Origin: an uncultured Paracoccaceae bacterium
Lineage (GTDB): Bacteria > Pseudomonadota > Alphaproteobacteria > Rhodobacterales > Rhodobacteraceae
DNA length: 64,000 nt
NCBI GenBank assembly: GCA_947493335.1
Contig: CANLQO010000001.1
Location: forward strand, 1 to 64,000
Direction of reading: 5' to 3'
The notes beneath the pieces were generated by a model. That model was not told the origin of the DNA and searched no databases. It was given only the letters and a program-made list of their open reading frames with translations. Below, piece after piece: positions 1 through 64,000 of the stretch. The stretch's first letter is position 1. Every line of letters begins with the position of its first letter. A program made the translations under genes and the position numbers.

Positions 1-111
1 GCGCGCCTCAAAACCAACCCACGTGGAATGCCCGCACCTGCAAAAACCAGATGGCTCCGTCACAAACTGGTAACCGGACAGGTGGGGTAAGATTTTTAGG
101 AGGAGAAAGAC

Positions 112-2055
112 ATGAGTTTAGTCACAAAAACCAAAAGGGTCTGGATCTCGGGCGCTGCAGCGCTTGCCCTGATTGCGGCCGGGGCGGTGCCCGCCTTTGC
201 GCAGGATTACAATCAGGCACCGTTCTTTGATGACGCAGTCGCCGCTGGTGAGTTGCCCCCCGTCGAAGCGCGTTTGCCCGACAATCCGCTGGTCTTTGAA
301 ACATTGGGGTCCATCGGTGAATACGGCGGAACGATGCGCCGCGCGATCCTGGGTGGTGGCGATCAACACAACATGGTGCGCACCATCGGACATGAAAACC
401 TTGTCCGCTGGTCCGCAGACTGGACCGAAATCCGGCCCAATATCGCCGAAAGCTGGGAGGTTTCGGAGGACGCCACCACGTTCACCTTCAAGCTGCGCGA
501 CGGGATGCGTTGGTCGGATGGCGCCCCTTTCACGGCGGATGATGTCATGTTCTGGTACGAGGTCTTTTCAGACCCGCGCCTGACGCCGTCCAAACATCCG
601 ATCTATGTCGGCCCCGAAGGTCCGGTCGAAGTCACCAAGATCGACGACACCACGGTCGAGTTCAAATTTGCATCGCCCAACGGTCTGTTCATTCCGAACA
701 TGGCCTATGGGTTCGGTTACTACCCGGTGAACTATCCCAAGCACTACCTCAGTCAGTTTCACATCGACCACAACCCGGATGGCATTCAGGCGCTGATTGA
801 TGCGGAACCGGCGGCGGCGGATTGGGTGTCGCTGTTCAATCTCAAGGCGGGTCCGATGCACACACCGTCGTTCTGGCAGAACATTGACCGTCCGACGCTG
901 CATCCCTGGAAGCTGAAGACCGCTTATGGCGCAACCGACCGGGTGGTGGCAGAGCGCAACCCCTACTTCTGGAAGGTCGATGCAGAGGGCAATCAACTGC
1001 CTTACTTTGACGCCATCACCTATGATCAGGTGGAAGACCCCGAAACGATCCTGTTGAAGGCGTTCAACGGCGAAATCGACTATATGAACCGGCATCTTGG
1101 CCGTCCAGCCAACCGCGCCGTTCTGACAGACAATATGGAGCGGGGCAAATACGGGTTCTTTGATACCAACGATCTGCCGTCGAACGGCGCGATCCTGATG
1201 CTGAACCTCAACAACCCCGATCCCGTCAAGAATGCGATCGTCAATGACATCAACTTTCGCATTGGTCTGTCGCATGCGGTCAACCGGCAGGAAATCATCG
1301 ATTTGATCTATTTCGGGTCGGGTCGTCCGGCACAAACCGCGCCACAGCCCGTGTCGCCGCTATACGATGAGGAAATGGCTACCCAGTTCACGGAATATGA
1401 TCCTGATCTGGCGGCTGAATACCTGGACAAGGCGGGCCTGACGGAGATGGACGACGAAGGCTATCGCCTTGACCCTGAAGGCAACCGGTTCACGCTGGTC
1501 TTTCTGACGGCGGATGTCTTTGGGGCGCAGTTCCCTGATGTGCTGGAACTGGTGGCGGCTTATGCCCGCGATGTCGGGATTGATATTCAGATCCGGGTCA
1601 GTGACCGCGCGCGCCTGCAGGAAATCGCTGCGAGTGCGGAACATGACGCCTATATCTGGAATTGTGCCGGTGGTCAGTCGGATGCCTATACATCGCCCGA
1701 ATGTTATCTGCCGTTTGGAACGGCCGTTTACTGGGCGCCTGAATGGGCCAAGTGGGGTGTGGACAACAGCACCGGCATCGAGCCGCCTGCAGAAATCAGG
1801 GCGCTGTTTGACCAGTATGACCTTGTGAAAGCCGCCCCTGATGCCGACAGCCGCAAGACTGAGATGGAAAAGCTGCTGGAGCTGTCAAAGACGCAACTGC
1901 TGACCATTGGTCTGGTGCAAAGTGATCCGGCGTTTGGTGTGGCACGCAACAACATCCGCAACCACCCCGATCCATTGCCGATCTCGGGTCAGCTTTGGTA
2001 TCCGGCACCCTACGTCAGCCAGATGTACTACGAAGGCGGCAAGTCCCTAGATTGA
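112..2055 (+). CDS. ABC transporter substrate-binding protein, family 5 (peptide type)
   Basis: Periplasmic solute receptor of a dipeptide/oligopeptide-type importer. Residues 1-30 form a signal peptide: a KTKR basic start, a hydrophobic Ala/Leu stretch and cleavage after AFA. The mature part has family-5 hallmarks, including an SWEVSEDATTFTFKLRDG stretch, WSDGAPFTADDV, and a central RNPYFW followed by an HAVNRQEI segment. At 647 aa it is longer than the usual ~530-aa DppA/OppA, as in the larger subfamily of bacterial SBPs. A strong Shine-Dalgarno (AGGAGGAG) sits just before the ATG. It heads the operon, with matching permeases and ATPases downstream. The substrate cannot be read from sequence; peptides are only the family default, and sugars or opines are possible. 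Confidence 0.93.
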   Translation: MSLVTKTKRVWISGAAALALIAAGAVPAFAQDYNQAPFFDDAVAAGELPPVEARLPDNPLVFETLGSIGEYGGTMRRAILGGGDQHNMVRTIGHENLVRWSADWTEIRPNIAESWEVSEDATTFTFKLRDGMRWSDGAPFTADDVMFWYEVFSDPRLTPSKHPIYVGPEGPVEVTKIDDTTVEFKFASPNGLFIPNMAYGFGYYPVNYPKHYLSQFHIDHNPDGIQALIDAEPAAADWVSLFNLKAGPMHTPSFWQNIDRPTLHPWKLKTAYGATDRVVAERNPYFWKVDAEGNQLPYFDAITYDQVEDPETILLKAFNGEIDYMNRHLGRPANRAVLTDNMERGKYGFFDTNDLPSNGAILMLNLNNPDPVKNAIVNDINFRIGLSHAVNRQEIIDLIYFGSGRPAQTAPQPVSPLYDEEMATQFTEYDPDLAAEYLDKAGLTEMDDEGYRLDPEGNRFTLVFLTADVFGAQFPDVLELVAAYARDVGIDIQIRVSDRARLQEIAASAEHDAYIWNCAGGQSDAYTSPECYLPFGTAVYWAPEWAKWGVDNSTGIEPPAEIRALFDQYDLVKAAPDADSRKTEMEKLLELSKTQLLTIGLVQSDPAFGVARNNIRNHPDPLPISGQLWYPAPYVSQMYYEGGKSLD

Positions 2056-2185
2056 TCGCCTCGACGCTTCGACCCGGAGGAACCTCCCTCTTTCGGGTCG
2101 AAGCCCTTATCCATTGGCTTTGTCATGGGCCCGCGTGGGTCAATCGCCAAGCCGCACTTACGCGCCAGGACAGAAAGGACAGCGC

Positions 2186-3169
2186 ATGCTTGGATATGTC
2201 TATCGTCGTATCCTTTATATGATCCCGACTGTCTTTCTGGTGTCGATCGTCACATTCATCATTATCCAGCTACCGCCGGGGGATTATCTCGATACGCTGG
2301 CTGCCGAACTGAGCGACAGTGGCGGGTTGGACAGCGGCACGCTTGAGGCATTGCGCGACCAGTATGGGCTGGGTCAGCCGATGTATGTGCAATACTGGAA
2401 ATGGATCACGGGTATCCTGTTTCACGGCGATTTCGGTTTGAGCTTTGAAAAGAACCTGCCGGTCAATGATCTGATTTGGGACCGGCTAGGTTGGACGTTT
2501 GCGATTTCGTTGCTGACGCTTTTATTCATCTGGGCCGTGGCCCTGCCCATCGGCATCTATTCCGCCGTGCGCAAATATTCGGTTGGCGATTACGCCGCGA
2601 CCTTCTTTGGCTTTATCGGGCTGGCGGTCCCGAATTTCCTGCTGGCGCTGGTGATGATGTACGTCGCGTTCAAGTACTTTGGGCAAAGTGTGGGCGGGCT
2701 GGTCAGCCCGGAATACATCGACGCGCCCTGGACCTGGGACAAGATTGTGGATCTGCTCAAGCATATCTGGATGCCCATTGTCGTTGTCGGCACCTCTGGC
2801 GCGGCGGCATTGATCCGGATCATGCGGGCCAATCTGCTGGACGAGCTTTACCGCCCCTACGTGGTGACTGCCCGCGCCAAGGGCATGTCGGAGTTTCAAT
2901 TGCTGATGCGCTATCCGGTGCGTGTGGCACTGAACCCCTTTATCTCGACCATTGGATGGATTCTGCCGACGCTGGTGTCGGGTGAGATCATCGTGGCGGT
3001 TGTCATGAACCTGCCCACCACCGGGCCGATGCTGCTGCGCGCGCTGCTGGTGCAGGACATGTATCTGGCCGGGTCGCTTATTCTGATTGTCAGCCTGCTG
3101 ACCGTGCTGGGCACGTTGATATCCGATCTGCTGCTGGCGTGGATTGACCCAAGGATCAGATACCAATGA
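2186..3169 (+). CDS. ABC transporter permease, DppB/OppB type
   Basis: Inner-membrane permease of the peptide-type importer. It starts with the typical MLGYVYRRILYMIPTVFLV, a basic start running directly into TM1. A periplasmic loop follows, and then five further hydrophobic segments. The EAA coupling motif lies around VTARAKGMSEFQLLMRYPVR, for contact with the ATPases. I chose ATG 2186 because it follows AGAAAGGAC and fits the family N-terminus; an upstream in-frame ATG at 2114 would add an unsupported polar leader. At 327 aa it has the usual length. The stop overlaps the next start (ATGA). The 130-bp gap after the binding-protein gene has no obvious terminator. Confidence 0.92.
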   Translation: MLGYVYRRILYMIPTVFLVSIVTFIIIQLPPGDYLDTLAAELSDSGGLDSGTLEALRDQYGLGQPMYVQYWKWITGILFHGDFGLSFEKNLPVNDLIWDRLGWTFAISLLTLLFIWAVALPIGIYSAVRKYSVGDYAATFFGFIGLAVPNFLLALVMMYVAFKYFGQSVGGLVSPEYIDAPWTWDKIVDLLKHIWMPIVVVGTSGAAALIRIMRANLLDELYRPYVVTARAKGMSEFQLLMRYPVRVALNPFISTIGWILPTLVSGEIIVAVVMNLPTTGPMLLRALLVQDMYLAGSLILIVSLLTVLGTLISDLLLAWIDPRIRYQ

Positions 3170-4317
3170 CCGATATCCCCGTTGAGAAGATCTCGCCAAC
3201 CGAAGGCGACGACGACGTGCAAATGCCGGCGCTTCTGGGGCCATGGGCCCTGATGTGGCGAAAGTTCAGGCGCCACCGGGTCGCCTATGCCAGCCTGTGG
3301 GTCGTGGTGCTGATCTACCTTCTGGCCCTGTTCGGCGAATTTTTCACCACGACAGAGATCGGCGAAACAAATGTCCGCGCGCCTTTTGCGCCACCGATGG
3401 GCATTTCGCTTTTTGTCGAGAATGAGGACGGCAGCACCGATTTCCAGCTTCATGCCAAGGGGTTGAAGCTTGAACTGGACCGCGAGGCGATGCGCCGAAC
3501 CTTTGTCGAGGACCCTGACAAGATCATTCCGCTGGGGTTCTTTGTGGAAGGCTACGCATATGAATTGCTTGGCTTTATCCCGATGGAGACGCATTTCTTC
3601 GGCCCCAAGAACAAGCGGGACCGGGTCTATTTCTGGGGCGCGGACCGGTTGGGCCGCGACATCTATAGCCGGATCATCATGGGCACCCGCATTTCCATGT
3701 CGATTGGATTGGTCGGCGTGGTCGTGTCACTGTTCATTGGCATCTCTTTGGGTGGGATATCGGGGTATTACGGCGGCTGGATCGACAATGTGATCCAGCG
3801 GATTATCGAGTTCATCCGATCCATCCCGACGATCCCGCTTTGGATGGGTCTGGCGGCAGCAATCCCGCTGGGCTGGCCGCCGATCCGCACCTATTTCGTG
3901 GTCACGCTGATCGTGTCGATGATCGGCTGGACGGGATTGGCGCGCGAGGTCAGGGGCAAATTCCTGTCGCTGCGCAATGAGGACTTTATCACAGCCGCGC
4001 GTCTTGATGGCCTGACCGACTGGGAGATCATCTGGAAACACATGGTGCCCAGCTTTTCCAGCCACATCATCGCCTCGCTGACATTGGCGGTGCCATTGAT
4101 GATCCTGGCCGAAACCTCGCTGTCGTTTCTGGGGATTGGCCTGCAGCCGCCCACGGTCAGCTGGGGCACGCTGCTGAAAGAGGCGCAGAACATCCGCACC
4201 ATCATTCAGGCCCCTTGGCTCTTGATTGCGCCGGGCACGATGATCGTGGTTGCGGTGCTGGCTTTGAATTTTCTGGGGGACGGCCTTCGTGATGCCGCTG
4301 ATCCAAATGCCCACTGA
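3166..4317 (+). CDS. ABC transporter permease, DppC/OppC type
   Basis: Second permease subunit. A cytoplasmic N-tail of ~45 residues precedes TM1 (YASLWVVVLIYLLALF). An unusually long ~110-residue periplasmic insertion follows, and then the core with GADRLGRDIYSRIIMGTR, SIGLVGVVVSLFIG and the EAA motif around ITAARLDGLTDWEII. At 383 aa it is well above the ~300 aa of classical DppC. The length comes from this periplasmic loop, as in the YejE-like branch. It overlaps the upstream permease by 4 bp and the downstream ATPase by about 26 bp, so translation is probably coupled. Confidence 0.92.
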   Translation: MTDIPVEKISPTEGDDDVQMPALLGPWALMWRKFRRHRVAYASLWVVVLIYLLALFGEFFTTTEIGETNVRAPFAPPMGISLFVENEDGSTDFQLHAKGLKLELDREAMRRTFVEDPDKIIPLGFFVEGYAYELLGFIPMETHFFGPKNKRDRVYFWGADRLGRDIYSRIIMGTRISMSIGLVGVVVSLFIGISLGGISGYYGGWIDNVIQRIIEFIRSIPTIPLWMGLAAAIPLGWPPIRTYFVVTLIVSMIGWTGLAREVRGKFLSLRNEDFITAARLDGLTDWEIIWKHMVPSFSSHIIASLTLAVPLMILAETSLSFLGIGLQPPTVSWGTLLKEAQNIRTIIQAPWLLIAPGTMIVVAVLALNFLGDGLRDAADPNAH

Positions 4318-5317
4318 TCCGCTTGTCGAAATCCGCGATTTGCAGACGCATTTCTTCACCGATGACGGGGTGGTCAAGGCCGTGGATGGGGTTGATCTGG
4401 ATGTCCACGCTAACCGGACCTTATGCATTCTGGGCGAATCCGGGTGTGGGAAGTCGATCATGGCCCGATCAATCCTGCGGATTGTCGACGCCCCGGGGCG
4501 GATCGTGAACGGGTCAATCACCTATCGCAATGCGGGTGGCGAAACCATTGATCTGGCCAAGGCGCGGCATGGGTCAAGGGCCCTGCGCGCAATCCGGGGC
4601 CAAGACATCGCAATGATCTTTCAAGAGCCGATGTCCTCACTCGGGCCAATCCAGAAGATCGGCAAGCAGATCACCGAGACGATCCTGTCGCACCGTCCGA
4701 TGTCCAAGGCAGAGGCCAAAGAAACCGCCATTGAGATGCTTGATCGCGTCGGCATTCCGAAACCGGCGGAACGGTTCGAGGCTTATGCCTTTGAGCTGTC
4801 GGGCGGGATGCGGCAGCGGGCGATGATCGCCATGGCGTTGAGTTGTCAGCCGCGCCTGCTGATTGCGGATGAGCCGACAACGGCCCTTGATGTGACCACG
4901 CAGGCCCAAATCCTTGATCTGATTGCGGAGCTAAAGGACGAGTTTCAGATGGGTGTCATGCTGATTACCCACGATCTCGGGGTCGTGGCTGAAGTCGCCG
5001 AAGACGTGGCGGTGATGTACATGGGCAAGGTTGTCGAGACTGGTGACGTCTATTCCATCTTTGAAAACCCACAGCATCCCTACACCAAGGCCTTGCTGGC
5101 GTCGGTGCCGCGCATGGGGGCCAAGCGGCAAAGGCGGCTGCCTGCGATCCGGGGCATGGTCCCGCATCCGCTTGCGCGACCGTCAGGCTGCACCTTTCGC
5201 ACCCGCTGCGATCATTTCATGCCGGGCATTTGTGACGTGGCAGAACCGCCTATGATCGCCACCGGTGACAGCCGCGCGGCCTGTTTCCTGCACACGGAGG
5301 TGGCACAGGATGGCTGA
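4292..5317 (+). CDS. ABC transporter ATP-binding protein, DppD/OppD type
   Basis: Cytoplasmic ATPase that powers the importer. Walker A is GESGCGKS (about residues 48-55), the signature is LSGGMRQR, Walker B is RLLIADEPTTALD and the H-loop is ITHDLG. The C-terminal oligopeptide-transporter extension contains CTFRTRCDHFMPGIC, a Cys cluster of the kind seen at the C-terminus of DppD/OppD. The start is ambiguous: GTG 4289, ATG 4292 or ATG 4307 are all in frame. A GGGGGA element at 4275-4280 favours 4289/4292, while 4307 matches common family N-termini. It overlaps the permease gene and, by 8 bp, the next ATPase. Confidence 0.93.
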   Translation: MPLIQMPTDPLVEIRDLQTHFFTDDGVVKAVDGVDLDVHANRTLCILGESGCGKSIMARSILRIVDAPGRIVNGSITYRNAGGETIDLAKARHGSRALRAIRGQDIAMIFQEPMSSLGPIQKIGKQITETILSHRPMSKAEAKETAIEMLDRVGIPKPAERFEAYAFELSGGMRQRAMIAMALSCQPRLLIADEPTTALDVTTQAQILDLIAELKDEFQMGVMLITHDLGVVAEVAEDVAVMYMGKVVETGDVYSIFENPQHPYTKALLASVPRMGAKRQRRLPAIRGMVPHPLARPSGCTFRTRCDHFMPGICDVAEPPMIATGDSRAACFLHTEVAQDG

Positions 5318-6293
5318 CACAATCCTTCAGGTCCGCGATCTGGTTATGCATTTCCCGATCGGCGGCGGCTTCTTTGGCGAGCCGACCGATGTGGTCCGCG
5401 CGGTCGATGATATCTCTTTCGACGTTCTTCGTGGCGAAACCTTTGGCGTCGTTGGTGAATCCGGCAGCGGCAAGACGACACTTGGCCGCTGCATCATGCA
5501 AATCCTGAACCCCACGGATGGGTCGATTACCTTTCACGCAAAATCCAAAGCACCGGTGGAGCTTGTCGGCTGCGAGAAGAAGCAGCTGCGCGACATCTGG
5601 CAGGACATGCGCATGGTGTTCCAGGACCCGCAATCATCGCTGAACCCACGCCTGCGCGTGATCGACCTTGTCGGTCAATGTCTGCGCAAGGCCGAAGGGC
5701 TGACGGGACAGGCGCTGGCGGATCGCGTCTCCGTCCTGCTGGAACAAGTGGGCCTGCGCAAAGAGTTTCTGCTGCGGTTTCCCAACGCCTTTTCCGGCGG
5801 GCAGCGGCAGCGGCTTGGCATCGCGCGTGCGTTGGCCACGCAGCCTGAGTTGATCATCGCCGATGAGGCGGTGTCGGCGCTGGACGTGTCCATTCAGGCG
5901 CAGACGCTAAACCTGCTGCAGGACCTGCAAGAAGCCTTTGATCTGACTTATATCTTCATCGCCCACGACATCGCGGTCGTCGAGCATTTCTGCGACCGGA
6001 TTGCGGTGATGTATCTGGGGCAGGTGGTTGAGCTGTCGACAACTTATGAATTGTTCCGAGATCCCAAACACCCCTATACCCGTGCGTTGCTGGACGCCGT
6101 GCCGATCCCCGATCCGCGGGCCCGCAGGGGAAAGCGCGCGACTGCGGTTGTCAGCGATGGGACGGTGGCCAAAACCGGCTGCCGCTTTGCCTCGCGCTGT
6201 CCGCATGCCACCGACCTTTGCCGCAATACCAAACCGCCGCGCAAACGGATCAATGGCACAGACGTCCTGTGCCATTTCGCAGGCGCGATTTGA
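5310..6293 (+). CDS. ABC transporter ATP-binding protein, DppF/OppF type
   Basis: Second ATPase of the importer. Walker A is GESGSGKT (residues 49-56), the signature is FSGGQRQR and the H-loop is IAHDIAVV. Walker B reads LIIADEAVSALD, with DEA replacing the commoner DEP; the catalytic Glu is kept. The C-terminal extension again holds Cys residues (TGCRFASRCPHATDLC). ATG 5310 follows ACGGAGG and gives MADTILQVRDL, a typical N-terminus. It is the last gene of the five-gene operon. No U-tracted terminator hairpin is visible after the stop. Confidence 0.93.
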   Translation: MADTILQVRDLVMHFPIGGGFFGEPTDVVRAVDDISFDVLRGETFGVVGESGSGKTTLGRCIMQILNPTDGSITFHAKSKAPVELVGCEKKQLRDIWQDMRMVFQDPQSSLNPRLRVIDLVGQCLRKAEGLTGQALADRVSVLLEQVGLRKEFLLRFPNAFSGGQRQRLGIARALATQPELIIADEAVSALDVSIQAQTLNLLQDLQEAFDLTYIFIAHDIAVVEHFCDRIAVMYLGQVVELSTTYELFRDPKHPYTRALLDAVPIPDPRARRGKRATAVVSDGTVAKTGCRFASRCPHATDLCRNTKPPRKRINGTDVLCHFAGAI

Positions 6294-6324
6294 GGATTGG
6301 GGTCGCTAGGAGGATGTAACCTGC

Positions 6325-6364
6325 AAGGAAACCGGCCTGAGTTTAAGGAAACCGGCCTGAGTTT
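6325..6364. repeat. 20-bp tandem direct repeat, two copies
   Basis: Two exact adjacent copies of a 20-bp unit (AAGGAAACCGGCCTGAGTTT) at 6325-6344 and 6345-6364. They lie in the 250-bp non-coding stretch between the ABC operon and the methyltransferase. Nothing else in that stretch is recognisable. A short open frame crosses it on the minus strand but shows no transposase or other family motif. Confidence 0.9.
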
Positions 6365-6545
6365 GGGCTGTTCCATTGTCGCCAAAACCCGTTGCAGGAG
6401 CAACTGATCCAGGCCATTGCAATCGCTACTTGTGAGGTATGAAGATCATGACAGGCGGACCACATTAAAGTGGGACCAAAATACCTCTGCTCGTGCGTCG
6501 TAGACAATAACGCCGTCATAATGGTTCGGACATCCGACACGTTTG

Positions 6546-7220
6546 TTACGTAACACGCACAAATGCAAAAGCATTTTCAGTGTAGAAGCGCGCCACTGTT
6601 CCACTTTCAGCGAACCCGGCCCTGACTTGGTCTGTTTTTTCCGTATCAGAAATGAACCCCCTCTCCTGAAATTTTGCTATCCAATATTCCGCTGGCTGTT
6701 CATTCACATGGTCTGTGCCACCTTGTCCCGGTGGAGCAGCACTGATCACGACCTGATCGGACATTGAACATAGAAGCGCGATGTAACGTTCAGCGATCTT
6801 TTCCGGAAGATGCTCGGCGACCTCGAAACTCACAACGAGATCAGCTTTAATGGAAGGTGGCGCATCGTACTCGATATCGAATTTGCGGACGTCTAGGCTG
6901 CGCTCGTGACATATGGAAATTGCCGCATCGGCATATTCAAGACCGGTCACAGCAATACCTAACTCCTGCATCTCTTTGGCTAGCGCACCAGTTCCGCAAC
7001 CAACATCAATAACTGATCCCGGGGAGAAGGTTTTTAGTAGCGTGGCGGACATCCCAACTGCACTTTCTGTCGCCGCAGTGTCGACTTCTGTGCGGTAATA
7101 GTCTTCGTCGTACATCCAGTTGTGAGGAACTATGCGGGTCTTGAGAGTTGTAACGAAAGCTGATGATCGAATTCTTTGGGGAACAACGCCACGCCAGACA
7201 CTTTTCAGGATGCTAGCCAT
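6546..7220 (-). CDS. class I SAM-dependent methyltransferase
   Basis: Predicted methyltransferase of the Methyltransf_11/23 type. Motif I is VIDVGCGTGALA, followed by an acidic end of strand 2 (GLEYADAA) and the post-motif DLVVSFEVAEHLPE. The N-terminal ~60 residues are basic and unassigned. The substrate is unknown. ATG 7220 is preferred; a GTG at 7232 is in frame upstream. The gene stands alone, is visibly AT-richer than its neighbours, and lies next to the tandem repeat. Both fit lateral acquisition. UbiG/biotin-type and capsule- or O-antigen-type methyltransferases share these motifs, so no function is claimed. Confidence 0.8.
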   Translation of the reverse strand: MASILKSVWRGVVPQRIRSSAFVTTLKTRIVPHNWMYDEDYYRTEVDTAATESAVGMSATLLKTFSPGSVIDVGCGTGALAKEMQELGIAVTGLEYADAAISICHERSLDVRKFDIEYDAPPSIKADLVVSFEVAEHLPEKIAERYIALLCSMSDQVVISAAPPGQGGTDHVNEQPAEYWIAKFQERGFISDTEKTDQVRAGFAESGTVARFYTENAFAFVRVT

Positions 7221-7376
7221 ATCAATTCTCACAACTTATCCACAGGTGAACCCTAGAATCCTTAAAAACTCGAAGCAACGGGATTGCATGAGACGTCGTC
7301 GAATAATTGCGGGACTTGCACGATCCGTTTTGCGTGCACCGCTTCAAAAGAAGGGGCTGTGAACTCTGTACTTTCG

Positions 7377-8954
7377 CTAATACCCCAAAGCGCAGCCGTC
7401 TTTGCGCGGGTCAGAGCCGCCGACGAGCACACCATCCGCACCGACGAGAATGGCTTGCGCGCCACCGATGGCGGTGGGTGGGGCGACGACGTGATGGCCC
7501 AGTTCGGCAAGGTCCTGTTTGACCGCGTCTGAATAGCCATTTTCCACCCGCAGCTCGCCATTTTCGACAAAGCAGCGCGGGCCGTCGATGGCGGCCTGTG
7601 GGTCCATGCCGAAATCGGTGATGTTGCTGACAAAGCGCGCGTGACCGGTCGACTGATACTGCCCGCCCATCACACCAAAGGGCATATGCAGTTTGCCACC
7701 TCGGCGCAGGATTGCCGGGATGATCGTGTGCATCGGGCGTTTGCCCGGACCGGCCTCATTCGGGTGGCCGGGGGTCAGGTTGAAACCCGCGCCACGGTTT
7801 TGAAAGAGCACGCCGTATTTCTCGGAGGCGATGCCGGAGCCAAAGCCATGGAAGATCGAATAGATCAGCGACACGGCCAAGCGGTCGCGGTCAACCACGG
7901 TGATATAGATCGTGTCCTTGTGGACGGATTCGGCCAGAGGCTCACCAACCGGAAGGGCGCGGTTGGGGTCGATCAACGCGGCCAGATCGGCGGCGGTCTG
8001 CTTTGACAGCAGGTGGTCCAGCCGGGTCATGTGATCGGGGTCAGCCACGAAACGGTTGCGGGCGTCATAGGCCAGCTTGGTCGCTTCCATCTCGATATGC
8101 GCGCGTTTGGTGCCGAACGGGTCCATCGCGGCGATGTCGAAATGTTTGAGGATGTTGAGCAGCAGGATCGCGGCCGCGCCTTGACCGTTTGGCGGATGTT
8201 CGAGCAGTTCCAGCCCGCCATATTCCCCGGCAATCGGGTCTACGTATTCGGCGGTTTGGGCGGCGAAATCGTCCAGCGTATGGGTGCCGCCGCGTGCCTG
8301 CAACGTGGAAACCATATCTTCGGCCACCGGGCCCTCGTAAAAGCCCGCGCGCCCTTCGGTTGCAATCTCGCGCAGGGCGTCGGCCTGTGCGGGCGCGCGA
8401 AACATCTGGCCCGGGCGGGGCACAGCCCCATCGAGCAGAAAGGCGGTTTTGGCCCGTCCCTGCAGCTTCGCGGCGTCCTGCGCCCAGTCAGAGGCGACGC
8501 GTGGGGCCACCGGCACCCCCGCTTCGGCATAATGAATGGCCGGGGCCAGCACCGCCTTGAGCCCCAGTTTTCCCCAGTCGGCAGAAAGCTGGCAAAAGGC
8601 ATCGACCGCGCCCGGCACGGTCACCGCCGCCGGATCGTAGAGCGGCATTGTCGCATGGCCATTGGCGCGCAGCACATCGGCCGAGAACCCCGCAGGGGCG
8701 CGGCCCGACCCGTTCATCGCGCGGACTTCATCACTGCCGGGCGGTGTAAAAAGGACAAAGCAATCGCCGCCAATGCCCGTCATCTGCGGTTCGCAAATGC
8801 CCAGAAGAACCGCGCCCGCGATGGCGGCATCCATGGCGTTGCCGCCGGATTCCAGCATTTGCACCGCCACTTTGGCGGCCAGCGGATGCGACGTCGCGCA
8901 CATGCCATTGCTGGCATAGACGGCAGAGCGTCCGGGTTTGTGAAAATCGCGCAT
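7377..8954 (-). CDS. ggt: gamma-glutamyltransferase family protein
   Basis: Ntn-hydrolase of the gamma-glutamyltranspeptidase family, which hydrolyses or transfers the gamma-glutamyl group of glutathione and related compounds. The autoprocessing site and nucleophile Thr348 lie in KDTIYITVVD. The large-subunit start AVYASNGMCATSHPLA and the GGNAMDAA motif are typical. It has 525 aa and no clear signal peptide, so it may be a cytoplasmic GGT-like acylase rather than the classical periplasmic enzyme. ATG 8954 gives MRDFHKPGRS, the common N-terminus; the 36 upstream in-frame codons look non-coding. It is divergent from the thiolase gene across a 250-bp gap in which I see no clear regulatory element. 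Confidence 0.88.
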   Translation of the reverse strand: MRDFHKPGRSAVYASNGMCATSHPLAAKVAVQMLESGGNAMDAAIAGAVLLGICEPQMTGIGGDCFVLFTPPGSDEVRAMNGSGRAPAGFSADVLRANGHATMPLYDPAAVTVPGAVDAFCQLSADWGKLGLKAVLAPAIHYAEAGVPVAPRVASDWAQDAAKLQGRAKTAFLLDGAVPRPGQMFRAPAQADALREIATEGRAGFYEGPVAEDMVSTLQARGGTHTLDDFAAQTAEYVDPIAGEYGGLELLEHPPNGQGAAAILLLNILKHFDIAAMDPFGTKRAHIEMEATKLAYDARNRFVADPDHMTRLDHLLSKQTAADLAALIDPNRALPVGEPLAESVHKDTIYITVVDRDRLAVSLIYSIFHGFGSGIASEKYGVLFQNRGAGFNLTPGHPNEAGPGKRPMHTIIPAILRRGGKLHMPFGVMGGQYQSTGHARFVSNITDFGMDPQAAIDGPRCFVENGELRVENGYSDAVKQDLAELGHHVVAPPTAIGGAQAILVGADGVLVGGSDPRKDGCALGY

Positions 8955-9204
8955 CGCTATCCTCCCGCGTGTCTTGCGCGGCAAGTTAGGCCAAATGGCG
9001 GTGGATGCAATGGAGGGGAAGTCCCGACGTCGCCCAACTGGGTGGGGGCTATGACTGAGCAACGCCGGGTGAGCCTATGCAGCTACAGAACCGTTGTCGT
9101 GGGTCACTGGGGCGCAGGCATGACCCGATTGCGGCGGTTTGTGGGCTTTCCAAGGGTGCTTTGGCGACGTAGTTTCCAATCTGTCAACAAGGAGGGACCG
9201 TTGC

Positions 9205-10350
9205 ATGCGCGATGTGGTGATCAAAGGGGCCGCAAGGACACCCATGGGCGGGTTTCAGGGGGTCTTTTCCGGGGTCGGAGCGCCGGTTCTGGGCGGAGCG
9301 GCGATCCGGGCGGCGATGGCGCAGGCAGGGGTCAGCACGGTTGATGAGGTTCTGATGGGCTGCGTCCTGCCCGCCGGGCAGGGGCAAGCGCCCGCGCGGC
9401 AGGCCGGTTTCGCCGCCGGATTGGGCGAGGATGTGCCCGCCACAACGCTGAACAAGATGTGCGGATCAGGAATGAAGGCCGCAATGATGGCCTTTGATCA
9501 GATCGCCCTTGGCGGAGCGGAGGTGATGGTGGCAGGCGGGATGGAGAGCATGACCAATGCACCATATCTGATGGCCAAGATGCGCGGCGGTGCCCGGATC
9601 GGGCATCAGCAGGTCACGGATTCGATGTTCCTGGACGGGTTGGAAGACGCCTATGACAAGGGCCGCCTGATGGGCACTTTTGCAGAGGATTGCGCAGAGA
9701 AATTCCAGTTCACCCGCGAGGCGCAGGATCAATACGCGATCGGCTCGCTTGATAATGCGCTGGCGGCCGAACGCTCTGGCGCGTTTGACGCGGAAATCAC
9801 GCCCGTGACCCTGCATGCGCGTCACGGGGAAGAGGTCATCGCAAGGGACGAGCAGCCGGGCAAGGCGCGGCCCGAGAAGATCCCGATGCTCAAGCCTGCG
9901 TTTCGCAAGGACGGCACGGTGACGGCGGCCAATGCCTCGAGCATATCTGACGGGGCAGCGGCGCTGGTGCTGGGCACGGGCGCAGGCCGCGCGCGCATTC
10001 TGGGCCACGCCAGCCACGCGCAGGCGCCGGGGTGGTTCACAACGGCCCCTGTCCCCGCGGCGCAGAAGCTTTTGGCCCGCATCGGTTGGAGCGTCGAAGA
10101 CGTCGATTTGTGGGAGGTGAATGAGGCGTTTGCGGTGGTGCCAATGGCCTTCATGCACGAGTTGGGCGTGGCCCGCGACAAGATCAACGTCAATGGCGGG
10201 GCCTGCGCGTTGGGCCATCCCATCGGCGCTTCTGGTGCGCGGATCATGGTGACACTGCTGAACGCGCTGGAAACGCGCGGTCTGAAACGCGGGGTGGCAG
10301 CGATTTGCATCGGTGGCGGCGAAGGCACCGCGATTGCGATTGAGCGATAA
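9205..10350 (+). CDS. thiolase family protein (acetyl-CoA acetyltransferase type)
   Basis: Condenses two acetyl-CoA to acetoacetyl-CoA, or cleaves 3-ketoacyl-CoA, in the cytosol. The nucleophile is Cys86 in NKMCGSGMKA, followed by GGMESMTNAPY. The active-site His is in GHPIGASGAR and the second Cys in AICIGGGEG. At 381 aa it is slightly shorter than the usual 390-395 aa, with a compact lid. ATG 9205 follows AAGGAGGGA. Biosynthetic (PhbA/AtoB) and degradative thiolases cannot be separated here because no pathway partner is adjacent. Confidence 0.92.
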   Translation: MRDVVIKGAARTPMGGFQGVFSGVGAPVLGGAAIRAAMAQAGVSTVDEVLMGCVLPAGQGQAPARQAGFAAGLGEDVPATTLNKMCGSGMKAAMMAFDQIALGGAEVMVAGGMESMTNAPYLMAKMRGGARIGHQQVTDSMFLDGLEDAYDKGRLMGTFAEDCAEKFQFTREAQDQYAIGSLDNALAAERSGAFDAEITPVTLHARHGEEVIARDEQPGKARPEKIPMLKPAFRKDGTVTAANASSISDGAAALVLGTGAGRARILGHASHAQAPGWFTTAPVPAAQKLLARIGWSVEDVDLWEVNEAFAVVPMAFMHELGVARDKINVNGGACALGHPIGASGARIMVTLLNALETRGLKRGVAAICIGGGEGTAIAIER

Positions 10351-10393
10351 CAATTTTTGGAAAAAATTGGTCCGGATTTTTTGAGAAAAATCC
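10351..10393. repeat. two successive AT-rich palindromes
   Basis: Immediately after the thiolase stop are two perfect 8-bp inverted repeats. The first is CAATTTTT-GGA-AAAAATTG (10351-10369). The second is GGATTTTT-TGAG-AAAAATCC (10374-10393). They stand between thiolase and the sulfoxide reductase gene. They could be weak bidirectional terminators, mRNA 3'-end hairpins or protein-binding palindromes. Confidence 0.7.
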
Positions 10394-10413
10394 GCCCCCC
10401 CGAGGAGGACAGG

Positions 10414-10866
10414 GTGCGCATTGATTACGATGACCTTGGCAAGGTTCTTGCCGCGTTGACGGCAGGAGAAGATGACGTTGTGGCCCTGATGGCGACGGTG
10501 GCCTGCGAAGTGCATCAGCGCGATGACCGGTTTGACTGGACCGGGTTTTATCGCGTTGTGGGACCTGAGCTTTTGAAGATTGGTCCCTATCAGGGGGGAC
10601 ACGGCTGTCTTGTGATCCCGTTTTCGCGCGGCGTTTGCGGGGCGGCGGCGCGCACAGGAGAGGTTCAGCTGGTGGCGGATGTTGAGGCTTTTCCGGGCCA
10701 TATCGCCTGCTCATCGTCCACCCGATCCGAAATCGTGCTGCCGGTATGGGACAAGACCGGCAAGTTGCTTGGGGTTTTTGACATCGACAGCAATCAGGCC
10801 AACGCCTTTGACGCAAGCGATGCAGACGGCTTGGCCCATGTGTTGCGCGAGACATTCTCGCGTTAG
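10414..10866 (+). CDS. GAF-domain free methionine-(R)-sulfoxide reductase (fRMsr)
   Basis: Reduces free L-methionine-(R)-sulfoxide in the cytosol. The whole 150-aa protein is one GAF domain. The three redox Cys of the family are present: GGHGC, GVCG and HIACS. So are the flanking DWTGFYR and SEIVLPVWD segments typical of YebR/MsrC. The start is taken as GTG 10414, placed after GAGGAGGAC. Translation from 10357 would run through the AT-rich palindromes and is unlikely. It lies downstream of thiolase but is probably independent of it. Confidence 0.87.
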   Translation: MRIDYDDLGKVLAALTAGEDDVVALMATVACEVHQRDDRFDWTGFYRVVGPELLKIGPYQGGHGCLVIPFSRGVCGAAARTGEVQLVADVEAFPGHIACSSSTRSEIVLPVWDKTGKLLGVFDIDSNQANAFDASDADGLAHVLRETFSR

Positions 10867-10908
10867 ACCCGGTGCCTGCCACCGCATCGCCATTTTCGGT
10901 CGGAGAGT

Positions 10909-10972
10909 GTGAAATTTCGCTTTGGAATTTCACCAAACTACGGCAATGTGAAATTCGGGAATGATTTTTCAC
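10909..10972. promoter_or_regulatory. paired 25-bp operator-like palindromes
   Basis: Two sites of identical length lie upstream of the XRE-cupin gene. Site 1 (10909-10933) is GTGAAATT-N9-AATTTCAC with perfect 8-bp arms. Site 2 (10948-10972) is GTGAAA-N13-TTTCAC. Their starts are 39 bp apart, close to four helical turns, so dimers could bind the same DNA face. Site 2 ends 10 bp before the ATG. They are the likely autoregulatory operators of the adjacent XRE-cupin regulator. Confidence 0.7.
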
Positions 10973-10982
10973 GTGAGTCGCG

Positions 10983-11552
10983 ATGCTGCATGACATGCCA
11001 AAGGATGTGCGGACGCTTGGTGCTGACCTGCGCGCGCTGCGCAAGGCACGGGGTCTGACGCTGCATGATCTGTCAGATGCGCTGGGCCGGTCGGTGGGAT
11101 GGCTGAGCCAGGTTGAGCGCGATATCTCGGAGCCGTCGATCACCGACTTGCGTGGTCTGGCCAAGGTGCTGGACGTTTCGGTTTCCAGCCTTTTTCGTGT
11201 CGCTGCCGCTGCGGGCGAGGAGGGGCATGTCGTCCGAAAGAACGCCCGCAGGCCCATTGGTAACCGCGCGGCGGGGCTGATTGAAGAACTGCTGTCACCG
11301 GACCTGACTGACGATTTTGAAGTCGTGCATTCGACCTTTGAGCCGGGGGCCGAGATGGTCGCGCCCGTCACCCGTCAGACGCAGGAACTGGGTTATGTGG
11401 TCAGCGGCCAGATGTCGATCTGGATCGACAACAAGCGGTTCGAGGTGGGCGCGGGCGACAGTTTCCGCATTCGCGGCGTGGCCTATCGCTGGGCCAATCC
11501 GCATGAAATGCCTTGCGTGGTGATCTGGGTCATCGCGCCGCCGGTGTATTAG
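10983..11552 (+). CDS. XRE-family transcriptional regulator with C-terminal cupin
   Basis: DNA-binding regulator of 189 aa. The N-terminal HTH_3 domain spans about residues 10-65 (LRALRKARGLTLHDLSDALG, then SQVERDISEPS). The C-terminal cupin_2 barrel spans about 110-180 and is the presumed small-molecule sensor. ATG 10983 is used; an in-frame ATG at 10995 is possible. It directly abuts the LysE exporter gene, so it may head and control the betaine/dimethylglycine operon. The two palindromes just upstream suggest autoregulation. Confidence 0.9.
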   Translation: MLHDMPKDVRTLGADLRALRKARGLTLHDLSDALGRSVGWLSQVERDISEPSITDLRGLAKVLDVSVSSLFRVAAAAGEEGHVVRKNARRPIGNRAAGLIEELLSPDLTDDFEVVHSTFEPGAEMVAPVTRQTQELGYVVSGQMSIWIDNKRFEVGAGDSFRIRGVAYRWANPHEMPCVVIWVIAPPVY

Positions 11553-12170
11553 ATGACGTTTGAGGGTTGGGTCATATTCGCGGCGTTCTGGCTGGTTTTT
11601 GTGACCACGCCGGGGCCTAACGCCGTCAATTGTATCACCAATGGCATGAGCATCGGCTTTCGCCGCAGCCTGCCTGGGGTTGCCGCAATTCTGTGTCAGG
11701 CAAGCCTGTTTCTGGCGCTGTCGGCGGCGGGGGTGACGGCATTGCTTGTCACCTCGCCGGATGTGTTCTGGTGGGTCAAGCTTGCTGGGGCGGGGTGGCT
11801 GATCTGGCTGGGTGTGCGGGGCTGGATGACGGCGCATGTGCCGCCAAAGGCCGCAGCAACCGGAGGGTCGGTGTTCTGGCGCGCCTTTGCGATCGCCACC
11901 ATCAACCCCAAGTCGGTCGCGGGCTATCTTGCTGCCTTTAGCCAGTTTGTGCAGCCGGATGTTCCTGTCATGGCGCAGATGTGGGTGATCGTGCCTACGG
12001 CTCTGACGCTGACGGCTTGCAGCTATCTGACCTATACTGCCTTGGGGGCCGGGTTGGGCCGGGCCGCGCTGGGTGCGGTGTTCAACGTCTGGCTGCGGCG
12101 CGTGCTGGCGTCGTGTTTCATCATTTACGGGCTGCTTTTGGGCAGTGCCGCCACACCGGGGAGGGCGTGA
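11553..12170 (+). CDS. LysE/RhtB family translocator
   Basis: Inner-membrane amino-acid exporter of 205 aa with about six hydrophobic helices. The family signature near the N-terminus is VTTPGPNAVNCITNGMSIG. The start codon follows the regulator's stop directly, and the stop overlaps the next start (TGATG). Being among demethylation genes, it may relieve excess glycine- or methionine-type products; that is inference. Confidence 0.88.
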   Translation: MTFEGWVIFAAFWLVFVTTPGPNAVNCITNGMSIGFRRSLPGVAAILCQASLFLALSAAGVTALLVTSPDVFWWVKLAGAGWLIWLGVRGWMTAHVPPKAAATGGSVFWRAFAIATINPKSVAGYLAAFSQFVQPDVPVMAQMWVIVPTALTLTACSYLTYTALGAGLGRAALGAVFNVWLRRVLASCFIIYGLLLGSAATPGRA

Positions 12171-12550
12171 TGAAGGGGTCTTGTCTGTGCGGTGCCGTCA
12201 CCTTTGCCGTTGCAGCCGCAGCCCGCGATCCTGCCGCCTGCCACTGTGGCCAATGCCGCAAGCAAACTGGTCATCACTGGGCCAGCGTGCAGGTGATGGA
12301 TGCCGATCTGACGGTGCAGGGTGAGGTCCGCTGGTACCAATCAAGCGCGGCCGCCAAACGCGGGTTTTGCCCCACATGCGGGGCATTCCTGTTCTGGAAA
12401 TCCGATGCCGATCCCGACACCGGGGTCGCACTTGGGGCCATCGACGGCCCGACGGGTCTGACACTGACCCGGCACATCTTTATCGCCGACAAGGGCGACT
12501 ACTATGACATTCCGGGCGAGCGCCCGCAGGAGGAGCAAAAGAATGGCTGA
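12170..12550 (+). CDS. GFA family protein (CENP-V/GFA zinc fold)
   Basis: Small 126-aa protein of the glutathione-dependent formaldehyde-activating (GFA) family. The zinc ligands are visible as GSCLCGAVTF, CHCGQCRK and GFCPTCGAF. The family is named for an enzyme binding S-hydroxymethylglutathione, but most members have unproven activity. Here the position between an exporter and a demethylating dehydrogenase that can release formaldehyde makes a C1 role plausible. It is translationally coupled on both sides: 1-bp and 8-bp overlaps. Confidence 0.85.
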   Translation: MKGSCLCGAVTFAVAAAARDPAACHCGQCRKQTGHHWASVQVMDADLTVQGEVRWYQSSAAAKRGFCPTCGAFLFWKSDADPDTGVALGAIDGPTGLTLTRHIFIADKGDYYDIPGERPQEEQKNG

Positions 12551-15005
12551 TTTTCCAACAACGGCCCGCGTGGTCATCATCGGTGGCGGCGTGGTGGGCA
12601 CGTCGACGCTCTATCATCTGGCCAAGGAAGGCTGGACCGATTGTGTGCTGCTGGAGAAGAACGAGTTGACCGCTGGTTCCACCTGGCACGCGGCGGGCAA
12701 TTGTCCGAACTTTGCGCCGAACTGGGCGGTGATGAATATGCAGCGCTATTCGCTGGAAATGTACCGCACGCTGGCCGAAGACGTTGATTATCCAATGAAT
12801 TATCACGTGACTGGCGCGCTGCGTCTAGGTCACACCAAGGAGCGTCGGCAGGAGTTCGAGCGCGTTGCCGGTCAGGCGCAATCCATGGGGTTGCCGCTTG
12901 AGATGATCGGTGTTGACGAGGTCAAGAAATACAACCCCTTCGTGGAAACTCATGATCTGTCGGGCGTGTTGTGGGACCCGCTTGACGGCGACATCGACCC
13001 CGCGCAGCTGACCCAGGCGCTGGCCAAGGGCGCGCGCGATCTGGGTGCGCGAATCGAACGGTTCTGCCCCGCCACAGGTGTCAGCCAGAACGACGCCGGC
13101 GAATGGGTCGTGCATACCGACAAGGGCGATATCACCTGCGAAAAGGTGGTGAATGCCGCCGGGTACTACGCGCAGCGCGTCGGCGAATGGTTCAAGCCCT
13201 TCGGCGGACGCGAGGTGCCGATGGTGGTGATGAGCCACCAGTATTTCCTGACCGAGGAGATCCCCGAGATCGAAGCCTGGACCAAGGAAAACGGCAAAAA
13301 GACCCCAATGATCCGCGATGTCGACAGCAGCTATTACCTGCGGCAGGACAAGAATGGGCTGAACCTTGGCCCCTACGAGCGGAACTGCAAGGCGCATTGG
13401 GTGACGCCGAGCGACCCGATGCCGGATGACTTCAGCTTTCAGCTTTACCCCGACGATCTGGACCGTCTGGAATGGTATATCGAAGACGCGATGGCGCGGG
13501 TGCCGGTGCTGGCCACCGGCGGCGTGGGCCGCAATATCAACGGACCCATCCCCTATGCGCCCGATGGCTTGCCGATGATCGGGCCGATGCCCGGTGTGAA
13601 GAACGCCTTTGAGGCGCATTCCTTTACGTTCGGGATCGTGCAGGGTGGTGGTGCAGGACGCACCATGGCGGAATGGCTGATCCATGGTGAGACCAGTCAG
13701 GACATGTGGGCCGTTGATCCGCGCCGCTACACTGACTACGCCGATCACGACTATTGCCTGCAAAAGGCGCTGGAGACCTATGGCCACGAATACGGCATGC
13801 ATTTCCCGCACAAGGAATGGCCCGCTGGCCGCGACAAGAAACTGTCCCCGGTTGATGACCGAATCCGCGCGATGGGCGGTCAGATGGGTCCCTACAACGG
13901 CTGGGAACGCGCGAATTGGTATGCCAAAGATGGCGACGACACCTCTGTCGAGGCGACAGAGACCTGGGGCCGCAGCGGCCCATGGGAGGTTCGGATCAAA
14001 GAGGAATGTGAGGCCGTGCGCGATGCGGCGGGCATCCTCGATCTGCCCGGTTTCTCACGTTACAAGCTGCAGGGTCCGGGGGCCGCGCAGTTCCTGCGTG
14101 ACAATGCGGCTGGCGGGATCTGCAAGGTGGGCCGGATCGGGTTGATCTACTTTGCCGACAACCGGGGCCGGATTTTGACTGAAATGTCGGCGATGCGGCT
14201 GGATGAGGATTTCTTTTTCCTCATCACGGCGGCAAGCGCGCAGTGGCACGATTTTGAGTTTCTGAAATCGCGGATGCCCGAGGATGCGGCGTTTACCTTG
14301 GAGGATGTGACCACACAGTTCAGCTGTCAGATTTTGTCGGGGCCGAAATCGCGCGATATTCTGGCCGATTGTTCCAATGCCGACCTCTCGGGCGGGTGGC
14401 TGACGCATCAGTCCGCGCAAATCGACGGCACATGGGTGCAATTGGTCCGCGTGTCTTTTGCCGGAGAATTGGGTTGGGAGGTGCATTCCAAGATCGAGGA
14501 TACCGCCAAGGTCTATGACGCGGTGATGGCCGCGGGTCAGGCACACGGGCTGAAACCTTTTGGCATGTATGCGCTGAATTCCTTGCGGATCGAAAAGGGA
14601 TACCGCGCGTGGAAGGGCGATTTGTCCACCGATTACAGCATGTTGCAGGGTGGCCTGGAGCGGTTCATCAAGTGGGAAAAGGATTTCCCAGGCAAGGCCG
14701 CGCTGGAGGCGGAAAAGCAGCAAGGCGTGACCAAAAGCTTTGTCACCCTGACGCTGGACAATCCCGGAGATGCGGACGCACCCTATATGGCGGCGATCTG
14801 GAAGGACGGGGCCGTGGTTGGCGAAACGACATCTGGAGCCTGGGGCTACCGCGTCAATCAGTCGGTGGCGTTGGGCATGATCAAACCCGAGCTGAACGTG
14901 CCGGGCACAAAGGTGCAGGTCCAGATTTATGGCGAGATGATTGATGCGACCGTGCAGGCCGATCAACCACTCTGGGATCCTGAAAATGCGCGGATCCGGG
15001 CCTGA
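12543..15005 (+). CDS. GcvT-type FAD-dependent dehydrogenase (dimethylglycine/sarcosine dehydrogenase family)
   Basis: An 820-aa two-part enzyme. The N-terminal DAO-type FAD domain has the dinucleotide motif VVIIGGGVVG at residues 10-19. It also has His49 in GSTWHAAG, the position of covalent FAD attachment in dimethylglycine and sarcosine dehydrogenases. The C-terminal ~370 residues are a GcvT/tetrahydrofolate domain (for example GELGWEVH and LRIEKGYRAWKGD). It is expected to demethylate an N-methyl glycine derivative and load the methylene group on tetrahydrofolate. The NCPNFAPNW segment after His49 differs from the second copy, suggesting another substrate. ATG 12543 lies inside the end of the GFA gene. 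Confidence 0.9.
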   Translation: MADFPTTARVVIIGGGVVGTSTLYHLAKEGWTDCVLLEKNELTAGSTWHAAGNCPNFAPNWAVMNMQRYSLEMYRTLAEDVDYPMNYHVTGALRLGHTKERRQEFERVAGQAQSMGLPLEMIGVDEVKKYNPFVETHDLSGVLWDPLDGDIDPAQLTQALAKGARDLGARIERFCPATGVSQNDAGEWVVHTDKGDITCEKVVNAAGYYAQRVGEWFKPFGGREVPMVVMSHQYFLTEEIPEIEAWTKENGKKTPMIRDVDSSYYLRQDKNGLNLGPYERNCKAHWVTPSDPMPDDFSFQLYPDDLDRLEWYIEDAMARVPVLATGGVGRNINGPIPYAPDGLPMIGPMPGVKNAFEAHSFTFGIVQGGGAGRTMAEWLIHGETSQDMWAVDPRRYTDYADHDYCLQKALETYGHEYGMHFPHKEWPAGRDKKLSPVDDRIRAMGGQMGPYNGWERANWYAKDGDDTSVEATETWGRSGPWEVRIKEECEAVRDAAGILDLPGFSRYKLQGPGAAQFLRDNAAGGICKVGRIGLIYFADNRGRILTEMSAMRLDEDFFFLITAASAQWHDFEFLKSRMPEDAAFTLEDVTTQFSCQILSGPKSRDILADCSNADLSGGWLTHQSAQIDGTWVQLVRVSFAGELGWEVHSKIEDTAKVYDAVMAAGQAHGLKPFGMYALNSLRIEKGYRAWKGDLSTDYSMLQGGLERFIKWEKDFPGKAALEAEKQQGVTKSFVTLTLDNPGDADAPYMAAIWKDGAVVGETTSGAWGYRVNQSVALGMIKPELNVPGTKVQVQIYGEMIDATVQADQPLWDPENARIRA

Positions 15006-15454
15006 TGCTGGATGCTGCAACCCAGGACCTGATTGCACGGCACCCATTGGGATTTGTCGCCACGGTGGGGGCTGACGGCGCGCCGTCGCTGGCCCCCAAG
15101 GGGACGTTTCTGGTGTTGGACGACAGCCGGATCGCTTTTGGTCATATCCGGTCTGCCGGGACGCTAGCGAACCTTGGACGCAACCCGGCCGTCTCGGTCA
15201 ATTTTATCGACGTCTTTCGCCGCAAAGGGGCAGAGGTAAAGGGCCGCGCAGAGGTGCTGGAGGGCGACTCGATGGCGACGCTTTTGCCGCAATGGCGGGC
15301 GGTCTGGGGTGATCTGGCGGATCGGATCAAGGCGATTGTGGTGATCGAGGTGGGCTATGTCCGCCCGTTGACCACGCCGCCGTATGACGACGGCGCGACG
15401 GAAGAAGAGATGGTCGCGCTTTACAAGGCCAAATTTGCGGAGATGTACCCATGA
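15005..15454 (+). CDS. pyridoxamine 5'-phosphate oxidase family protein (split-barrel flavoprotein)
   Basis: A 149-aa protein with the FMN-binding split-barrel pattern. It starts LDAATQDLIARHPLGFVATV, then shows GAPSLAPKGTF and NPAVSVNFIDVFRRKG. It belongs to the broad PNPOx-like group; a specific reaction is not assignable. Its start overlaps the stop of the dehydrogenase and its end overlaps the methyltransferase by 4 bp, so it is a real operon member. Confidence 0.85.
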   Translation: MLDAATQDLIARHPLGFVATVGADGAPSLAPKGTFLVLDDSRIAFGHIRSAGTLANLGRNPAVSVNFIDVFRRKGAEVKGRAEVLEGDSMATLLPQWRAVWGDLADRIKAIVVIEVGYVRPLTTPPYDDGATEEEMVALYKAKFAEMYP

Positions 15455-16371
15455 GCAAGATCACCTTGCTGGATGGCGGCATGGGGCAAGAGCTGATCCG
15501 TCGCGCGGGCGGTGTGGCGACACCGCTTTGGGCGACGCAAGCGCTGCTGGATGATCCCGCCATCGTGGCGGATGTGCACCGGGCCTACACCGATGCCGGG
15601 GCAACCGTGGCGACCACTAATAGCTATGCGCTGCACCGCGACCGGTTGCGCGGAGGCGAAAGCAATCACTATGCGGGCGAGGGCGTGGAGCTTCCCAATC
15701 TTGAAGGCGAATTGCAACGCTTGTTGCAAGCGGCCTGTGACGCGACCGACGTGGCCCGGTCCAAGGGGCGCGTGGCGGGGTCAATTGGGCCTTTGGGTGC
15801 CAGCTATCGCGCCGATCTGAACCCGCCACGCGACAAGGCCATCGCCCTTTATGGCGAGATCGCCGCGCTGCTGGCCCCAAGGGTCGATGTGGTGTTGTTC
15901 GAGACGATTGCCACAATCGAAGCGGGCGAAACATGTCTGGCTGCCGGGCGGCAGACCGACCGCCCGGTCTGGCTGTCCTACACCATTGATGACGAGGACG
16001 GCACGGTTCTGCGGTCGGGTGAGCGGCTGGCCGACGCGGTTGCCGCAGTGCCCGGGGCCGATGCGGTTTTGGTCAATTGCTCCGCACCCGAGGCGCTGCC
16101 TGCGGCCATGGCGGTGCTGAAGGACGCGGGCGTGCCTTTTGGCGGCTATGCCAACGGTTTCAAGCAAATCACCAAGGCCTTTATCGCCGGTGGCACAACC
16201 GCCGATGATCTGAGCGCGCGCGAAGACATCACGCCCGCGGTCTATGCCGAACATGTCATGAACTGGGTCGCTGCAGGGGCCACCATCGTCGGTGGCTGTT
16301 GCGAGGTCGGACCCGCCCATATCGCAGCCATCGCTGACCGGCTTAATGCCGCAGGTCACGAGATAGTTTAA
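15451..16371 (+). CDS. homocysteine S-methyltransferase family protein (betaine-homocysteine type)
   Basis: A 306-aa zinc methyltransferase. The motif LLDGGMGQEL opens the barrel. The three zinc ligands of the family are present: Cys in LVNCSAPEA and the Cys pair at about 283-284 in GGCCEVGP. Between two dimethylglycine dehydrogenases, the natural reading is transfer of a methyl group from glycine betaine to homocysteine, giving methionine and dimethylglycine. S-methylmethionine as donor remains possible. Confidence 0.87.
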   Translation: MSKITLLDGGMGQELIRRAGGVATPLWATQALLDDPAIVADVHRAYTDAGATVATTNSYALHRDRLRGGESNHYAGEGVELPNLEGELQRLLQAACDATDVARSKGRVAGSIGPLGASYRADLNPPRDKAIALYGEIAALLAPRVDVVLFETIATIEAGETCLAAGRQTDRPVWLSYTIDDEDGTVLRSGERLADAVAAVPGADAVLVNCSAPEALPAAMAVLKDAGVPFGGYANGFKQITKAFIAGGTTADDLSAREDITPAVYAEHVMNWVAAGATIVGGCCEVGPAHIAAIADRLNAAGHEIV

Positions 16372-16382
16372 GGTTAAACAAA

Positions 16383-18827
16383 ATGGCAACTCCCCCTTCT
16401 TCTGCGCGTGTCGTCATCATTGGCGGCGGTGTAATTGGTTGTTCCGTCGCCTACCATCTGGCCAAGCAAGGCTGGAAAGAGGTGGTGCTGCTGGAACGCA
16501 AGCAGCTGACGAGCGGTACAACATGGCACGCCGCCGGGCTGATCGCGCAATTGCGGGCGACGGCGAACATGACCAAGCTCGCCAAGTACAGTCAGGAGCT
16601 TTACGGCAACCTTGAAGCCGAGACGGGGGTTGCGACGGGATTCAAGCGTTGCGGGTCCATTACCGTGGCGCTGACCGAGGAGCGTCGCGAAGAGATTTTC
16701 CGCCAAGCGGGCATGGCACGTGCCTTTGGTGTCGAGGTCGAAGAGATCAGCCCCGAAGAGGTCAAACAGCGCTATGAGCATCTGAATATCGACGGGGTGA
16801 CGGCAGGTGTTTACCTGCCACTGGACGGGCAGGGCGACCCGGCCAACATTGCGCTGGCAATGGCGAAAGGCGCGCGCCAAAACGGCGCCAAAGTTATTGA
16901 AAAGACGCTTGTAACCGGTGTGAAACGCGAGGGCCGGCGGATCACCGGTGTGGATTGGCAGCAGGGCGAAGAGACCGGGCATATCGCTTGCGACATGGTG
17001 GTAAACTGCGGCGGGATGTGGGGCCATCAGGTGGGCCGGATGCTGGGCGTGAACGTCCCGCTGCACGCCTGCGAGCACTTTTATATCGTGACCGAAGCGA
17101 TTGAGGGGCTAACCCAGATGCCGGTTCTGCGGGTGCCCGATGAATGCGCCTATTACAAGGAAGATGCGGGCAAAATGTTGTTGGGCGCTTTTGAGCCCAA
17201 TGCCAAGCCCTGGGCAATGGATGGTATTCCGGCGGACTTTGAATTTGACCAGCTGCCCGAGGATTTCGACCACTTTGAGCCGATCCTTGAGGCCGCGGTC
17301 GAACGTCTGCCCATGCTGGCCGAGGCGGGGATTCACACGTTCTTCAACGGGCCGGAATCCTTTACGCCCGACGATGCTTATCATCTGGGCCAAGCGCCGG
17401 AGATGGATAACGTCTGGGTCGCAGCCGGCTTTAACTCGATCGGGATTCAATCCGCGGGTGGTGCGGGCATGGCGCTGGCGCAATGGATGGATGCGGGCGA
17501 GAAACCGTTTGATCTGGGCGATGTGGATATCAGCCGGATGCAGCCGTTTCAGGGCAACAAGACCTATCTGTTTGAGCGGTCCAAGGAAACGCTGGGCCTG
17601 CTTTACGCCGATCACTTCCCGTTCCGGCAAAAGGCCACGGCGCGGGGTATCCGCCGCACGCCGTTCCATCAGCATCTGCTGGATCAGGGCGCGGTCATGG
17701 GCGAGTTGGCGGGCTGGGAGCGCGCCAACTGGTTCGCCAACGCAGGTCAGACACCGGAATACGCATATTCTTGGAAGCGGCAGAATTTCTTTGAAAATGT
17801 CGCGGCAGAGGTCAGCGCGATCCGCACCAATGTGGGCATGTATGATATGTCGTCATTTGGAAAGATCCGGGTGGAAGGGCGCGATGCTGTGGCCTTCATG
17901 AACCACGTAGGCGGCGGACAATATGATGTGCCGGCTGGCAAGATCGTCTATACCCAGTTTCTGAACCGCACCGGCGGAATTGAAGCGGATGTGACGGTCA
18001 CGCGTCTGTCGGAAACGGCGTTCCTTGTGGTGACACCTGCGGCGACGCGTCTGGCGGATGAGACATGGATGCGGCGGCATCAAGGTGATTTCAACGTGGT
18101 CATCACCGATGTGACGGCAGGCGAAGGCGTGCTGGCTGTCATGGGACCGAATGCGCGCAAGTTGCTGGAAAAGGTCTCGCCCGCCGACTTTGGCAATGAG
18201 GTGAATCCCTTTGGCACAGCGCAAGAGATTGAGCTTGGCATGGGAATGGCCCGGGTACATCGCGTCACTTACGTGGGCGAATTGGGGTGGGAGGTGTATG
18301 TGAGCACCGACATGGCCGCCCATGCGTTTGAGGTGCTGCATGCAGCGGGTCAGGACATGGGGCTGAAGCTGTGCGGGATGCACATGATGGATGCCGCCCG
18401 GATGGAAAAGGGTTTCCGCCACTTTGGGCACGACATCACCGCAGAGGATCACGTGCTGGAGGCGGGGCTGGGCTTTGCGGTCAAGACCGACAAGCCGGAA
18501 TTCATCGGGCGCGACGCGGTTTTGCGCAAGCGCGAAGAGGGGTTAAGCCAACGATTGGTGCAGTTCAAGCTGACCGATCCCGAGCCGCTGTTGTATCACA
18601 ACGAACCGATTGTGCGAAACGGAGAGGTCGTGGGTTATCTGTCATCAGGCGGCTACGGCCACCACCTCGGCGCGGCTGTTGGCATGGGCTATGTGCCGTG
18701 CAAAGGCGAAAGCGTGGCCGAGATGCTGGACAGCACCTATGAGATCGACGTGATGGGCACGCGGGTCAGGGCGGAGGCGCAGACCAAGCCGCTTTATGAT
18801 CCCAAGAGCGAGCGGGTGAAGGCCTAG
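16383..18827 (+). CDS. dimethylglycine dehydrogenase family protein (FAD + GcvT), second copy
   Basis: An 814-aa paralogue of the dehydrogenase at 12543. It has the same FAD motif at residues 10-19 and the same covalent-FAD His49 (GTTWHAAGL). The following sequence, IAQLRATANMTKLAKYS, matches classical dimethylglycine dehydrogenase better than the first copy does. The C-terminal GcvT domain contains GELGWEVYVS and KGFRHFGHDI. It probably oxidises dimethylglycine to sarcosine with transfer of the C1 unit to tetrahydrofolate. It ends the operon convergently with a phosphatase gene; the two stop codons overlap within CTAG. Confidence 0.91.
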   Translation: MATPPSSARVVIIGGGVIGCSVAYHLAKQGWKEVVLLERKQLTSGTTWHAAGLIAQLRATANMTKLAKYSQELYGNLEAETGVATGFKRCGSITVALTEERREEIFRQAGMARAFGVEVEEISPEEVKQRYEHLNIDGVTAGVYLPLDGQGDPANIALAMAKGARQNGAKVIEKTLVTGVKREGRRITGVDWQQGEETGHIACDMVVNCGGMWGHQVGRMLGVNVPLHACEHFYIVTEAIEGLTQMPVLRVPDECAYYKEDAGKMLLGAFEPNAKPWAMDGIPADFEFDQLPEDFDHFEPILEAAVERLPMLAEAGIHTFFNGPESFTPDDAYHLGQAPEMDNVWVAAGFNSIGIQSAGGAGMALAQWMDAGEKPFDLGDVDISRMQPFQGNKTYLFERSKETLGLLYADHFPFRQKATARGIRRTPFHQHLLDQGAVMGELAGWERANWFANAGQTPEYAYSWKRQNFFENVAAEVSAIRTNVGMYDMSSFGKIRVEGRDAVAFMNHVGGGQYDVPAGKIVYTQFLNRTGGIEADVTVTRLSETAFLVVTPAATRLADETWMRRHQGDFNVVITDVTAGEGVLAVMGPNARKLLEKVSPADFGNEVNPFGTAQEIELGMGMARVHRVTYVGELGWEVYVSTDMAAHAFEVLHAAGQDMGLKLCGMHMMDAARMEKGFRHFGHDITAEDHVLEAGLGFAVKTDKPEFIGRDAVLRKREEGLSQRLVQFKLTDPEPLLYHNEPIVRNGEVVGYLSSGGYGHHLGAAVGMGYVPCKGESVAEMLDSTYEIDVMGTRVRAEAQTKPLYDPKSERVKA

Positions 18828-19315
18828 TCGGTCAAATCCCGCGGCACCACAAAGTCAACCAGAGCGCCTGCGCCGGGCGTGATGGGGCCGTCAAAATCGA
18901 TCACGGTCGTGGCACAGGTTGGATAGTCGCTGAACCGGTGATGCGCGGGTTTTTCGCGCACGAGGCCATGGGCGGCCATGCCGATGCCAGGGTTATGGCC
19001 GACGATGGCGATGCAATCGGCGCGCGGCCCGGATGCCACATCCACAACGGTATCGGGGCTGGCATGATACAGGATCGGGACGAACTGCAACGCGGGCCTG
19101 GGGTCAAACCCCGCAAGCAGGTAGGCAGAGGTTTCGCGGGTGCGCGCGGCGTCGGAGCTGAGGACGATATCAGGCAGAAAGCCCTTATCGCGCAGCCAGT
19201 CGCCGATGGCGGTTGCGGCCTTGCGGCCGCGATTGGTCAGCGTGCGGGCGTGGTCATCGGCCATGGGATCATCCCAACCGGATTTTGCGTGTCGGATCAG
19301 GATCAATCGGGTCAC
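18824..19315 (-). CDS. SixA-type histidine phosphatase
   Basis: A 163-aa member of the histidine phosphatase superfamily. The catalytic RHG-like motif is LILIRHAKSGW and the second catalytic His is in VGHNPG. The size and the ARTLTNRGR segment fit SixA, the phosphohistidine phosphatase. GTG 19315 is chosen because it forms a GTGA overlap with the stop of the upstream iron-sulfur gene. The start is therefore coupled to it. Confidence 0.86.
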   Translation of the reverse strand: MTRLILIRHAKSGWDDPMADDHARTLTNRGRKAATAIGDWLRDKGFLPDIVLSSDAARTRETSAYLLAGFDPRPALQFVPILYHASPDTVVDVASGPRADCIAIVGHNPGIGMAAHGLVREKPAHHRFSDYPTCATTVIDFDGPITPGAGALVDFVVPRDLTD

Positions 19316-19950
19316 AAGAACGCTTTCATATGGAATGCTGCCTGCGCAGGCCGCCGCAACCCTTGTCCCACCGGACAGGCCCGTCTGGCAAGGCATCCGT
19401 TGTCCCGACAATCGGTTCCCGCGTCAGAGGTGACATGGGCCTTGCAGGCCGCGACGTCATAGCCTGCGTCAAAGGCCCCGACCGGGCAGGCGGTGGCACA
19501 GGGGGCGGCACATGACGCGCATGGCTTTGTGCCGGTGGAGGCCAGGGGGAGCAGGCCGGGCAGGATGATCGCGCCACGGAATGACACGAAAAGGCCCGCG
19601 CTTTCGTGCACGAGGAACTGGATGGGCGAGGGCCAGCAGGTTCCGCACCGCTCTGCCCAGCTGAAAAATGGTTGAAACGGCGGGCCGCCAAAGGGAAAGA
19701 GCGCCGTCCCGCCGACCTGTTGCGCCACCTTACCCAGAACCCGCGCGGACCAGCGATCAAGCGGATCAGGGGCGTTGTCGCCGGCCTCTGCGCTGGATTG
19801 GAAGATCGGCCAGAACGCAGGCTCATCCGGGCCAATCAGGATCAGTGTTTGCCCCGCGCCACCGGGGTCATCCGCTTGGGTGTGCAATTGCCCAAGGGAT
19901 TGCAGGCCAAAGGGGCGCAAGGCACCGGCAAGGGCATCAAGGCTCGTCAT
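19312..19950 (-). CDS. ferredoxin-like iron-sulfur protein with two Cys clusters
   Basis: A 212-aa cytoplasmic protein. Its C-terminal third has two [4Fe-4S]-type signatures: CASCAAPCATACPVG, then C-x5-C-x5-CPVG (DCRDNGCLARRACPVG). The N-terminal ~130 residues resemble the unnamed domain common to Rhodobacterales proteins annotated simply as ferredoxin, with no recognised catalytic motif. ATG 19950 starts MTSLDALAGAL. It is coupled to the SixA-like gene by a 4-bp overlap. A redox role is likely; the partner is unknown. Confidence 0.78.
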   Translation of the reverse strand: MTSLDALAGALRPFGLQSLGQLHTQADDPGGAGQTLILIGPDEPAFWPIFQSSAEAGDNAPDPLDRWSARVLGKVAQQVGGTALFPFGGPPFQPFFSWAERCGTCWPSPIQFLVHESAGLFVSFRGAIILPGLLPLASTGTKPCASCAAPCATACPVGAFDAGYDVAACKAHVTSDAGTDCRDNGCLARRACPVGQGLRRPAQAAFHMKAFL

Positions 19951-20055
19951 GTATGGGATACATGCGCAACGGAGTTTGCGAACGAGGGTGGGGCAGTGGT
20001 CATGGCCCACTGAAGCTTGATCCAGGAACGGAATCAAGGGTCAGGTGACGCAAGT

Positions 20056-20080
20056 CGCGGCGCCGTGTCAGGGCGCCGCG
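20056..20080 (-). terminator. GC-rich hairpin after the TRAP operon
   Basis: Perfect 9-bp inverted repeat with a 7-nt loop, CGCGGCGCC-N7-GGCGCCGCG, starting 8 bp past the dctM-type stop on the minus strand. There is no U-tract after it. It is therefore more likely a 3'-end stabilising hairpin, or a part of a Rho-dependent end, than a classical intrinsic terminator. Confidence 0.55.
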
Positions 20081-20087
20081 AGCGGGA

Positions 20088-21488
20088 TCAGGCGAGGCTG
20101 GGCAACCAGAGCACTATGGCCGGGAAGGCGACCAAGAGCGCGATGGTGATCGCGTCGGCCACAAAGAAGGGTGTCACGCCTTTGAACACATCCTGCACGG
20201 TCAGATCGTCCCGCACGCCTGCGACCACAAAGCAGTTGAGGCCGATGGGCGGGGTAATCAGACAGAACTCTGCCATTTTCACCACAAGGATACCGAACCA
20301 GATGGCGCACATCGGGCCGCTCATCCCAAAGGCGCTGTCGGCAGCGGTGACAGCCTCGCCCCCGTTCAGGGCCATGACAGCGGGGTAAACCACAGGCAGC
20401 GTCAGCAGCAGCATGCCGATGGCATCCATGAACATCCCCAGCACGGCATAGGCCAAGAGGATGCACACCAAGATCAGCATGGGCGACATCGTGAGCGAGG
20501 TGATCCAGTCAGAAAACGCGCCCGGAAGATCGGCGAAGCCCAGAAAGCGCACGTAGATCAGGACGCCCCAGATGATAGTGAAGATCATCACGCTGAGCTT
20601 GGCTGTTTCCAGAAGTGCCTCTTTGAGCTGCGGCCAGCGCATGCCGCGATAGACCGCCATCAGGAAGACCACAAAAGCCCCGATTGCGCCGCCTTCGGTG
20701 GGGGTTCCCCAAGCGTCGCCGCCAAAGGGGTTGTAGACAAAGCAGATGATTGTCACGACCACAAAGACGATTGGCAGGGCAGGCGGCAAAGAGGCAAAGC
20801 GTTCGCGCCATGTAAATCCGCTGACGGGCGGGCCGAAGCCCTTGATCGTCAGGGCCATGCCGATGATCAGCAAGCCATAGACGACCGCAGAAAAGGCACC
20901 GGGAATGAACCCCGCCAAAAGCAGTTTGCCCACGTCCTGTTCCACGATAATCGCATAGATCACCAGAATGGCCGAGGGAGGGATAAGTGAGGCCAGCGTC
21001 CCACCCGCCGCCACCACACCGGCAGCGAATTGCTTGTTATATCCGATTGCCAGCATCTCGGGGATGGCGATGCGGGCGAAGACGGCAGAGGTGGCGACAG
21101 AGGCGCCCGACACGGCCGCAAACCCGGCGGTCGCAAAGACGGTGGACACGGCCAGCCCGCCAGGGACCCAGGCGATCCAGCGTTTGGCGGCCTCGAACAG
21201 GGCCTTGGTCAGGCCGGCGTGATAGGCCAGATAGCCGATCAGGATAAAAGTGGGGATCAGGGACAGCGCCTGACTTGAGACTTTGGAGTGCGGCACCTGA
21301 CCGGCGGTCTTGACGGCGACGCCAAGGGCCCAGCCAAAATCGTCAACGCCATAGTCCTTCTTGGCCCAGAAGATCCAGATCAGACCAATCATGCCAGCAA
21401 GTCCGGCGGCAAAGGCCACGCGCATTCCCAACACGACCATGAGCAGCAGGCCGCCGGTAACCCAGAGGCCAATTTCAATCGGTTCCAT
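20088..21488 (-). CDS. TRAP transporter large permease (DctM type)
   Basis: A 466-aa membrane protein with roughly 12 hydrophobic segments, and the catalytic, sodium-coupled permease of a tripartite ATP-independent periplasmic transporter. Family features include FAAGLAGMIGL near the start, FATAGFAAVSGASVATSAVFARIAIPEM with a Gly/Ala-rich re-entrant loop, and PPSAILVIYAI. It overlaps the small permease by ATGA. The final part, FFVADAITIALLVAFPAIVLWLP, is the usual DctM end. Confidence 0.93.
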   Translation of the reverse strand: MEPIEIGLWVTGGLLLMVVLGMRVAFAAGLAGMIGLIWIFWAKKDYGVDDFGWALGVAVKTAGQVPHSKVSSQALSLIPTFILIGYLAYHAGLTKALFEAAKRWIAWVPGGLAVSTVFATAGFAAVSGASVATSAVFARIAIPEMLAIGYNKQFAAGVVAAGGTLASLIPPSAILVIYAIIVEQDVGKLLLAGFIPGAFSAVVYGLLIIGMALTIKGFGPPVSGFTWRERFASLPPALPIVFVVVTIICFVYNPFGGDAWGTPTEGGAIGAFVVFLMAVYRGMRWPQLKEALLETAKLSVMIFTIIWGVLIYVRFLGFADLPGAFSDWITSLTMSPMLILVCILLAYAVLGMFMDAIGMLLLTLPVVYPAVMALNGGEAVTAADSAFGMSGPMCAIWFGILVVKMAEFCLITPPIGLNCFVVAGVRDDLTVQDVFKGVTPFFVADAITIALLVAFPAIVLWLPSLA

Positions 21489-22111
21489 CAGTTTTCATCC
21501 TTCAACTGATCGGCTTCCATCTGGGCCTGTTTCGCGGCGTCTGCGATCAAGGGTACCGCGACAGCATGGCCGGTCACGACGCCTCGGGCGAAGGCCCAGA
21601 CCTGCAGGCAGAGCCGCAGGCAAAGGGTGGCAAAAGCGACGGGCGCCAGCAATTTTGCGGGCCAGATCGGCAGGGCGATATCCATCGAGCTGTCACGGCT
21701 CCACATTGGGGCGGCGAAGTCGAAGCTGCGGTCGAAATGCGCCCATGTGCCCCAGACCATCAGGACCATCAGGGCAAGGACGCAAAGCGTTGTGATGAGT
21801 TCGACAAGATAAAGAACCCGCCCCCGCAGCGCGCCAACGACGATGTCCATGCGGATGTGTCCGCCTTCGCGCATCACGTACGAGATGCCCATGAAGGCAA
21901 TCAGCGGCATCGCCTGTTCGATCCAGTCGACGTATCCGGGCAAGGGTTGATTAAGCGCGTTGCGTCCGCTGACCGACACAACCGCCAACACCATCAGTGA
22001 AAAGACTGCCAATCCGCTGAGGAGTGCCAGAAACCTTTCCACGCGCAAAAGTGCCTGATCCAGTTTGCTAAGCGTGCTGTCATCGGTCAGCACCAAGGAA
22101 GCGGTGGCCAT
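21488..22111 (-). CDS. TRAP transporter small permease (DctQ type)
   Basis: A 207-aa protein with four hydrophobic segments, the first around ALLSGLAVFSLMVLAVVSV. It has the family motif NALNQPLPGYVDWIEQAMPLI and EGGHIRMDIVV. ATG 22111 gives a cytoplasmic N-tail of ~30 residues. It is separated from the binding-protein gene by an 86-bp gap containing a strong hairpin, and coupled to the large permease downstream. Confidence 0.91.
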   Translation of the reverse strand: MATASLVLTDDSTLSKLDQALLRVERFLALLSGLAVFSLMVLAVVSVSGRNALNQPLPGYVDWIEQAMPLIAFMGISYVMREGGHIRMDIVVGALRGRVLYLVELITTLCVLALMVLMVWGTWAHFDRSFDFAAPMWSRDSSMDIALPIWPAKLLAPVAFATLCLRLCLQVWAFARGVVTGHAVAVPLIADAAKQAQMEADQLKDEN

Positions 22112-22153
22112 GAGCGTTCCAATCCGGTTGTGTCGGGCAAGAATGAGTTGTCG

Positions 22154-22182
22154 CCCACCCGGCACCAGACGGCCCGGGTGGG
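22154..22182 (-). promoter_or_regulatory. intra-operon hairpin between TRAP binding protein and permease genes
   Basis: Perfect 9-bp inverted repeat CCCACCCGG-N11-CCGGGTGGG in the gap between the binding-protein stop and the small-permease start. There is no U-tract. A hairpin in this place would protect the upstream mRNA or partly attenuate transcription, giving more receptor than permease. Confidence 0.6.
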
Positions 22183-22197
22183 AGAGCACAAGTGTGC

Positions 22198-23208
22198 TTA
22201 CATCGCGTCGGCGATCATGCCGGTGACCATGTCATAAAGCTCTTGCGCAGGCAGGCCAGCATCGGTGTTTTGCGCGATCCATGCCGCTGCAGCCGGAGCG
22301 GCGGCGGCCTCTTTGAAGGCGGCGATCTCTTCATCAGAGAAGCTGATTTGCGCGATCCCACGCTCTTCCAGGGCCGGGCCCCACGCATCCATCGTCGCAC
22401 CGTTGTAGTTGGCGATGTAGTGGTCGAGTGCCTCGTCCACGGACCCAAGCAAAGCCGCGCGATGATCATCGCTGAGGTCGACCAGCGCGTCAGAGTTCAC
22501 CACAACCGGGCAGTTCACAGTGCCGGGGTTGAGGTTTGTCGTCCACCAGGTGCCGTTTTCGATGGTGCCAAAGGACATATGCGCATGTGGCGCAAAGCTG
22601 ACCGCTTTCACAACGCCGGAGTCCATGGCCTGACGGACCTCGGTCGCGGACATGGAGGTGGGCACGGCGCCGACGGCCTCCATTGCGGCACCGATACCAC
22701 CGGTTGCGCGGACGGAAAGACCTTCGAAATCGGCCAGCGTTTCGGGCGCGTCACCCACGCCAACGATGTTGTACTGCGGCAGCGGTGACGGCATCAGCAG
22801 TGTCGCGTTCCAGCGACCCAGATCGGCCACCGTGGCCGGATGCTCGTAGACGGCCATCGACAGTTCAACCTCTTGTTCAAGCGAGGAGACGCCAAGGAAA
22901 GGCAGTTCCAGCACGGTGATCGAAGGGTTCTTGTCGCGGTGATAGCCGGCGCAGAATTGCGCCATCTCGAAGGCGCCGATGGAGATCCCGTCAAGGTTCT
23001 CGCGGTTATTGGACAGGCCGCCATAAGAGATGTTCAGCGTGAATTCGCCGCCCGTTTTTTCGTTGACGAGTTCTGCGAGCTTTTCCACATGCTCGGTGAA
23101 AGCGCGGCGCTTACCCCAGAGCGAGACGTTCCATTCGACGGCGAGCGCTTCTCCGGCGAAGGCGATCATGATGGCAGAGGCCGCAGCGCGGCTCATGAAT
23201 TTTTTCAT
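22198..23208 (-). CDS. TRAP transporter substrate-binding protein (DctP family)
   Basis: A 336-aa periplasmic receptor. Its signal peptide is residues 1-23 (MKKFMSRAAASAIMIAFAGEALA). The mature protein shows the DctP fold signatures: WGKRRAFTEHVEKLAELVNE, an SYGGLSNNRENLDGI segment, the binding-site Arg region GLSVRATGGIG, and PTSMSATEVRQAMDSGVV. The ATG is preceded by GGGAGGAA. The substrate is unknown; C4-dicarboxylates are only the founding example. It is first in the minus-strand operon, just downstream of the two-component genes. Confidence 0.92.
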   Translation of the reverse strand: MKKFMSRAAASAIMIAFAGEALAVEWNVSLWGKRRAFTEHVEKLAELVNEKTGGEFTLNISYGGLSNNRENLDGISIGAFEMAQFCAGYHRDKNPSITVLELPFLGVSSLEQEVELSMAVYEHPATVADLGRWNATLLMPSPLPQYNIVGVGDAPETLADFEGLSVRATGGIGAAMEAVGAVPTSMSATEVRQAMDSGVVKAVSFAPHAHMSFGTIENGTWWTTNLNPGTVNCPVVVNSDALVDLSDDHRAALLGSVDEALDHYIANYNGATMDAWGPALEERGIAQISFSDEEIAAFKEAAAAPAAAAWIAQNTDAGLPAQELYDMVTGMIADAM

Positions 23209-23319
23209 TGGTGTGTTCCTCCCACATTTCGATGGCGCTATCCAAACCGATTTTGGTGTGAGAGTCTCATGAAGAAATCGGCGCGACCGCGCGGGCGTGC
23301 CCTGCGGATTTCCGCAAGG

Positions 23320-24612
23320 CTAAAGCAGAGTGCTTTTATCTAGCCCCAGTTTGACGATTTTTTCGTTCAATGTGCGGCGGCCGATCCCAAGTGCATTGGC
23401 CACATCGTCCATGCGACCGTCATGGGTTTGCAGCGCCTTGCCGATCATCTGGCGTTCAAAGGCGGCGACAGCTTCACGCAGGCCCGATTTGGCCAAGGTC
23501 GAGGGCCCATCGCCCATCATCGCGTCTTGCAACGAACCACGTCCAAACCGCGCAGCAAGCACCAGACGTTCGGCGACGCTGCGCAATTCGCGCACATTGC
23601 CGGGCCAGTCATGTGCCAGCAAAAGCGCATAGTCGGCATCGGAAAGCTCTGGCGCAGGCGTGCCGTAAGTCTTTGAAAATTCGTCCAGAAAACGCAGCAT
23701 CAAAAGGGCGATGTCGTCAAGGCGCTGACGCAGGGGCGGTAAGCGCAGGCCAAAGGTATCCAGCCGGAACCATAGATCTTGCCGCAACCGACCTGCCGCT
23801 ACGGCCTCTTTCACGTCCTCATTTGTTGCCGAAAGAACCCTCAGGTCGATGGTTTCGGGTGCGCCGCGCCCGGGGTCCAGCACCTCTTTCACTTCGATCA
23901 GACGCAAGAGCATTGGCTGCACGTCAATCGGGCAGGCGCAAATCTCATCCAGAAATAGCGTGCCGCCTGCTGCATTGCGGGCAATCAGGGGTAGCTGATC
24001 GGGGCGGAGTTCGGCGGCGTTGATCGCGATGTAAGGACCATCGCACCGGGCAGAGACATCGTGCAAGGCGCGGGCTACCAGATCCTTGCCCGTGCCAGTT
24101 TCGCCATGGATCAGCACGGCGGCGTCGGCGTCAGCCAGCCCGGTGATGGTGTCGCGTAGCTGTTGCATCTCGGGCGTGTCGCCCAAAAGCACACGATCAA
24201 GCCCCGCCAATTGCTGCAACCGCCCCTTGAGCCGCAGATTGCTTTGCCGCATCCGGTACTGGTCGGCGGCATGGGAGAGGATCGACAGCAACCTTTTGGG
24301 TTCATAGGGTTTTTCAACAAAGCTGTAGGCGCCGTGGTTCATCGCCTCGACCGCCATGGGAATGTCGCCATGGGCCGAAATCAACACCACGGGTGGGGCC
24401 GCCCTGAGGCTTTGCAGAAGCTCCAGACCGGACATTTCGGGCATGCGCAGATCAGACAGGATCACGTCGGGTTTGAACTGGGCAATCCAGCGATCCGCGT
24501 CCGTCGCACGGGCAAGGTCTTTTGCGACCCAGCCCGCCGCCTCGATCAGATCAACAAGCGAGTTACGCATCATGCGGTCGTCATCAATAATAAGCACGCG
24601 AAAGGCGGTCAT
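23320..24612 (-). CDS. NtrC/DctD-type response regulator lacking the GAFTGA loop
   Basis: A 430-aa regulator. The receiver domain is residues 1-120 (IDDDRMMRN, phospho-Asp in DVILSDLRMPEMSG). The AAA+ domain spans about 130-360 with Walker A GETGTGKD, Walker B GGTLFLDE and the sensor region LRQDLWFRLDTF. A Fis-type HTH lies at the end (VANALGIGRRTLNEKI). Between INAAELRPDQLPLI and AAGGTLFLDE only a few residues remain, so the ~25-residue stretch with the sigma-54-contacting GAFTGA loop is absent. It is coupled to its kinase by a 4-bp overlap and is upstream of the TRAP genes, its likely target. Confidence 0.9.
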   Translation of the reverse strand: MTAFRVLIIDDDRMMRNSLVDLIEAAGWVAKDLARATDADRWIAQFKPDVILSDLRMPEMSGLELLQSLRAAPPVVLISAHGDIPMAVEAMNHGAYSFVEKPYEPKRLLSILSHAADQYRMRQSNLRLKGRLQQLAGLDRVLLGDTPEMQQLRDTITGLADADAAVLIHGETGTGKDLVARALHDVSARCDGPYIAINAAELRPDQLPLIARNAAGGTLFLDEICACPIDVQPMLLRLIEVKEVLDPGRGAPETIDLRVLSATNEDVKEAVAAGRLRQDLWFRLDTFGLRLPPLRQRLDDIALLMLRFLDEFSKTYGTPAPELSDADYALLLAHDWPGNVRELRSVAERLVLAARFGRGSLQDAMMGDGPSTLAKSGLREAVAAFERQMIGKALQTHDGRMDDVANALGIGRRTLNEKIVKLGLDKSTLL

Positions 24613-26330
24613 GATTGCGGTCCTGCTGGTTCGTTGTGGAATTCGGCCCGGAAGATCGCACCACCCGCGTCGCGATCCTGCGCGGTCAGGACGCCGCCGT
24701 GGTCAGACACGATCCCGGCAGAGATCGTCAGGCCCAGCCCCATGCCCTTGCCGCTTTCGCGTGTTGTCGCGAAAGGTTCGCGCAGATCGTCCATGGTTTG
24801 CCCGCCCAGGCCATGGCCGGTGTCGGCCACGGCAAACCAGACCCCGCCGCTGTCCGCGCCCATGCTGATGTCGATTTGCCGGGTGTCGGAATCCTCGACT
24901 GCGTCGATGGCGTTGCGCACAAGGTTGGTCATCACCTGTTCAAGACGCAACCTGTTGCCTTCAAGCGTGACAGGTGTTGCGGGTGGGTCAAAGGTAATCT
25001 GGGTGTCGGCCTCTGCAATGGACGGTGTCAGCAGGTCAAGGGCTGCGCGCATGACCTCTGCCAGATCAACGGTTTCGAACTGGTCGCGGCCTTTGCGCGA
25101 GAAGAATTTGAGCTGGCGGGTGATATCCTCCATTCGGGCCACGAGGCCTTGCATCTTGTCATTCAGCGGTGACGCGCCCGTGGCCATTTCCGATGCGGCC
25201 AACTGGTTGCGCATGGCGGCGATGGGTTGGCCCAATTCATGGGTGACCGAAGAGGCCAATTGCCCCAGTGCCGCCAGCCGTCCGGCGCGTTCCAATTCGG
25301 CCTGGGTCTTTTTGAGGGTCTGTTCGGCCAGTCTGCGTTCCTCGATCTCGACGGCAAGACGCTCGTTAGCGCGGCGCAATTGCGCCTCTTCATGTTCCGA
25401 GCGGGTCAGGGCATCGCCAATGCGCTGCACCCGCCTGACCTGCCACGAGATCAGAATGAGGCCGCTTAAAAGAACCATCGCCCCGGTGATCAGCCAGGCG
25501 CGTGTCGTCGCCTGATCGTCGGGCACCAGAAAATGGAGCGACCAGCCGTTGGGAAGGTCAGAGGTGCGCAGATACAGAAACCGCTCTCCCCCGATGCGCG
25601 CGGTTTGCCGGGTCGGGTTCGGTTCCCAATCAAGGGGGGTAAGTTGCTCTTCGCCAAATTGCCGCGCGGCGATGATGCGGGCGCGTTGATCGTTGGTCAG
25701 CGATGCGACAGTGCGGTAGCGCCAAGCGGGATCAGAGGCGAGAAGCACCACGCCATCGGCATTGGACAGGATGATCCGTTCGCCCGAGGCCTGCCAACTG
25801 TCCTGAAGCGTGGAAAGGTCAAGTTTGATCGCAACCACACCGCTGTCGGCGGTCTGTTCAGAGCGCACGGCAAGGGCGTAGAAGTAGCCCGGAATGCCGG
25901 TGGTGGCACCGATGCCATAGAATTCACCCAAAGCGCCCTTTTGTGCATCCTGAAAGTAGGGGCGGAAGGCATAATTCTGCCCGACAAAGCTGTTTGGGGC
26001 CGCGGCATTCGAGGCCGAGATCGTCAGCCCGGTGTTGTCCATCAGATAGATCGCATCGATGCCAGCGCTTTGCGTAAAGCCAGCCAATCGTGCGTTGAGC
26101 CGCCCGCGGTCACCGCCCGAAAGCGTTTCAACCACTACGGGGTCTTGCGAAAGCAGAAACGGCATATGGGCGAAGCGGCGCAACTCCGCCTCGACCGTGC
26201 TACGGTAGAGCGTCAGGCGGGCAGCGGCCTTGGCCAGCTCTTGCCCTTTGAAATAGGTGTAGGACCCCCAGAACAGGACAGCAGCGCAAAGCGACGCGGC
26301 CAGCACCAGGATGAGTTTGAGGTTCCGCAT
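24609..26330 (-). CDS. DctB-like sensor histidine kinase
   Basis: A 573-aa membrane kinase partner of the downstream regulator. TM1 is at about residues 5-25, followed by a ~250-residue periplasmic sensor of the double-Cache type and TM2 around AWLITGAMVLLSGLILISW. After a short coiled coil (RRANERLAVEIEERRLAEQTL) comes HisKA with the phospho-His in SSVTHELGQPIAAMRN. HATPase_c follows, with NLVRNAIDAVE, VADTGHGLGG and KGMGLGLTIS. ATG 26330 (MRNLKLIL) puts a basic residue before TM1. It probably senses the TRAP substrate or the loaded receptor. Confidence 0.9.
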   Translation of the reverse strand: MRNLKLILVLAASLCAAVLFWGSYTYFKGQELAKAAARLTLYRSTVEAELRRFAHMPFLLSQDPVVVETLSGGDRGRLNARLAGFTQSAGIDAIYLMDNTGLTISASNAAAPNSFVGQNYAFRPYFQDAQKGALGEFYGIGATTGIPGYFYALAVRSEQTADSGVVAIKLDLSTLQDSWQASGERIILSNADGVVLLASDPAWRYRTVASLTNDQRARIIAARQFGEEQLTPLDWEPNPTRQTARIGGERFLYLRTSDLPNGWSLHFLVPDDQATTRAWLITGAMVLLSGLILISWQVRRVQRIGDALTRSEHEEAQLRRANERLAVEIEERRLAEQTLKKTQAELERAGRLAALGQLASSVTHELGQPIAAMRNQLAASEMATGASPLNDKMQGLVARMEDITRQLKFFSRKGRDQFETVDLAEVMRAALDLLTPSIAEADTQITFDPPATPVTLEGNRLRLEQVMTNLVRNAIDAVEDSDTRQIDISMGADSGGVWFAVADTGHGLGGQTMDDLREPFATTRESGKGMGLGLTISAGIVSDHGGVLTAQDRDAGGAIFRAEFHNEPAGPQS

Positions 26331-26419
26331 CGCGATGTGGTGGACGATGGTTGCCGAAAAATCAACCGCCAGCGCCGCGCGCACAGGCAGTTGTCAGCAG
26401 GCGGGAGGGCGCATAGATC

Positions 26420-27100
26420 ATGGGTATGACGACGTTTCCATCGCCCGAAACTTTGTATCCGGTCAAGCTCGCCTCGGCCCGCGACCACAAGGGCACGGTC
26501 TTTCTGGCGCCTGCGACCAAAGACCATCCGCGGATGGAGGTTGGCGAATACACCTATGTCAGCGCGCATCAGCCACCCAAGGATTGGGCGCAGCATATTG
26601 CGCCATATCTTTATCCCTTTTCGCCCGAGATGCTGCGGATCGGGAAGTTTTGCCAGATTGCCGACGGGGTGGTCTTTATCACCGCGTCGGCCAATCACCG
26701 GTATGACGGCTTTTCAAGCTTTCCGTTTGGCATTTTCGACGGTGGATTGCTGGGGACACCGGCGATGCCGGAACCGGGGCCGGACACCTGCGTTGGCCAT
26801 GATGTCTGGTTGGGGCAGGGGGTTAAGGTGTGCCCCGGTGCCGTGATCGGGAACGGGGTCATCGTGGCGGCGGGCGCGGTTGTGGCGGGGCAGGTCCCTG
26901 ATTACGCCATCGTTGGCGGCAACCCGGCCCGTATCATCCGCATGCGATTTGACGAATTGACGATTGCCGCGTTGAACCGGTTGGCTTGGTGGGACTGGCC
27001 CATCGCGCATATCCGGGCGCATGAGGCCGCGATTGTCGGCGCTGATCTGGACCTTCTGGAACGCGCAGCCGATCAAATCGATCGCCGCGCGTCTTCCTGA
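26420..27100 (+). CDS. CatB/Vat-like hexapeptide acetyltransferase
   Basis: A 226-aa left-handed beta-helix acyltransferase of the xenobiotic (CatB) group. Hexapeptide repeats run through IGKFCQIADGVVFI and CVGHDVWLGQGVKVCPGAVIGNGVIVA. The catalytic His is in ASANHRYDGF, and the C-terminal IVGGNPARIIRMRF is characteristic. Chloramphenicol or streptogramin modification is a family property only; many chromosomal members have other acceptors. ATG 26420 or ATG 26426 may be the start. The 3' end overlaps the convergent acyltransferase gene by 28 bp. Confidence 0.87.
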   Translation: MGMTTFPSPETLYPVKLASARDHKGTVFLAPATKDHPRMEVGEYTYVSAHQPPKDWAQHIAPYLYPFSPEMLRIGKFCQIADGVVFITASANHRYDGFSSFPFGIFDGGLLGTPAMPEPGPDTCVGHDVWLGQGVKVCPGAVIGNGVIVAAGAVVAGQVPDYAIVGGNPARIIRMRFDELTIAALNRLAWWDWPIAHIRAHEAAIVGADLDLLERAADQIDRRASS

Positions 27101-27735
27101 AGGTCATTGAGGAAGGCAGCCAAGGGTTCTGTCCATTGTGGGTTGGCGTCCTTGCGGCCCGGCTGAGCGGGCCACCGACGGAAGATCACGCGCCCGGTGG
27201 TGAAGGGCAGCGGGAACCACATCCTGTCCCATGTCGAAAGCGCCCGGCCTCTGCGGGTGTGATAGGCAAAACCATAGACAGGGCGTTGCATCGCCCGAGC
27301 CCAATCAAGCGGCGCATCCTTGACCTGACGCGCAGGGCCCAGCGGACCATCAGCCGCGATGCCGATACTGTAGCCATCGCGCACCCGGCGCAAAACCGTG
27401 CGCGAGGCGACAAGGTTGGATATGCCCTCGGCCATCTCCATCGGGTGCAGGCCTGATTGCCGTTGCAACGCGCCCGACACCCGGCCAATCGGTGAGCTGG
27501 CGTAGAGGGTAGACAGGGGGCCAAGTTCTTTCGGCCAATGCAACGGCCCCATGAGCGAGCATTCGTGCCACATCACAACGAGCACCGGACCCACGGCCAG
27601 ATCGGCGGCCAGATCGTCCAAACCGTCGCGCTGCCAGCGCGTTGTTGCATGGCAAAGCCGCAGATAAAGCCCGGCCACACGGGCAATCGCGCCCGCCAGC
27701 AGTGAAGAATGTTCCAATCTGCGGCGCAAAGACAT
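27073..27735 (-). CDS. lysophospholipid acyltransferase-like protein (DUF374)
   Basis: A 220-aa protein of the DUF374 branch of the glycerolipid acyltransferase superfamily. It has a hydrophobic, membrane-proximal N-terminus (LLAGAIARVAGLYLRLC), then VLVVMWHECSLMGPLHW in place of the HX4D block, and IGIAADGPLGPARQVK, matching the family TADGPRGP motif. It probably acts on lipids at the inner membrane; the substrate is unknown. ATG 27735 gives MSLRRRLEHS. It faces away from the tRNA gene. Confidence 0.8.
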   Translation of the reverse strand: MSLRRRLEHSSLLAGAIARVAGLYLRLCHATTRWQRDGLDDLAADLAVGPVLVVMWHECSLMGPLHWPKELGPLSTLYASSPIGRVSGALQRQSGLHPMEMAEGISNLVASRTVLRRVRDGYSIGIAADGPLGPARQVKDAPLDWARAMQRPVYGFAYHTRRGRALSTWDRMWFPLPFTTGRVIFRRWPAQPGRKDANPQWTEPLAAFLNDLQEDARRSI

Positions 27736-27819
27736 GCCCCTTCATGACATTTTCCGCAGCCTGCGCAAGTCAGCCCCTTGCGTGGCACAGCGTGGTGGGC
27801 TAACCCATGCCTCGGTCTT

Positions 27820-27895
<76 letters not shown>

Positions 27896-27942
27896 GACCA
27901 CTTCTCCCTTTGTGATTTCGGATCAAAAGGACGTTGGCGCAG

Positions 27943-28824
27943 ATGACGGATGACAGCGCAGGGCAGGTTTCTGTGGCTCTTCATATCGGCGCGCACAAGA
28001 CGGCCACCACCCATCTGCAACGGTCCCTTTTGGATGCTGATACCGCGTTACGCGCGGAGGGCGTTCAATTTCACGGACCACGCAGTTTTCGTTGGGGTGA
28101 GCCATCGCTGCTAGAGCGGTTCCGGATTGCAGGCGAGCCAAACGGCCCGGTTCGCGCGATTGACCCCCGCGCGCTGGCGAAGCTGGCCAATGGGGCTGAG
28201 CGGCTGATTCTGTCAGAGGAAAACTTTCCCGGCACGCTGATGAACGAAAACGGTCGCCTGCGCAGACCGCTTTATCCGGATGGGCCGCGGCGGATTGCCG
28301 AACTGGCCGTAAGGATGCCGGAGGTGCCGGTCGACCTTTATCTTAGCATTCGGCAACCGACGGCCTTGCTGAATTCTGCCTTCAGCCAGCGGCTGCATGG
28401 CAGGCGCGATATCACGCTGGAGGATTTCCTGCGCCGCAATGCCATTGCCTTGGTCGATTGGGTCAGCCTTGTCACGCGGCTGCGGGCCGCGCCGGGTGTC
28501 CGGACACTGACCTTGTGGTGCTACGAGGATTACACAGTCCTTTTCCCGCAGATTGTGACAGAGCTGACTGGTGGTCGTGCGGCGGGTTGCGTTGCACCCT
28601 TGCCTGAGAACATGCACGGCGGGCTGTCGGAATTGACTGTCACGCTTTTGCTGGCGGATGACACCATCACGCTGGAAGAGGCGATTGCGGCCTGCCCGGT
28701 CGATGAGAATAACCCCAAATTCGATGCTTTTGATGCCGAGGCCCACGCGTTGGGCCGCGAATACTATGATGCGCAACTGGCGCAGATTGACGCGATGGAC
28801 GGGATCACGCGGTTGCGACCGTGA
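27943..28824 (+). CDS. sulfotransferase-like protein (PAPS-type P-loop)
   Basis: A 293-aa cytoplasmic protein. The N-terminal LHIGAHKTATTHLQRSL resembles the 5'-PSB loop (K-x-GTT/S) of PAPS-dependent sulfotransferases, with Ala in place of Gly. LYLSIRQPTALLNSAFSQ resembles the 3'-phosphate-binding RxPxxxxxS block. The rest is unrecognised. ATG 27943 is preferred over an in-frame TTG at 27934. It sits between tRNA-Trp and secE. Function and acceptor are not known. Confidence 0.65.
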   Translation: MTDDSAGQVSVALHIGAHKTATTHLQRSLLDADTALRAEGVQFHGPRSFRWGEPSLLERFRIAGEPNGPVRAIDPRALAKLANGAERLILSEENFPGTLMNENGRLRRPLYPDGPRRIAELAVRMPEVPVDLYLSIRQPTALLNSAFSQRLHGRRDITLEDFLRRNAIALVDWVSLVTRLRAAPGVRTLTLWCYEDYTVLFPQIVTELTGGRAAGCVAPLPENMHGGLSELTVTLLLADDTITLEEAIAACPVDENNPKFDAFDAEAHALGREYYDAQLAQIDAMDGITRLRP

Positions 28825-28890
28825 CTTGGGCTTGAAAACATCAGCGCGGGGCCGTATGTCGCCTTGATCACCGCAACAAAGGCACGCCCC

Positions 28891-29088
28891 ATGGCCATGA
28901 ACCCCGTCAAGTTTGTCAACGAAACCCGCGCAGAAATTGCCAAGGTTGTCTGGCCCACGCGGCGCGAAGTCGTCATGACCACGATCATGGTGTTCATTAT
29001 GGCAGCTCTGACGGCGATCTTCTTTTCGCTGGTTGATTTGGTGATCCGCTCCGGCTTGCAAGGTGTGCTGACCTACTTTGGCAGCTAG
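28891..29088 (+). CDS. secE: preprotein translocase subunit SecE
   Basis: A 65-aa single-spanning subunit of the SecYEG channel. The conserved cytoplasmic amphipathic helix FVNETRAEIAKVVWPTRREV is complete and is followed by one TM helix (TTIMVFIMAALTAIFFSLVDLVI). ATG 28891 is used; a second ATG at 28897 is equally possible. nusG follows after ~200 bp. Confidence 0.96.
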   Translation: MAMNPVKFVNETRAEIAKVVWPTRREVVMTTIMVFIMAALTAIFFSLVDLVIRSGLQGVLTYFGS

Positions 29089-29171
29089 GGCACGGCCCTA
29101 AGCCCGCTTGCGAAAATCGCTGCCCCCACTTGAAAACGGCTGGGCGGGGCGATACTAGGCCAACATCCCCG

Positions 29172-29211
29172 AAAAAGGCGCGCTGCGAATCAAGTTGCGC
29201 GCCCCTTTTTT
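29172..29211 (+). terminator. intrinsic terminator between secE and nusG
   Basis: Perfect 7-bp GC stem GGCGCGC (29177-29183) and GCGCGCC (29197-29203) with a 13-nt loop. It is preceded by AAAAA and followed by CC and TTTTTT. This is a good rho-independent terminator on the plus strand and could act as an attenuator, since secE and nusG are often co-transcribed. Confidence 0.75.
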
Positions 29212-29292
29212 ATCTTTCGGGTGGGCGGCGAACCCGCCCGATGAACGCAATTTGCGGCCCCTTGGGTCGCGCACACGAAGGTGGCCCAGAAC

Positions 29293-29826
29293 ATGGCGAA
29301 ACGTTGGTATTCGGTGAGCGTCCTTTCGAACTTCGAAAAGAAGATCGCCGAGCAGATCCGCCAGAAGGCAGAAGAGCAAGGCTTGTCCGAGCAGATCGAC
29401 GAAGTGCTGGTGCCGACCGAGGAAGTGATCGAGGTGCGGCGCAACAAGAAGGTCACGACCGAGCGCCGCTTTATGCCCGGTTATGTGCTTGTCCACATGG
29501 AACTGTCGGATGAGGGCTATCACCTGATCAACTCTATCAATCGCGTCACAGGTTTTCTGGGTCCGCAGGGGCGCCCGATGCCGATGCGGGACGCCGAGGT
29601 GCAGGCCATCCTTGGCCGCGTTCAGGAAGGCGAGGAGAGCCCACGCACATTGATCCACTTTGAGATCGGCGAGAAGGTCAAGGTCAACGACGGGCCGTTT
29701 GAAGACTTTGATGGCATGGTCGAAGAGGTCGATGACGAGAACCAGCGTCTGAAAGTGACCGTGTCGATCTTTGGTCGCGCCACGCCGGTGGAGTTGGAAT
29801 ACACACAGGTCACCAAACAAAGCTGA
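29293..29826 (+). CDS. nusG: transcription termination/antitermination protein NusG
   Basis: A 177-aa NusG. The NGN domain starts MAKRWYSVSVLSNFEKK and contains RRFMPGYVLVHMELSDEGYHLI and the VTGFLG motif. The C-terminal KOW domain has GEKVKVNDGPFEDFDGMVEEVD. It binds RNA polymerase and couples elongation to ribosomes and Rho. ATG 29293 is the family start; an in-frame GTG at 29281 is not. The gene downstream is sdaA on the other strand, so the usual rplK-rplA neighbours are absent here. Confidence 0.97.
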   Translation: MAKRWYSVSVLSNFEKKIAEQIRQKAEEQGLSEQIDEVLVPTEEVIEVRRNKKVTTERRFMPGYVLVHMELSDEGYHLINSINRVTGFLGPQGRPMPMRDAEVQAILGRVQEGEESPRTLIHFEIGEKVKVNDGPFEDFDGMVEEVDDENQRLKVTVSIFGRATPVELEYTQVTKQS

Positions 29827-29850
29827 TCGCTTTGTCAGGCTGAAATCATC

Positions 29851-29892
29851 AACGCAGTGCGTCCAGCCGGATGCGCTGCGTTTTGCGTTTTT
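29851..29892 (+). terminator. intrinsic terminator after nusG
   Basis: A 12-bp stem, AACGCAGTGCGT paired with ATGCGCTGCGTT (two G-U pairs), an 8-nt loop, then TTTTGCGTTTTT. It lies 25 bp past the nusG stop. It may serve the convergent sdaA transcript as well. Confidence 0.75.
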
Positions 29893-29902
29893 GGGACGTT
29901 TA

Positions 29903-31276
29903 TCAGCAGTTGGGGACGTTGACGGCCAGCCCGCCAAGGGCGGTTTCCTTGTACTTCTCGCTCATGTCCATGCCGGTCTGGCGCATGGTTTCAATCGCGG
30001 CATCCAGTGGCACAAGGTGTACGCCGTCACCCCGCAGGGCGAGGCTGGCGGCGCTGACGGCCTTGATGCAGCCCAGCCCGTTGCGTTCGATACACGGAAC
30101 CTGAACGAGGCCGCGGATCGGGTCGCAGGTCATGCCCAGGTGATGTTCCAGCGCAATCTCGGCGGCGTTTTCAATCTGTTCTGTCGTGCCGCCCATGACC
30201 GCGCAGAGGCCCGCAGCGGCCATCGCACTCGCGCTGCCGACCTCGGCCTGACAGCCGCATTCGGCCCCGCTGATCGAGGCGTTGAACTTGATCAGCCCGC
30301 CGATGGCGGCCGCCGTCAAAAGGAAATCCGGAACGGCCTTGACCGTCGCGCCCGGCACATGGTCAAGCCAGTAGCGGATTGTGGCCGGCACCACGCCCGC
30401 AGCCCCATTGGTCGGGGCGGTGACGACCTGACCGCCTGCGGCGTTTTCCTCATTCACGGCCATGGCGTACATCGACATCCAGTCATTGATGGTGTGCGGT
30501 GCGGGCTGGTTGAGGCCTCTTTCCGCCATCAAGGCATCATGGATGCCTTTGGCGCGCCTGCGCACGTTCAGACCTCCGGGCAGCGTGCCCTCGGTCGAGA
30601 GGCCGCGATCGATACAGGCATTCATCACCTCCCATATCCGGGTAAGGCCCTTGTCCAAATCACCCGCGTCGCGGCGGCTTAGCTCATTCTCGCGCTTCAT
30701 CCGGGCGATGCTTTTGCCACTGGTTTCAGACATTTGCAGCATCTCGGCGGCGGTATGGAACGGGTAAGGCACAGGCGGGCCATCGTCGGTGTCCTTGCCT
30801 GCGGCCAGTTCCGCCTCGGTCAGCACAAAGCCACCACCAATGGAGTAATAGGTGATCTGGGTGACCACATCGCCCTGCGCATCCAATCCGCGCAGGATCA
30901 GACCGTTGGCATGACCGGGCAGGGGCGGGCCGAAGTCAAAGACAACATCATCTTTGGGATGAAAGGCCAGCGGGCCAAGACCGTCGGGGCTGACGGTATG
31001 TTCTTCCTTGATCCGCGCAAGCTCTGCCTCGGCCTTGTCGGCGTCATAGTCATCGGCCAGAAATCCGGCGAGACCCAGAACCACGGCGCGATCGGTGGCA
31101 TGGCCGACGCCCGTAAAGGCGAGCGAGCCATGCAGGCTGGTACGCAGGCCTGCCACCTTGAAGGGCTGGGCGCGCAGATGGTCAAGAAACCGGGATGCCG
31201 CCACCATCGGCCCAATGGTGTGCGAAGACGAAGGGCCGACGCCGACCTTGAACATATCAAAAACGCTGAGGAACAT
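29903..31276 (-). CDS. sdaA: L-serine ammonia-lyase, single-chain [4Fe-4S] type
   Basis: A 457-aa enzyme that deaminates L-serine to pyruvate and ammonia. The beta-type domain opens with MFLSVFDMFKVGVGPSSSHT. The alpha-type domain has TNGAAGVVPATIRY. The iron-sulfur Cys lie in SGAECGCQAEVGSASAMAAAG, in MTCDPIRGLVQVPCIERN, and at the C-terminus (AVNVPNC). Full length for the family. Its ATG overlaps the stop of the upstream glutathione S-transferase gene (ATGA). Confidence 0.96.
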   Translation of the reverse strand: MFLSVFDMFKVGVGPSSSHTIGPMVAASRFLDHLRAQPFKVAGLRTSLHGSLAFTGVGHATDRAVVLGLAGFLADDYDADKAEAELARIKEEHTVSPDGLGPLAFHPKDDVVFDFGPPLPGHANGLILRGLDAQGDVVTQITYYSIGGGFVLTEAELAAGKDTDDGPPVPYPFHTAAEMLQMSETSGKSIARMKRENELSRRDAGDLDKGLTRIWEVMNACIDRGLSTEGTLPGGLNVRRRAKGIHDALMAERGLNQPAPHTINDWMSMYAMAVNEENAAGGQVVTAPTNGAAGVVPATIRYWLDHVPGATVKAVPDFLLTAAAIGGLIKFNASISGAECGCQAEVGSASAMAAAGLCAVMGGTTEQIENAAEIALEHHLGMTCDPIRGLVQVPCIERNGLGCIKAVSAASLALRGDGVHLVPLDAAIETMRQTGMDMSEKYKETALGGLAVNVPNC

Positions 31277-31962
31277 CAGATTGGGCGTCCTTCTGGTGGG
31301 TTGGGCAAGGTTGGGGCGGAAAAGGGTGTTGGGCCAAGGCCCTCGGACACGGCGGCACGTCGGACCGCAGGGCGGTTTTCGGCGCGCAGGGCGAAATGAT
31401 AGAGACGCGGGTAAGACGCCAAGTCACACCAGCCCGTTTCTCCGCCGTAGATCCGCATCCAACGCAACATCGGGCCAAGATAGCAGCCATGGGCGCTGGG
31501 CGCATTCGTATCAAGCCAGGCTGCGTTTGGGGCGGCGTCGAGCAACGCCAACATATCGCACAAGCGGGCGCGGGTTTTCTGACGGAGCGCAGGGGCGGCA
31601 TCATCGATGTGTTGATCGGGATAGAACAAAAGGCGCAGCGCAGGATGCAGCGTATTGGCGAGCCAAAAGAGCCATTGCACGGCATGCGCCCGGTCAGGCG
31701 CGTCGGGCGCGGGCATCAGGCCACCGTAGGCGTCAGAAAGCCACATCAAGATGGCCCCGGTTTCGAACAACGGCCCATGTGGCGTTTCCAGCACCGGAAT
31801 CAGCCCGTTGGGGTTCAGCGCCAGATAGGCAGGTGTTTTTTGCCCCTGGCGGGTGCGGTCAACCAGCACGGTTTCATAGGGGAGCCCCTGTTCTTCCAGC
31901 GCCAGCCGCACGCAGAGCGAGGCGTTGTCCGGGGCATAATGCAGGCGCAATGGGTCGGTCAT
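31276..31962 (-). CDS. glutathione S-transferase family protein
   Basis: A 228-aa GST. The N-terminal thioredoxin-like half has LHYAPDNASLCVRLALEEQGL, the cis-Pro motif NPNGLIPVLETP and the following FETGAILMWLSD. The C-terminal half is helical. The N-terminal active position looks like Ser/Asn (APDNASL), as in the beta-like bacterial classes. Substrate unknown. It is coupled to sdaA by a 1-bp overlap. Confidence 0.88.
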   Translation of the reverse strand: MTDPLRLHYAPDNASLCVRLALEEQGLPYETVLVDRTRQGQKTPAYLALNPNGLIPVLETPHGPLFETGAILMWLSDAYGGLMPAPDAPDRAHAVQWLFWLANTLHPALRLLFYPDQHIDDAAPALRQKTRARLCDMLALLDAAPNAAWLDTNAPSAHGCYLGPMLRWMRIYGGETGWCDLASYPRLYHFALRAENRPAVRRAAVSEGLGPTPFSAPTLPNPPEGRPI

Positions 31963-32160
31963 GCGGGTCTTCTAGCCGGAACCCCGATGCGCGTCCGCCA
32001 GAAACCGACGCTTATGTGCCAAAACCTGCGTTTGCCGGACGTTAACCGGTTTTGTGGCAGACCCAGTGGACGATCTTGGCCATTGGCCCGCATTACCCCC
32101 TCGCGCCGGTCCGTCATTGCGCCTATAACGCCCGCGTCTGCATCTGTTGGAGCCTGCAAA

Positions 32161-32949
32161 ATGCCTTCCGAACTGTCCCCCATCGACAAAGCGAAATTCG
32201 TGGCCGCCAAACGCGCGACGGAGTTTGTGCAAAGCGGCATGAAAGTGGGGCTGGGCACTGGGTCCACGGCGGCCTGGCTGGTGCGCTGTCTGGGCGAGCT
32301 GGTGCGCGAAGAAGGCTTGCAGATCAAGGGCGTGCCCACGTCGACCCGCACCGCGCAGCTGGCACGGGATGTGGGGATTGAGGTGATTTCGCTGGATGAG
32401 GCGAAGTGGCTTGATATCACCATTGACGGGGCGGACGAATATGACGCGGATCTAAACCTGATCAAGGGTGGCGGCGGCGCCCATTTGCAGGAAAAAATTG
32501 TCGCGACAGCCTCTGACCAGATGGTGGTGATTGCCGATATATCCAAGCGGGTTGAGACACTTGGCGCCTTTCCATTGCCAGTCGAGGTGATCCCCTTTGG
32601 CTGGCAGACGTCCAAAACGCTGATCGAGGAAATGCTGTCTGGTATGGATGTGCTGGGCCACACTACAAGTCTGCGGATGAATGGCGATGCCCCCTTTATC
32701 ACGGATGAGGGTAACCACATCATCGACCTGCATCTGAACCGGATCGGCAACGCACGTCAGTTGTCGCTGGTGCTGAACCAGATCCCCGGAGTTGTCGAGA
32801 ACGGACTGTTCATCGATATCTGCGACGCGGTGGTGATCGGCTATGGCGATGGCCGCGTCGAGGTGCAGGACATCAACAAGGGCACGACAACCGAGACCCG
32901 GTTTGATTTCCTTGAAACGGAAAACCTGTTCTCTGACATGGCTGACTGA
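32161..32949 (+). CDS. rpiA: ribose-5-phosphate isomerase A
   Basis: A 262-aa enzyme of the pentose phosphate pathway interconverting ribose-5-P and ribulose-5-P. The phosphate-binding GLGTGSTAAWLV, the catalytic Asp region TIDGADEYDADLNLIKGGGGA and the HLQEKIVA motif are all intact. ATG 32161 gives MPSELSPIDKAKFVAAKRA. The earlier in-frame ATGs lie in sequence opposite the GST gene and are not used. Confidence 0.96.
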   Translation: MPSELSPIDKAKFVAAKRATEFVQSGMKVGLGTGSTAAWLVRCLGELVREEGLQIKGVPTSTRTAQLARDVGIEVISLDEAKWLDITIDGADEYDADLNLIKGGGGAHLQEKIVATASDQMVVIADISKRVETLGAFPLPVEVIPFGWQTSKTLIEEMLSGMDVLGHTTSLRMNGDAPFITDEGNHIIDLHLNRIGNARQLSLVLNQIPGVVENGLFIDICDAVVIGYGDGRVEVQDINKGTTTETRFDFLETENLFSDMAD

Positions 32950-33267
32950 CGCGCCACATGGTTTCCACAACATCGGGCCAAGATCGGTTCCGACAGGGTC
33001 AGGTCACGTGGGCTGTGTTGCCAGAGAAAACGGCACGCGCCTCAGATACGGTTTCCAGCGGATCAGGTCGGGTTTGCCGGGCGCGGGGCTGAATTTCAGC
33101 GCGTGCGATGGGCAGAGCGCCACGAAATACCTCAGCGAATTGGCGCTGGGCGGCGTTATTTTTTCGCGGCACACCCGTCGCTGACCACAATGTCGTCAGG
33201 GGCCGTTGTTCTTACCGGCTTGCATGTTTAGGTTGCCCCAGACGACAGCGCCGCAGGGACACTATTC
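32950..33267. other. 318-bp intergenic region without a recognised gene
   Basis: Between rpiA and gor. Short open frames cross it on both strands, but none has a ribosome-binding site, a family motif or gene-like codon use. No RNA gene or strong terminator hairpin is evident. It presumably carries the gor promoter, which I could not place. Confidence 0.6.
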
Positions 33268-34704
33268 ATGGCATTTGACTACGACCTTTATGTAATTGGC
33301 GGCGGCTCTGGCGGCGTGCGCGCGGCGCGGGTGGCGGCGGCCACGGGCGCGAAGGTTGCGCTGGCCGAAGAATACCGCATGGGCGGCACCTGCGTCATTC
33401 GTGGATGTGTTCCAAAGAAGCTGATGGTTTTTGCCAGCACCTATCCCGGCCAGGTCGAAGAAGCGAAAGCCTATGGCTGGGAAGCGCAGATTGGCGGCTT
33501 CAACTGGGACCACTTCAGCGGCAAACTGAATGCAGAGCTGGACCGGTTGGAAGGTGTCTACCGCAACCTGCTGGGCGGCTCCGATGTGGAAATCCACGAC
33601 GGCCGCGCGGTCATGAAGGATGCACATACTGTTTCGATCAATGGGCAGGATTACACTGCCAAACACATTCTGATCGCCACCGGCGGTCACCCGGTGCGCC
33701 CGGATATGCCAAACGCGCATTTGGGTCTGTCATCCAACGACATCTTCAAAATGAAGAAGTTGCCGAAATCGGTGCTGATCATCGGTGGCGGCTATATTGC
33801 CTGCGAGTTCGCCTGCATTCTGCATGGGCTGGGCGTTGAAGTGACGCAATACTATCGCGGCGCGCAAATCCTGCGCGGTTTCGATGATGAGGCGCGCGGC
33901 CTGTTGGCCGAAAGCATGATGGGACGTGGCATCAAACTGCATCTTGGTACCAATATCGTCGAGATGGCACCTGCCGATGAGGCGCACGGCCCCATTCCCA
34001 CAGCTAGCGATGCCGCGGGCGGCGGTGGCGGTGTTCCGGATAATCATGCCGAGCACTACTCTGGCCCGATCTGGGTCAAATCCACCAACGGCAGCGAAGA
34101 GACGTTTGACCATGTGGTCTTTGCCACTGGCCGGGCACCCAACACCGATGGGTTGGGCCTTGAGGCGGCGGGTGTCAAAACCAACAGGCGCGGCGCGATT
34201 GAGGTCGACAAATACAGCCAGACCAACGTGCCTTCGGTCTTTGCCATCGGAGATGTGACCGGGCGTGTGGAACTGACGCCGGTGGCGATCCGCGAGGGCA
34301 TGGCCTTTGTCGAGACAGTGTTCAAAGGCAATCCAACACCGGTGGATCACGACCTGATCCCCTCAGCCGTCTTTACCCAGCCAGAGTTGGGCACCGTCGG
34401 TCTGACCGAAGAACAGGCCCGCGAGATTGAGCCGATTGATGTGTATTGCACCAGCTTCAAGCCGATGCAGCAGGCCTTTGCGGGCGGATCTGAACGGGTG
34501 CTGATGAAACTGATCGTCAGCCAGGAAAGCCGTAAGGTTCTGGGCTGTCATATCGTCGCAGATCACGCCGGCGAATTGATCCAGATGGTCGGGATTGCGG
34601 TGAAAAATGGCCTCACAAAAGAACAGTTTGACGCGACGTGTGCCGTTCATCCGACGATGTCGGAAGAGCTTGTGACGATGAAAACGCCGATGCGGTCGGC
34701 TTGA
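33268..34704 (+). CDS. gor: glutathione-disulfide reductase
   Basis: A 478-aa flavoprotein using NADPH to reduce GSSG. The FAD motif is VIGGGSGGVRAARVAAATGA. The redox disulfide is in GGTCVIRGCVPKK, the NADPH motif is IIGGGYIACEFA, and the dimer-interface catalytic His-Glu is in CAVHPTMSEELV. The central domain carries an extra Gly-rich stretch of about 25-30 residues around TASDAAGGGGGVPDNHAEHY, which is unusual for Gor. The gene stands alone, followed by hflK. Confidence 0.93.
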   Translation: MAFDYDLYVIGGGSGGVRAARVAAATGAKVALAEEYRMGGTCVIRGCVPKKLMVFASTYPGQVEEAKAYGWEAQIGGFNWDHFSGKLNAELDRLEGVYRNLLGGSDVEIHDGRAVMKDAHTVSINGQDYTAKHILIATGGHPVRPDMPNAHLGLSSNDIFKMKKLPKSVLIIGGGYIACEFACILHGLGVEVTQYYRGAQILRGFDDEARGLLAESMMGRGIKLHLGTNIVEMAPADEAHGPIPTASDAAGGGGGVPDNHAEHYSGPIWVKSTNGSEETFDHVVFATGRAPNTDGLGLEAAGVKTNRRGAIEVDKYSQTNVPSVFAIGDVTGRVELTPVAIREGMAFVETVFKGNPTPVDHDLIPSAVFTQPELGTVGLTEEQAREIEPIDVYCTSFKPMQQAFAGGSERVLMKLIVSQESRKVLGCHIVADHAGELIQMVGIAVKNGLTKEQFDATCAVHPTMSEELVTMKTPMRSA

Positions 34705-34778
34705 ATTTCGCCCATCCGGGCACATCTGGTAGAACAAGGGCCCCACGAGGGGCATGAAATAGGGAAGATCAACGCACA

Positions 34779-35921
34779 ATGGCAGGCAACAACGGTGGCC
34801 CATGGGGCGGCGGCGGCAACAATAACGGCGGCGGCAATCAGCCGCCTCGTCCCCCGCGTCCCCCGCGAAATGACGGACCAAACATCCCCGAGATCGACGA
34901 TCTGGTGAACAAAGGACGCGAACAGCTGCGCGTCCTGATGGGCGGCGGCGGTCAGGGTGGCAACACTAATGGCACCGGTGGCGGTGGCGGCGGTGGCCCC
35001 GCGCTGACACGCGGCACGGTCGGTTTGGGTGTTTTGGCGGCGGTGGCCCTTTGGGCGTTTCAATCGTTCTACACGGTCAAACCCGAAGAGCAGTCGGTCG
35101 AATTGCTGTTTGGGTCCTACATGTCCACCAACGGTCCGGGCCTGAACTTTGCCCCATGGCCCGTGGTGACACGAGAAGTCCTGCCGGTCACCACCGAACG
35201 CAGCATCGACATCGGGACCAGCCGGTCCGGGCTTGATGCCGGTCTGATGCTGACGGGGGATGAAAACATCGTCGACATCGACTTTCAGGTGGTCTGGAAC
35301 ATCACTGACCCGCAGCAATATCTTTTCAACCTTGCTGACCCGCCCCAGACGATTGAGGCCGTGGCCGAATCCGCGATGCGCGAAATTATCGCCCAATCGA
35401 ACCTTGCGCCGATCCTGAACCGTGACCGTGGTGCGATTGCCGACCGTCTGAGAGATGACGTTCAGCGCACTTTGGACAGCTATGAAAGCGGTGTGAACAT
35501 CGTACGTGTCAACTTTAACAAGGCCGACCCGCCCGAGCCGGTGATCGCGTCATTCCGTCAGGTGCAGGACGCCGAGCAGGAGCGCGACAGGTTGGAAAAC
35601 GTGGCTGACGCCTATGCCAACCGCGTCGTGGCCGAAGCCCGTGGTCAGGCGGCCCAGCTTTTGGAGCAGGCCGAAGGTTACCGGGCGCAGGTCGTCAACG
35701 AGGCGGCAGGTGAGGCATCACGCTTTACCGCCGTGCTGGACGAGTATTCCAAAGCACCCGAAGTGACGCGGAAACGGATCTATCTGGAAACGATGGAGGC
35801 CGTTCTGGGCGGGATCGACATTATCCTTTTGGATGAAAACAATGGCAGCAGTCAGGGTGTCGTGCCTTATCTGCCGCTTAATGAGCTGCGCTCGAACTCG
35901 AACACCGGGGGGTCTAACTAA
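34779..35921 (+). CDS. hflK: FtsH protease modulator HflK
   Basis: A 380-aa SPFH/band-7 protein which, with HflC, forms the membrane cage around FtsH. The N-terminal ~78 residues are Gly/Asn/Pro-rich and cytoplasmic, with a single TM at about 80-97. The band-7 domain follows (VKPEEQSVELLFGSY), and then a long coiled coil (QDAEQERDRLENVADAYANR). It overlaps hflC by 1 bp. Confidence 0.95.
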   Translation: MAGNNGGPWGGGGNNNGGGNQPPRPPRPPRNDGPNIPEIDDLVNKGREQLRVLMGGGGQGGNTNGTGGGGGGGPALTRGTVGLGVLAAVALWAFQSFYTVKPEEQSVELLFGSYMSTNGPGLNFAPWPVVTREVLPVTTERSIDIGTSRSGLDAGLMLTGDENIVDIDFQVVWNITDPQQYLFNLADPPQTIEAVAESAMREIIAQSNLAPILNRDRGAIADRLRDDVQRTLDSYESGVNIVRVNFNKADPPEPVIASFRQVQDAEQERDRLENVADAYANRVVAEARGQAAQLLEQAEGYRAQVVNEAAGEASRFTAVLDEYSKAPEVTRKRIYLETMEAVLGGIDIILLDENNGSSQGVVPYLPLNELRSNSNTGGSN

Positions 35922-36808
35922 TGCGGAAATCTGTTTTCCTTCTGCCCACCCTGATCGTGATCGCGGTGCTGGCCATTTCGTCGGTCTTTATCGTGGACGA
36001 ACGCCAAAAGGCGCTGGTTCTGCAATTCGGCCAAATCGTCAAGGTGAAGGAAGAGCCGGGGCTTGGTTTCAAGCTGCCGCTGTTCCAGAACGTCGTCTTT
36101 TATGATGACCGCATCCTTAGCCGTGATCTTGACCCGCTTGAGGTTACGCCTTCGGATGACCGTCGTCTGATCGTCGACGCCTTTGCGCGGTACCGCATTT
36201 CGGATGTCGAGCGCTTCCGCCGGGCCGTGGGTGACGGCGGTGAAGAACGCGCTGCATCGCGTCTGGATGGCATTCTGCGCGACACTACGCGGAACGTTTT
36301 GGGTACGGTGTCATCCAACGACATCCTGTCGGTCGATCGTGCTGCGCTGATGCTGCGTATCCGCAACGACGCGATTGCCGAAGCGCGGTCATTGGGTCTT
36401 GAGGTCATTGACGTGCGCCTGAAGCGGACCGACTTGCCACCCGAAAACCTGAACGCCACCTATGAGCGGATGAAGGCAGAGCGGGAACGCGAAGCCGCCG
36501 ACGAAATCGCCCGTGGTAACGAGGCCGCGCAAAGGGTGCGCGCGCAGGCTGACCGGACAGTGATCGAGTTGACCTCTGACGCCACACGTCAGGCCGAGAT
36601 CACCCGAGGTGAAGCCGACGCAGAGCGCAACGCGATCTTTGCCGAGGCTTTTGGCGCGGACCCGGAATTCTTTGAATTCTACCGTTCCATGACGGCCTAC
36701 ACGCGGTCACTGACGCCGGGCAATTCGTCGATGGTACTGTCGCCAGATTCGGAATTCTTCAATTATCTGAAGTCGGATCAGGGTGCCCGGAGCGCTGAGG
36801 GCGAGTAA
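35921..36808 (+). CDS. hflC: FtsH protease modulator HflC
   Basis: A 295-aa partner of HflK. The N-terminal TM is at about residues 5-25 (LLPTLIVIAVLAISSVFIV), then comes the band-7 start VDERQKALVLQFGQIVKV and the conserved LKRTDLPPENLNATYERMKAERE. The TM tethers the periplasmic domain. Its stop overlaps the start of the DUF2065 gene. Confidence 0.96.
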   Translation: MRKSVFLLPTLIVIAVLAISSVFIVDERQKALVLQFGQIVKVKEEPGLGFKLPLFQNVVFYDDRILSRDLDPLEVTPSDDRRLIVDAFARYRISDVERFRRAVGDGGEERAASRLDGILRDTTRNVLGTVSSNDILSVDRAALMLRIRNDAIAEARSLGLEVIDVRLKRTDLPPENLNATYERMKAEREREAADEIARGNEAAQRVRAQADRTVIELTSDATRQAEITRGEADAERNAIFAEAFGADPEFFEFYRSMTAYTRSLTPGNSSMVLSPDSEFFNYLKSDQGARSAEGE

Positions 36809-37002
36809 TGGTCTACGTCCTGACGGGCCTTGGCCTTGTCCTGTTGATCGAGGGGCTGGTGTACGCACTGGCCCCTTCGCTTATCGAAGATCTTCTGGCT
36901 GCACTGCGGTCACTGACACTTGAACAGCGCCGCCTTTTCGGACTGCTGACGATGGCGTTGGGCGCTTGTATTCTGACGGTGGCCCATCTGGTTGGCGGTT
37001 GA
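36808..37002 (+). CDS. DUF2065 family small membrane protein
   Basis: A 64-aa protein with two hydrophobic helices (VLTGLGLVLLIEGLVYAL and LFGLLTMALGACILTVAHL). Both size and position directly after hflC match the DUF2065 family. The function is unknown, presumably linked to HflKC. It is convergent with the LuxR-hydrolase gene, only 17 bp away. Confidence 0.88.
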   Translation: MVYVLTGLGLVLLIEGLVYALAPSLIEDLLAALRSLTLEQRRLFGLLTMALGACILTVAHLVGG

Positions 37003-37019
37003 CGCCAACGCCGGACGAC

Positions 37020-38792
37020 TTACGCCCGTTTGGCCGCAGCGGCGATCTTGGGGATCACCGTTTCATAGTGTTGGTAGATCAAAAGCTGGCCGGCATCTGC
37101 AATCACTTCGATATCGATCCAGGGATAAGCCTCGCGGTATTCCGCGATGGTGGGCACATCCATTGATGGGTCCTGTGCACCGTTGATGAACCACATGGGC
37201 GTCTCGCGGACGGCAGGGATCAGGTTGGACCAATCGGCCTCTGTCGCCAGAATTTCCATCGTATAAGCCTGCGATACATTGGTGCCTTTGCCGGCAATGA
37301 GTTCGGCGTTGGCGATCAGCACCGTCGAGAGAGCTTCATCCTGCAGGACCGACATATCGGCGGCAGAGGATTGGTGCATCTGACGAAACATCTCTTTCAC
37401 ACCAATGCGTTTGGCCATTGTGACGGCGGCCTTGGCGGTGAACTTGAGCAGATGCGGGGCATGCTTTGCGGTCGAAAGAAAGAAGCGGTGCCATTTGCCC
37501 ATCCCGGAGTAGTGCCGGTCACCGGGCAGGCAAGGACGGGCGCAAAGGCCGATGATTTCACTGATGGTGTCCGGGAAGTGTTTGGCAAAATCAGCGGCAA
37601 ATAGCAGGTCATTGCCCTGCGTCACGTAGGGCAGCCGTGCAATACCAAGGTGATCCAGCAAGGCCTTTGTATCCGCGCGGGTTGCGCCCAGAATATCCGC
37701 CTTGGGGTCAAGGTTATCACTGTGTCCATAGCCTGCCCTGATCGGACAGATCACCCGCAGTCCGGTCCGGTACGCGAGGCGCAACATCGGTTCATGCCAG
37801 CGGGCCATGCAATATCCCATGTGTGAATAGAGCACCGGCGCCCCGGTGATCGGCCCCATGTCATGGTAATCAAGCCGCCGCCCGTCGGGGAGGGTCAGTG
37901 TCTTGAACGGCTTCCAGACCTCTGCCTGCAGCCAGTCGGAGCCCTGAGTGAGCGGTGGGGTCTCAAAGTCACCGGATTGCGGGTCAGGGCTGTTGGAGAA
38001 ATCGCGCAGTGACATCACAAGGCGGATCACTTCAGATTGGGTGCGGGCATTCATCTTGGCAAGAATGGATTTGATCTGCCCCCGCACCGTGCCTTCGCTT
38101 GTGCCGCGTTCGGCAGAGATGGTTTTGGCATCCAACCCTTCGACCAATGCGCGTACAACGCCCTGTTCCGCAGCGGTCAGGCCAAAGACTTCCTCGAGTG
38201 TTTGACCAAGGGCTGCCTGCCAATGATAGCGCGTGGTGACCACCAACACATGCGCGCGCGCATTGGCGTCGGTCCCCTGAAGCTTGCGAAATTGAAACAG
38301 CGCTGGCCCGCGCGCGGCTGGCAGGGCCACCTTGAGCAGGTGATCGGGTGTGTCCGCGCTTCGAAAGGCGGCGCGCAGGGCATCGTTGACCGCGTCAAGC
38401 GCCTCTCTTTGAAAGTGCAGCGCATTCAGCCGGGCACCATCTTCGATCGCAAAGGCTTGCTGTGCGCCGGCGTTGCTTGCCACGACTTTCAAATCGGCAT
38501 CGACAATGAAGGCGGCAAGTGTGTTGAAGGGGGTCAGGCTGTGGGCAAGATCGGGGGCCTCATCCGTTGCCGCGCCGCGTGCCAGAAAGGTGTCGGCGCG
38601 ATCCAGATGGGCCTGATGTGCGATGTCAAATTGATTAATCTCATCAATTGTTTGGCGGGCTGATTGGGCGTCCAGCCCCGCCTCATTCCAGGCGTCGATG
38701 AAGGTTTCGAGCGATTGGGGATCAAGCGCGATGTCATAAAGCTGATCGACAATTTTCTGTGGGTTGATCTCTTTGGGCGTACCGTCTGTCAT
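37020..38792 (-). CDS. LuxR-type HTH regulator fused to a degenerate alpha/beta-hydrolase
   Basis: A 590-aa fusion. Residues ~1-190 include a PAS-like part (AAFIVDADLKVVASNAGAQQAF). A LuxR HTH lies at about 203-260 (LTAAEQGVVRALVEGL, then SEGTVRGQIKSILAKM). An alpha/beta-hydrolase domain fills ~290-590, with the oxyanion region LYSHMGY. Where the nucleophile elbow G-x-S-x-G belongs, the sequence is TQGNDLLF, with no Ser. The usual C-terminal catalytic Gly-His reads AGQLL. The domain therefore looks like a ligand sensor, or an Asp-nucleophile enzyme. ATG 38792 gives MTDGTPKEIN; the frame extends further upstream but there crosses the inverted repeat. Confidence 0.8.
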   Translation of the reverse strand: MTDGTPKEINPQKIVDQLYDIALDPQSLETFIDAWNEAGLDAQSARQTIDEINQFDIAHQAHLDRADTFLARGAATDEAPDLAHSLTPFNTLAAFIVDADLKVVASNAGAQQAFAIEDGARLNALHFQREALDAVNDALRAAFRSADTPDHLLKVALPAARGPALFQFRKLQGTDANARAHVLVVTTRYHWQAALGQTLEEVFGLTAAEQGVVRALVEGLDAKTISAERGTSEGTVRGQIKSILAKMNARTQSEVIRLVMSLRDFSNSPDPQSGDFETPPLTQGSDWLQAEVWKPFKTLTLPDGRRLDYHDMGPITGAPVLYSHMGYCMARWHEPMLRLAYRTGLRVICPIRAGYGHSDNLDPKADILGATRADTKALLDHLGIARLPYVTQGNDLLFAADFAKHFPDTISEIIGLCARPCLPGDRHYSGMGKWHRFFLSTAKHAPHLLKFTAKAAVTMAKRIGVKEMFRQMHQSSAADMSVLQDEALSTVLIANAELIAGKGTNVSQAYTMEILATEADWSNLIPAVRETPMWFINGAQDPSMDVPTIAEYREAYPWIDIEVIADAGQLLIYQHYETVIPKIAAAAKRA

Positions 38793-38872
38793 TTTTCGCA
38801 AACTTCTAAAATTGGTCCGGCGCCCGAAAGCGACTGCGGACCCAACATGATTATCGTTAACAGGTAAAGATT

Positions 38873-38918
38873 GGTGTGTCTGCGCATCTGCATCACATCT
38901 CGATGGCGCAGACACACC
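38873..38918. repeat. perfect 13-bp inverted repeat with 20-nt loop
   Basis: GGTGTGTCTGCGC (38873-38885) and GCGCAGACACACC (38906-38918) are perfect complements. They are followed by two further palindromes, GCCCCGGGGC at 38921-38930 and CCCCGGGG at 38951-38958. The cluster lies between the minus-strand lysE-type gene and the LuxR-hydrolase gene. No U-tract follows. It may be the terminator of the exporter pair or a control element for the regulator. Confidence 0.8.
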
Positions 38919-38976
38919 GGGCCCCGGGGCTGAAACGGAAGAGGTTAAGACCCCGGGGATCACGTGTGGAGGTGCT

Positions 38977-39588
38977 TTAGGACAGCACCATCCAGCCGCC
39001 GCACGCGACCAACAGACCGGCAAGTGCACGGTTCATGATTGCCATCGAACGCGGTGAGCGGACCAGACGGGTCAACTGCGCGGCGCATCCGATGATGAGG
39101 CCTGCACCCGTCGCCAGCGCGACAAAAGTAACAAGCGCGATGATCAGAAAGTCCGGCATCTGGATTGCCGAGATGTTCATCATCTTGGGAAGGACGAGTG
39201 GAAAGAGGATCATCATGTAAGGCGAGATAAAGCAGGTCATGATGCCCGCGCCCATGGCTGCCCAAGACGATTTTTGGGCCGCAACACAGTTCGCGTTCAT
39301 GTCAAATCCGCCTTTCCATATCCCCCGAGCGAGCCACAGGATGTAGGCGATCATGAGGTATTGGCTGTAATCCAAAATCTCTGGAACGGCGGTCAACCAG
39401 GCGCTGAGGCCAAAGCAGACGGCAGAGATTATCAGAACCCCGCCCAAAGCAAACCCAAAGCCAAAACCAATGGCACCGCGGACATCGCGCCCGGCAGATC
39501 GAACCATCAACATCAGGACAATCGGACCAGGAGCGATGGCAATGGCAACAAGCGTGATAAAATAGGAAATGAAATCAGGCAGGTTCAT
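38977..39588 (-). CDS. LysE family translocator, second copy
   Basis: A 203-aa membrane exporter with about six hydrophobic segments. It has the LysE opening FITLVAIAIAPGPIVLMLMVRSAGRDVRGAIGF and CFISPYMMILFPLVLP. It is not a close copy of the exporter at 11553. It overlaps the upstream small membrane protein gene by 4 bp, so both form one unit. Substrate unknown. Confidence 0.86.
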   Translation of the reverse strand: MNLPDFISYFITLVAIAIAPGPIVLMLMVRSAGRDVRGAIGFGFGFALGGVLIISAVCFGLSAWLTAVPEILDYSQYLMIAYILWLARGIWKGGFDMNANCVAAQKSSWAAMGAGIMTCFISPYMMILFPLVLPKMMNISAIQMPDFLIIALVTFVALATGAGLIIGCAAQLTRLVRSPRSMAIMNRALAGLLVACGGWMVLS

Positions 39589-39908
39589 GACTGTGCCTCC
39601 CCGCTCAGGGTGGCGTTGAGTACCCGGCGGGTACTTGGCCAAGCTTTCCATGCCCGCAGGGCCAGACCGGTCAGACCGATCACGATCCAGCTGCCCTGAA
39701 TAAGGGCTGAGGCGAGGTTGAAATCGGCGATCAGGCTGATTGCGACAAGCACGGCGGCCAGCACATTGCACAGGGAATATGTGGTGCTGTTTCCGTCGAG
39801 AATGCCGAACTGCACCGCACCGAATGAGAACAAATAGGTCAGGAAGCCAAGAACACCGACACACTGATATGGGGTCAGCGCGGTGACAGAATAAAACGAG
39901 TCAAACAT
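39585..39908 (-). CDS. small membrane protein, CBU_0592-like
   Basis: A 107-aa protein with three hydrophobic helices (VGVLGFLTYLFSFGAVQFG, YSLCNVLAAVLVAISLI and LIQGSWIVIGLTGLALRAW). The pattern and the central FNLASALIQ segment match the CBU_0592 family of predicted membrane proteins. Function unknown. It is co-transcribed with the LysE-type exporter and divergent from the patatin gene across a 208-bp gap in which I see nothing specific. Confidence 0.72.
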   Translation of the reverse strand: MFDSFYSVTALTPYQCVGVLGFLTYLFSFGAVQFGILDGNSTTYSLCNVLAAVLVAISLIADFNLASALIQGSWIVIGLTGLALRAWKAWPSTRRVLNATLSGEAQS

Positions 39909-40116
39909 AATGAACTTTCTTTGATGTAATGATCAAAGGGGTAGTTGCCGCAGGGTGAACCGGCATCTCCCATTTGGGATATGATGGTGAAGAAAGTCGG
40001 GCGAAGACCCGGTCGGCGGCCGCGAACCCACAAGAATATGATTGTAAGTCGGCCTGCCCCGCGCCACGCTGACCCAAGGCCACAGACAGGCAGTCGGGAT
40101 TTGCAAAGGGGTCGTG

Positions 40117-41418
40117 ATGGGGTTCACGTTATTGGTAATCTTAATCGTGGTCCTGGGGCTACTGATTGTGGCGGTGGTCAACGGGTTCCTGGCACCGCTT
40201 CGGGTACATCTTCGCGCTGATCCCGCGTTACTTCCGGAAGGTGGGGCAGATGAGCAGTCCGCGTTCGTCGGATTGGCACTTTCTGGCGGTGGCGCGCGTG
40301 CGGCGGTCTTTGCTGCGGCGGGCATGAAAGCGTTGCACGCTCGCGGTTTGCTGGACGCGGTGACCCATGTCTCAAGCGTCAGTGGCGGTGGTTTCCCGGC
40401 TTCTTATCTGGCGCTGCACCCGGTGCCGGACAAAGATGCCGACGCCTATTTTGATCGCATGCAAGACATTGTTGCGCATGACTATTTTCAGGATGTCCAG
40501 ATCGGTCAAATTCGCAGTCCGCGTCGCGCATTCAGCCCTTCGCGTCGCCTTGTGTCACTGCAAGAGGCACTTGATCGCCCGGATTTCCTGAGACACGCAA
40601 CGTTCGCCGACCTGCCAAAGGGGCGGACCTTCTATTTCAATGCGGTCAGCTATGACACCGGACGGCGCTTTGTGCTGAGCAACGGGGCGCTTCCGGCGCC
40701 AAACGCGCCTGCGGGACAAAGCGCGTTGCCGCCCCGCCTGCGGGCGATGTCATTCTCGGTCCCGGATGTGCAGCGGGCGGCCCCGAAAGACGTGCCGGTT
40801 TCGCTGGCTGTCGCGACCTCTGCCGCCTTTCCGCCCTATCTGGGGCCAATGACAATCGAGGTGAAGCAACCGGACCGGCAAAACCCGCGCTATTGGCATC
40901 TGGGCGACGGCGGGGTCTTTGAGAACTCTGGCGTCGAAACGCTGCGAGAGGCGATTTATGCGCGTGGCCCCGGGCAAAGCGCCAAAATCTACGCGTTCAA
41001 TGCGGGCATGCAGTTGGATAGCGATCTGTCCGAAAATACCCATGACATCAGCATCTGGAGCCGCGATGTCACCCGGCTGGTGGATGTGTTGACGGAATAC
41101 GCCACCTCGCATCGGGAAACCATGTTCGATGCGCTGGACGAAAAGCACGACATGAACGTGGATTGCATGACCTTCAATTACATGGACATCACGCGACTGG
41201 TGCGATCAGGCCAGTCACCTGATCCAAAGTGGGAATCCTGGGATGGTTGGCCACATGTCACTGCTGCGGAACGCGCGGCAAGTCCATCTCCGGCAGAGCA
41301 TTTGGCCAAGATCCCGACGGCGCTGAAGATCACGCCATGCAATCGCGCGCTTATCGCGGCGGCAGCAGAAACCTTGGTCGCGCTGCGCTTTCCAGATCGG
41401 GCGACCCAAGACGGATGA
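40117..41418 (+). CDS. patatin-like phospholipase, membrane-anchored
   Basis: A 433-aa predicted lipid acyl hydrolase. The N-terminal residues ~3-25 form a TM anchor. The oxyanion motif is GLALSGGGARAAVFAAG. The nucleophile Ser is in SSVSGGGFPAS, where Ser replaces the first Gly of G-x-S-x-G. The catalytic Asp is in LGDGGVFENSG. ATG 40117 is used; a GTG at 40114 is adjacent, and AAAGGGG lies just upstream. It overlaps the EEP gene by 4 bp, so the two form an operon. It lies 1.3 kb upstream of the eCIS operon. Confidence 0.83.
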   Translation: MGFTLLVILIVVLGLLIVAVVNGFLAPLRVHLRADPALLPEGGADEQSAFVGLALSGGGARAAVFAAAGMKALHARGLLDAVTHVSSVSGGGFPASYLALHPVPDKDADAYFDRMQDIVAHDYFQDVQIGQIRSPRRAFSPSRRLVSLQEALDRPDFLRHATFADLPKGRTFYFNAVSYDTGRRFVLSNGALPAPNAPAGQSALPPRLRAMSFSVPDVQRAAPKDVPVSLAVATSAAFPPYLGPMTIEVKQPDRQNPRYWHLGDGGVFENSGVETLREAIYARGPGQSAKIYAFNAGMQLDSDLSENTHDISIWSRDVTRLVDVLTEYATSHRETMFDALDEKHDMNVDCMTFNYMDITRLVRSGQSPDPKWESWDGWPHVTAAERAASPSPAEHLAKIPTALKITPCNRALIAAAAETLVALRFPDRATQDG

Positions 41419-42443
41419 TGTTTGCGACGTTCCTGATTGTCGCGTCTTTTGCGGCCTATCTGGCGCTGCTGTTCTGGGCCAACCGCAGCGCGCGCCCGGT
41501 GGAGGGGCCGTTGAAGATCACCCGGGCGGCCGCCGAACTGCCGGGGGCCACCAAGAAGCTGCGCGTTGTGACCTGGAATATCGGATATGCCGGATTGGGT
41601 CGGGATGCTGATTTGATCGTGGACAACGGCACGTCATTGCGCGCCTTGTCTGCGGCGGAAATCACAAAGGCAGCGCGGGCCATTGCGGATTGGCTTGTCG
41701 CAGACGGTTCTGATGTCGTTTGCCTGCAAGAGGTTCCAAATGCAGGATTTTTAACGCGAAAAGTGCCGGTGCGCGATGTGATCGATACCGCGCTGAAGGA
41801 TCGGGCCCGTGCCTTTTGGTCAGATATGAGAAGTGTCATTGCGCCGCCTCTGCTGCGGGTTGATCATGGCATGGCGGTCTTTGCCAGACGGCAGATGCAG
41901 GACTGCGCCGCGGTGGCCTTGCCTGCGGATGACACCTATCTTTTGGCACTGCTCAAAAAGCATTACGGCACCGTGATCAGCCGATATCCAATCCCAGAGT
42001 CCGGGCAGGAATGGGTGGTGTTCAACGTGCATTTATCTGCCTTTGATGAAGCGGGACATGCGCGCCGCAAGCAGTTGAACACGCTTATCGGGCTGGCAGA
42101 GCAGGCATATCGGGACGGCCATTTTGTGGTGATTGGCGGAGATTGGAACATGCGGCTGACCGTCACGGATTTCGCTCATGAGGCGGATCCGGAAAAACTG
42201 TTGTGGGTCTCTGACTTTCCAAAAGAGATGCTGCCGGAGGGTTGGCAAATCGCGCTGGATGCCACGACGCCGACGGTGCGGTCGCTTAATTCCGCTTATG
42301 TACCCGGCAAGAATTACGTCACGATTGTCGATGGGTTTGTGGTCTCGCCCAACGTCGCGATCGACACGGTGAAGACCGCCGATCTTGGTTTTGCCTGGAG
42401 CGATCATCAACCGGTCACCGCGACCTTCACGGCCCGAACCTAG
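41415..42443 (+). CDS. endonuclease/exonuclease/phosphatase (EEP) family protein, membrane-anchored
   Basis: A 342-aa protein. TM is at residues ~3-22 (FATFLIVASFAAYLALLFW), followed by an EEP fold. The fold shows LRVVTWNIGYAG, a metal-binding Glu in VVCLQEV, the catalytic FNVHLSAFDEAGHARR, GGDWNM and the final WSDHQPV. The family includes DNases, phosphodiesterases and sphingomyelinases. The membrane anchor and the patatin partner suggest a phospholipid or phosphodiester substrate outside the cytoplasm, by inference. Confidence 0.85.
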   Translation: MMFATFLIVASFAAYLALLFWANRSARPVEGPLKITRAAAELPGATKKLRVVTWNIGYAGLGRDADLIVDNGTSLRALSAAEITKAARAIADWLVADGSDVVCLQEVPNAGFLTRKVPVRDVIDTALKDRARAFWSDMRSVIAPPLLRVDHGMAVFARRQMQDCAAVALPADDTYLLALLKKHYGTVISRYPIPESGQEWVVFNVHLSAFDEAGHARRKQLNTLIGLAEQAYRDGHFVVIGGDWNMRLTVTDFAHEADPEKLLWVSDFPKEMLPEGWQIALDATTPTVRSLNSAYVPGKNYVTIVDGFVVSPNVAIDTVKTADLGFAWSDHQPVTATFTART

Positions 42444-42620
42444 GGGCTGCCCCTGTCCAGAAGCGCAGGGTTTGGCAAAAAAATGCGCAATACAATGTCA
42501 CGTCACGGGCATTGCGTAAGGGCAACAAAACTTGGGGTTGTGGCAATACCGACCCCCATTTTCACCACGCCAAAGACCCCGATGAACTGGCCCTGACCCC
42601 CGCCGCTGACCACGCGCGGC

Positions 42621-42649
42621 TTGACAAAAAATCGACCTCCGCTGATGCT
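42621..42649 (+). promoter_or_regulatory. candidate promoter of the eCIS operon
   Basis: TTGACA at 42621-42626 and GATGCT at 42644-42649, 17 bp apart, in the 270-bp gap before the first eCIS gene. The -35 is perfect and the -10 weak. No other element in this gap was recognised. Confidence 0.35.
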
Positions 42650-42713
42650 TGAGGTGATTTGAGAGACGAACCACTGTCTGGCAATTTTGGCCTGAGGACG
42701 GGTTTGGGGGAAT

Positions 42714-43268
42714 ATGATTAGCGAGGCGCTGGAATATGTTCGCCGCGAGGTGCGTACGCATCTGAGTGTGACTGACACCGAGGTAAGGCTCGATTCCGCC
42801 CGCGTGATGAACGACAGCGGCGCGCAGGGGGCTGTGATCTCGCTCATCAACATCGAAGAAGAACCTGCCCTGCGGAATACCTCGCACACGACCGAGGTGA
42901 TGGGACGCGCGCATTATCGAGAGCCGTCCGTGTTTTTAAATCTGTACCTCTTGTTCAGTTTTGATTTTTCGGACTACGGGACCAGTCTTTTGAACCTTGG
43001 GCGCATCATCGAAATGTTCCAGAACCGCCGCTTTTTGAGTGCGGCGAATGCTGATCCGGGTCTGACGTTTCCGGTGGGCGTTGAGCGGCTGATTTTTGAG
43101 CATCACAACATGAGCTTTGAGGCGCTCAACAACCTGTGGTCGGTCATGGGCGGGTCGCATTATCCGTCGGTAATCTACAAGGTCCGGTTGCTAGAGATGC
43201 GGGATGCGCAGGCCCCGGCGCTTGCCGACGAGATCACGCAAATCGCAGTGGACACGGTGCGCAGATGA
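42714..43268 (+). CDS. eCIS DUF4255 protein (Afp16/Pvc16-like tail terminator)
   Basis: First gene of the eCIS operon; 184 aa. It has the family opening MISEALEYVRREVRTHL, a central VFLNLYLLFSFDFSDYG and the LWSVMGGSHYPSVIYKVRLLE end typical of DUF4255. Afp16-like proteins cap the sheath-tube and fix its length. ATG 42714 lies after TGGGGGAA. It overlaps the next gene by 4 bp. Confidence 0.88.
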   Translation: MISEALEYVRREVRTHLSVTDTEVRLDSARVMNDSGAQGAVISLINIEEEPALRNTSHTTEVMGRAHYREPSVFLNLYLLFSFDFSDYGTSLLNLGRIIEMFQNRRFLSAANADPGLTFPVGVERLIFEHHNMSFEALNNLWSVMGGSHYPSVIYKVRLLEMRDAQAPALADEITQIAVDTVRR

Positions 43269-44029
43269 GCTTTGTCATTTCCGTCAGCCGCTTTCTGTCC
43301 GTCGCCTTGCGAGACGAGACGGGCGCGGATGTAACGGAATTTGCCATTGCCCCAACGACCCGGACACGGGCGTTGATGTCAGACTACGGGATAATTTTTC
43401 GCGCGGTCACCGGCGGCTTTGCGCTTTACTACAAGACCAACCCATCGGTGCCGCAACCGCTAGTCAGTCCGATCAGCGATCAGGTGCGGTTCAGCTTTGA
43501 AATGACGGCGGCAGGGCCCGCGCCTGACAAGCTTTTCCAGGAATTGTCAGGGGCGGCTGGCGCACAGGTGTTGTTGGACAATCTGGATGGTGCGGGCGCG
43601 ATCCTGCCCGGTGGAGTGTTGACGGCGGCGGCAGAGGTCGGCGCGGGCGACCACGTCTTTGCGGGGCCAAAAGCCTACCCGGTGCGGGTTGATCTGGGTG
43701 GCGGTATTCCGGCACAGGTTGAGGCGCGCGACAGGTTCACGGACGCGGTCGCGGCGCAAGCACCAGTGGAGGATTTGGCGGCAGAACCTCCGGTCGCGCC
43801 GCCGCCCGGTGCAACAGAAGTTTTTACGACAATTGACGTCCCCGAGGCGGAGGCGGCCCTGCGGTTGGTCACCCCGGCCCCGGGCACATTGGACCGCTTG
43901 ATTTATGCGGACGATGAGATCGCCCAAGGCGCTGCCGTGGGGATCATTGATTTATTTTGGTCGGGTGCGCAAAGCGCTGTCCCGGCGGGTACAGGCATTG
44001 AGTACAGCGCCATTTTTCGGCGCCAATAA
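43265..44029 (+). CDS. unknown eCIS-associated protein, 254 aa
   Basis: I do not recognise a named family. It starts MSFVISVSRFLSVALRDE. Residues ~1-95 look like a beta-rich fold (YGIIFRAVTGGFALYY and QVRFSFEMT). An Ala/Gly-rich middle follows, then a Pro-rich linker (AEPPVAPPPGA) and a C-terminal beta-rich segment ending GIEYSAIFRRQ. It lies between the DUF4255 gene and the sheath gene and is coupled to the former. A collar, cap or sheath-assembly role is plausible by position only. Confidence 0.75.
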   Translation: MSFVISVSRFLSVALRDETGADVTEFAIAPTTRTRALMSDYGIIFRAVTGGFALYYKTNPSVPQPLVSPISDQVRFSFEMTAAGPAPDKLFQELSGAAGAQVLLDNLDGAGAILPGGVLTAAAEVGAGDHVFAGPKAYPVRVDLGGGIPAQVEARDRFTDAVAAQAPVEDLAAEPPVAPPPGATEVFTTIDVPEAEAALRLVTPAPGTLDRLIYADDEIAQGAAVGIIDLFWSGAQSAVPAGTGIEYSAIFRRQ

Positions 44030-44098
44030 TTTAGACCCCTTTGCGGGGACGCATTTTATCAGCCGGGCTTTGTGGCGCCCGATTATTGGAGGAAGACC

Positions 44099-45598
44099 AT
44101 GCGCACCTTGACTACGCCTGGCGTTTTTGTTGAAGAAATCGCCTCTTTTCCCCCGTCGGTGGCACCTGTCGCCACGGCCGTGCCGGGGTTCATCGGACAT
44201 ACGCGGCAAGCGGTCGAATTGAACGGGGATACGCTGACCAACGTGCCACGGCGCATCACGGCGCTGCTGGAATACGTGCGGCTCTTTGGCAGGCCTGCGC
44301 CGGCGGCTGTGTCGGTGCAAGTGACCAAACGGGTCAGCAGCGCGGGGGCAATCATCTCGACCGACGTGGGCTTTGCCACCGACCCGCCCGCCGTGCCGCC
44401 AGACCTGATGTATTACGCCATGCAGCACTATTTCGCCAACGGCGGCGGTCCCTGCTATGTGCTGTCCATCGGCTCGGAAGGGGCGGGACGGACAGAGGGT
44501 GCGTTCACCACGGGCATCACTACGATGCAGGCGGTTGACGAGGTCACGCTGCTGGTTTTCCCTGACGCCACGGTGCTGAGCAATACCCAGCACGGCAACG
44601 TCATGGTCGCGGCGCTGAATTCCTGTGCGGCCACGCAAGATCGGATTGCAGTGGCTGATGTGCATGGTGCCGTTGGCACGCCGCCTGATCCCTTCGCCAT
44701 TGGGGCTGCATTCCGCACCAATGTCGGCGCAAACTCAGAGGATTTGCTGAAGTACGGTTGCGCCTATTACCCCTATCTGCGCACCTCTTTGCCGCGGATT
44801 GTGGATGACACCACGATCACCATCGCCGGGGCGTCGCGATTGTCGACGCTAAATGATGATGGCACGACGACAGAGACGCCACTGTTTGATACGGATGCGG
44901 ATCCGACGACGGACAACGATATCACGTTGGACAACGATCTGGTGCAGGGTACGGCCTCAACACCGGGTGACAAGGCGGTGCTGAACGCGGTCAAATCCTT
45001 CCTGAGCGAGGACTATGTGACCCTGCCGCCTTCGGCCGCTGTTGCGGGGGCAATCGCCCGGCAAGACCGGCTGAAAGGTGTGCATTACGCGCCCGCTAAT
45101 ATCGGGCTGTTCAACACCATCGGCCCGGCACTGCCCATTACCAATGATCTGAACGGGAGGCTGAATGTTGATCCCACGGGCGGAAAGTCAATCAATGTGA
45201 TCCGCAACTTCACCGGCAAAGGCACGCTGATCTGGGGCGCGCGGACGCTGGCGGGCAACAGCAACGACAACCGTTATCTGAACGTGCGGCGGTTCCTGAA
45301 CTTTGCCGAGGAAAGCATCGAAAAGGCCGTGGGCGCATTTGTCTTTGCGCCCAATGACGCGAACACATGGGTGCGTGTGCGGTCGATGATCGAGAATTTT
45401 TTGGCCAACCAATGGCGCGCAGGTGCGCTGGTCGGGCCGAAACCCGAACAGGCGTTTCAGGTGCAGGTCGGACTGAACCAGACGATGACGGCAGATGACA
45501 TTCTGAACGGTCTTATGATCGTCCGGGTCGGTCTGGCGATCAGCCGCCCGGCCGAATTCATCGTGCTTCAGTTCGAACAATTGCAACAACAGGCCTGA
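44099..45598 (+). CDS. eCIS contractile sheath protein (Afp2/3/4-like)
   Basis: A 499-aa phage-type tail sheath protein. It starts MRTLTTPGVFVEEIASFPPSV, the canonical sheath N-terminus. The body has MYYAMQHYFANGGGPCYVLSIG. The C-terminal domain is characteristic: GTLIWGARTLAGNSNDNRYL, then NVRRFLNFAEESIEKAVG and AFQVQVGLNQTM. TTGGAGGAAG precedes the ATG. Only one sheath gene is present, whereas Afp encodes three. Confidence 0.95.
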   Translation: MRTLTTPGVFVEEIASFPPSVAPVATAVPGFIGHTRQAVELNGDTLTNVPRRITALLEYVRLFGRPAPAAVSVQVTKRVSSAGAIISTDVGFATDPPAVPPDLMYYAMQHYFANGGGPCYVLSIGSEGAGRTEGAFTTGITTMQAVDEVTLLVFPDATVLSNTQHGNVMVAALNSCAATQDRIAVADVHGAVGTPPDPFAIGAAFRTNVGANSEDLLKYGCAYYPYLRTSLPRIVDDTTITIAGASRLSTLNDDGTTTETPLFDTDADPTTDNDITLDNDLVQGTASTPGDKAVLNAVKSFLSEDYVTLPPSAAVAGAIARQDRLKGVHYAPANIGLFNTIGPALPITNDLNGRLNVDPTGGKSINVIRNFTGKGTLIWGARTLAGNSNDNRYLNVRRFLNFAEESIEKAVGAFVFAPNDANTWVRVRSMIENFLANQWRAGALVGPKPEQAFQVQVGLNQTMTADDILNGLMIVRVGLAISRPAEFIVLQFEQLQQQA

Positions 45599-45623
45599 TC
45601 CGCCCCATTGAACGGAGACCATC

Positions 45624-46055
45624 ATGGAACAATATCCGCTTCCTAAGTTTCACTTTCAGGTCGAATGGGGCGGCGCCCGCATCGGCTTTACCGAAGTTTC
45701 GGGCCTCGACGTGGAAACAGAGGTGATCGAATACCGCGAAGGCAACAGCCCGGAATATTCCAAACTGAAAATCCCCGGCATGCAGAAATACGCCAATGTC
45801 ACGCTTAAGCGTGGCGTGGTGCAGGCCGACAATGATTACTTCAATTGGTGGAATACCGTTGCGCTGAACAAGGTCGAGCGTCGCGATATCACGATCAGCC
45901 TGCTCAACGAGGAACACGCGCCGGTCATGGTCTGGAAGCTCAAGAATGCTTGGGCCGCTAAGATCCAGTCCACCGACCTCAAGGCCGATGGCAATGAGAC
46001 GGCGATCGAAAGCGTGCAGATCGTCTATGACTCCATGAGCATTCAGAACGAGTGA
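45624..46055 (+). CDS. eCIS inner tube protein 1 (Afp1-like, gp19 fold)
   Basis: A 143-aa phage tail tube-type protein (TIGR02241 group). It contains PKFHFQVEWGGARIGFTEVSGLD, YREGNSPEYSKLKIPGMQKY, VTLKRGVV and the C-terminal ESVQIVYDSMSI. It polymerises inside the sheath as stacked hexamers. The stronger match to the main tube subunit suggests this is the bulk tube protein. It is 25 bp after the sheath gene. Confidence 0.93.
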   Translation: MEQYPLPKFHFQVEWGGARIGFTEVSGLDVETEVIEYREGNSPEYSKLKIPGMQKYANVTLKRGVVQADNDYFNWWNTVALNKVERRDITISLLNEEHAPVMVWKLKNAWAAKIQSTDLKADGNETAIESVQIVYDSMSIQNE

Positions 46056-46065
46056 GTGCGGCACA

Positions 46066-46542
46066 ATGGTCGATGAGACGCTGCCGATCAACTATCCCTA
46101 TCAGCCGCCGGTCGGCTTTCACTTTCGGGTGGAATTCGACCTGCCGGATGCGGGGGATCAGGACATCCGTTTTCGCGAGGTGTCCGGCCTGAGCATGGAG
46201 TTGGAGGAAGAGACACTGAACGAAGGGGGAGAGAACCGTTTTGCGCACAAACTACCGGTGCGCGGGCGGTATCCTGATCTGGTGCTCAAACGCGGGCTGA
46301 TCCGCGACAGCGCGGTGGCAAAATGGCTGCGTGATGCGTTCCAGAACCCGATCACTGTGCCGTTTGTCCTGCCGACCACGATCTGGGTGACGCTGCTAAA
46401 TGACGCGCACGAACCGCTTGAGACCTATACGGTGCTGAATGCCTGGCCGAAGAAATGGACCCTTTCGGACTTTAACGCCGAAAGCAGCGACTACGTGGTT
46501 GAGACGCTTGAGCTGGCCTATTCCTACTTTCGGGTGAACTGA
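46066..46542 (+). CDS. eCIS inner tube protein 2 (Afp5-like, tube initiator)
   Basis: A 158-aa paralogue of tube protein 1 with the same scheme: FHFRVEFDLP, FREVSGLSMELEEE, LVLKRGLI, and VETLELAYSYFRV at the end. The sequence has diverged, and it has an extra acidic loop. By gene order it corresponds to Afp5, the ring joining tube and baseplate. The gap to the next gene is 2 bp. Confidence 0.9.
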   Translation: MVDETLPINYPYQPPVGFHFRVEFDLPDAGDQDIRFREVSGLSMELEEETLNEGGENRFAHKLPVRGRYPDLVLKRGLIRDSAVAKWLRDAFQNPITVPFVLPTTIWVTLLNDAHEPLETYTVLNAWPKKWTLSDFNAESSDYVVETLELAYSYFRVN

Positions 46543-46544
46543 AG

Positions 46545-46715
46545 ATGCCTGTTTTCATTAATGAAATTGTTTTTCGGGGCCGCGTGGAAGAGGCCCGCAA
46601 GCCACTGCCGGAAGCAGAGCGCAAGCGCGAGGATTGGGTCAACGACCGTGACCGGATCATTGCCGACGCGGTCAGCGAAGTGATGCGCCTATTGCGCCGG
46701 ATGGAGGAGCGATAG
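46545..46715 (+). CDS. eCIS DUF5908 small protein (Afp6-like)
   Basis: A 56-aa reading frame starting MPVFINEIVFRGRVEE and ending with an amphipathic helix (ADAVSEVMRLLRRMEER). The size, the start and the position between tube protein 2 and the Afp7-like protein match the DUF5908/Afp6 family. It fits exactly between its neighbours: 2 bp after one stop and 1 bp before the next ATG. The role is uncertain, perhaps a baseplate or assembly helper. Confidence 0.85.
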   Translation: MPVFINEIVFRGRVEEARKPLPEAERKREDWVNDRDRIIADAVSEVMRLLRRMEER

Positions 46716-46716
46716 A

Positions 46717-47421
46717 ATGGACGGTGCGCTTCTTAAGCTGACGATCCTGCCCTTTGACAGCTCGCGCACGTTCGCGGACGGGCCGCCATCGGGTCCGCCA
46801 TTTATCGCGCAGTTCAACCCTACAGAGCTGACCGACAGCTATGAGGTGGAACTTAACACGCAGGAAAACGCAGCCTCAAAGAACGGGACGGCGGCCAAGC
46901 AGAAATCGGTCAAGCCGCGCAGCTTTACCTTTGAATTGCTGCTTGATGGCTCTGGCGTCACCTCTGCCACCGGGCTGCCGGATCCGATCCCATCGAGCCC
47001 GATCACGCTCGCCGCGCAGTTGGAGTTGTTCAAGCGGACGACGACCTATTCAGGCAAAATCCACCGCAACCGGTACCTGCAACTCATCTGGGGTCCGTTT
47101 TTCGTCACCACCGTACTGCAAAGCTATTCGGTGACCTATAAGCTGTTCAATTCGCTAGGTATTCCGGTGCGCGCCACGCTATCGGCCACGTTCACTGAAC
47201 ACCGCGATGATGTGATCGGCAATCTTGAGGATGACAATTCATCGCCCGACGTGGCGCACGCGCATCTGGCGAGCACGAATGACGCGTTACCCAATGTGGT
47301 GAATGCGGTCTACAACGATCCACGTCGCTACATCGACATTGCAAGGGTCAACGGGCTGGACACGGTGCGCGCGCTGGCGGCCGGTACAGAGGTGCGCATG
47401 CCACCGGTGAGGTCACCCTGA
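46717..47421 (+). CDS. eCIS Afp7-like baseplate/tube adaptor with LysM
   Basis: A 234-aa protein of the CIS tube-adaptor family (gp53-like). The N-terminal domain has FIAQFNPTELTDSYEVELN and PRSFTFELLLDGSGVT. LIWGPFFVTTVLQSYSVTYKLF is the conserved middle. A C-terminal LysM-like segment reads YIDIARVNGLDTVRALAAGT. It joins the spike hub to the tube. It overlaps the spike gene by 1 bp. Confidence 0.9.
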   Translation: MDGALLKLTILPFDSSRTFADGPPSGPPFIAQFNPTELTDSYEVELNTQENAASKNGTAAKQKSVKPRSFTFELLLDGSGVTSATGLPDPIPSSPITLAAQLELFKRTTTYSGKIHRNRYLQLIWGPFFVTTVLQSYSVTYKLFNSLGIPVRATLSATFTEHRDDVIGNLEDDNSSPDVAHAHLASTNDALPNVVNAVYNDPRRYIDIARVNGLDTVRALAAGTEVRMPPVRSP

Positions 47422-49148
47422 TGGTTCTGGACCTTGGAACAGATACCTCGCTGACCACCGTGACGCTTTTGGTGGATGGAACGGATGTGACCAACGAGTT
47501 GGTCATCATTTCGATTGAGACGGGGCGGATGCTGGACCGCATTCCTTACGCGCAGATCGTGTTTCAGGATGGCGACCCGGCGGAGCAGACTTTTGCCCTC
47601 AGCGAGGGGCCCCTTTTCCCGCCGGGGGCCGAGATTGAGATCCTGGCAGGTTATCAGCTGGATAATGAGCCGATTTTCAAAGGGATTGTGACGCGACAGC
47701 GGATCGAGGCACCGCTGCATGGGTCCAGCCGACTTTATGTCGACCTGCGCCATCCGGCGTTTCGCATGGGCCATGCCCGCAAAAGCAGGATTTGGTCAGA
47801 AGTCACGGATGCCGATGCCGTGGGCGAGATTGCGCAGGGCCATGGGATCAATTTTGACGGATCTTCGCCAACAGTGCGCCCGACACTTGTGCAGCATCAG
47901 GCGACGGATTGGGATTTTACCGTGCAGCGTGCGCAGATGGTGGGGCAGGCGGTTCTGGCCGAGGATGGCGGGCTGAAGTTGGTGACGCCCGGTCCCGGTT
48001 CGCCCGAGGCTGATGTGGAATATGGCGCGGATGTCTTCGCAATCGAGATGGAGTTCGACGCAGAGCGGCAGCCAACTGAAGTGGAAACCGGCGCATGGGG
48101 TGCAGCGGATCAGTCTGTCGCCACAGCGGCGAGTGCGGGACCGCCTTTTGTAGGTCCGGGAAACACGGATTACGCGGGGTTTGGCGATGTCGCCGGGTTA
48201 ACACCCCGCGAAAGGGCCAGCGGCGCGCGTGATCAGGCAGAGCTGGATGAATGGGCCGGGGCGGATGCGCTGCGTCGCCGGATTTCGGCCCTGCGTGGGT
48301 TGGTCGAATTGCAAGGCAAGGCGATCTATCAGCCGGGCATGACCGTCACGCTGATCGGGCTGGGCGAGCGGTTCAACGGTCCGGCCTATGTTACCGGTGT
48401 GCGCCATCAGATCGGGCGCGGCGACTGGCGCAGCTTTTTGCAAATCGGGTTGGACCCGGAGTTTCACGCACAGCGCGTCACCGTTGATGCACCGGCGGCG
48501 GCAGGGCTATTGCCCGGCATTCGTGGGTTGCATGTGGGTGTGGTTGACGCGCTGGAAGGCGACCCCGCGGGCGAAGAGCGGGTGGCGGTCAATTTGGTCA
48601 GTGAGACGGAAACCAACGAAGTGGTCTGGGCGCGACCGCTGTCCATTGGCGGCGGTGCGGATAGGGGATTGGTGCTGTTGCCTGAGGTAGGCGACGAGGT
48701 ATTGCTGGGATTTCTGGACGGTGATCCGCGAGACCCGATCCTGCTGGGCGGCGTGCATTCTTCGGCTGCGGCGAGCCCGTATCCGGGCGCAGATGATAAC
48801 CATATCAAGGGGTTGGCGTCACGTGCGGGGATCAAGATCAGCTTTGACGACGATGCGGTGGTGCTGACGCTCGAGACACCGGGCGGCCACAAAGTACTGC
48901 TGGATGATGATGGCGGAGAGATTCTGGCCGAGGATTCCAACGGCAACTCCATCACGCTGAGCAGCGACGGTATCGCGCTGGAATCCGCCGCCGATATCAA
49001 GCTGAAAGCGACGGGCGATATCGCGCTTGAAGGGACCAACGTCTCGCTCAAGGCGACGGCCGAGGTCACGGCAGAAGGCTCTGCCGGGGCAACACTGAAA
49101 AGCGACGGATCGACCACCATCAAGGGGTCGGTCGTGATGATCAACTAG
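47421..49148 (+). CDS. eCIS central spike protein (Afp8, VgrG/gp27-gp5-like)
   Basis: A 575-aa trimeric hub and spike. The gp27-like part spans ~1-360. An OB-fold gp5-like domain follows (RGLHVGVVDALEGDPAGEER to GGVHSSAAASP). The C-terminal beta-helix has regular hydrophobic repeats such as ITLSSDGIALESAADIKLKA. It ends GSVVMIN, where the PAAR tip sits. The gene for that tip is next. Confidence 0.93.
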   Translation: MVLDLGTDTSLTTVTLLVDGTDVTNELVIISIETGRMLDRIPYAQIVFQDGDPAEQTFALSEGPLFPPGAEIEILAGYQLDNEPIFKGIVTRQRIEAPLHGSSRLYVDLRHPAFRMGHARKSRIWSEVTDADAVGEIAQGHGINFDGSSPTVRPTLVQHQATDWDFTVQRAQMVGQAVLAEDGGLKLVTPGPGSPEADVEYGADVFAIEMEFDAERQPTEVETGAWGAADQSVATAASAGPPFVGPGNTDYAGFGDVAGLTPRERASGARDQAELDEWAGADALRRRISALRGLVELQGKAIYQPGMTVTLIGLGERFNGPAYVTGVRHQIGRGDWRSFLQIGLDPEFHAQRVTVDAPAAAGLLPGIRGLHVGVVDALEGDPAGEERVAVNLVSETETNEVVWARPLSIGGGADRGLVLLPEVGDEVLLGFLDGDPRDPILLGGVHSSAAASPYPGADDNHIKGLASRAGIKISFDDDAVVLTLETPGGHKVLLDDDGGEILAEDSNGNSITLSSDGIALESAADIKLKATGDIALEGTNVSLKATAEVTAEGSAGATLKSDGSTTIKGSVVMIN

Positions 49149-49157
49149 GACGACAAC

Positions 49158-49451
49158 ATGCCTGCTGCCGCACGGATCACCGATTTCCATAGCTGCCCGC
49201 AAGTCACGCCTGCGGGGTCACCGCATGTAGGCGGGCCGGTGATAGGACCCGGCGCGCCGACGGTACTGATTGCCGGAACACCCGCCGCCGTGGTGGGTGA
49301 CAGTTGCACCTGTGCCGGGCCGCCCGACACGATTGTTGCAGGCTCTGGCACGGTCATGATCGGCGGTGTGCCTGCCGCGCGCATGGGTGACAGCACCGCG
49401 CATGGCGGATCGATTGCCGTCGGCGCCCCCACCGTCATGATCGGAGGATAG
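49158..49451 (+). CDS. eCIS PAAR-repeat tip protein (Afp10-like)
   Basis: A 97-aa PAAR protein that sharpens the spike. It starts MPAAARITDFHSCPQ and shows paired PAAR motifs: APTVLIAGTPAAVVGD and GTVMIGGVPAARMGDS. The candidate metal ligands are His/Cys in FHSC, SPH, CTC and TAHGG. It has no extra C-terminal domain, so it is not itself a PAAR-toxin fusion. Confidence 0.95.
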   Translation: MPAAARITDFHSCPQVTPAGSPHVGGPVIGPGAPTVLIAGTPAAVVGDSCTCAGPPDTIVAGSGTVMIGGVPAARMGDSTAHGGSIAVGAPTVMIGG

Positions 49452-49454
49452 CGG

Positions 49455-49850
49455 ATGGCGATCGAAGACCCCTTCATCGGCACCGGCTGGTCCTTCCCGC
49501 CTCGTTTCGACAACGGCGAGGTGACAGTGACAGGCGGACAGCAAAGCATCTCCGAAAGCCTGCGGATCATCGTCGGTACGCAATTGGGCGAGCGCCTGAT
49601 GCGCCCGGATTTCGGCTGCGGCATGGATGGAGAAGTCTTTGGCCTGATGAACACCAGCCGCTTGACCTGGGTGGAAAACGTCGTGCGCCGGGCGATCCTG
49701 CTGCATGAACCACGCATCGACGCGCGCGAGGTCAGCGTCACCTCTGACGGGCCAGAGGGGCGGCTGACAGTCGAAGTGGGATATGAGGTCCGCGGCACCA
49801 ATTCGCGCTTTAACGTGGTCTTTCCGTTCTACCTTGAGGCTGCGACATGA
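49455..49850 (+). CDS. eCIS baseplate wedge protein (Afp9, gp25-like)
   Basis: A 131-aa gp25/lysozyme-like baseplate protein. It has IGTGWSFPPRF, ISESLRIIVGTQLGERLMRPDFGCG, and the EPR-core equivalent EPRIDAREV in ILLHEPRIDAREVSV. It initiates sheath polymerisation on the baseplate. The order PAAR before gp25 is the reverse of Afp9-Afp10. It overlaps the next gene by 4 bp. Confidence 0.94.
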   Translation: MAIEDPFIGTGWSFPPRFDNGEVTVTGGQQSISESLRIIVGTQLGERLMRPDFGCGMDGEVFGLMNTSRLTWVENVVRRAILLHEPRIDAREVSVTSDGPEGRLTVEVGYEVRGTNSRFNVVFPFYLEAAT

Positions 49851-52800
49851 CCGGGTGCGACCGCAGAGGCGTGCTAAGCCGGTCGGGCACTGCACAGACA
49901 GACCGCGACCCCGCAGAGCGTGACCCGGCCTTCTTTCGGCTGGATGAACGGGATACGGCGGACCTGATCCTGTTTGCCCGCCGTTTTGCCAAGCATCTGA
50001 AATATTACGACCCCAACAACGTGGTGACAGGTGATTGGACGGCGTGGTTTGATCGCGACATCTCTGCCATTCTGGCGAGCCTTACCAAGTTGCCGGTCGA
50101 TCCCTTCCGTGCGGCCATGGGAGACATGCGCGCGTTTCTGGAGGATGATCCGGCCCGACCAGAGGCGGAATTACGCAGCCATTTCAATGCTGTGCTGCAT
50201 CTGCCGCTGACGCTTTATCGTGAAATGGCCGGGCGGCAGGCGGCCATTGCCGCGGACGATCCGCTTTGGCCGATCCTGCAACAATTGACTTTGACGGATA
50301 TTGCCGGGCCGCTGGCAGAGCTGGCTGGCTATCAGAAAGGCGCAGAGGCCGAAGGGTTGGTGGATGCCGGTGCCCTCGACCCCGCAAATTATAACCGTGC
50401 TACCACTCCCGGCCCGGGCCCGCGACTGACCGATCAGGTCGCGGGCCTGTTGCTGACCGGCGAAGGATTTGCGGATATGACGATCCCGCCGCGTGCGATT
50501 GCGGGGTTTGCGCCGACGGGCTGGACGGATTTTCACAATGGTCAGCCTGTCAATGCCGCACCGTATGCGGATGCGGGCGACACCTATGGCAAGATCTTTG
50601 ACGCGCTGAACCACAACCTGCTGGTTTCGGCGATTGAGCGGGTGTTTCAGGCCATGGCGCGGGCACAGGCCGAGGCAGAGGCGCGGCTGACGCAAAGCCT
50701 GACAGAGTTTGCCGCGCACACGCCGCATTACGCATTGTGGCTGGCGTTTCTGTCGATGTTCGACAAGGCGCGGGCAGAGTTGAACGCATTCACCGGGCGG
50801 CACCTTGATTTCTACTACGAGGAAATTCTGCGTCTGTCGCGGCGGGGTCCGGTGGCGGATCATGTGCATGTGACGTTTGAACTGTCGAAAGGACGTGAGG
50901 CGCACCTTGTGCCTGCGGGCACGGGCCTGCGCGGTGGCAAGGATGATCTGGGGCAGGAGGTCACCTATGTCACGGATGAAGACATCGTCGTGAACCGCGC
51001 GCTGGTCGTTGAAAAGCGCGCCGTGCGGATTGATGGCTGGACGTCCGGCGGAGCGGCCCATGCCACCGTGCGGGCCGCACCGGTTGCCGCATCCCTTGAT
51101 GGTTTGGGCGAAGAAGATCTGCCCGAAGATGCGCCGCACTTTGCGCCCTTTGGGCCCGAGACGGCACCTTATGGCCGGATGGGCTTTGCGGTGTCGGACC
51201 GGCAGCTATTCCTGCGCGAAGGGGTGCGGACAATCACGCTGACCGCCACGCTGGACGCGCCGCTTGATGGCGGGAATGTGGTTTTGGGTGGCGTTATGGT
51301 GCGTCTGACGGCGGAAGAAGACTGGCTTGAATTGCCTGCGGGCGACAGCCGGTTGAAGATCACGCTGGATGGCACAGCGCTTTCGCTGGTGATCACGCTG
51401 GATGGATCATCGCCGCCGATCATCCCGCATGACCCGGAGGTGCATCTGGGGCCTTACCCCGCCGATCAGCCCGCCATGGAAGTGCTGTTCGACTTTGACC
51501 GCGCCACCACGGCGGCGGCGCGCAGCTTTGCCCGGTTACGGGCCGCGCAATTCACTGACGTGCAACTCAAAAGCGAGGCCAGTGGTTTGCGCCTTTTGTC
51601 GATCCGCACCGCTGATGGTGTGGCCGACCCGTCGGACAGTTTCATGCCCTTTGGCGTCATCCCGCGCAAAGGCGCGCGCTGGATTATCGGGTCATCAGAG
51701 TTGTTTTCCAAACCGCAATCCTCGATCAGCCTGAAGGTCACATGGGCCGAGACCTACAACTCTGACGATTTTTTCCTCACGCGCGAGGCGGCGTCTTACA
51801 CCATTGTATTTGACTATCTGAAAGCGGGGGAATGGCAGACGTTCTCAGGCTTCACTGTCAGCACGGTCTTCTTTGCGATTGATGGTGTGGACCTTCCGCC
51901 GCCCAAAAGTCAGCTGGGTTTTGAAGACCTGGATGCGACGATCAGCGTCGCGAACCCCGGTGTGGCCGCGACCGACGCAAAACTTGTGCTGGAAGAGCCG
52001 AACTTTGGCGCGACTTCGACCACCGGTTACATGCGGATCACGCTGAACAGCGCCTTTGGGCACAAGCGGTTTACCGACAAAAAGACGCTGCGCCTGATCG
52101 AGGCGGCAAAGGAAGGGGGCGGAATGGACCCGACCGATACCGCCACTTACAATTACGACTCCGCCAACTTGCCCAAGGACCCCTATACGCCCGAAGTGGA
52201 GTCGATCTCGGCCTCATACGAGGCCAAGCCGGTTGAGGTGGAAGAGATCTGGCATGTTTTCCCATTCGGCGCAGCGGCACGACCGGCGGCAGGGCCAGTG
52301 CTGGATCCCACGCCCTTTGAAGGCGCGCTTTTCCTAGGGATCGCGGCGCTTGATCCACCTGAAAGGCTGAGCCTGCTGGTGCAAGTGGCAAATGGCACGG
52401 GCGACCCGTTGCTGCAGCCGCCAGAGCTAGAGAGCGCCTATTTGTCGCTGGACGCATGGACCAATTTCGAGCCGCGCGAGATTGACGACCGTACCGACAG
52501 TTTTGCGGGATCGGGGCTTTTGGCCTATGCGATGCCACGCGCCGCGGATCCGGGTGTGGCCCTGATGCCAGCGCCACTTCATTGGCTACGTCTGGCGGCC
52601 CCGCAGAATGCCGCCGCGGTGAACCGAATATTGGACGTTGCGGCCCAAGGAGTGCGCGCGACATTTCAGGATGCCGAAAATGATCCGGCCTTTCTGGAAA
52701 CGCCGCTTGCGCCAGACACGATTGCAAAACTGGTGGTCCCGGACCGGGCGGTCAAATCCGTGGCCCAGCCATATGCATCCTTTGGCGGACGCGGGCAGGA

Positions 52801-53488
52801 GGACCTGACCGCCTATCATCGCCGCGCGTCCGAACGGCTGCGCCACAAAGACCGCGCCATAACCCTTTGGGATTACGAACAGCTGGCGTTAGAGACCTTT
52901 CCGTCGCTTTACCGGGTGAAGGCGCTGAACACGACTGAGTTGCAGCGCGCGGGTGGACAGGTGATTGCGGATAATGAGGTGTCGCCGGGTGCGGTCACGC
53001 TGGTGGCGGTGCCTTTCACGCAAGGTCGGGCGCAGCTTGATCCGCTGCGACCCTATACTGATCAAGCAACGCTAAGCGCGCTTGATACTCATGTGCGGCG
53101 TCGGCAATCGCCCTTTGTACGGTTCGAGACGGCGAACCCGAAGTTCGAGGAAATCCACGTCGATTTGCAGGTTGCCTTTCTGCCGCATATCGCGGACCTC
53201 GATTTTTACCGCGACCAATTGCAGACCGCGCTGATCGCGCATCTGACGCCATGGCAACAGGCGCAGGGACAGGGCGTGGAGTTCGGTGGGCTGGTCTACA
53301 AATCCACGATCATCGATTTCGTAGAAGAGCTGCCCTACGTCGATTATTTGCAGGACGTGCTTGTCTATCACCGGCCCAACCCGGATGTGTCCGCATGGAC
53401 CAAGGTGGACACGCAGATTGTGCGTGCCTCGACCGCGCGGTCCGTACTTGTTTCGGCCCCCACGCATGAGATCGGGGTGCTCACATGA
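49847..53488 (+). CDS. eCIS baseplate J-like protein (Afp11)
   Basis: A 1213-aa baseplate wedge component. The N-terminal part starts at an Asp/Arg-rich stretch and includes LKYYDPNNVVTGDWTAWF, typical of Afp11. The C-terminal part carries the gp6/J-like block YHRRASERLRHKDRAIT, then LWDYEQLALETFPSLYRVK. ATG 49847 overlaps the gp25 gene; a later start is not needed. It is the largest protein of the cluster. Confidence 0.9.
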   Translation: MTGCDRRGVLSRSGTAQTDRDPAERDPAFFRLDERDTADLILFARRFAKHLKYYDPNNVVTGDWTAWFDRDISAILASLTKLPVDPFRAAMGDMRAFLEDDPARPEAELRSHFNAVLHLPLTLYREMAGRQAAIAADDPLWPILQQLTLTDIAGPLAELAGYQKGAEAEGLVDAGALDPANYNRATTPGPGPRLTDQVAGLLLTGEGFADMTIPPRAIAGFAPTGWTDFHNGQPVNAAPYADAGDTYGKIFDALNHNLLVSAIERVFQAMARAQAEAEARLTQSLTEFAAHTPHYALWLAFLSMFDKARAELNAFTGRHLDFYYEEILRLSRRGPVADHVHVTFELSKGREAHLVPAGTGLRGGKDDLGQEVTYVTDEDIVVNRALVVEKRAVRIDGWTSGGAAHATVRAAPVAASLDGLGEEDLPEDAPHFAPFGPETAPYGRMGFAVSDRQLFLREGVRTITLTATLDAPLDGGNVVLGGVMVRLTAEEDWLELPAGDSRLKITLDGTALSLVITLDGSSPPIIPHDPEVHLGPYPADQPAMEVLFDFDRATTAAARSFARLRAAQFTDVQLKSEASGLRLLSIRTADGVADPSDSFMPFGVIPRKGARWIIGSSELFSKPQSSISLKVTWAETYNSDDFFLTREAASYTIVFDYLKAGEWQTFSGFTVSTVFFAIDGVDLPPPKSQLGFEDLDATISVANPGVAATDAKLVLEEPNFGATSTTGYMRITLNSAFGHKRFTDKKTLRLIEAAKEGGGMDPTDTATYNYDSANLPKDPYTPEVESISASYEAKPVEVEEIWHVFPFGAAARPAAGPVLDPTPFEGALFLGIAALDPPERLSLLVQVANGTGDPLLQPPELESAYLSLDAWTNFEPREIDDRTDSFAGSGLLAYAMPRAADPGVALMPAPLHWLRLAAPQNAAAVNRILDVAAQGVRATFQDAENDPAFLETPLAPDTIAKLVVPDRAVKSVAQPYASFGGRGQEDLTAYHRRASERLRHKDRAITLWDYEQLALETFPSLYRVKALNTTELQRAGGQVIADNEVSPGAVTLVAVPFTQGRAQLDPLRPYTDQATLSALDTHVRRRQSPFVRFETANPKFEEIHVDLQVAFLPHIADLDFYRDQLQTALIAHLTPWQQAQGQGVEFGGLVYKSTIIDFVEELPYVDYLQDVLVYHRPNPDVSAWTKVDTQIVRASTARSVLVSAPTHEIGVLT

Positions 53489-56400
53489 AGGTACAAGAGT
53501 TCATTCCGCGTCAAAGCGTGCTGCCCGGCGCACAGAACTATGACGACCTGCGGGCGTTGGGGCTGGAACGTATTCAGATGCTGGCAGGTGACATCTGGAC
53601 CAACCACAACTCGCCCGATCCCGGCATCACCATGATGGAGACGTTGGCCTATGCGCTGACCGATCTGGCCTATCGTAACGACTTTCCGATGCGCGATTTG
53701 ATGACGGGTCCGGACGGGCGGATCGGCACCGCCGCCGAGACCGGGCTTTTCCCCGCCGAAGAAGTGCTGACGACCGCACCGGTAACCATCGACGATCATC
53801 GCCGTCTGTTGTTGCGGATCACGGGCGTCAAGAACGCCTGGCTTGATCCGATGACCGACCCCGGTCAGCCGAATTATCGCGACAGTGAGACGCCGATCTG
53901 GGCCGATTGTCTGGCCGACGCGCTATCGCACGACGCGCTGAACGCAGACGGAGGCGAGAACCATCCGGTGAAGCTAAGCGGGCTTTATGGCGTGTTGGTC
54001 GAACTTGAAACCGACGACCGGCTGGGTGCTTTGAGTGATACGGCGCTGGTCACCACGATCCGGGCGGGGCCGCTGAAGGGTGTCGTCATCTCGATTGACC
54101 ATGCCACGCCCTTCGGGCCGCCGCAGTCCGCCCCGCGCATCGACGGGCCGATTGCCCCCACCACTGTAGAAGTCAGCAACCTGACCGATGTTGGCAATGG
54201 GGTAGAGTTTGGCGCAGACCTGCGGGCGCTGGATGGTGCGACAGAAATCGGCATGGTCGCCGGGCTTGAGATCACTGTGCTGGAAGACCGCCCACGCCGC
54301 GCGCCTGCGCCGATCCCGGTCACGCTGGCCGATCTGCAAACCGCGCTGGCAACCCCGGGTCCTGATGGCCCCGCCGCCATGTTCCTACAGAAAAGGGAGG
54401 CACGCCGGCGTGCGATGGTTGCTGTGGAGCGGGTGCTGCACGCGCATCGGCCCCTGTGCGAGGATTATCTGAGCCTAGAGACGGTTGCGCCGTTCCGCGT
54501 CGGCGTTTGCGCCGATATCGACTTGCTGCCAGAGGCGGACCTTGAGGCGGTTGAGGCGGCGATCCTGCATGCGATTGCCACCTATCTGAACCCGGCACCC
54601 GTCTTTGAAACACTTGACGCGCTTCTGGCTCGCGCAGTGCCAGCGGACGAAATTTTCAATGGGCCATACATTGACTTTGGCTTTACGGTCGAGGGGCGCG
54701 AAGTCTTTACCAAGCCGGGATTTCTAACCGAAGAGGCGCTGGAAAATTGCGCGCTGCGCACCCGTGTGCATGCCTCTGACCTGATCAATATCATCGTTGA
54801 TCTGCCCGGCGTGCGCGCGGTGCGAAATCTGACCTTGCGCGCCTATGACGGGCAGGGCGTTCCGATTGGCGAGAGTGAGAGCTGGACCCTTGACGTGCCG
54901 CCCGGCCAGCAACCGGTGCTGTTTGCCGCGGGCACAAAGCTGTTGTTGTTCAAGAACGAATTGCCCTATCGCGCGCAGCCTGCCGAGACGGCGCAGACGC
55001 TGGCACATTTGCAGGCGCTGGCGCGGTCGGCACTTTATGTCCCGCCCGATCAGGTCTTGCCCGCTGTCTCTGGCAAGTGGCGCGCGTTGGATGCGGTTTA
55101 TTCGGTGCAGAACGATCTGCCGCCACTTTATGGGACCAGTGAAGCGGGGCTGGACCCTGATACACCGATTGAGAGGGTCGCGCAGGCGCGGCAGCTCAAG
55201 GCCTATCTGACCTTCTTTGATCAGGCGCTGGCGGATTATCTGGGGCAATTGACGGCGGCACGCAAGATGCTGTCACCCGCGAGTATCGACCGGATGTGGC
55301 ACACGCCCTATCTGGACGGATTGCCGGGGTTGCGGGATGATTTTGCCGACGAATTCTATGCCGATCCGGTGGCCTTGGCGGATGATACGACGCGCACGCG
55401 TCTCAATGAAACCGAGGATCAGTTCCTTGACCGGCGCGCCCGTGCGCTGGATCACCTGATCGCGCGGTTTGGCGAAAGGTTCGCGGACTATGCGTTGATG
55501 TCCTTCCGGCTCTCCGGCGAGCGGCTCAAGACCGCAGAGGCGCTGTTGCAGGACCGTGCAGATTTTCTGGCCGATTACCCGAAGGTCAGCCGCGAACGCG
55601 GCAAGGGTTACAACCAGCGACCCGAGGATGCGGCCGAGGTTTGGGATAGTGAGAATGTCGCCGGTTTGGTGCGCCGCAGCGCGCGGCTTTTGGGGATGGA
55701 CCCCGCCGCTGGACCCCTGCAGCGGGACCTGCATTGTTCGGCGCTATTTGATGCGCTATTTGCGCCGCGCGCGCAGGCCGGAGCCTTTGTCGTGGTTATT
55801 CGTGGACCTGGCGCGCAGCGTTTGCTGACATCAGAAGAGACATTTGCAACCGCAGAGGCGGCACTTGATGCCGCGCGGCTTTTTGAATTCGCCCTGATCC
55901 GGGCCGAGACCTATGAAGTCGATGACAGTGCTGGCGTCGGGGCCGTTCGATTGCGGCTGACGGCCGGGGAGCAAACCCTGACGGCGCAACGGCAATTTGA
56001 TACGCCCCAAGACGCGGTCGCCGCCGCGCGCGCGATCATTGATCGCCACAATCTGCTGTTGGGGTCAGAGCTGTGTCAGAGCGAAGGCATGCATCTGATC
56101 GAACATATCCTGTTGCGGCCACGCAGGCCGGGGGATGACATGTTCAAGGTTTGTCTGGACGAAGACTGCGCCTTTTGCGGGGAAGAGGACCCATATTCTT
56201 TCCGCATCTCGATCGTGCTGCCCTATTGGCCTGAACGCTTTGCCGACCTTGATTTCCGCCGCTATGCCGAACGGCTTTTGCGCGAAGAATGCCCGGCCCA
56301 TATCCATCCGCGCATCTGTTGGATCGACAATGCGCAGATGGCTGAACTTGATGCCGCCCACCGTGCCTGGCGCGCCGCGCGCGCGGCGGACCCGGTGGAC

Positions 56401-56553
56401 CCCGACGTGCTGGCAACGGCGAGCGATGCGCTGATCGCGTTGCTTGACCGTCTGCGCACCGTTTACCCGCCCGCGACGCTGCATGACTGCGATGAGGCTG
56501 GCGATGATGACAACCTTGTCCGTCTGGGCGCAACCAATCTTGGCCTTTTCTGA
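53485..56553 (+). CDS. eCIS baseplate protein (Afp12-like)
   Basis: A 1022-aa partner of Afp11 in the baseplate wedge. The N-terminus has NHNSPDPGITMMETLAYALTDLAYR, a conserved baseplate pattern. A long alpha/beta body follows. Close to the C-terminus lie a compact Cys cluster (VCLDEDCAFCGEEDPYSF) and the Afp12-type block LDFRRYAERLLREECPAHI with ICWID. It overlaps Afp11 by 4 bp and is 12 bp from the next gene. Confidence 0.88.
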   Translation: MKVQEFIPRQSVLPGAQNYDDLRALGLERIQMLAGDIWTNHNSPDPGITMMETLAYALTDLAYRNDFPMRDLMTGPDGRIGTAAETGLFPAEEVLTTAPVTIDDHRRLLLRITGVKNAWLDPMTDPGQPNYRDSETPIWADCLADALSHDALNADGGENHPVKLSGLYGVLVELETDDRLGALSDTALVTTIRAGPLKGVVISIDHATPFGPPQSAPRIDGPIAPTTVEVSNLTDVGNGVEFGADLRALDGATEIGMVAGLEITVLEDRPRRAPAPIPVTLADLQTALATPGPDGPAAMFLQKREARRRAMVAVERVLHAHRPLCEDYLSLETVAPFRVGVCADIDLLPEADLEAVEAAILHAIATYLNPAPVFETLDALLARAVPADEIFNGPYIDFGFTVEGREVFTKPGFLTEEALENCALRTRVHASDLINIIVDLPGVRAVRNLTLRAYDGQGVPIGESESWTLDVPPGQQPVLFAAGTKLLLFKNELPYRAQPAETAQTLAHLQALARSALYVPPDQVLPAVSGKWRALDAVYSVQNDLPPLYGTSEAGLDPDTPIERVAQARQLKAYLTFFDQALADYLGQLTAARKMLSPASIDRMWHTPYLDGLPGLRDDFADEFYADPVALADDTTRTRLNETEDQFLDRRARALDHLIARFGERFADYALMSFRLSGERLKTAEALLQDRADFLADYPKVSRERGKGYNQRPEDAAEVWDSENVAGLVRRSARLLGMDPAAGPLQRDLHCSALFDALFAPRAQAGAFVVVIRGPGAQRLLTSEETFATAEAALDAARLFEFALIRAETYEVDDSAGVGAVRLRLTAGEQTLTAQRQFDTPQDAVAAARAIIDRHNLLLGSELCQSEGMHLIEHILLRPRRPGDDMFKVCLDEDCAFCGEEDPYSFRISIVLPYWPERFADLDFRRYAERLLREECPAHIHPRICWIDNAQMAELDAAHRAWRAARAADPVDPDVLATASDALIALLDRLRTVYPPATLHDCDEAGDDDNLVRLGATNLGLF

Positions 56554-56565
56554 GGGAGATACGCG

Positions 56566-59500
56566 ATGACCATTCAGTCCTTCTATCCGATTTTTGAACA
56601 CGGACAGGTGCTGACCTCTGCCCAGCTGAACACAATGGTTGATTACCTGGAGCAGCAGGATCGGCTGTCGCGCCGGACGCTCAGCGGGGTGGGTGTCGTT
56701 TGTGGGTTTGATCTGGACCGCACTGGCACAAGGGTCGAGATTTCGCGCGGCGTCGCGGTCACGTCCGAAGGGTTCCTGATCACCTCAGAGGCGCACAGTT
56801 ATGACCGCGTGCGGTCTTATCAGGTGCCGGTGCCCACCGCAGAAGAGGCCACCCCAGAAGACATCGCAGAGGCGCAATATCCGTTTCTGTTTGCCGATGA
56901 CGGAACGCAGATCCCGGTGTTGGAATTGGTCGACACCGATTTTGTCGCCGCCCCCGGAGAGGATGACCCGCGCGCGATCACAAACGCCGATCTGAACGGC
57001 GGCGTTGTGATGCTGTTTCTGGAAGCAGAGCGTGCATCGCCCAAAAGTTGCGATGTGAATGATTGTTCCGATAAGGGGGCCGAGCGGCGATTTGCCCTGC
57101 GGCGGTTGTTGTTAAGCCGGGCGCAGGCCGAGGCGATCATTGCGCAGGAAGCCGGGATTGCCGCGCGTCCGGTGGACCGTGGTCGCCATCCGCGTCTTGA
57201 TCTGCCCTATTTGCGGATCGAAAAGCTGGCGCTGGCCCGTGTGGGGGTCGACAATTTTGGAGCGTTGATCGAGCGGACGCTGGTGATATCGCAAAAACTG
57301 GCGAGCCAGCTTCCGCAGGCCTTGCGTGATGCGCATGGCGCATACGGCTATCTGCTGGACGACATGTTCGCACCGGGCGAAGACCCATTCCCAGACGGTT
57401 ATTTTGGCAATGTCTGGGGGCAGTTGGCGCAGAATATTTTCCTTGTGCAGTATTTCTACGATTACATGCGCGATGTCGGCATGGCCTATAATGAATTTGT
57501 CGAAACCGCCGCGCGGTTCGAGACAGAATGCATGCCGAACCCCGCCCGTTTCCCGCGCCACGTGCTGCTCGGAGATGTGACTGACGCGCCTGACGCCTTT
57601 GCCATCGACTTTGCGACACCTGCTGATGTGCTCGCTTTCAGTCCGCAGTCCGCGACCAGTGGTGCGGGCCTGGGCGTGCGACCTGCGTTGCGGCGGACCC
57701 ATTTCATTCCGTCGCCTGCACATGAAAGTACCGATCTGGAGGATCTGCGCGCGCTTTTCCTGCGGATGCATCTGCTGGCGCTCAACTTTGATCTGAACGA
57801 TCGGCTGACCGCACCTATCCGGATTACGCCAAGCCGGGATGATGCGGCCCCGCTGTCTGAGCGCGCGATGCCGTTCTACTATGCCTTTGACCAAGGCTCT
57901 GATCTGTTTCGCAACTGGTCGCCGCGCAAAACCCGCGCGAACCTTCTGAACACGGTTTATGCCTACCGGTTCAACCCGCCGGATGCGAACCATCCGCTGG
58001 CCTTTCGGATCGACGATCAGGACTTCTACCGGATCGAGGGTATCGTCGGCAAACCGCTTGGTTCTGCCATGGCCGAACTGATCGCCTGGAAGCGCGAACT
58101 GGGCCTGTCCTTTGCGATTGAGCCGGTTTACATGCGCCTGTCCACCGGTGCGGATGACCGTGATGGCTCCGCCCTGGATACGGCGGCATTGGCTGCATTG
58201 CTTGAGGTGCTGCGCAAGCTTCTGTTGTGCCGGATGTCGGACTTTGACGCGCTGCTGCTGACGTTGCTGCGCACGCTGTTTGCGTTGATCGTCTTTATCG
58301 TGCGGGCAATTGCGACGGCTCTTGCCAATCTTCAAACGCCGCCCCCGCCAGCGCCCCAGCCGTCAGATACAGCCGCGGATAATGTCACACTACGGCCCGG
58401 TGCGATGTTGAATTTTGACCCGGTTGTCTCGGCCCGCTTTATCAGCAACCTCAACCCCGAAGAGCAGGCTCAGCTTAAGCAGGAAGCCTATCTCATTCAG
58501 TCGCAGCTGAAGGGGCGAACATTGGTGCGCGGCGATGCGCTCAAACTCGCGGTGCCAGAGGTGCAGTCGGAAAGCATCGGTGCTGTTTATCAGGCAGTGC
58601 AGGATGATGCAGCAGGCGGCAACCTATTTGACCGCACGCAGCAGTTCGTGCAACGCGCCGGTGGCGACGAAGAGGACACGCAGATCGTCTATGCACAAGT
58701 GGCGATGCTGGATCAGGGCGATCAGATGATGCGGGTGCTGAATGTCGGCCGGACGGCAGATCTGGACTTCGCCGCACTTGAAACCGCCTATAGTGGCTTT
58801 TCGCGCGCCTCGCGCAATTATGCCCAGATCGTCGGGGCGATGCCTGAAAAGGTGAGCACGCCACCCGAAGAGACAGCGCAGATCGCTTCTGCAGCCGACA
58901 CAATTGCATCAGAAGGGACCGCTTTTGCGGTTTCGAACCTGCGGGATGAAATTGGGCGGGTACTGATCAACCTGCTCAACAGCCTGACGCTCGACGGCTT
59001 TGCGCAGCGCCATCCGGGGTTGGAACATTCTGCCGGTGTGCCCAAGGGCGGCACTTTTGTGCTGGCCTATGTGGGCCGGGTCGAGCTGGAACAGCATCTG
59101 CGCACCATTTCCGAAAAGTTCAGTGCCCGCAGCCAGTCGGTGGCCAATATTCTGGGCAATGACACGGTGGTGAATATCCAGAACGCCTTGCAAGAGTTGC
59201 AGAAATCGGTGGGCGGGCGAACGCCTGAGCCTTTGGACAATTACGTGGTCCTTGCCGATTTCTGCCTGCCCTATAAGTGCTGTGATAGTGATTGTTCGGA
59301 TGTGGAATTGTCAGAATCGATCCTGGCTGATCCGTTCGGGCGCGACTTTTCACCCGAACCGATGGCGGTGCCGCCAGTTACGGGGCAAAGCCCCGCGGTT
59401 CCATCCATTCCACGTGGTCCGGATGACTTTATCGCACCGCGTCCCGTCGTGGTGGTGAACCGCGCCTTTGAGAACCGGCCTGTTGTGGATGTCCGCGCAT

Positions 59501-59979
59501 TTGAACGGCCGATTGGCATTGATGCGCTGTTACGCGACAGGCTGACGCCGGGCGGGATCGTTACACCGACTCCGGGCGGGATCGTTGCACCGACGCCGGG
59601 TGGTATTGTTACGCCGACCCCGGGCGGGATTGTCACGCCTGCGCCGGGTGGGATCGTCACACCGACGCCCCGCGAACCTATTACTCCGGTGCCCCGAGAG
59701 CCTGTGGCACGGGATGTGGGTGTCATAGCAGGCACCGTTGTCATGGCGCGTGGCAACCGTGACATCCCGGTGCCCGGCGCGGAGGTGATTGTGGAATTGG
59801 AAGACGGGTCACAGATGACCGAAACGACCAATCGCAGCGGAGCGTTCCGGATGGAGGTTCCGGCCGGAGACATGCGGATCAGGGCAACAGCAGGGACTTT
59901 GTCTGGTCGGCGCCGCGGCATCACGCTGGATGCCACCGAAGAGCGCGAGATGACGCTGCGCATCACGGCGCTGCGGTAG
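56566..59979 (+). CDS. unknown large eCIS protein, 1137 aa, with repeat linker and C-terminal Ig-like domain
   Basis: Not assignable to a named Afp subunit. Residues ~1-110 (SFYPIFEHGQVLTSAQLN, then YLEQQDRLSRRTLSGVGVV) look like a conserved eCIS-associated head. A hydrophobic helix spans ~562-589 (LLLTLLRTLFALIVFIVRA), interrupted by two Arg. It is followed by PPPPAPQ. Residues 994-1033 are five 8-residue TPGGIVTP-type repeats. The end (~1051-1137) resembles a carboxypeptidase regulatory or prealbumin-like domain (VPGAEVIVELEDGSQMTETT, then GAFRMEVPAGDMRIRA). Two Cys-rich motifs occur (SCDVNDCSD and CLPYKCCDSDCSD). A fibre, anchor or surface-decoration role is possible. Confidence 0.8.
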   Translation: MTIQSFYPIFEHGQVLTSAQLNTMVDYLEQQDRLSRRTLSGVGVVCGFDLDRTGTRVEISRGVAVTSEGFLITSEAHSYDRVRSYQVPVPTAEEATPEDIAEAQYPFLFADDGTQIPVLELVDTDFVAAPGEDDPRAITNADLNGGVVMLFLEAERASPKSCDVNDCSDKGAERRFALRRLLLSRAQAEAIIAQEAGIAARPVDRGRHPRLDLPYLRIEKLALARVGVDNFGALIERTLVISQKLASQLPQALRDAHGAYGYLLDDMFAPGEDPFPDGYFGNVWGQLAQNIFLVQYFYDYMRDVGMAYNEFVETAARFETECMPNPARFPRHVLLGDVTDAPDAFAIDFATPADVLAFSPQSATSGAGLGVRPALRRTHFIPSPAHESTDLEDLRALFLRMHLLALNFDLNDRLTAPIRITPSRDDAAPLSERAMPFYYAFDQGSDLFRNWSPRKTRANLLNTVYAYRFNPPDANHPLAFRIDDQDFYRIEGIVGKPLGSAMAELIAWKRELGLSFAIEPVYMRLSTGADDRDGSALDTAALAALLEVLRKLLLCRMSDFDALLLTLLRTLFALIVFIVRAIATALANLQTPPPPAPQPSDTAADNVTLRPGAMLNFDPVVSARFISNLNPEEQAQLKQEAYLIQSQLKGRTLVRGDALKLAVPEVQSESIGAVYQAVQDDAAGGNLFDRTQQFVQRAGGDEEDTQIVYAQVAMLDQGDQMMRVLNVGRTADLDFAALETAYSGFSRASRNYAQIVGAMPEKVSTPPEETAQIASAADTIASEGTAFAVSNLRDEIGRVLINLLNSLTLDGFAQRHPGLEHSAGVPKGGTFVLAYVGRVELEQHLRTISEKFSARSQSVANILGNDTVVNIQNALQELQKSVGGRTPEPLDNYVVLADFCLPYKCCDSDCSDVELSESILADPFGRDFSPEPMAVPPVTGQSPAVPSIPRGPDDFIAPRPVVVVNRAFENRPVVDVRAFERPIGIDALLRDRLTPGGIVTPTPGGIVAPTPGGIVTPTPGGIVTPAPGGIVTPTPREPITPVPREPVARDVGVIAGTVVMARGNRDIPVPGAEVIVELEDGSQMTETTNRSGAFRMEVPAGDMRIRATAGTLSGRRRGITLDATEEREMTLRITALR
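59545..59664 (+). repeat. five in-frame 24-bp coding repeats
   Basis: Five tandem 24-bp units inside the 1137-aa protein gene, each encoding (T/A)PGGIV(T/A)P. The units differ at several third positions while the protein stays the same, so the repeat is old enough to have drifted and is kept by selection. Two degenerate units (TPREPITP and VPREPVAR) follow. Confidence 0.95.
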
Positions 59980-59988
59980 GGCAGGGCG

Positions 59989-61338
59989 ATGGCGCTCGAC
60001 CGGTTTTCAGGGCAGGCGCACAGGATCAGGCGCGTCCGGTTTGAAGTTTCGGCAGCGCAAGAGGCCGACCTGATGACCCTGCGCCAAAAGGCGGAAGTGG
60101 CCGGGCATCACGCCCTGCAAGAGGCCTTGCGCCGACCGTTTGATGCGGTCGCCGGACCGAAGAAGGTGTTGCAGATTGACCGGCTGGAGGTTGATCTGGG
60201 ACAGCTTGAGCCTGACGCAGGATTTGATGTCGAAACACTGGCTGATGCGGTGGCGACGGCACTTGAAGCTGCCCTTGCCGCGCCGTCACAGGAGGATACC
60301 TTACCTCCATTGGATGCAGTTGATGATGCAGCCAGAGTGGAGGTTGCTTGGCATTCTACGCGGGCCCTGCGCGAACAGGCATTGTTGGCCTATCTCCAAA
60401 CCGGTGCTTTGCCCGAAACCGCACCGGAACGAGGTCTTTCGGACCTTGTTGCAGCATTGTTTGAAAGTGCCATCACTACACCATTTGCCACAAAGGTTTT
60501 TGCGCTGATCCGCGACCATCCGGCCGTAGCGTTGCGGGTCATGCACGTCCTGCACACGCTGGACATACTGGTTCTGGCGCGGGTCTGGTCTGAACTGCAA
60601 TTGTTGCCCGTGGATGTGACGGTTGGGGCCATTCGGGACCTTGTCGAAGCTGCGGACACGTCCGGTGGGCTGATGCTCATCGCGCGGCAGTTCCGCGCCA
60701 TGTTGCAAGGAAAGAAGCCGGACCGCGTTGCCCCACCATCGTCACGAACCACAAAGGCGCGCGAGGTGCTTGATCGGGCGAGGATGACCCCCAAAGTGCC
60801 CGGAACTGAGGACGGCGGGCCGGATGACTCGCATGCACCTCTTTCGGATTTGGATTTTCTGACGCTTCCCGACGCGGGGATGGTGTTGATCGCGCCATAT
60901 CTGCCGCGCCTTTTTGATCGGCTTGACCTTGATCCATCCGGAGAGACCGTCATCACCGCCGCGCGCTTGATCCATTGGTTGGCCCATGGGCATGACGCCG
61001 CACAAGAGCCTGACCTTTTGATGGCGCGTGTGCTTCTGGACGTACCGCCACTGATCGCACTGATCGACGACACGCCGTTGTCAGAGGCCATGCAGCGCGG
61101 GGCGGAAAGCCTGCTGGACGCCGTCATCAGCCATTGGCCACAGCTGGGCAAGACATCCCGCGCCGGGTTGCAAGAGACGTTCTTGCAGCGCCCCGGGTTA
61201 CTGCGTCAGACCGAAAGGGGCCCGGAAATCACCGTCGAAACACGGGGTGTTGACGTGCTTCTGTCTGGTATCAGTTGGTCCTATTCGCCGCTTTACCTGC
61301 CGTGGCGCAGACAGCCGATCCGGGTGGATTGGACATGA
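59989..61338 (+). CDS. CIS tape-measure-type protein (Afp14-like position)
   Basis: A 449-aa protein resembling the family annotated as contractile injection system tape measure protein. The N-terminus has IRRVRFEVSAAQEADLMTLR and VLQIDRLEVDLGQLE. The middle has GMVLIAPYLPRLFDRLDL, and the end is WSYSPLYLPWRRQPIRVDW. These are the family's usual conserved points. It is thought to set tube length or to assist assembly. At 449 aa it is short. It is coupled by ATGA to the DUF4157 gene. Confidence 0.75.
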   Translation: MALDRFSGQAHRIRRVRFEVSAAQEADLMTLRQKAEVAGHHALQEALRRPFDAVAGPKKVLQIDRLEVDLGQLEPDAGFDVETLADAVATALEAALAAPSQEDTLPPLDAVDDAARVEVAWHSTRALREQALLAYLQTGALPETAPERGLSDLVAALFESAITTPFATKVFALIRDHPAVALRVMHVLHTLDILVLARVWSELQLLPVDVTVGAIRDLVEAADTSGGLMLIARQFRAMLQGKKPDRVAPPSSRTTKAREVLDRARMTPKVPGTEDGGPDDSHAPLSDLDFLTLPDAGMVLIAPYLPRLFDRLDLDPSGETVITAARLIHWLAHGHDAAQEPDLLMARVLLDVPPLIALIDDTPLSEAMQRGAESLLDAVISHWPQLGKTSRAGLQETFLQRPGLLRQTERGPEITVETRGVDVLLSGISWSYSPLYLPWRRQPIRVDWT

Positions 61339-64000
61339 AGCAAGCCGCGCAGCAGGTCCGAAAACCCGAAAGTGGTCGGGGTCAGTCGGCGGCAGCGCGA
61401 CCCTTTTTTGCGCCGGTGCAGGCCAAGCTGAACGTTTCAACGCCGGGAGAGAAGTTGGAACAAGAGGCCGACCATGCCGCCGACGCAGTGGTGCACCGGC
61501 GGGGCCCGATGGCGCGTGGGGTCGCGATTTCCAAACGCATGACACCGATTGCGCAACGCGCAGCGGAAGACGCCCAGATGGCGTCTGAACGGGCAAGTGA
61601 TCCGGCATGGACAGAGCATGAACCGGCCTCTTTGATGCGCCCGGGTGTCGTCGAAGACGAACCCCTGCAGATGAAGGAAGAAGAGACCGCTCAGACCAAG
61701 GAAGACGACCGCGTACAGGCCATGGAGGAGGAAGAAGCGGTTCAGGCCAAGGACGAGGAAGCAAAGGAAGAAGAGCTTCAAACCAAGGAAGAAGACGCGC
61801 AGGCCAAAGAGGAGGAGACACAGGCGCAGGAGGAGGAGACACGGGCCCAGGAGGAAGAAGAATCCATTCAGGCCAAAGACGACGACGCGCAGGCGCAGGA
61901 GGAAGAGAAGGCCGTGCAGGCGCGCGAGGAAGAAGACGCGCAGCGCGCCGAAGAAGAGGAAGAGTTGCAGCGGGCCGAGGAAGAAGAGCTGCAGACCAAA
62001 CCCGCAAAGCCGCTGCTTTCGGCGCACGCGACGCGCATGCAAACCGTCGAGCGGCAACTGCGTGCCTCGCGCGGGCGCGGCAACCCCTTGCCCGAAGGGG
62101 TTCGCCAGAAAATGGAGCAGGGCCTGGGGGCTGATTTTTCCGGCGTGCGCATTCACACCGACCACCCGGCCTTTCTGATGACGCGGATGCTGAATGCCAA
62201 GGCCTTCACCAGCGGGCGCGATATCTATTTTTCACCCCATCGGTTCGCACCCGGCAGTGCCAGCGGGGATCATTTGCTGGCCCATGAACTGGCCCATACG
62301 CTGCAACAGGCCGCTGTCCCGGTGCGGGAAGAGGCGGTTGCCCAACGGGTCGCTGAAGAGGATCAGGTCAGCGTCCGGCCCGAGGCGCTGATGGCACTGC
62401 GGGTTGCGCGCAGCCACATCGGCAAGATCAACTCAAAAATGCTGGGCGAGGACGGATATCGCATTGGTTGGAAACGACTTCTGGACATCTTTCGCACCTC
62501 CTATGGGGGCGATGTTATCCATCCGGTGCTGATCAAGAAGATTGTCGCAGAGCCACATGATTTGCCGCATTGGTGTGGGGTATTTGCATGGCATGCGTTG
62601 CGCAAGGCGGGCTATCCGCTGCCCAACTGGAATGCCTCTGGCCGGATGCTGGAAAACACTTTGCAGCGTCCGCCCGGCGAGCTGCCGCAGATCGGGGATA
62701 TCGCTTACCGGCAAAAACTGCCGTGGATGCCGGACAGCGCGCCGTTGACCCACCATCAGGCGCTTGTGTCCGGGGTAGAGGCGCATGCAACGGCAACGGG
62801 TAAGAACTTCAAACAGATCCTTGTGCGCACGGTCGATGGCAACACCGCAGGCACCAATAATCTGGGCGGTCAGGTCGAAGAATCCTGGCAACCTATCGGC
62901 AATTGGGACGCCTTCTTTGACCCTGCGGGCAAGGTGCAGATGCCAGAGACCGAGCGCGTCACTGTGGACCGCTCTGATGTAGAAACCACTGTTGAACCGG
63001 CGAAGGATGATGCCCCGCAACCTCAGGCCGAGGTCGCCGCGACGGACGTGACTGATCTTGAAAAAGACGTCACGCCCGAGGCAGAAGCCTTGCCCGGGCC
63101 AGAGGCGGACGTCGCCGTCGATCTGGACCTGCCCCCTGCGGTCGAAATGGAAGCCGAGCCTGCCGCCAAGGTCGAGAAAGTCGCGCTTGACGGAAAGTCA
63201 GATGCCGCCGCAGTGGGCTTTACCAAGGCAAAACCAAGTTCCATGGCGCTTTCGGCACCTGATCTGGGCGGCGCGCTGGACGCAAAAACCCGTCAGGAGA
63301 AGAAAGAAACCGCCAAGGAAACGCCGGAGCTCAAGGCGCAAACCGGCGGCGCAGTTGATCCGGCGATCACCGCGCCGGGTGAAATTCCGGTGCCCGAGGA
63401 TGTGACGCTGAACGCCGATCAGAACGGGCCGGAAGTGGGTGAGATCAAGCCCGATCCCTACGTTGAAAAGGGCAAAGCCCCCAGTGCAGCAGGCAGCTAT
63501 ACCGGGCAGCAGATGGCCAAGCAGGCCGATGGCGGCGGATTTTTCGACTGGCTCAAGAAGCAGTTCACGAACCTGTTGAACTCAATCAAGACCGAGGACA
63601 ATAGCGTCAATACATCTGCAGGACCCAAGCAGCGCGTGGCGCTGACTGGCAAGGCCGATGTGGGTCAGATGGCGCGGCAGCGGGTCGATGGGACGGCGCG
63701 GCTTCGAGAAGAGCGTGACAGGAAGGTTGCCGATTTCAAGGGTCATCCGGGGCAATCCAATATCCAACTGCGCAAGGTGGATCAGGGATTCAAGCCCGAA
63801 CAGGCACCCGAACCGGCGGAACCGATTGATGCCTTAAGCCCGGACAGCAATGTCGCCGACTACGCGGCGGCCGAATGGCCCGCCGACTTCCGCGATGCGG
63901 CGGATGCCAAGATGAGCAAAAAGCTGGAAGGCGGCATGGCCAAGGCGCGGGCAGATGCGCAAAAGGCCGGCGCGGACCGGGACGCCGAAAAGTCCGCTGC
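61335..64000 (+). CDS. DUF4157 (eCIS core domain) protein with CHAP/papain-like domain, 3' end outside the window
   Basis: An open frame of at least 888 aa with no stop before the window edge. Residues ~113-221 are a Glu/Gln-rich repeat with EEE and VQAK/LQTK motifs. Residues ~250-327 are DUF4157 (NPLPEGVRQKMEQGLGADFSGVRIH with HELAHTLQQ), with HExxH at 317-321. Downstream, Cys414 (PHWCGVFAWHALRKAG), His473/474 (THHQALV) and Asn503 (TVDGNTAG) sit as in CHAP/papain-like hydrolases. A Pro/Glu/Ala-rich tail then continues. DUF4157 marks eCIS cargo or cargo-loading proteins. ATG 61335 overlaps the tape-measure stop. Confidence 0.85.
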   Translation, partial: MKQAAQQVRKPESGRGQSAAARPFFAPVQAKLNVSTPGEKLEQEADHAADAVVHRRGPMARGVAISKRMTPIAQRAAEDAQMASERASDPAWTEHEPASLMRPGVVEDEPLQMKEEETAQTKEDDRVQAMEEEEAVQAKDEEAKEEELQTKEEDAQAKEEETQAQEEETRAQEEEESIQAKDDDAQAQEEEKAVQAREEEDAQRAEEEEELQRAEEEELQTKPAKPLLSAHATRMQTVERQLRASRGRGNPLPEGVRQKMEQGLGADFSGVRIHTDHPAFLMTRMLNAKAFTSGRDIYFSPHRFAPGSASGDHLLAHELAHTLQQAAVPVREEAVAQRVAEEDQVSVRPEALMALRVARSHIGKINSKMLGEDGYRIGWKRLLDIFRTSYGGDVIHPVLIKKIVAEPHDLPHWCGVFAWHALRKAGYPLPNWNASGRMLENTLQRPPGELPQIGDIAYRQKLPWMPDSAPLTHHQALVSGVEAHATATGKNFKQILVRTVDGNTAGTNNLGGQVEESWQPIGNWDAFFDPAGKVQMPETERVTVDRSDVETTVEPAKDDAPQPQAEVAATDVTDLEKDVTPEAEALPGPEADVAVDLDLPPAVEMEAEPAAKVEKVALDGKSDAAAVGFTKAKPSSMALSAPDLGGALDAKTRQEKKETAKETPELKAQTGGAVDPAITAPGEIPVPEDVTLNADQNGPEVGEIKPDPYVEKGKAPSAAGSYTGQQMAKQADGGGFFDWLKKQFTNLLNSIKTEDNSVNTSAGPKQRVALTGKADVGQMARQRVDGTARLREERDRKVADFKGHPGQSNIQLRKVDQGFKPEQAPEPAEPIDALSPDSNVADYAAAEWPADFRDAADAKMSKKLEGGMAKARADAQKAGADRDAEKSA

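Follow-up and report, generated by a model that had tools for sequence, protein, structure and literature searches.

A predicted contractile injection system of the AlgoCIS / thylakoid-CIS class, with a clade-specific transmembrane-like helix in its crown fibre, in an uncultured Paracoccaceae bacterium

What machine is encoded by the long plus-strand operon in this 64,000-nucleotide stretch of DNA (the window), and where would that machine act? Contractile injection systems (CIS) are classed as released, membrane-mounted or intracellular, and sequence alone rarely tells which. Between positions 42714 and 64000 we find fifteen genes, all on the plus strand, intact, and overlapping or separated by short gaps; the earlier note had read them as consecutive CIS genes, and Pfam families and homologues agree. 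They are listed here with the gene that follows them.

42714..43268, plus strand: Cis16A, tail terminator/cap (Pvc16_N, DUF4255; PF14065, E 4e-29)
43265..44029, plus strand: probable Cis16B, cap adaptor (position; profile A7 against All3326, 7b5i, E 0.0016)
44072..45598, plus strand: Cis2, contractile sheath (PF17482, E 4e-9; All3325, E 2e-118)
45624..46055, plus strand: Cis1a, inner tube (PF06841, gp19, E 2e-47)
46066..46542, plus strand: Cis1b, inner tube (PF06841, gp19, E 5e-40)
46545..46715, plus strand: Cis6 (DUF5908-type), spike plug (56-aa ORF)
46717..47421, plus strand: Cis7, tube-baseplate adaptor (PF19266, CIS_tube, E 4e-32)
47421..49148, plus strand: Cis8, VgrG-like spike (PF04717, E 2e-17; TIGR01646, E 2e-40)
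49158..49451, plus strand: Cis10, PAAR tip (PF05488, E 3e-23)
49455..49850, plus strand: Cis9, gp25 wedge (PF04965, GPW_gp25, E 4e-21)
49847..53488, plus strand: Cis11, long baseplate J protein, 1213 aa (All3317, E 1e-128; 7aeb_G, E 5e-111)
53485..56553, plus strand: Cis12, baseplate (All3315, E 4e-126; Alg12, E 1e-105)
56566..59979, plus strand: Cis19, crown / eBAP4 tail fibre (All3314, E 2e-42; PF13620 at the C-terminus)
58246..58302, plus strand: codons of the transmembrane-like helix in Cis19, aa 561-579 (hydropathy; clade-specific)
59989..61338, plus strand: Cis14, CIS tape measure protein (PF19268, CIS_TMP, E 2e-69)
61335..64000 and on to 66857, plus strand: Tme-like effector with eCIS_core (DUF4157; PF13699, E 3e-28; PF13930)
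66861-68213, same contig and numbering, following the effector gene: AAA+ ATPase Cis15 (Pfam AAA)

Two gene starts were corrected, that of the second gene to 43265 (not 43136) and that of the DUF4157 gene to the ATG at 61335, which overlaps the Cis14 stop; the latter gene ends at 66857, beyond the window. The sheath gene matches PF17482 above the Pfam cut-off and PF04984 below it, and the Baseplate_J match of Cis11 (E 0.005) also lies below the cut-off; with 1213 aa against the 1231 aa of All3317, Cis11 has the length of cage-bearing homologues. Cis6, outside the Pfam scan, was named from its size, its position and an orthologue (64%) in genome G101, which carries the closest related locus. 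The 254-aa product of the second gene gave no match as a single sequence, and a three-sequence profile found All3326 (7b5i) at E 0.0016; it is probably Cis16B. Judged from these homologies, the gene set for a phage-tail-like syringe is complete.

Sheath, tube, spike, PAAR, gp25, baseplate J, DUF4255 cap and AAA+ genes stand together in one operon, which supports a CIS of the eCIS/AFP-like superfamily, and a Cis19-type fibre N-terminal domain accompanied by Afp11 and Afp12 homologues points to the eBAP4 (AlgoCIS/tCIS) class. To that extent the earlier interpretation stands. Its two unknown members, however, are Cis12 (53485-56553) and Cis19 (56566-59979), which match solved proteins; and while the AAA+ gene sought to the right is there as Cis15 (66861-68213), the fibre gene expected beyond the window is Cis19, already inside it. 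The order PAAR-gp25, which had been called swapped, is as described but not unusual: PAAR comes first in 72/72 loci of the class with both genes found (84 relative loci scanned, among the matches listed). Likewise, the order Cis8-Cis10-Cis9-Cis11-Cis12-Cis19-Cis14-Tox-Cis15 occurs in most full-length relative loci, and in 8 relative loci the DUF4157 gene lies 3′ of Cis15 instead (both among the matches listed).

Phage genes nearby or TssJLM-type genes would have spoken for another kind of machine. Among the products scanned by Pfam from 40.1 to 78.9 kb (Cis6 outside the scan), no capsid or terminase match was obtained, and the same scans gave no TssJLM-type match at the locus, a TssM-type gene sitting on a separate contig (C2); by these matches the system is neither a phage nor a T6SS. 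Nothing was found in favour of a defective remnant or temperate phage tail, and intact ORFs, the lack of capsid and terminase matches and the orthologous loci in divergent hosts make that explanation extremely improbable. The sheath family PF17482 has a single match in the whole genome, at this locus.

The nearest loci are in G101, a member of the family to which the window's genome belongs, and in Tateyamaria (Roseobacteraceae), consistent with the Roseobacter-type genome proposed earlier; other related loci occur in Roseibium/Labrenzia and Pseudomonas, among others. Orthologues of 13 of the 16 gene products, 36-82% identical, are found in conserved order in G101, in a comparison that left out its sheath and two tube genes. 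Loci of this kind are uncommon and scattered: counting this genome each time, Cis14 was matched in 13 of the 394 family genomes drawn, Cis19 in 1 of 385 from the class and Cis12 in 5 of 398 from the phylum. A two-sequence Cis12 alignment used as query found no relative. Since the CIS genes had no match in two congeners, the locus may have been acquired recently. Patatin, TIR, nSTAND and HEAT genes were left out as parts of the system, since no patatin homologue was flagged in the 84 relative loci (short flanks; among the matches listed) and PADLOC returned no match for seven proteins.

Our preferred reading, to which we assign a probability of roughly 0.68, is that the locus encodes a complete CIS of the AlgoCIS / thylakoid-CIS (eBAP4 crown-fibre) class that loads and injects a DUF4157 cargo. 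The gene set and homologies are observed; by analogy with studied relatives, assembly, loading, firing and nuclease activity may be pictured as follows. The Cis2 sheath and the Cis1a/b tube would be built on a Cis7-Cis12 baseplate, with Cis14 as ruler, Cis16A/B as cap and Cis19 trimers forming a crown/fibre beneath the baseplate. The 1840-aa DUF4157 protein would be the cargo and the AAA+ protein Cis15 probably its loader, as Pvc15 of PVC is reported to help with effector loading (PMC11495950). Contraction would push the tube into a membrane and free the cargo, whose apolar helical part could aid entry and whose C-terminal nuclease could cut DNA or RNA.

Which of the known systems does it resemble? 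It shares the core sheath-tube-baseplate genes with AFP and PVC, but has no Afp13-type fibre gene in the operon, a single sheath gene, and PAAR before gp25, the AFP order of the last two serving as the comparison. Cis19 (P0003) matches All3314 at E 2e-42 and chain a of 9wt0, which we take to be the AlgoCIS fibre Alg19, at E 6e-41; a Cis19 profile reaches E 1e-100 against the latter. With AlgoCIS of Algoriphagus machipongonensis (7aeb, 9wt0; PMC8894135) the locus has in common Alg11- and Alg12-type proteins, a DUF4157 cargo and the Cis19-type chain, aligned over profile positions 3-892; it differs in that the homologous helix is polar in 9wt0 chain a, and in having one long Tme-like protein where two DUF4157 cargo proteins are reported for AlgoCIS. 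The tCIS of Anabaena PCC 7120 (7b5h/7b5i; PMC8894136) is alike in its Cis16A/B cap (Cis16B being probable here), sheath, Cis12, crown Cis19 and a Cis11 of almost the same length. Compared as whole proteins, Cis12 has 1022 aa here against 1335 aa in All3315, which carries an extension at 610-1100. Unlike the window's host, that of tCIS is a cyanobacterium, where the machine is anchored to thylakoids by the transmembrane helix of a trimeric fibre, Cis13 (PMC8894136). In Anabaena the Cis13 gene lies between those of Cis11 and Cis12; here these two overlap by 4 bases, and no Cis13 gene was found between them or elsewhere in the operon, whose other genes are all assigned.

Cis19, which ends in a CarboxypepD_reg (Ig-like) domain (PF13620), is the sole fibre recognisable in the operon by sequence, and the matches listed for it cover 80 of 219 Cis19 loci. 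Its residues 561-579 form an apolar helix, at a place where All3314 did not align. Hydropathy of this helix is at least 1.8 in 19/19 members of its clade against 1/63 other proteins, and at least 2.0 in 18/19 against 0/63 (among the matches listed); two hydropathy scales agree that the helix is apolar in the whole clade, whereas in other eBAP4 fibres its homologue is amphipathic (CRFxDLExLYDxL). On two Cis19 trees, one of them of residues 1-515, the apolar helix is a single change. Because a thylakoid-anchored CIS is among the nearest solved relatives (PMC8894136) and Cis19 has a transmembrane-like helix, release outside the cell is not to be assumed. Algae, protists or other bacteria, as the earlier note proposed, would be conceivable targets. 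This clade-specific helix leads us to put direct contact of the crown with a membrane, whichever it is, at somewhat under an even chance.

A stronger proposal is that in this clade, found in marine alphaproteobacteria, pseudomonads and some Bacteroidota, the amphipathic crown helix became a transmembrane one, and that the crown, without Cis13, holds the loaded machine in the producer's cytoplasmic or photosynthetic membrane, so that it is not released. The Anabaena precedent, the missing Cis13 gene alongside a helix apolar on both scales across the clade, its single origin and the photosynthetic reaction-centre genes of this genome all point that way. However, anchoring would split across a membrane two conserved crown regions, one on each side of the helix, that align with AlgoCIS in one stretch, and the charges of the flanks indicate no definite topology: in 12/19 clade members the C-terminal flank has the higher net charge and in 5/19 the two are equal, but K+R counts favour the N-terminal flank in 9, the C-terminal flank in 7 and neither in 3 of the 19. 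Also against anchoring, G101, the closest locus, has no PF00124 match, and the clade includes Pseudomonas; PF00124 was found in 6 of 14 family genomes (congener G333 and the 13 in which Cis14 was matched). That puc genes lie some 10 kb downstream was rejected as a sign of a photosynthetic-membrane CIS, given G101 and the location of puc elsewhere in congeners. We regard membrane anchoring as doubtful.

The same helix could instead be the buried trimer core of the fibre in an ordinary released eCIS, an explanation that we hold quite possible, if short of probable. It fits the conservation on both sides of the helix, the amphipathic homologue in other members, and a least apolar face that in most clade members is near neutral (down to -0.3, with a median of 0.52; in the others the median is -0.94 and the maximum 0.56). 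Some Cis19 proteins, that of L063 among them, also have windows above 2.0 in the N-terminal domain (residues 39-57), and those of L075 and L076 have them at other places; high hydropathy alone is therefore no proof of a membrane helix. However, L052 and L053 have a helix that is apolar all round (2.18 and 3.0 on the least apolar face), whereas the outer face of a three-helix core would be expected to stay polar.

The 1840-aa effector comprises eCIS_core (PF13699), apolar windows and a nuclease tail (PF13930), and it thus combines DUF4157, apolar helices and an EndA-like nuclease with an RGH motif, as expected of a Tme-like protein. Its own tail scores 27.2 when scanned alone and 23.2, below the Pfam cut-off of 27, in the whole-protein scan; PF13930 was found in 10/14 effector tails, and H149 is invariant across the alignment of the 14. 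Between two Roseibium effectors, identity is 82-93% across five N-terminal segments and drops to 17% in the C-terminal one; by this comparison the C-terminal nuclease is exchangeable. Tme of the Streptomyces davawensis CIS is reported to have (PMC11126660) the same DUF4157, long apolar/coiled middle and C-terminal nonspecific endonuclease that we read here from sequence. It differs in lacking an extra domain conserved in the window's effector (residues about 350-535) and in its gene position, upstream of the baseplate genes there and between Cis14 and Cis15 here.

This shared architecture would suit a self-acting intracellular CIS like that of Tme in S. davawensis, whose nuclease would turn on the producer or its kin, with lysis and DNA release, and on no foreign target, as would the gap of only 3 bases between effector and Cis15, which leaves no adjacent immunity gene there. 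However, CIS of the Streptomyces intracellular type were assumed to be fibreless (PMC12923769), and here there is a fibre with an Ig-like C-terminal domain; we consider self-action unlikely.

As for residues about 350-535, a CHAP/NlpC-P60 amidase reading was set aside, as no profile match was significant: Pfam gave nothing meaningful in 12 members (one DUF6003 match, E 0.05), the best PDB match had E 3.6, and hhalign probabilities were at most 1.4%. CHAP had the best hhalign score (19.0, against 14.1 for NlpC and 12.4-16.9 for three other effector regions) with landmark residues in register; the control, NlpC against CHAP, also failed with a low score, so that this test is weak. C414, H474 and N503, which we chose by analogy with CHAP enzymes, are invariant in 12/12 rows, as 3 of 53 invariant columns, in an alignment of 12 of the 15 effectors (L026, L047 and L054 left out). 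A full-text search joining eCIS contractile injection and CHAP domains returned one mycobacterial review. A CHAP-like region stays a lead.

The class of CIS is known; what appears new is the clade-specific transmembrane-like helix of Cis19, which may contact a membrane or lie within one. As the mark of one crown-fibre clade, this conserved apolar helix offers a concrete and testable predictor of how a machine acts. Cultured strains of Roseibium/Labrenzia and Pseudomonas belong to the clade and may be amenable to laboratory work. The clean exchange of the C-terminal effector portion between close relatives shows where cargo specificity sits. If crown anchoring is true, it would add a further way of mounting a CIS to those already known, the Cis13 anchor and the membrane complexes of T6SS, and here in a genome that has photosynthesis genes.

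All fifteen plus-strand genes that the earlier note had placed from position 42714 onwards are intact, the last of them extending beyond the window. When reading was continued downstream along the 2.05 Mb contig, whose first 64 kb form the window, the AAA+ ATPase gene expected to the right was found as well:

61335 (ATG)-66857, plus strand: DUF4157 effector gene encoding 1840 aa, with eCIS_core
66861-68213: AAA+ ATPase gene (Cis15), starting 3 bases after the effector gene

No gene lies between these two. The DUF4157 gene stands between Cis14 and Cis15 in most of the loci scanned; in eight (L037, L070, L072, L075, L076, L080, L082 and L115) the best DUF4157 match falls after Cis15. Most products were named with Pfam and the remainder compared with solved structures. 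Two large or mid-size members previously left as unknowns thereby received names through matches to solved proteins. P0002 (53485-56553, 1022 aa) is Cis12, matching All3315 of the Anabaena thylakoid CIS at E 4e-126 and Alg12 of AlgoCIS at 1e-105. P0003 (56566-59979, 1137 aa) is the crown fibre Cis19, matching All3314 (E 2e-42) and AlgoCIS 9wt0 chain a (6e-41) as a single sequence, and at 2e-93 and 1e-100 as a four-sequence profile. The 1213-aa protein matched All3317 (Cis11) at E 1e-128, and the top match of the sheath among solved proteins was All3325. A 254-aa protein had no match in a single-sequence search of solved structures; a profile of three relatives matched All3326 at E 0.0016, and the protein is probably Cis16B. 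The identification of the locus as a CIS is secure; the machine may be an extracellular, an anchored or a self-acting one. A TssM-type T6SS gene sits on another contig of the host (C2), away from the locus. PAAR precedes gp25 in all 72 loci where both were found, out of 84 scanned; the order described earlier as a swap is thus real, but it is normal within the class and no peculiarity.

Window DNA at 34000-37000 is 82% conserved in both congeners, G333 and G1109, while the DNA of window 37001-44000 and contig 66800-76400 is unmatched in them, and the puc region from contig 76400 matches them at a distant place. Positions 44000-66800 were compared with the congeners through CIS proteins, the flanking stretches through DNA: the Cis14 protein had no match in G333, and Cis12 none in G333 or G1109. 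The locus therefore lies within a stretch of about 39 kb (window 37001 to contig ~76400) not found in the congeners, with ends that are uncertain, the two flanks lying far apart in those genomes. Its G+C (0.604) equals that of the left flank. Besides the CIS, this stretch carries genes for LuxR/hydrolase, LysE, patatin, endonuclease/phosphatase-family, membrane patatin, HEAT, nSTAND and TIR proteins, among them:

37020-39029, minus strand, located 3.7 kb upstream of the CIS: LuxR-type (GerE) regulator that also carries an alpha/beta hydrolase domain (below cut-off)
contig 70821-76230 (L002:10821-16230, the contig read past the window), minus strand: a run of genes for a HEAT-repeat protein (which has apolar helices), an nSTAND1 NTPase and a TIR-domain protein

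GerE genes are reported to adjoin 25.8% of eCIS loci (PMC8213781). The HEAT/nSTAND1/TIR run resembles a module of defence or signalling and had no PADLOC match. Patatin-like genes stand on either side of the CIS: the upstream one (window 40114-42443), which precedes the endonuclease/exonuclease/phosphatase-family gene, encodes an apolar helix at its N-terminus, the downstream one (L002:8285-10837) is below the Pfam cut-off and has apolar helices, and no homologue of them was flagged across the 84 relative loci. The puc genes (LHC antenna subunit and PucC; L002:16381-18918, contig 76381-78918) adjoin the island, and the reaction-centre genes are on C2.

Counting the host's own genome, the Cis14 protein was found in 13 of 394 genomes drawn from the family and Cis12 in 5 of 398 from the phylum; of 385 from the class one had Cis19, the host itself. 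A Cis19-alignment scan of named species genomes confirmed 219 loci, and the best 80 were taken on. The Cis12 tree (81 rows, quick method without bootstrap, composition warnings on many rows) gave three nested groups, each with SH-aLRT 100: seven rows uniting our locus with G101 (same family), Tateyamaria sp. syn59 and four Roseibium/Labrenzia loci; thirteen with three Pseudomonas and three alphaproteobacterial MAGs added; and nineteen with three Bacteroidota, a Desulfobacterium MAG, Ningiella and a Methylococcaceae MAG. Such mixed hosts are consistent with horizontal transfer. We also noted a near-complete eBAP4-type CIS gene set (eBAP4 being the crown-fibre class of AlgoCIS and tCIS), unannotated in the collection, on the 1.5 Mb rhizobial plasmid pPspA13b of Pararhizobium sp. 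A13 (L035), of root-nodule origin. Three same-family loci (L020, L021 and L022, in G375, G001 and G072) have Cis12, Cis14 and Cis15 homologues, and two of the three stretches a Cis11 homologue; no Cis19 match occurs within the stretches read, which suggests two or more CIS types within the family. In the open-access PMC literature, none of the eleven papers matched for extracellular contractile injection in Alphaproteobacteria concerned an alphaproteobacterial eCIS by title, and no paper matched eCIS in Rhodobacteraceae; Roseobacter with eCIS matched only a plasmid-toolkit paper, Labrenzia with contractile injection only an Algoriphagus species description, and Rhodobacterales with CIS only a coral-settlement paper.

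The effector begins with a conserved N-terminus, a Glu-rich stretch and eCIS_core with HELAH, followed by a conserved domain at about 350-535, a conserved region with apolar windows at 1121-1500 and a C-terminal predicted nuclease. Of the 14 tails scanned, 10 contain PF13930; our own tail scores 27.2 bits, with the cut-off at 27. Tme of S. davawensis, whose C-terminal endonuclease is reported to account for the CIS phenotypes there (PMC11126660), has the same domain plan, and Geller et al. report DUF4157 proteins that have toxin domains at the C-terminus and very long linkers (PMC8213781). C-terminal exchange is directly visible between two Roseibium effectors (L042 and L043), which are 82-93% identical over five segments to residue 1500 and 17% thereafter. 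A 350-535 profile matched 15 of 18 clade loci (two of them, L047 and L054, partially) against 4 of 65 others, although it was made from clade members, so that clade matches arise by construction. In Labrenzia sp. DG1229 (L044:14527-19894) the effector gene appears as two overlapping ORFs, through either sequencing error or inactivation; its close relative L045 differs.

By its gene set the locus belongs to the AlgoCIS/thylakoid-CIS class. In the 2026 fibre catalogue, class eBAP4 is defined by residues 1-200 of the tCIS crown protein and counts 402 genes, for which an association with domains of the Ig-like and carboxypeptidase-regulatory types is given (PMC12923769); similarly, P0003 ends in PF13620, a carboxypeptidase-regulatory-type domain. 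Anabaena all3314 is described as lacking an AFP homologue and named Cis19, and that machine as anchored by a transmembrane helix of the fibre Cis13 (All3316) (PMC8894136). In contrast, our operon has no Cis13 counterpart, since the Cis11 and Cis12 genes overlap by 4 bases; their distance is below 150 bases in 72 of 79 loci.

No 19-residue window in the CIS structural proteins of this locus is more apolar than residues 561-579 of Cis19 (Kyte-Doolittle 2.31, against at most 1.71 in the other proteins), a value within the range of neighbouring PucC windows (1.64-2.64). We compared the 120 residues after own Cis19 position 530 between the 19-row clade and 63 other Cis19 proteins, using the best 80 of the 219 loci plus a few others, a selection that favours the clade, and the larger ORF in L055.

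Apolar windows in the compared Cis19 region (best 80 of 219 loci plus a few)
Kyte-Doolittle threshold 1.6: clade 19/19, others 4/63
Kyte-Doolittle threshold 1.8: clade 19/19, others 1/63
Kyte-Doolittle threshold 2.0: clade 18/19, others 0/63

In this same sample clade values ran from 1.99 to 3.51 (median 2.73), and octanol-scale minima from -10.2 to -22.2 against a median of -1.7 in the others, of which two passed -8 (lowest -10.6), overlapping the clade at its edge. Where readable, the aligned helix of other members is an amphipathic CRFxDLExLYD, and AlgoCIS has CHFEDLMVLLDAWNDEI at this position. High windows elsewhere were seen in several Mucilaginibacter Cis19, within the N-terminal domain at residues 39-57 (up to 2.11), and in L075 and L076 at 706-738 (2.11 and 2.14). 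The trait requires a single change on each of two trees, that of Cis12 (79 labelled rows) and one of Cis19 built from residues 1-515 alone (82 rows; support 94); as a single evolutionary event, it makes Fisher values for the clade contrast overstate independence.

A single membrane crossing sits awkwardly with the conserved crown regions that flank the helix on its N- and C-terminal sides. In most clade members the least apolar face of the helix is close to neutral (median 0.52); it is clearly apolar in some only, most strongly in L052 and L053. The flanking charges give no clear topology signal. A literature search for CIS tail fibres with a transmembrane helix matched the Anabaena paper and a Xenorhabdus genome paper, and the fibre catalogue (PMC12923769) does not use the word "transmembrane" in its main text. 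It is the apolarity retained at 29-50% identity (best segments) that argues for a function of the helix. Membership in eBAP4 is of an already known kind, and the Cis19 helix is what makes this locus a variant.
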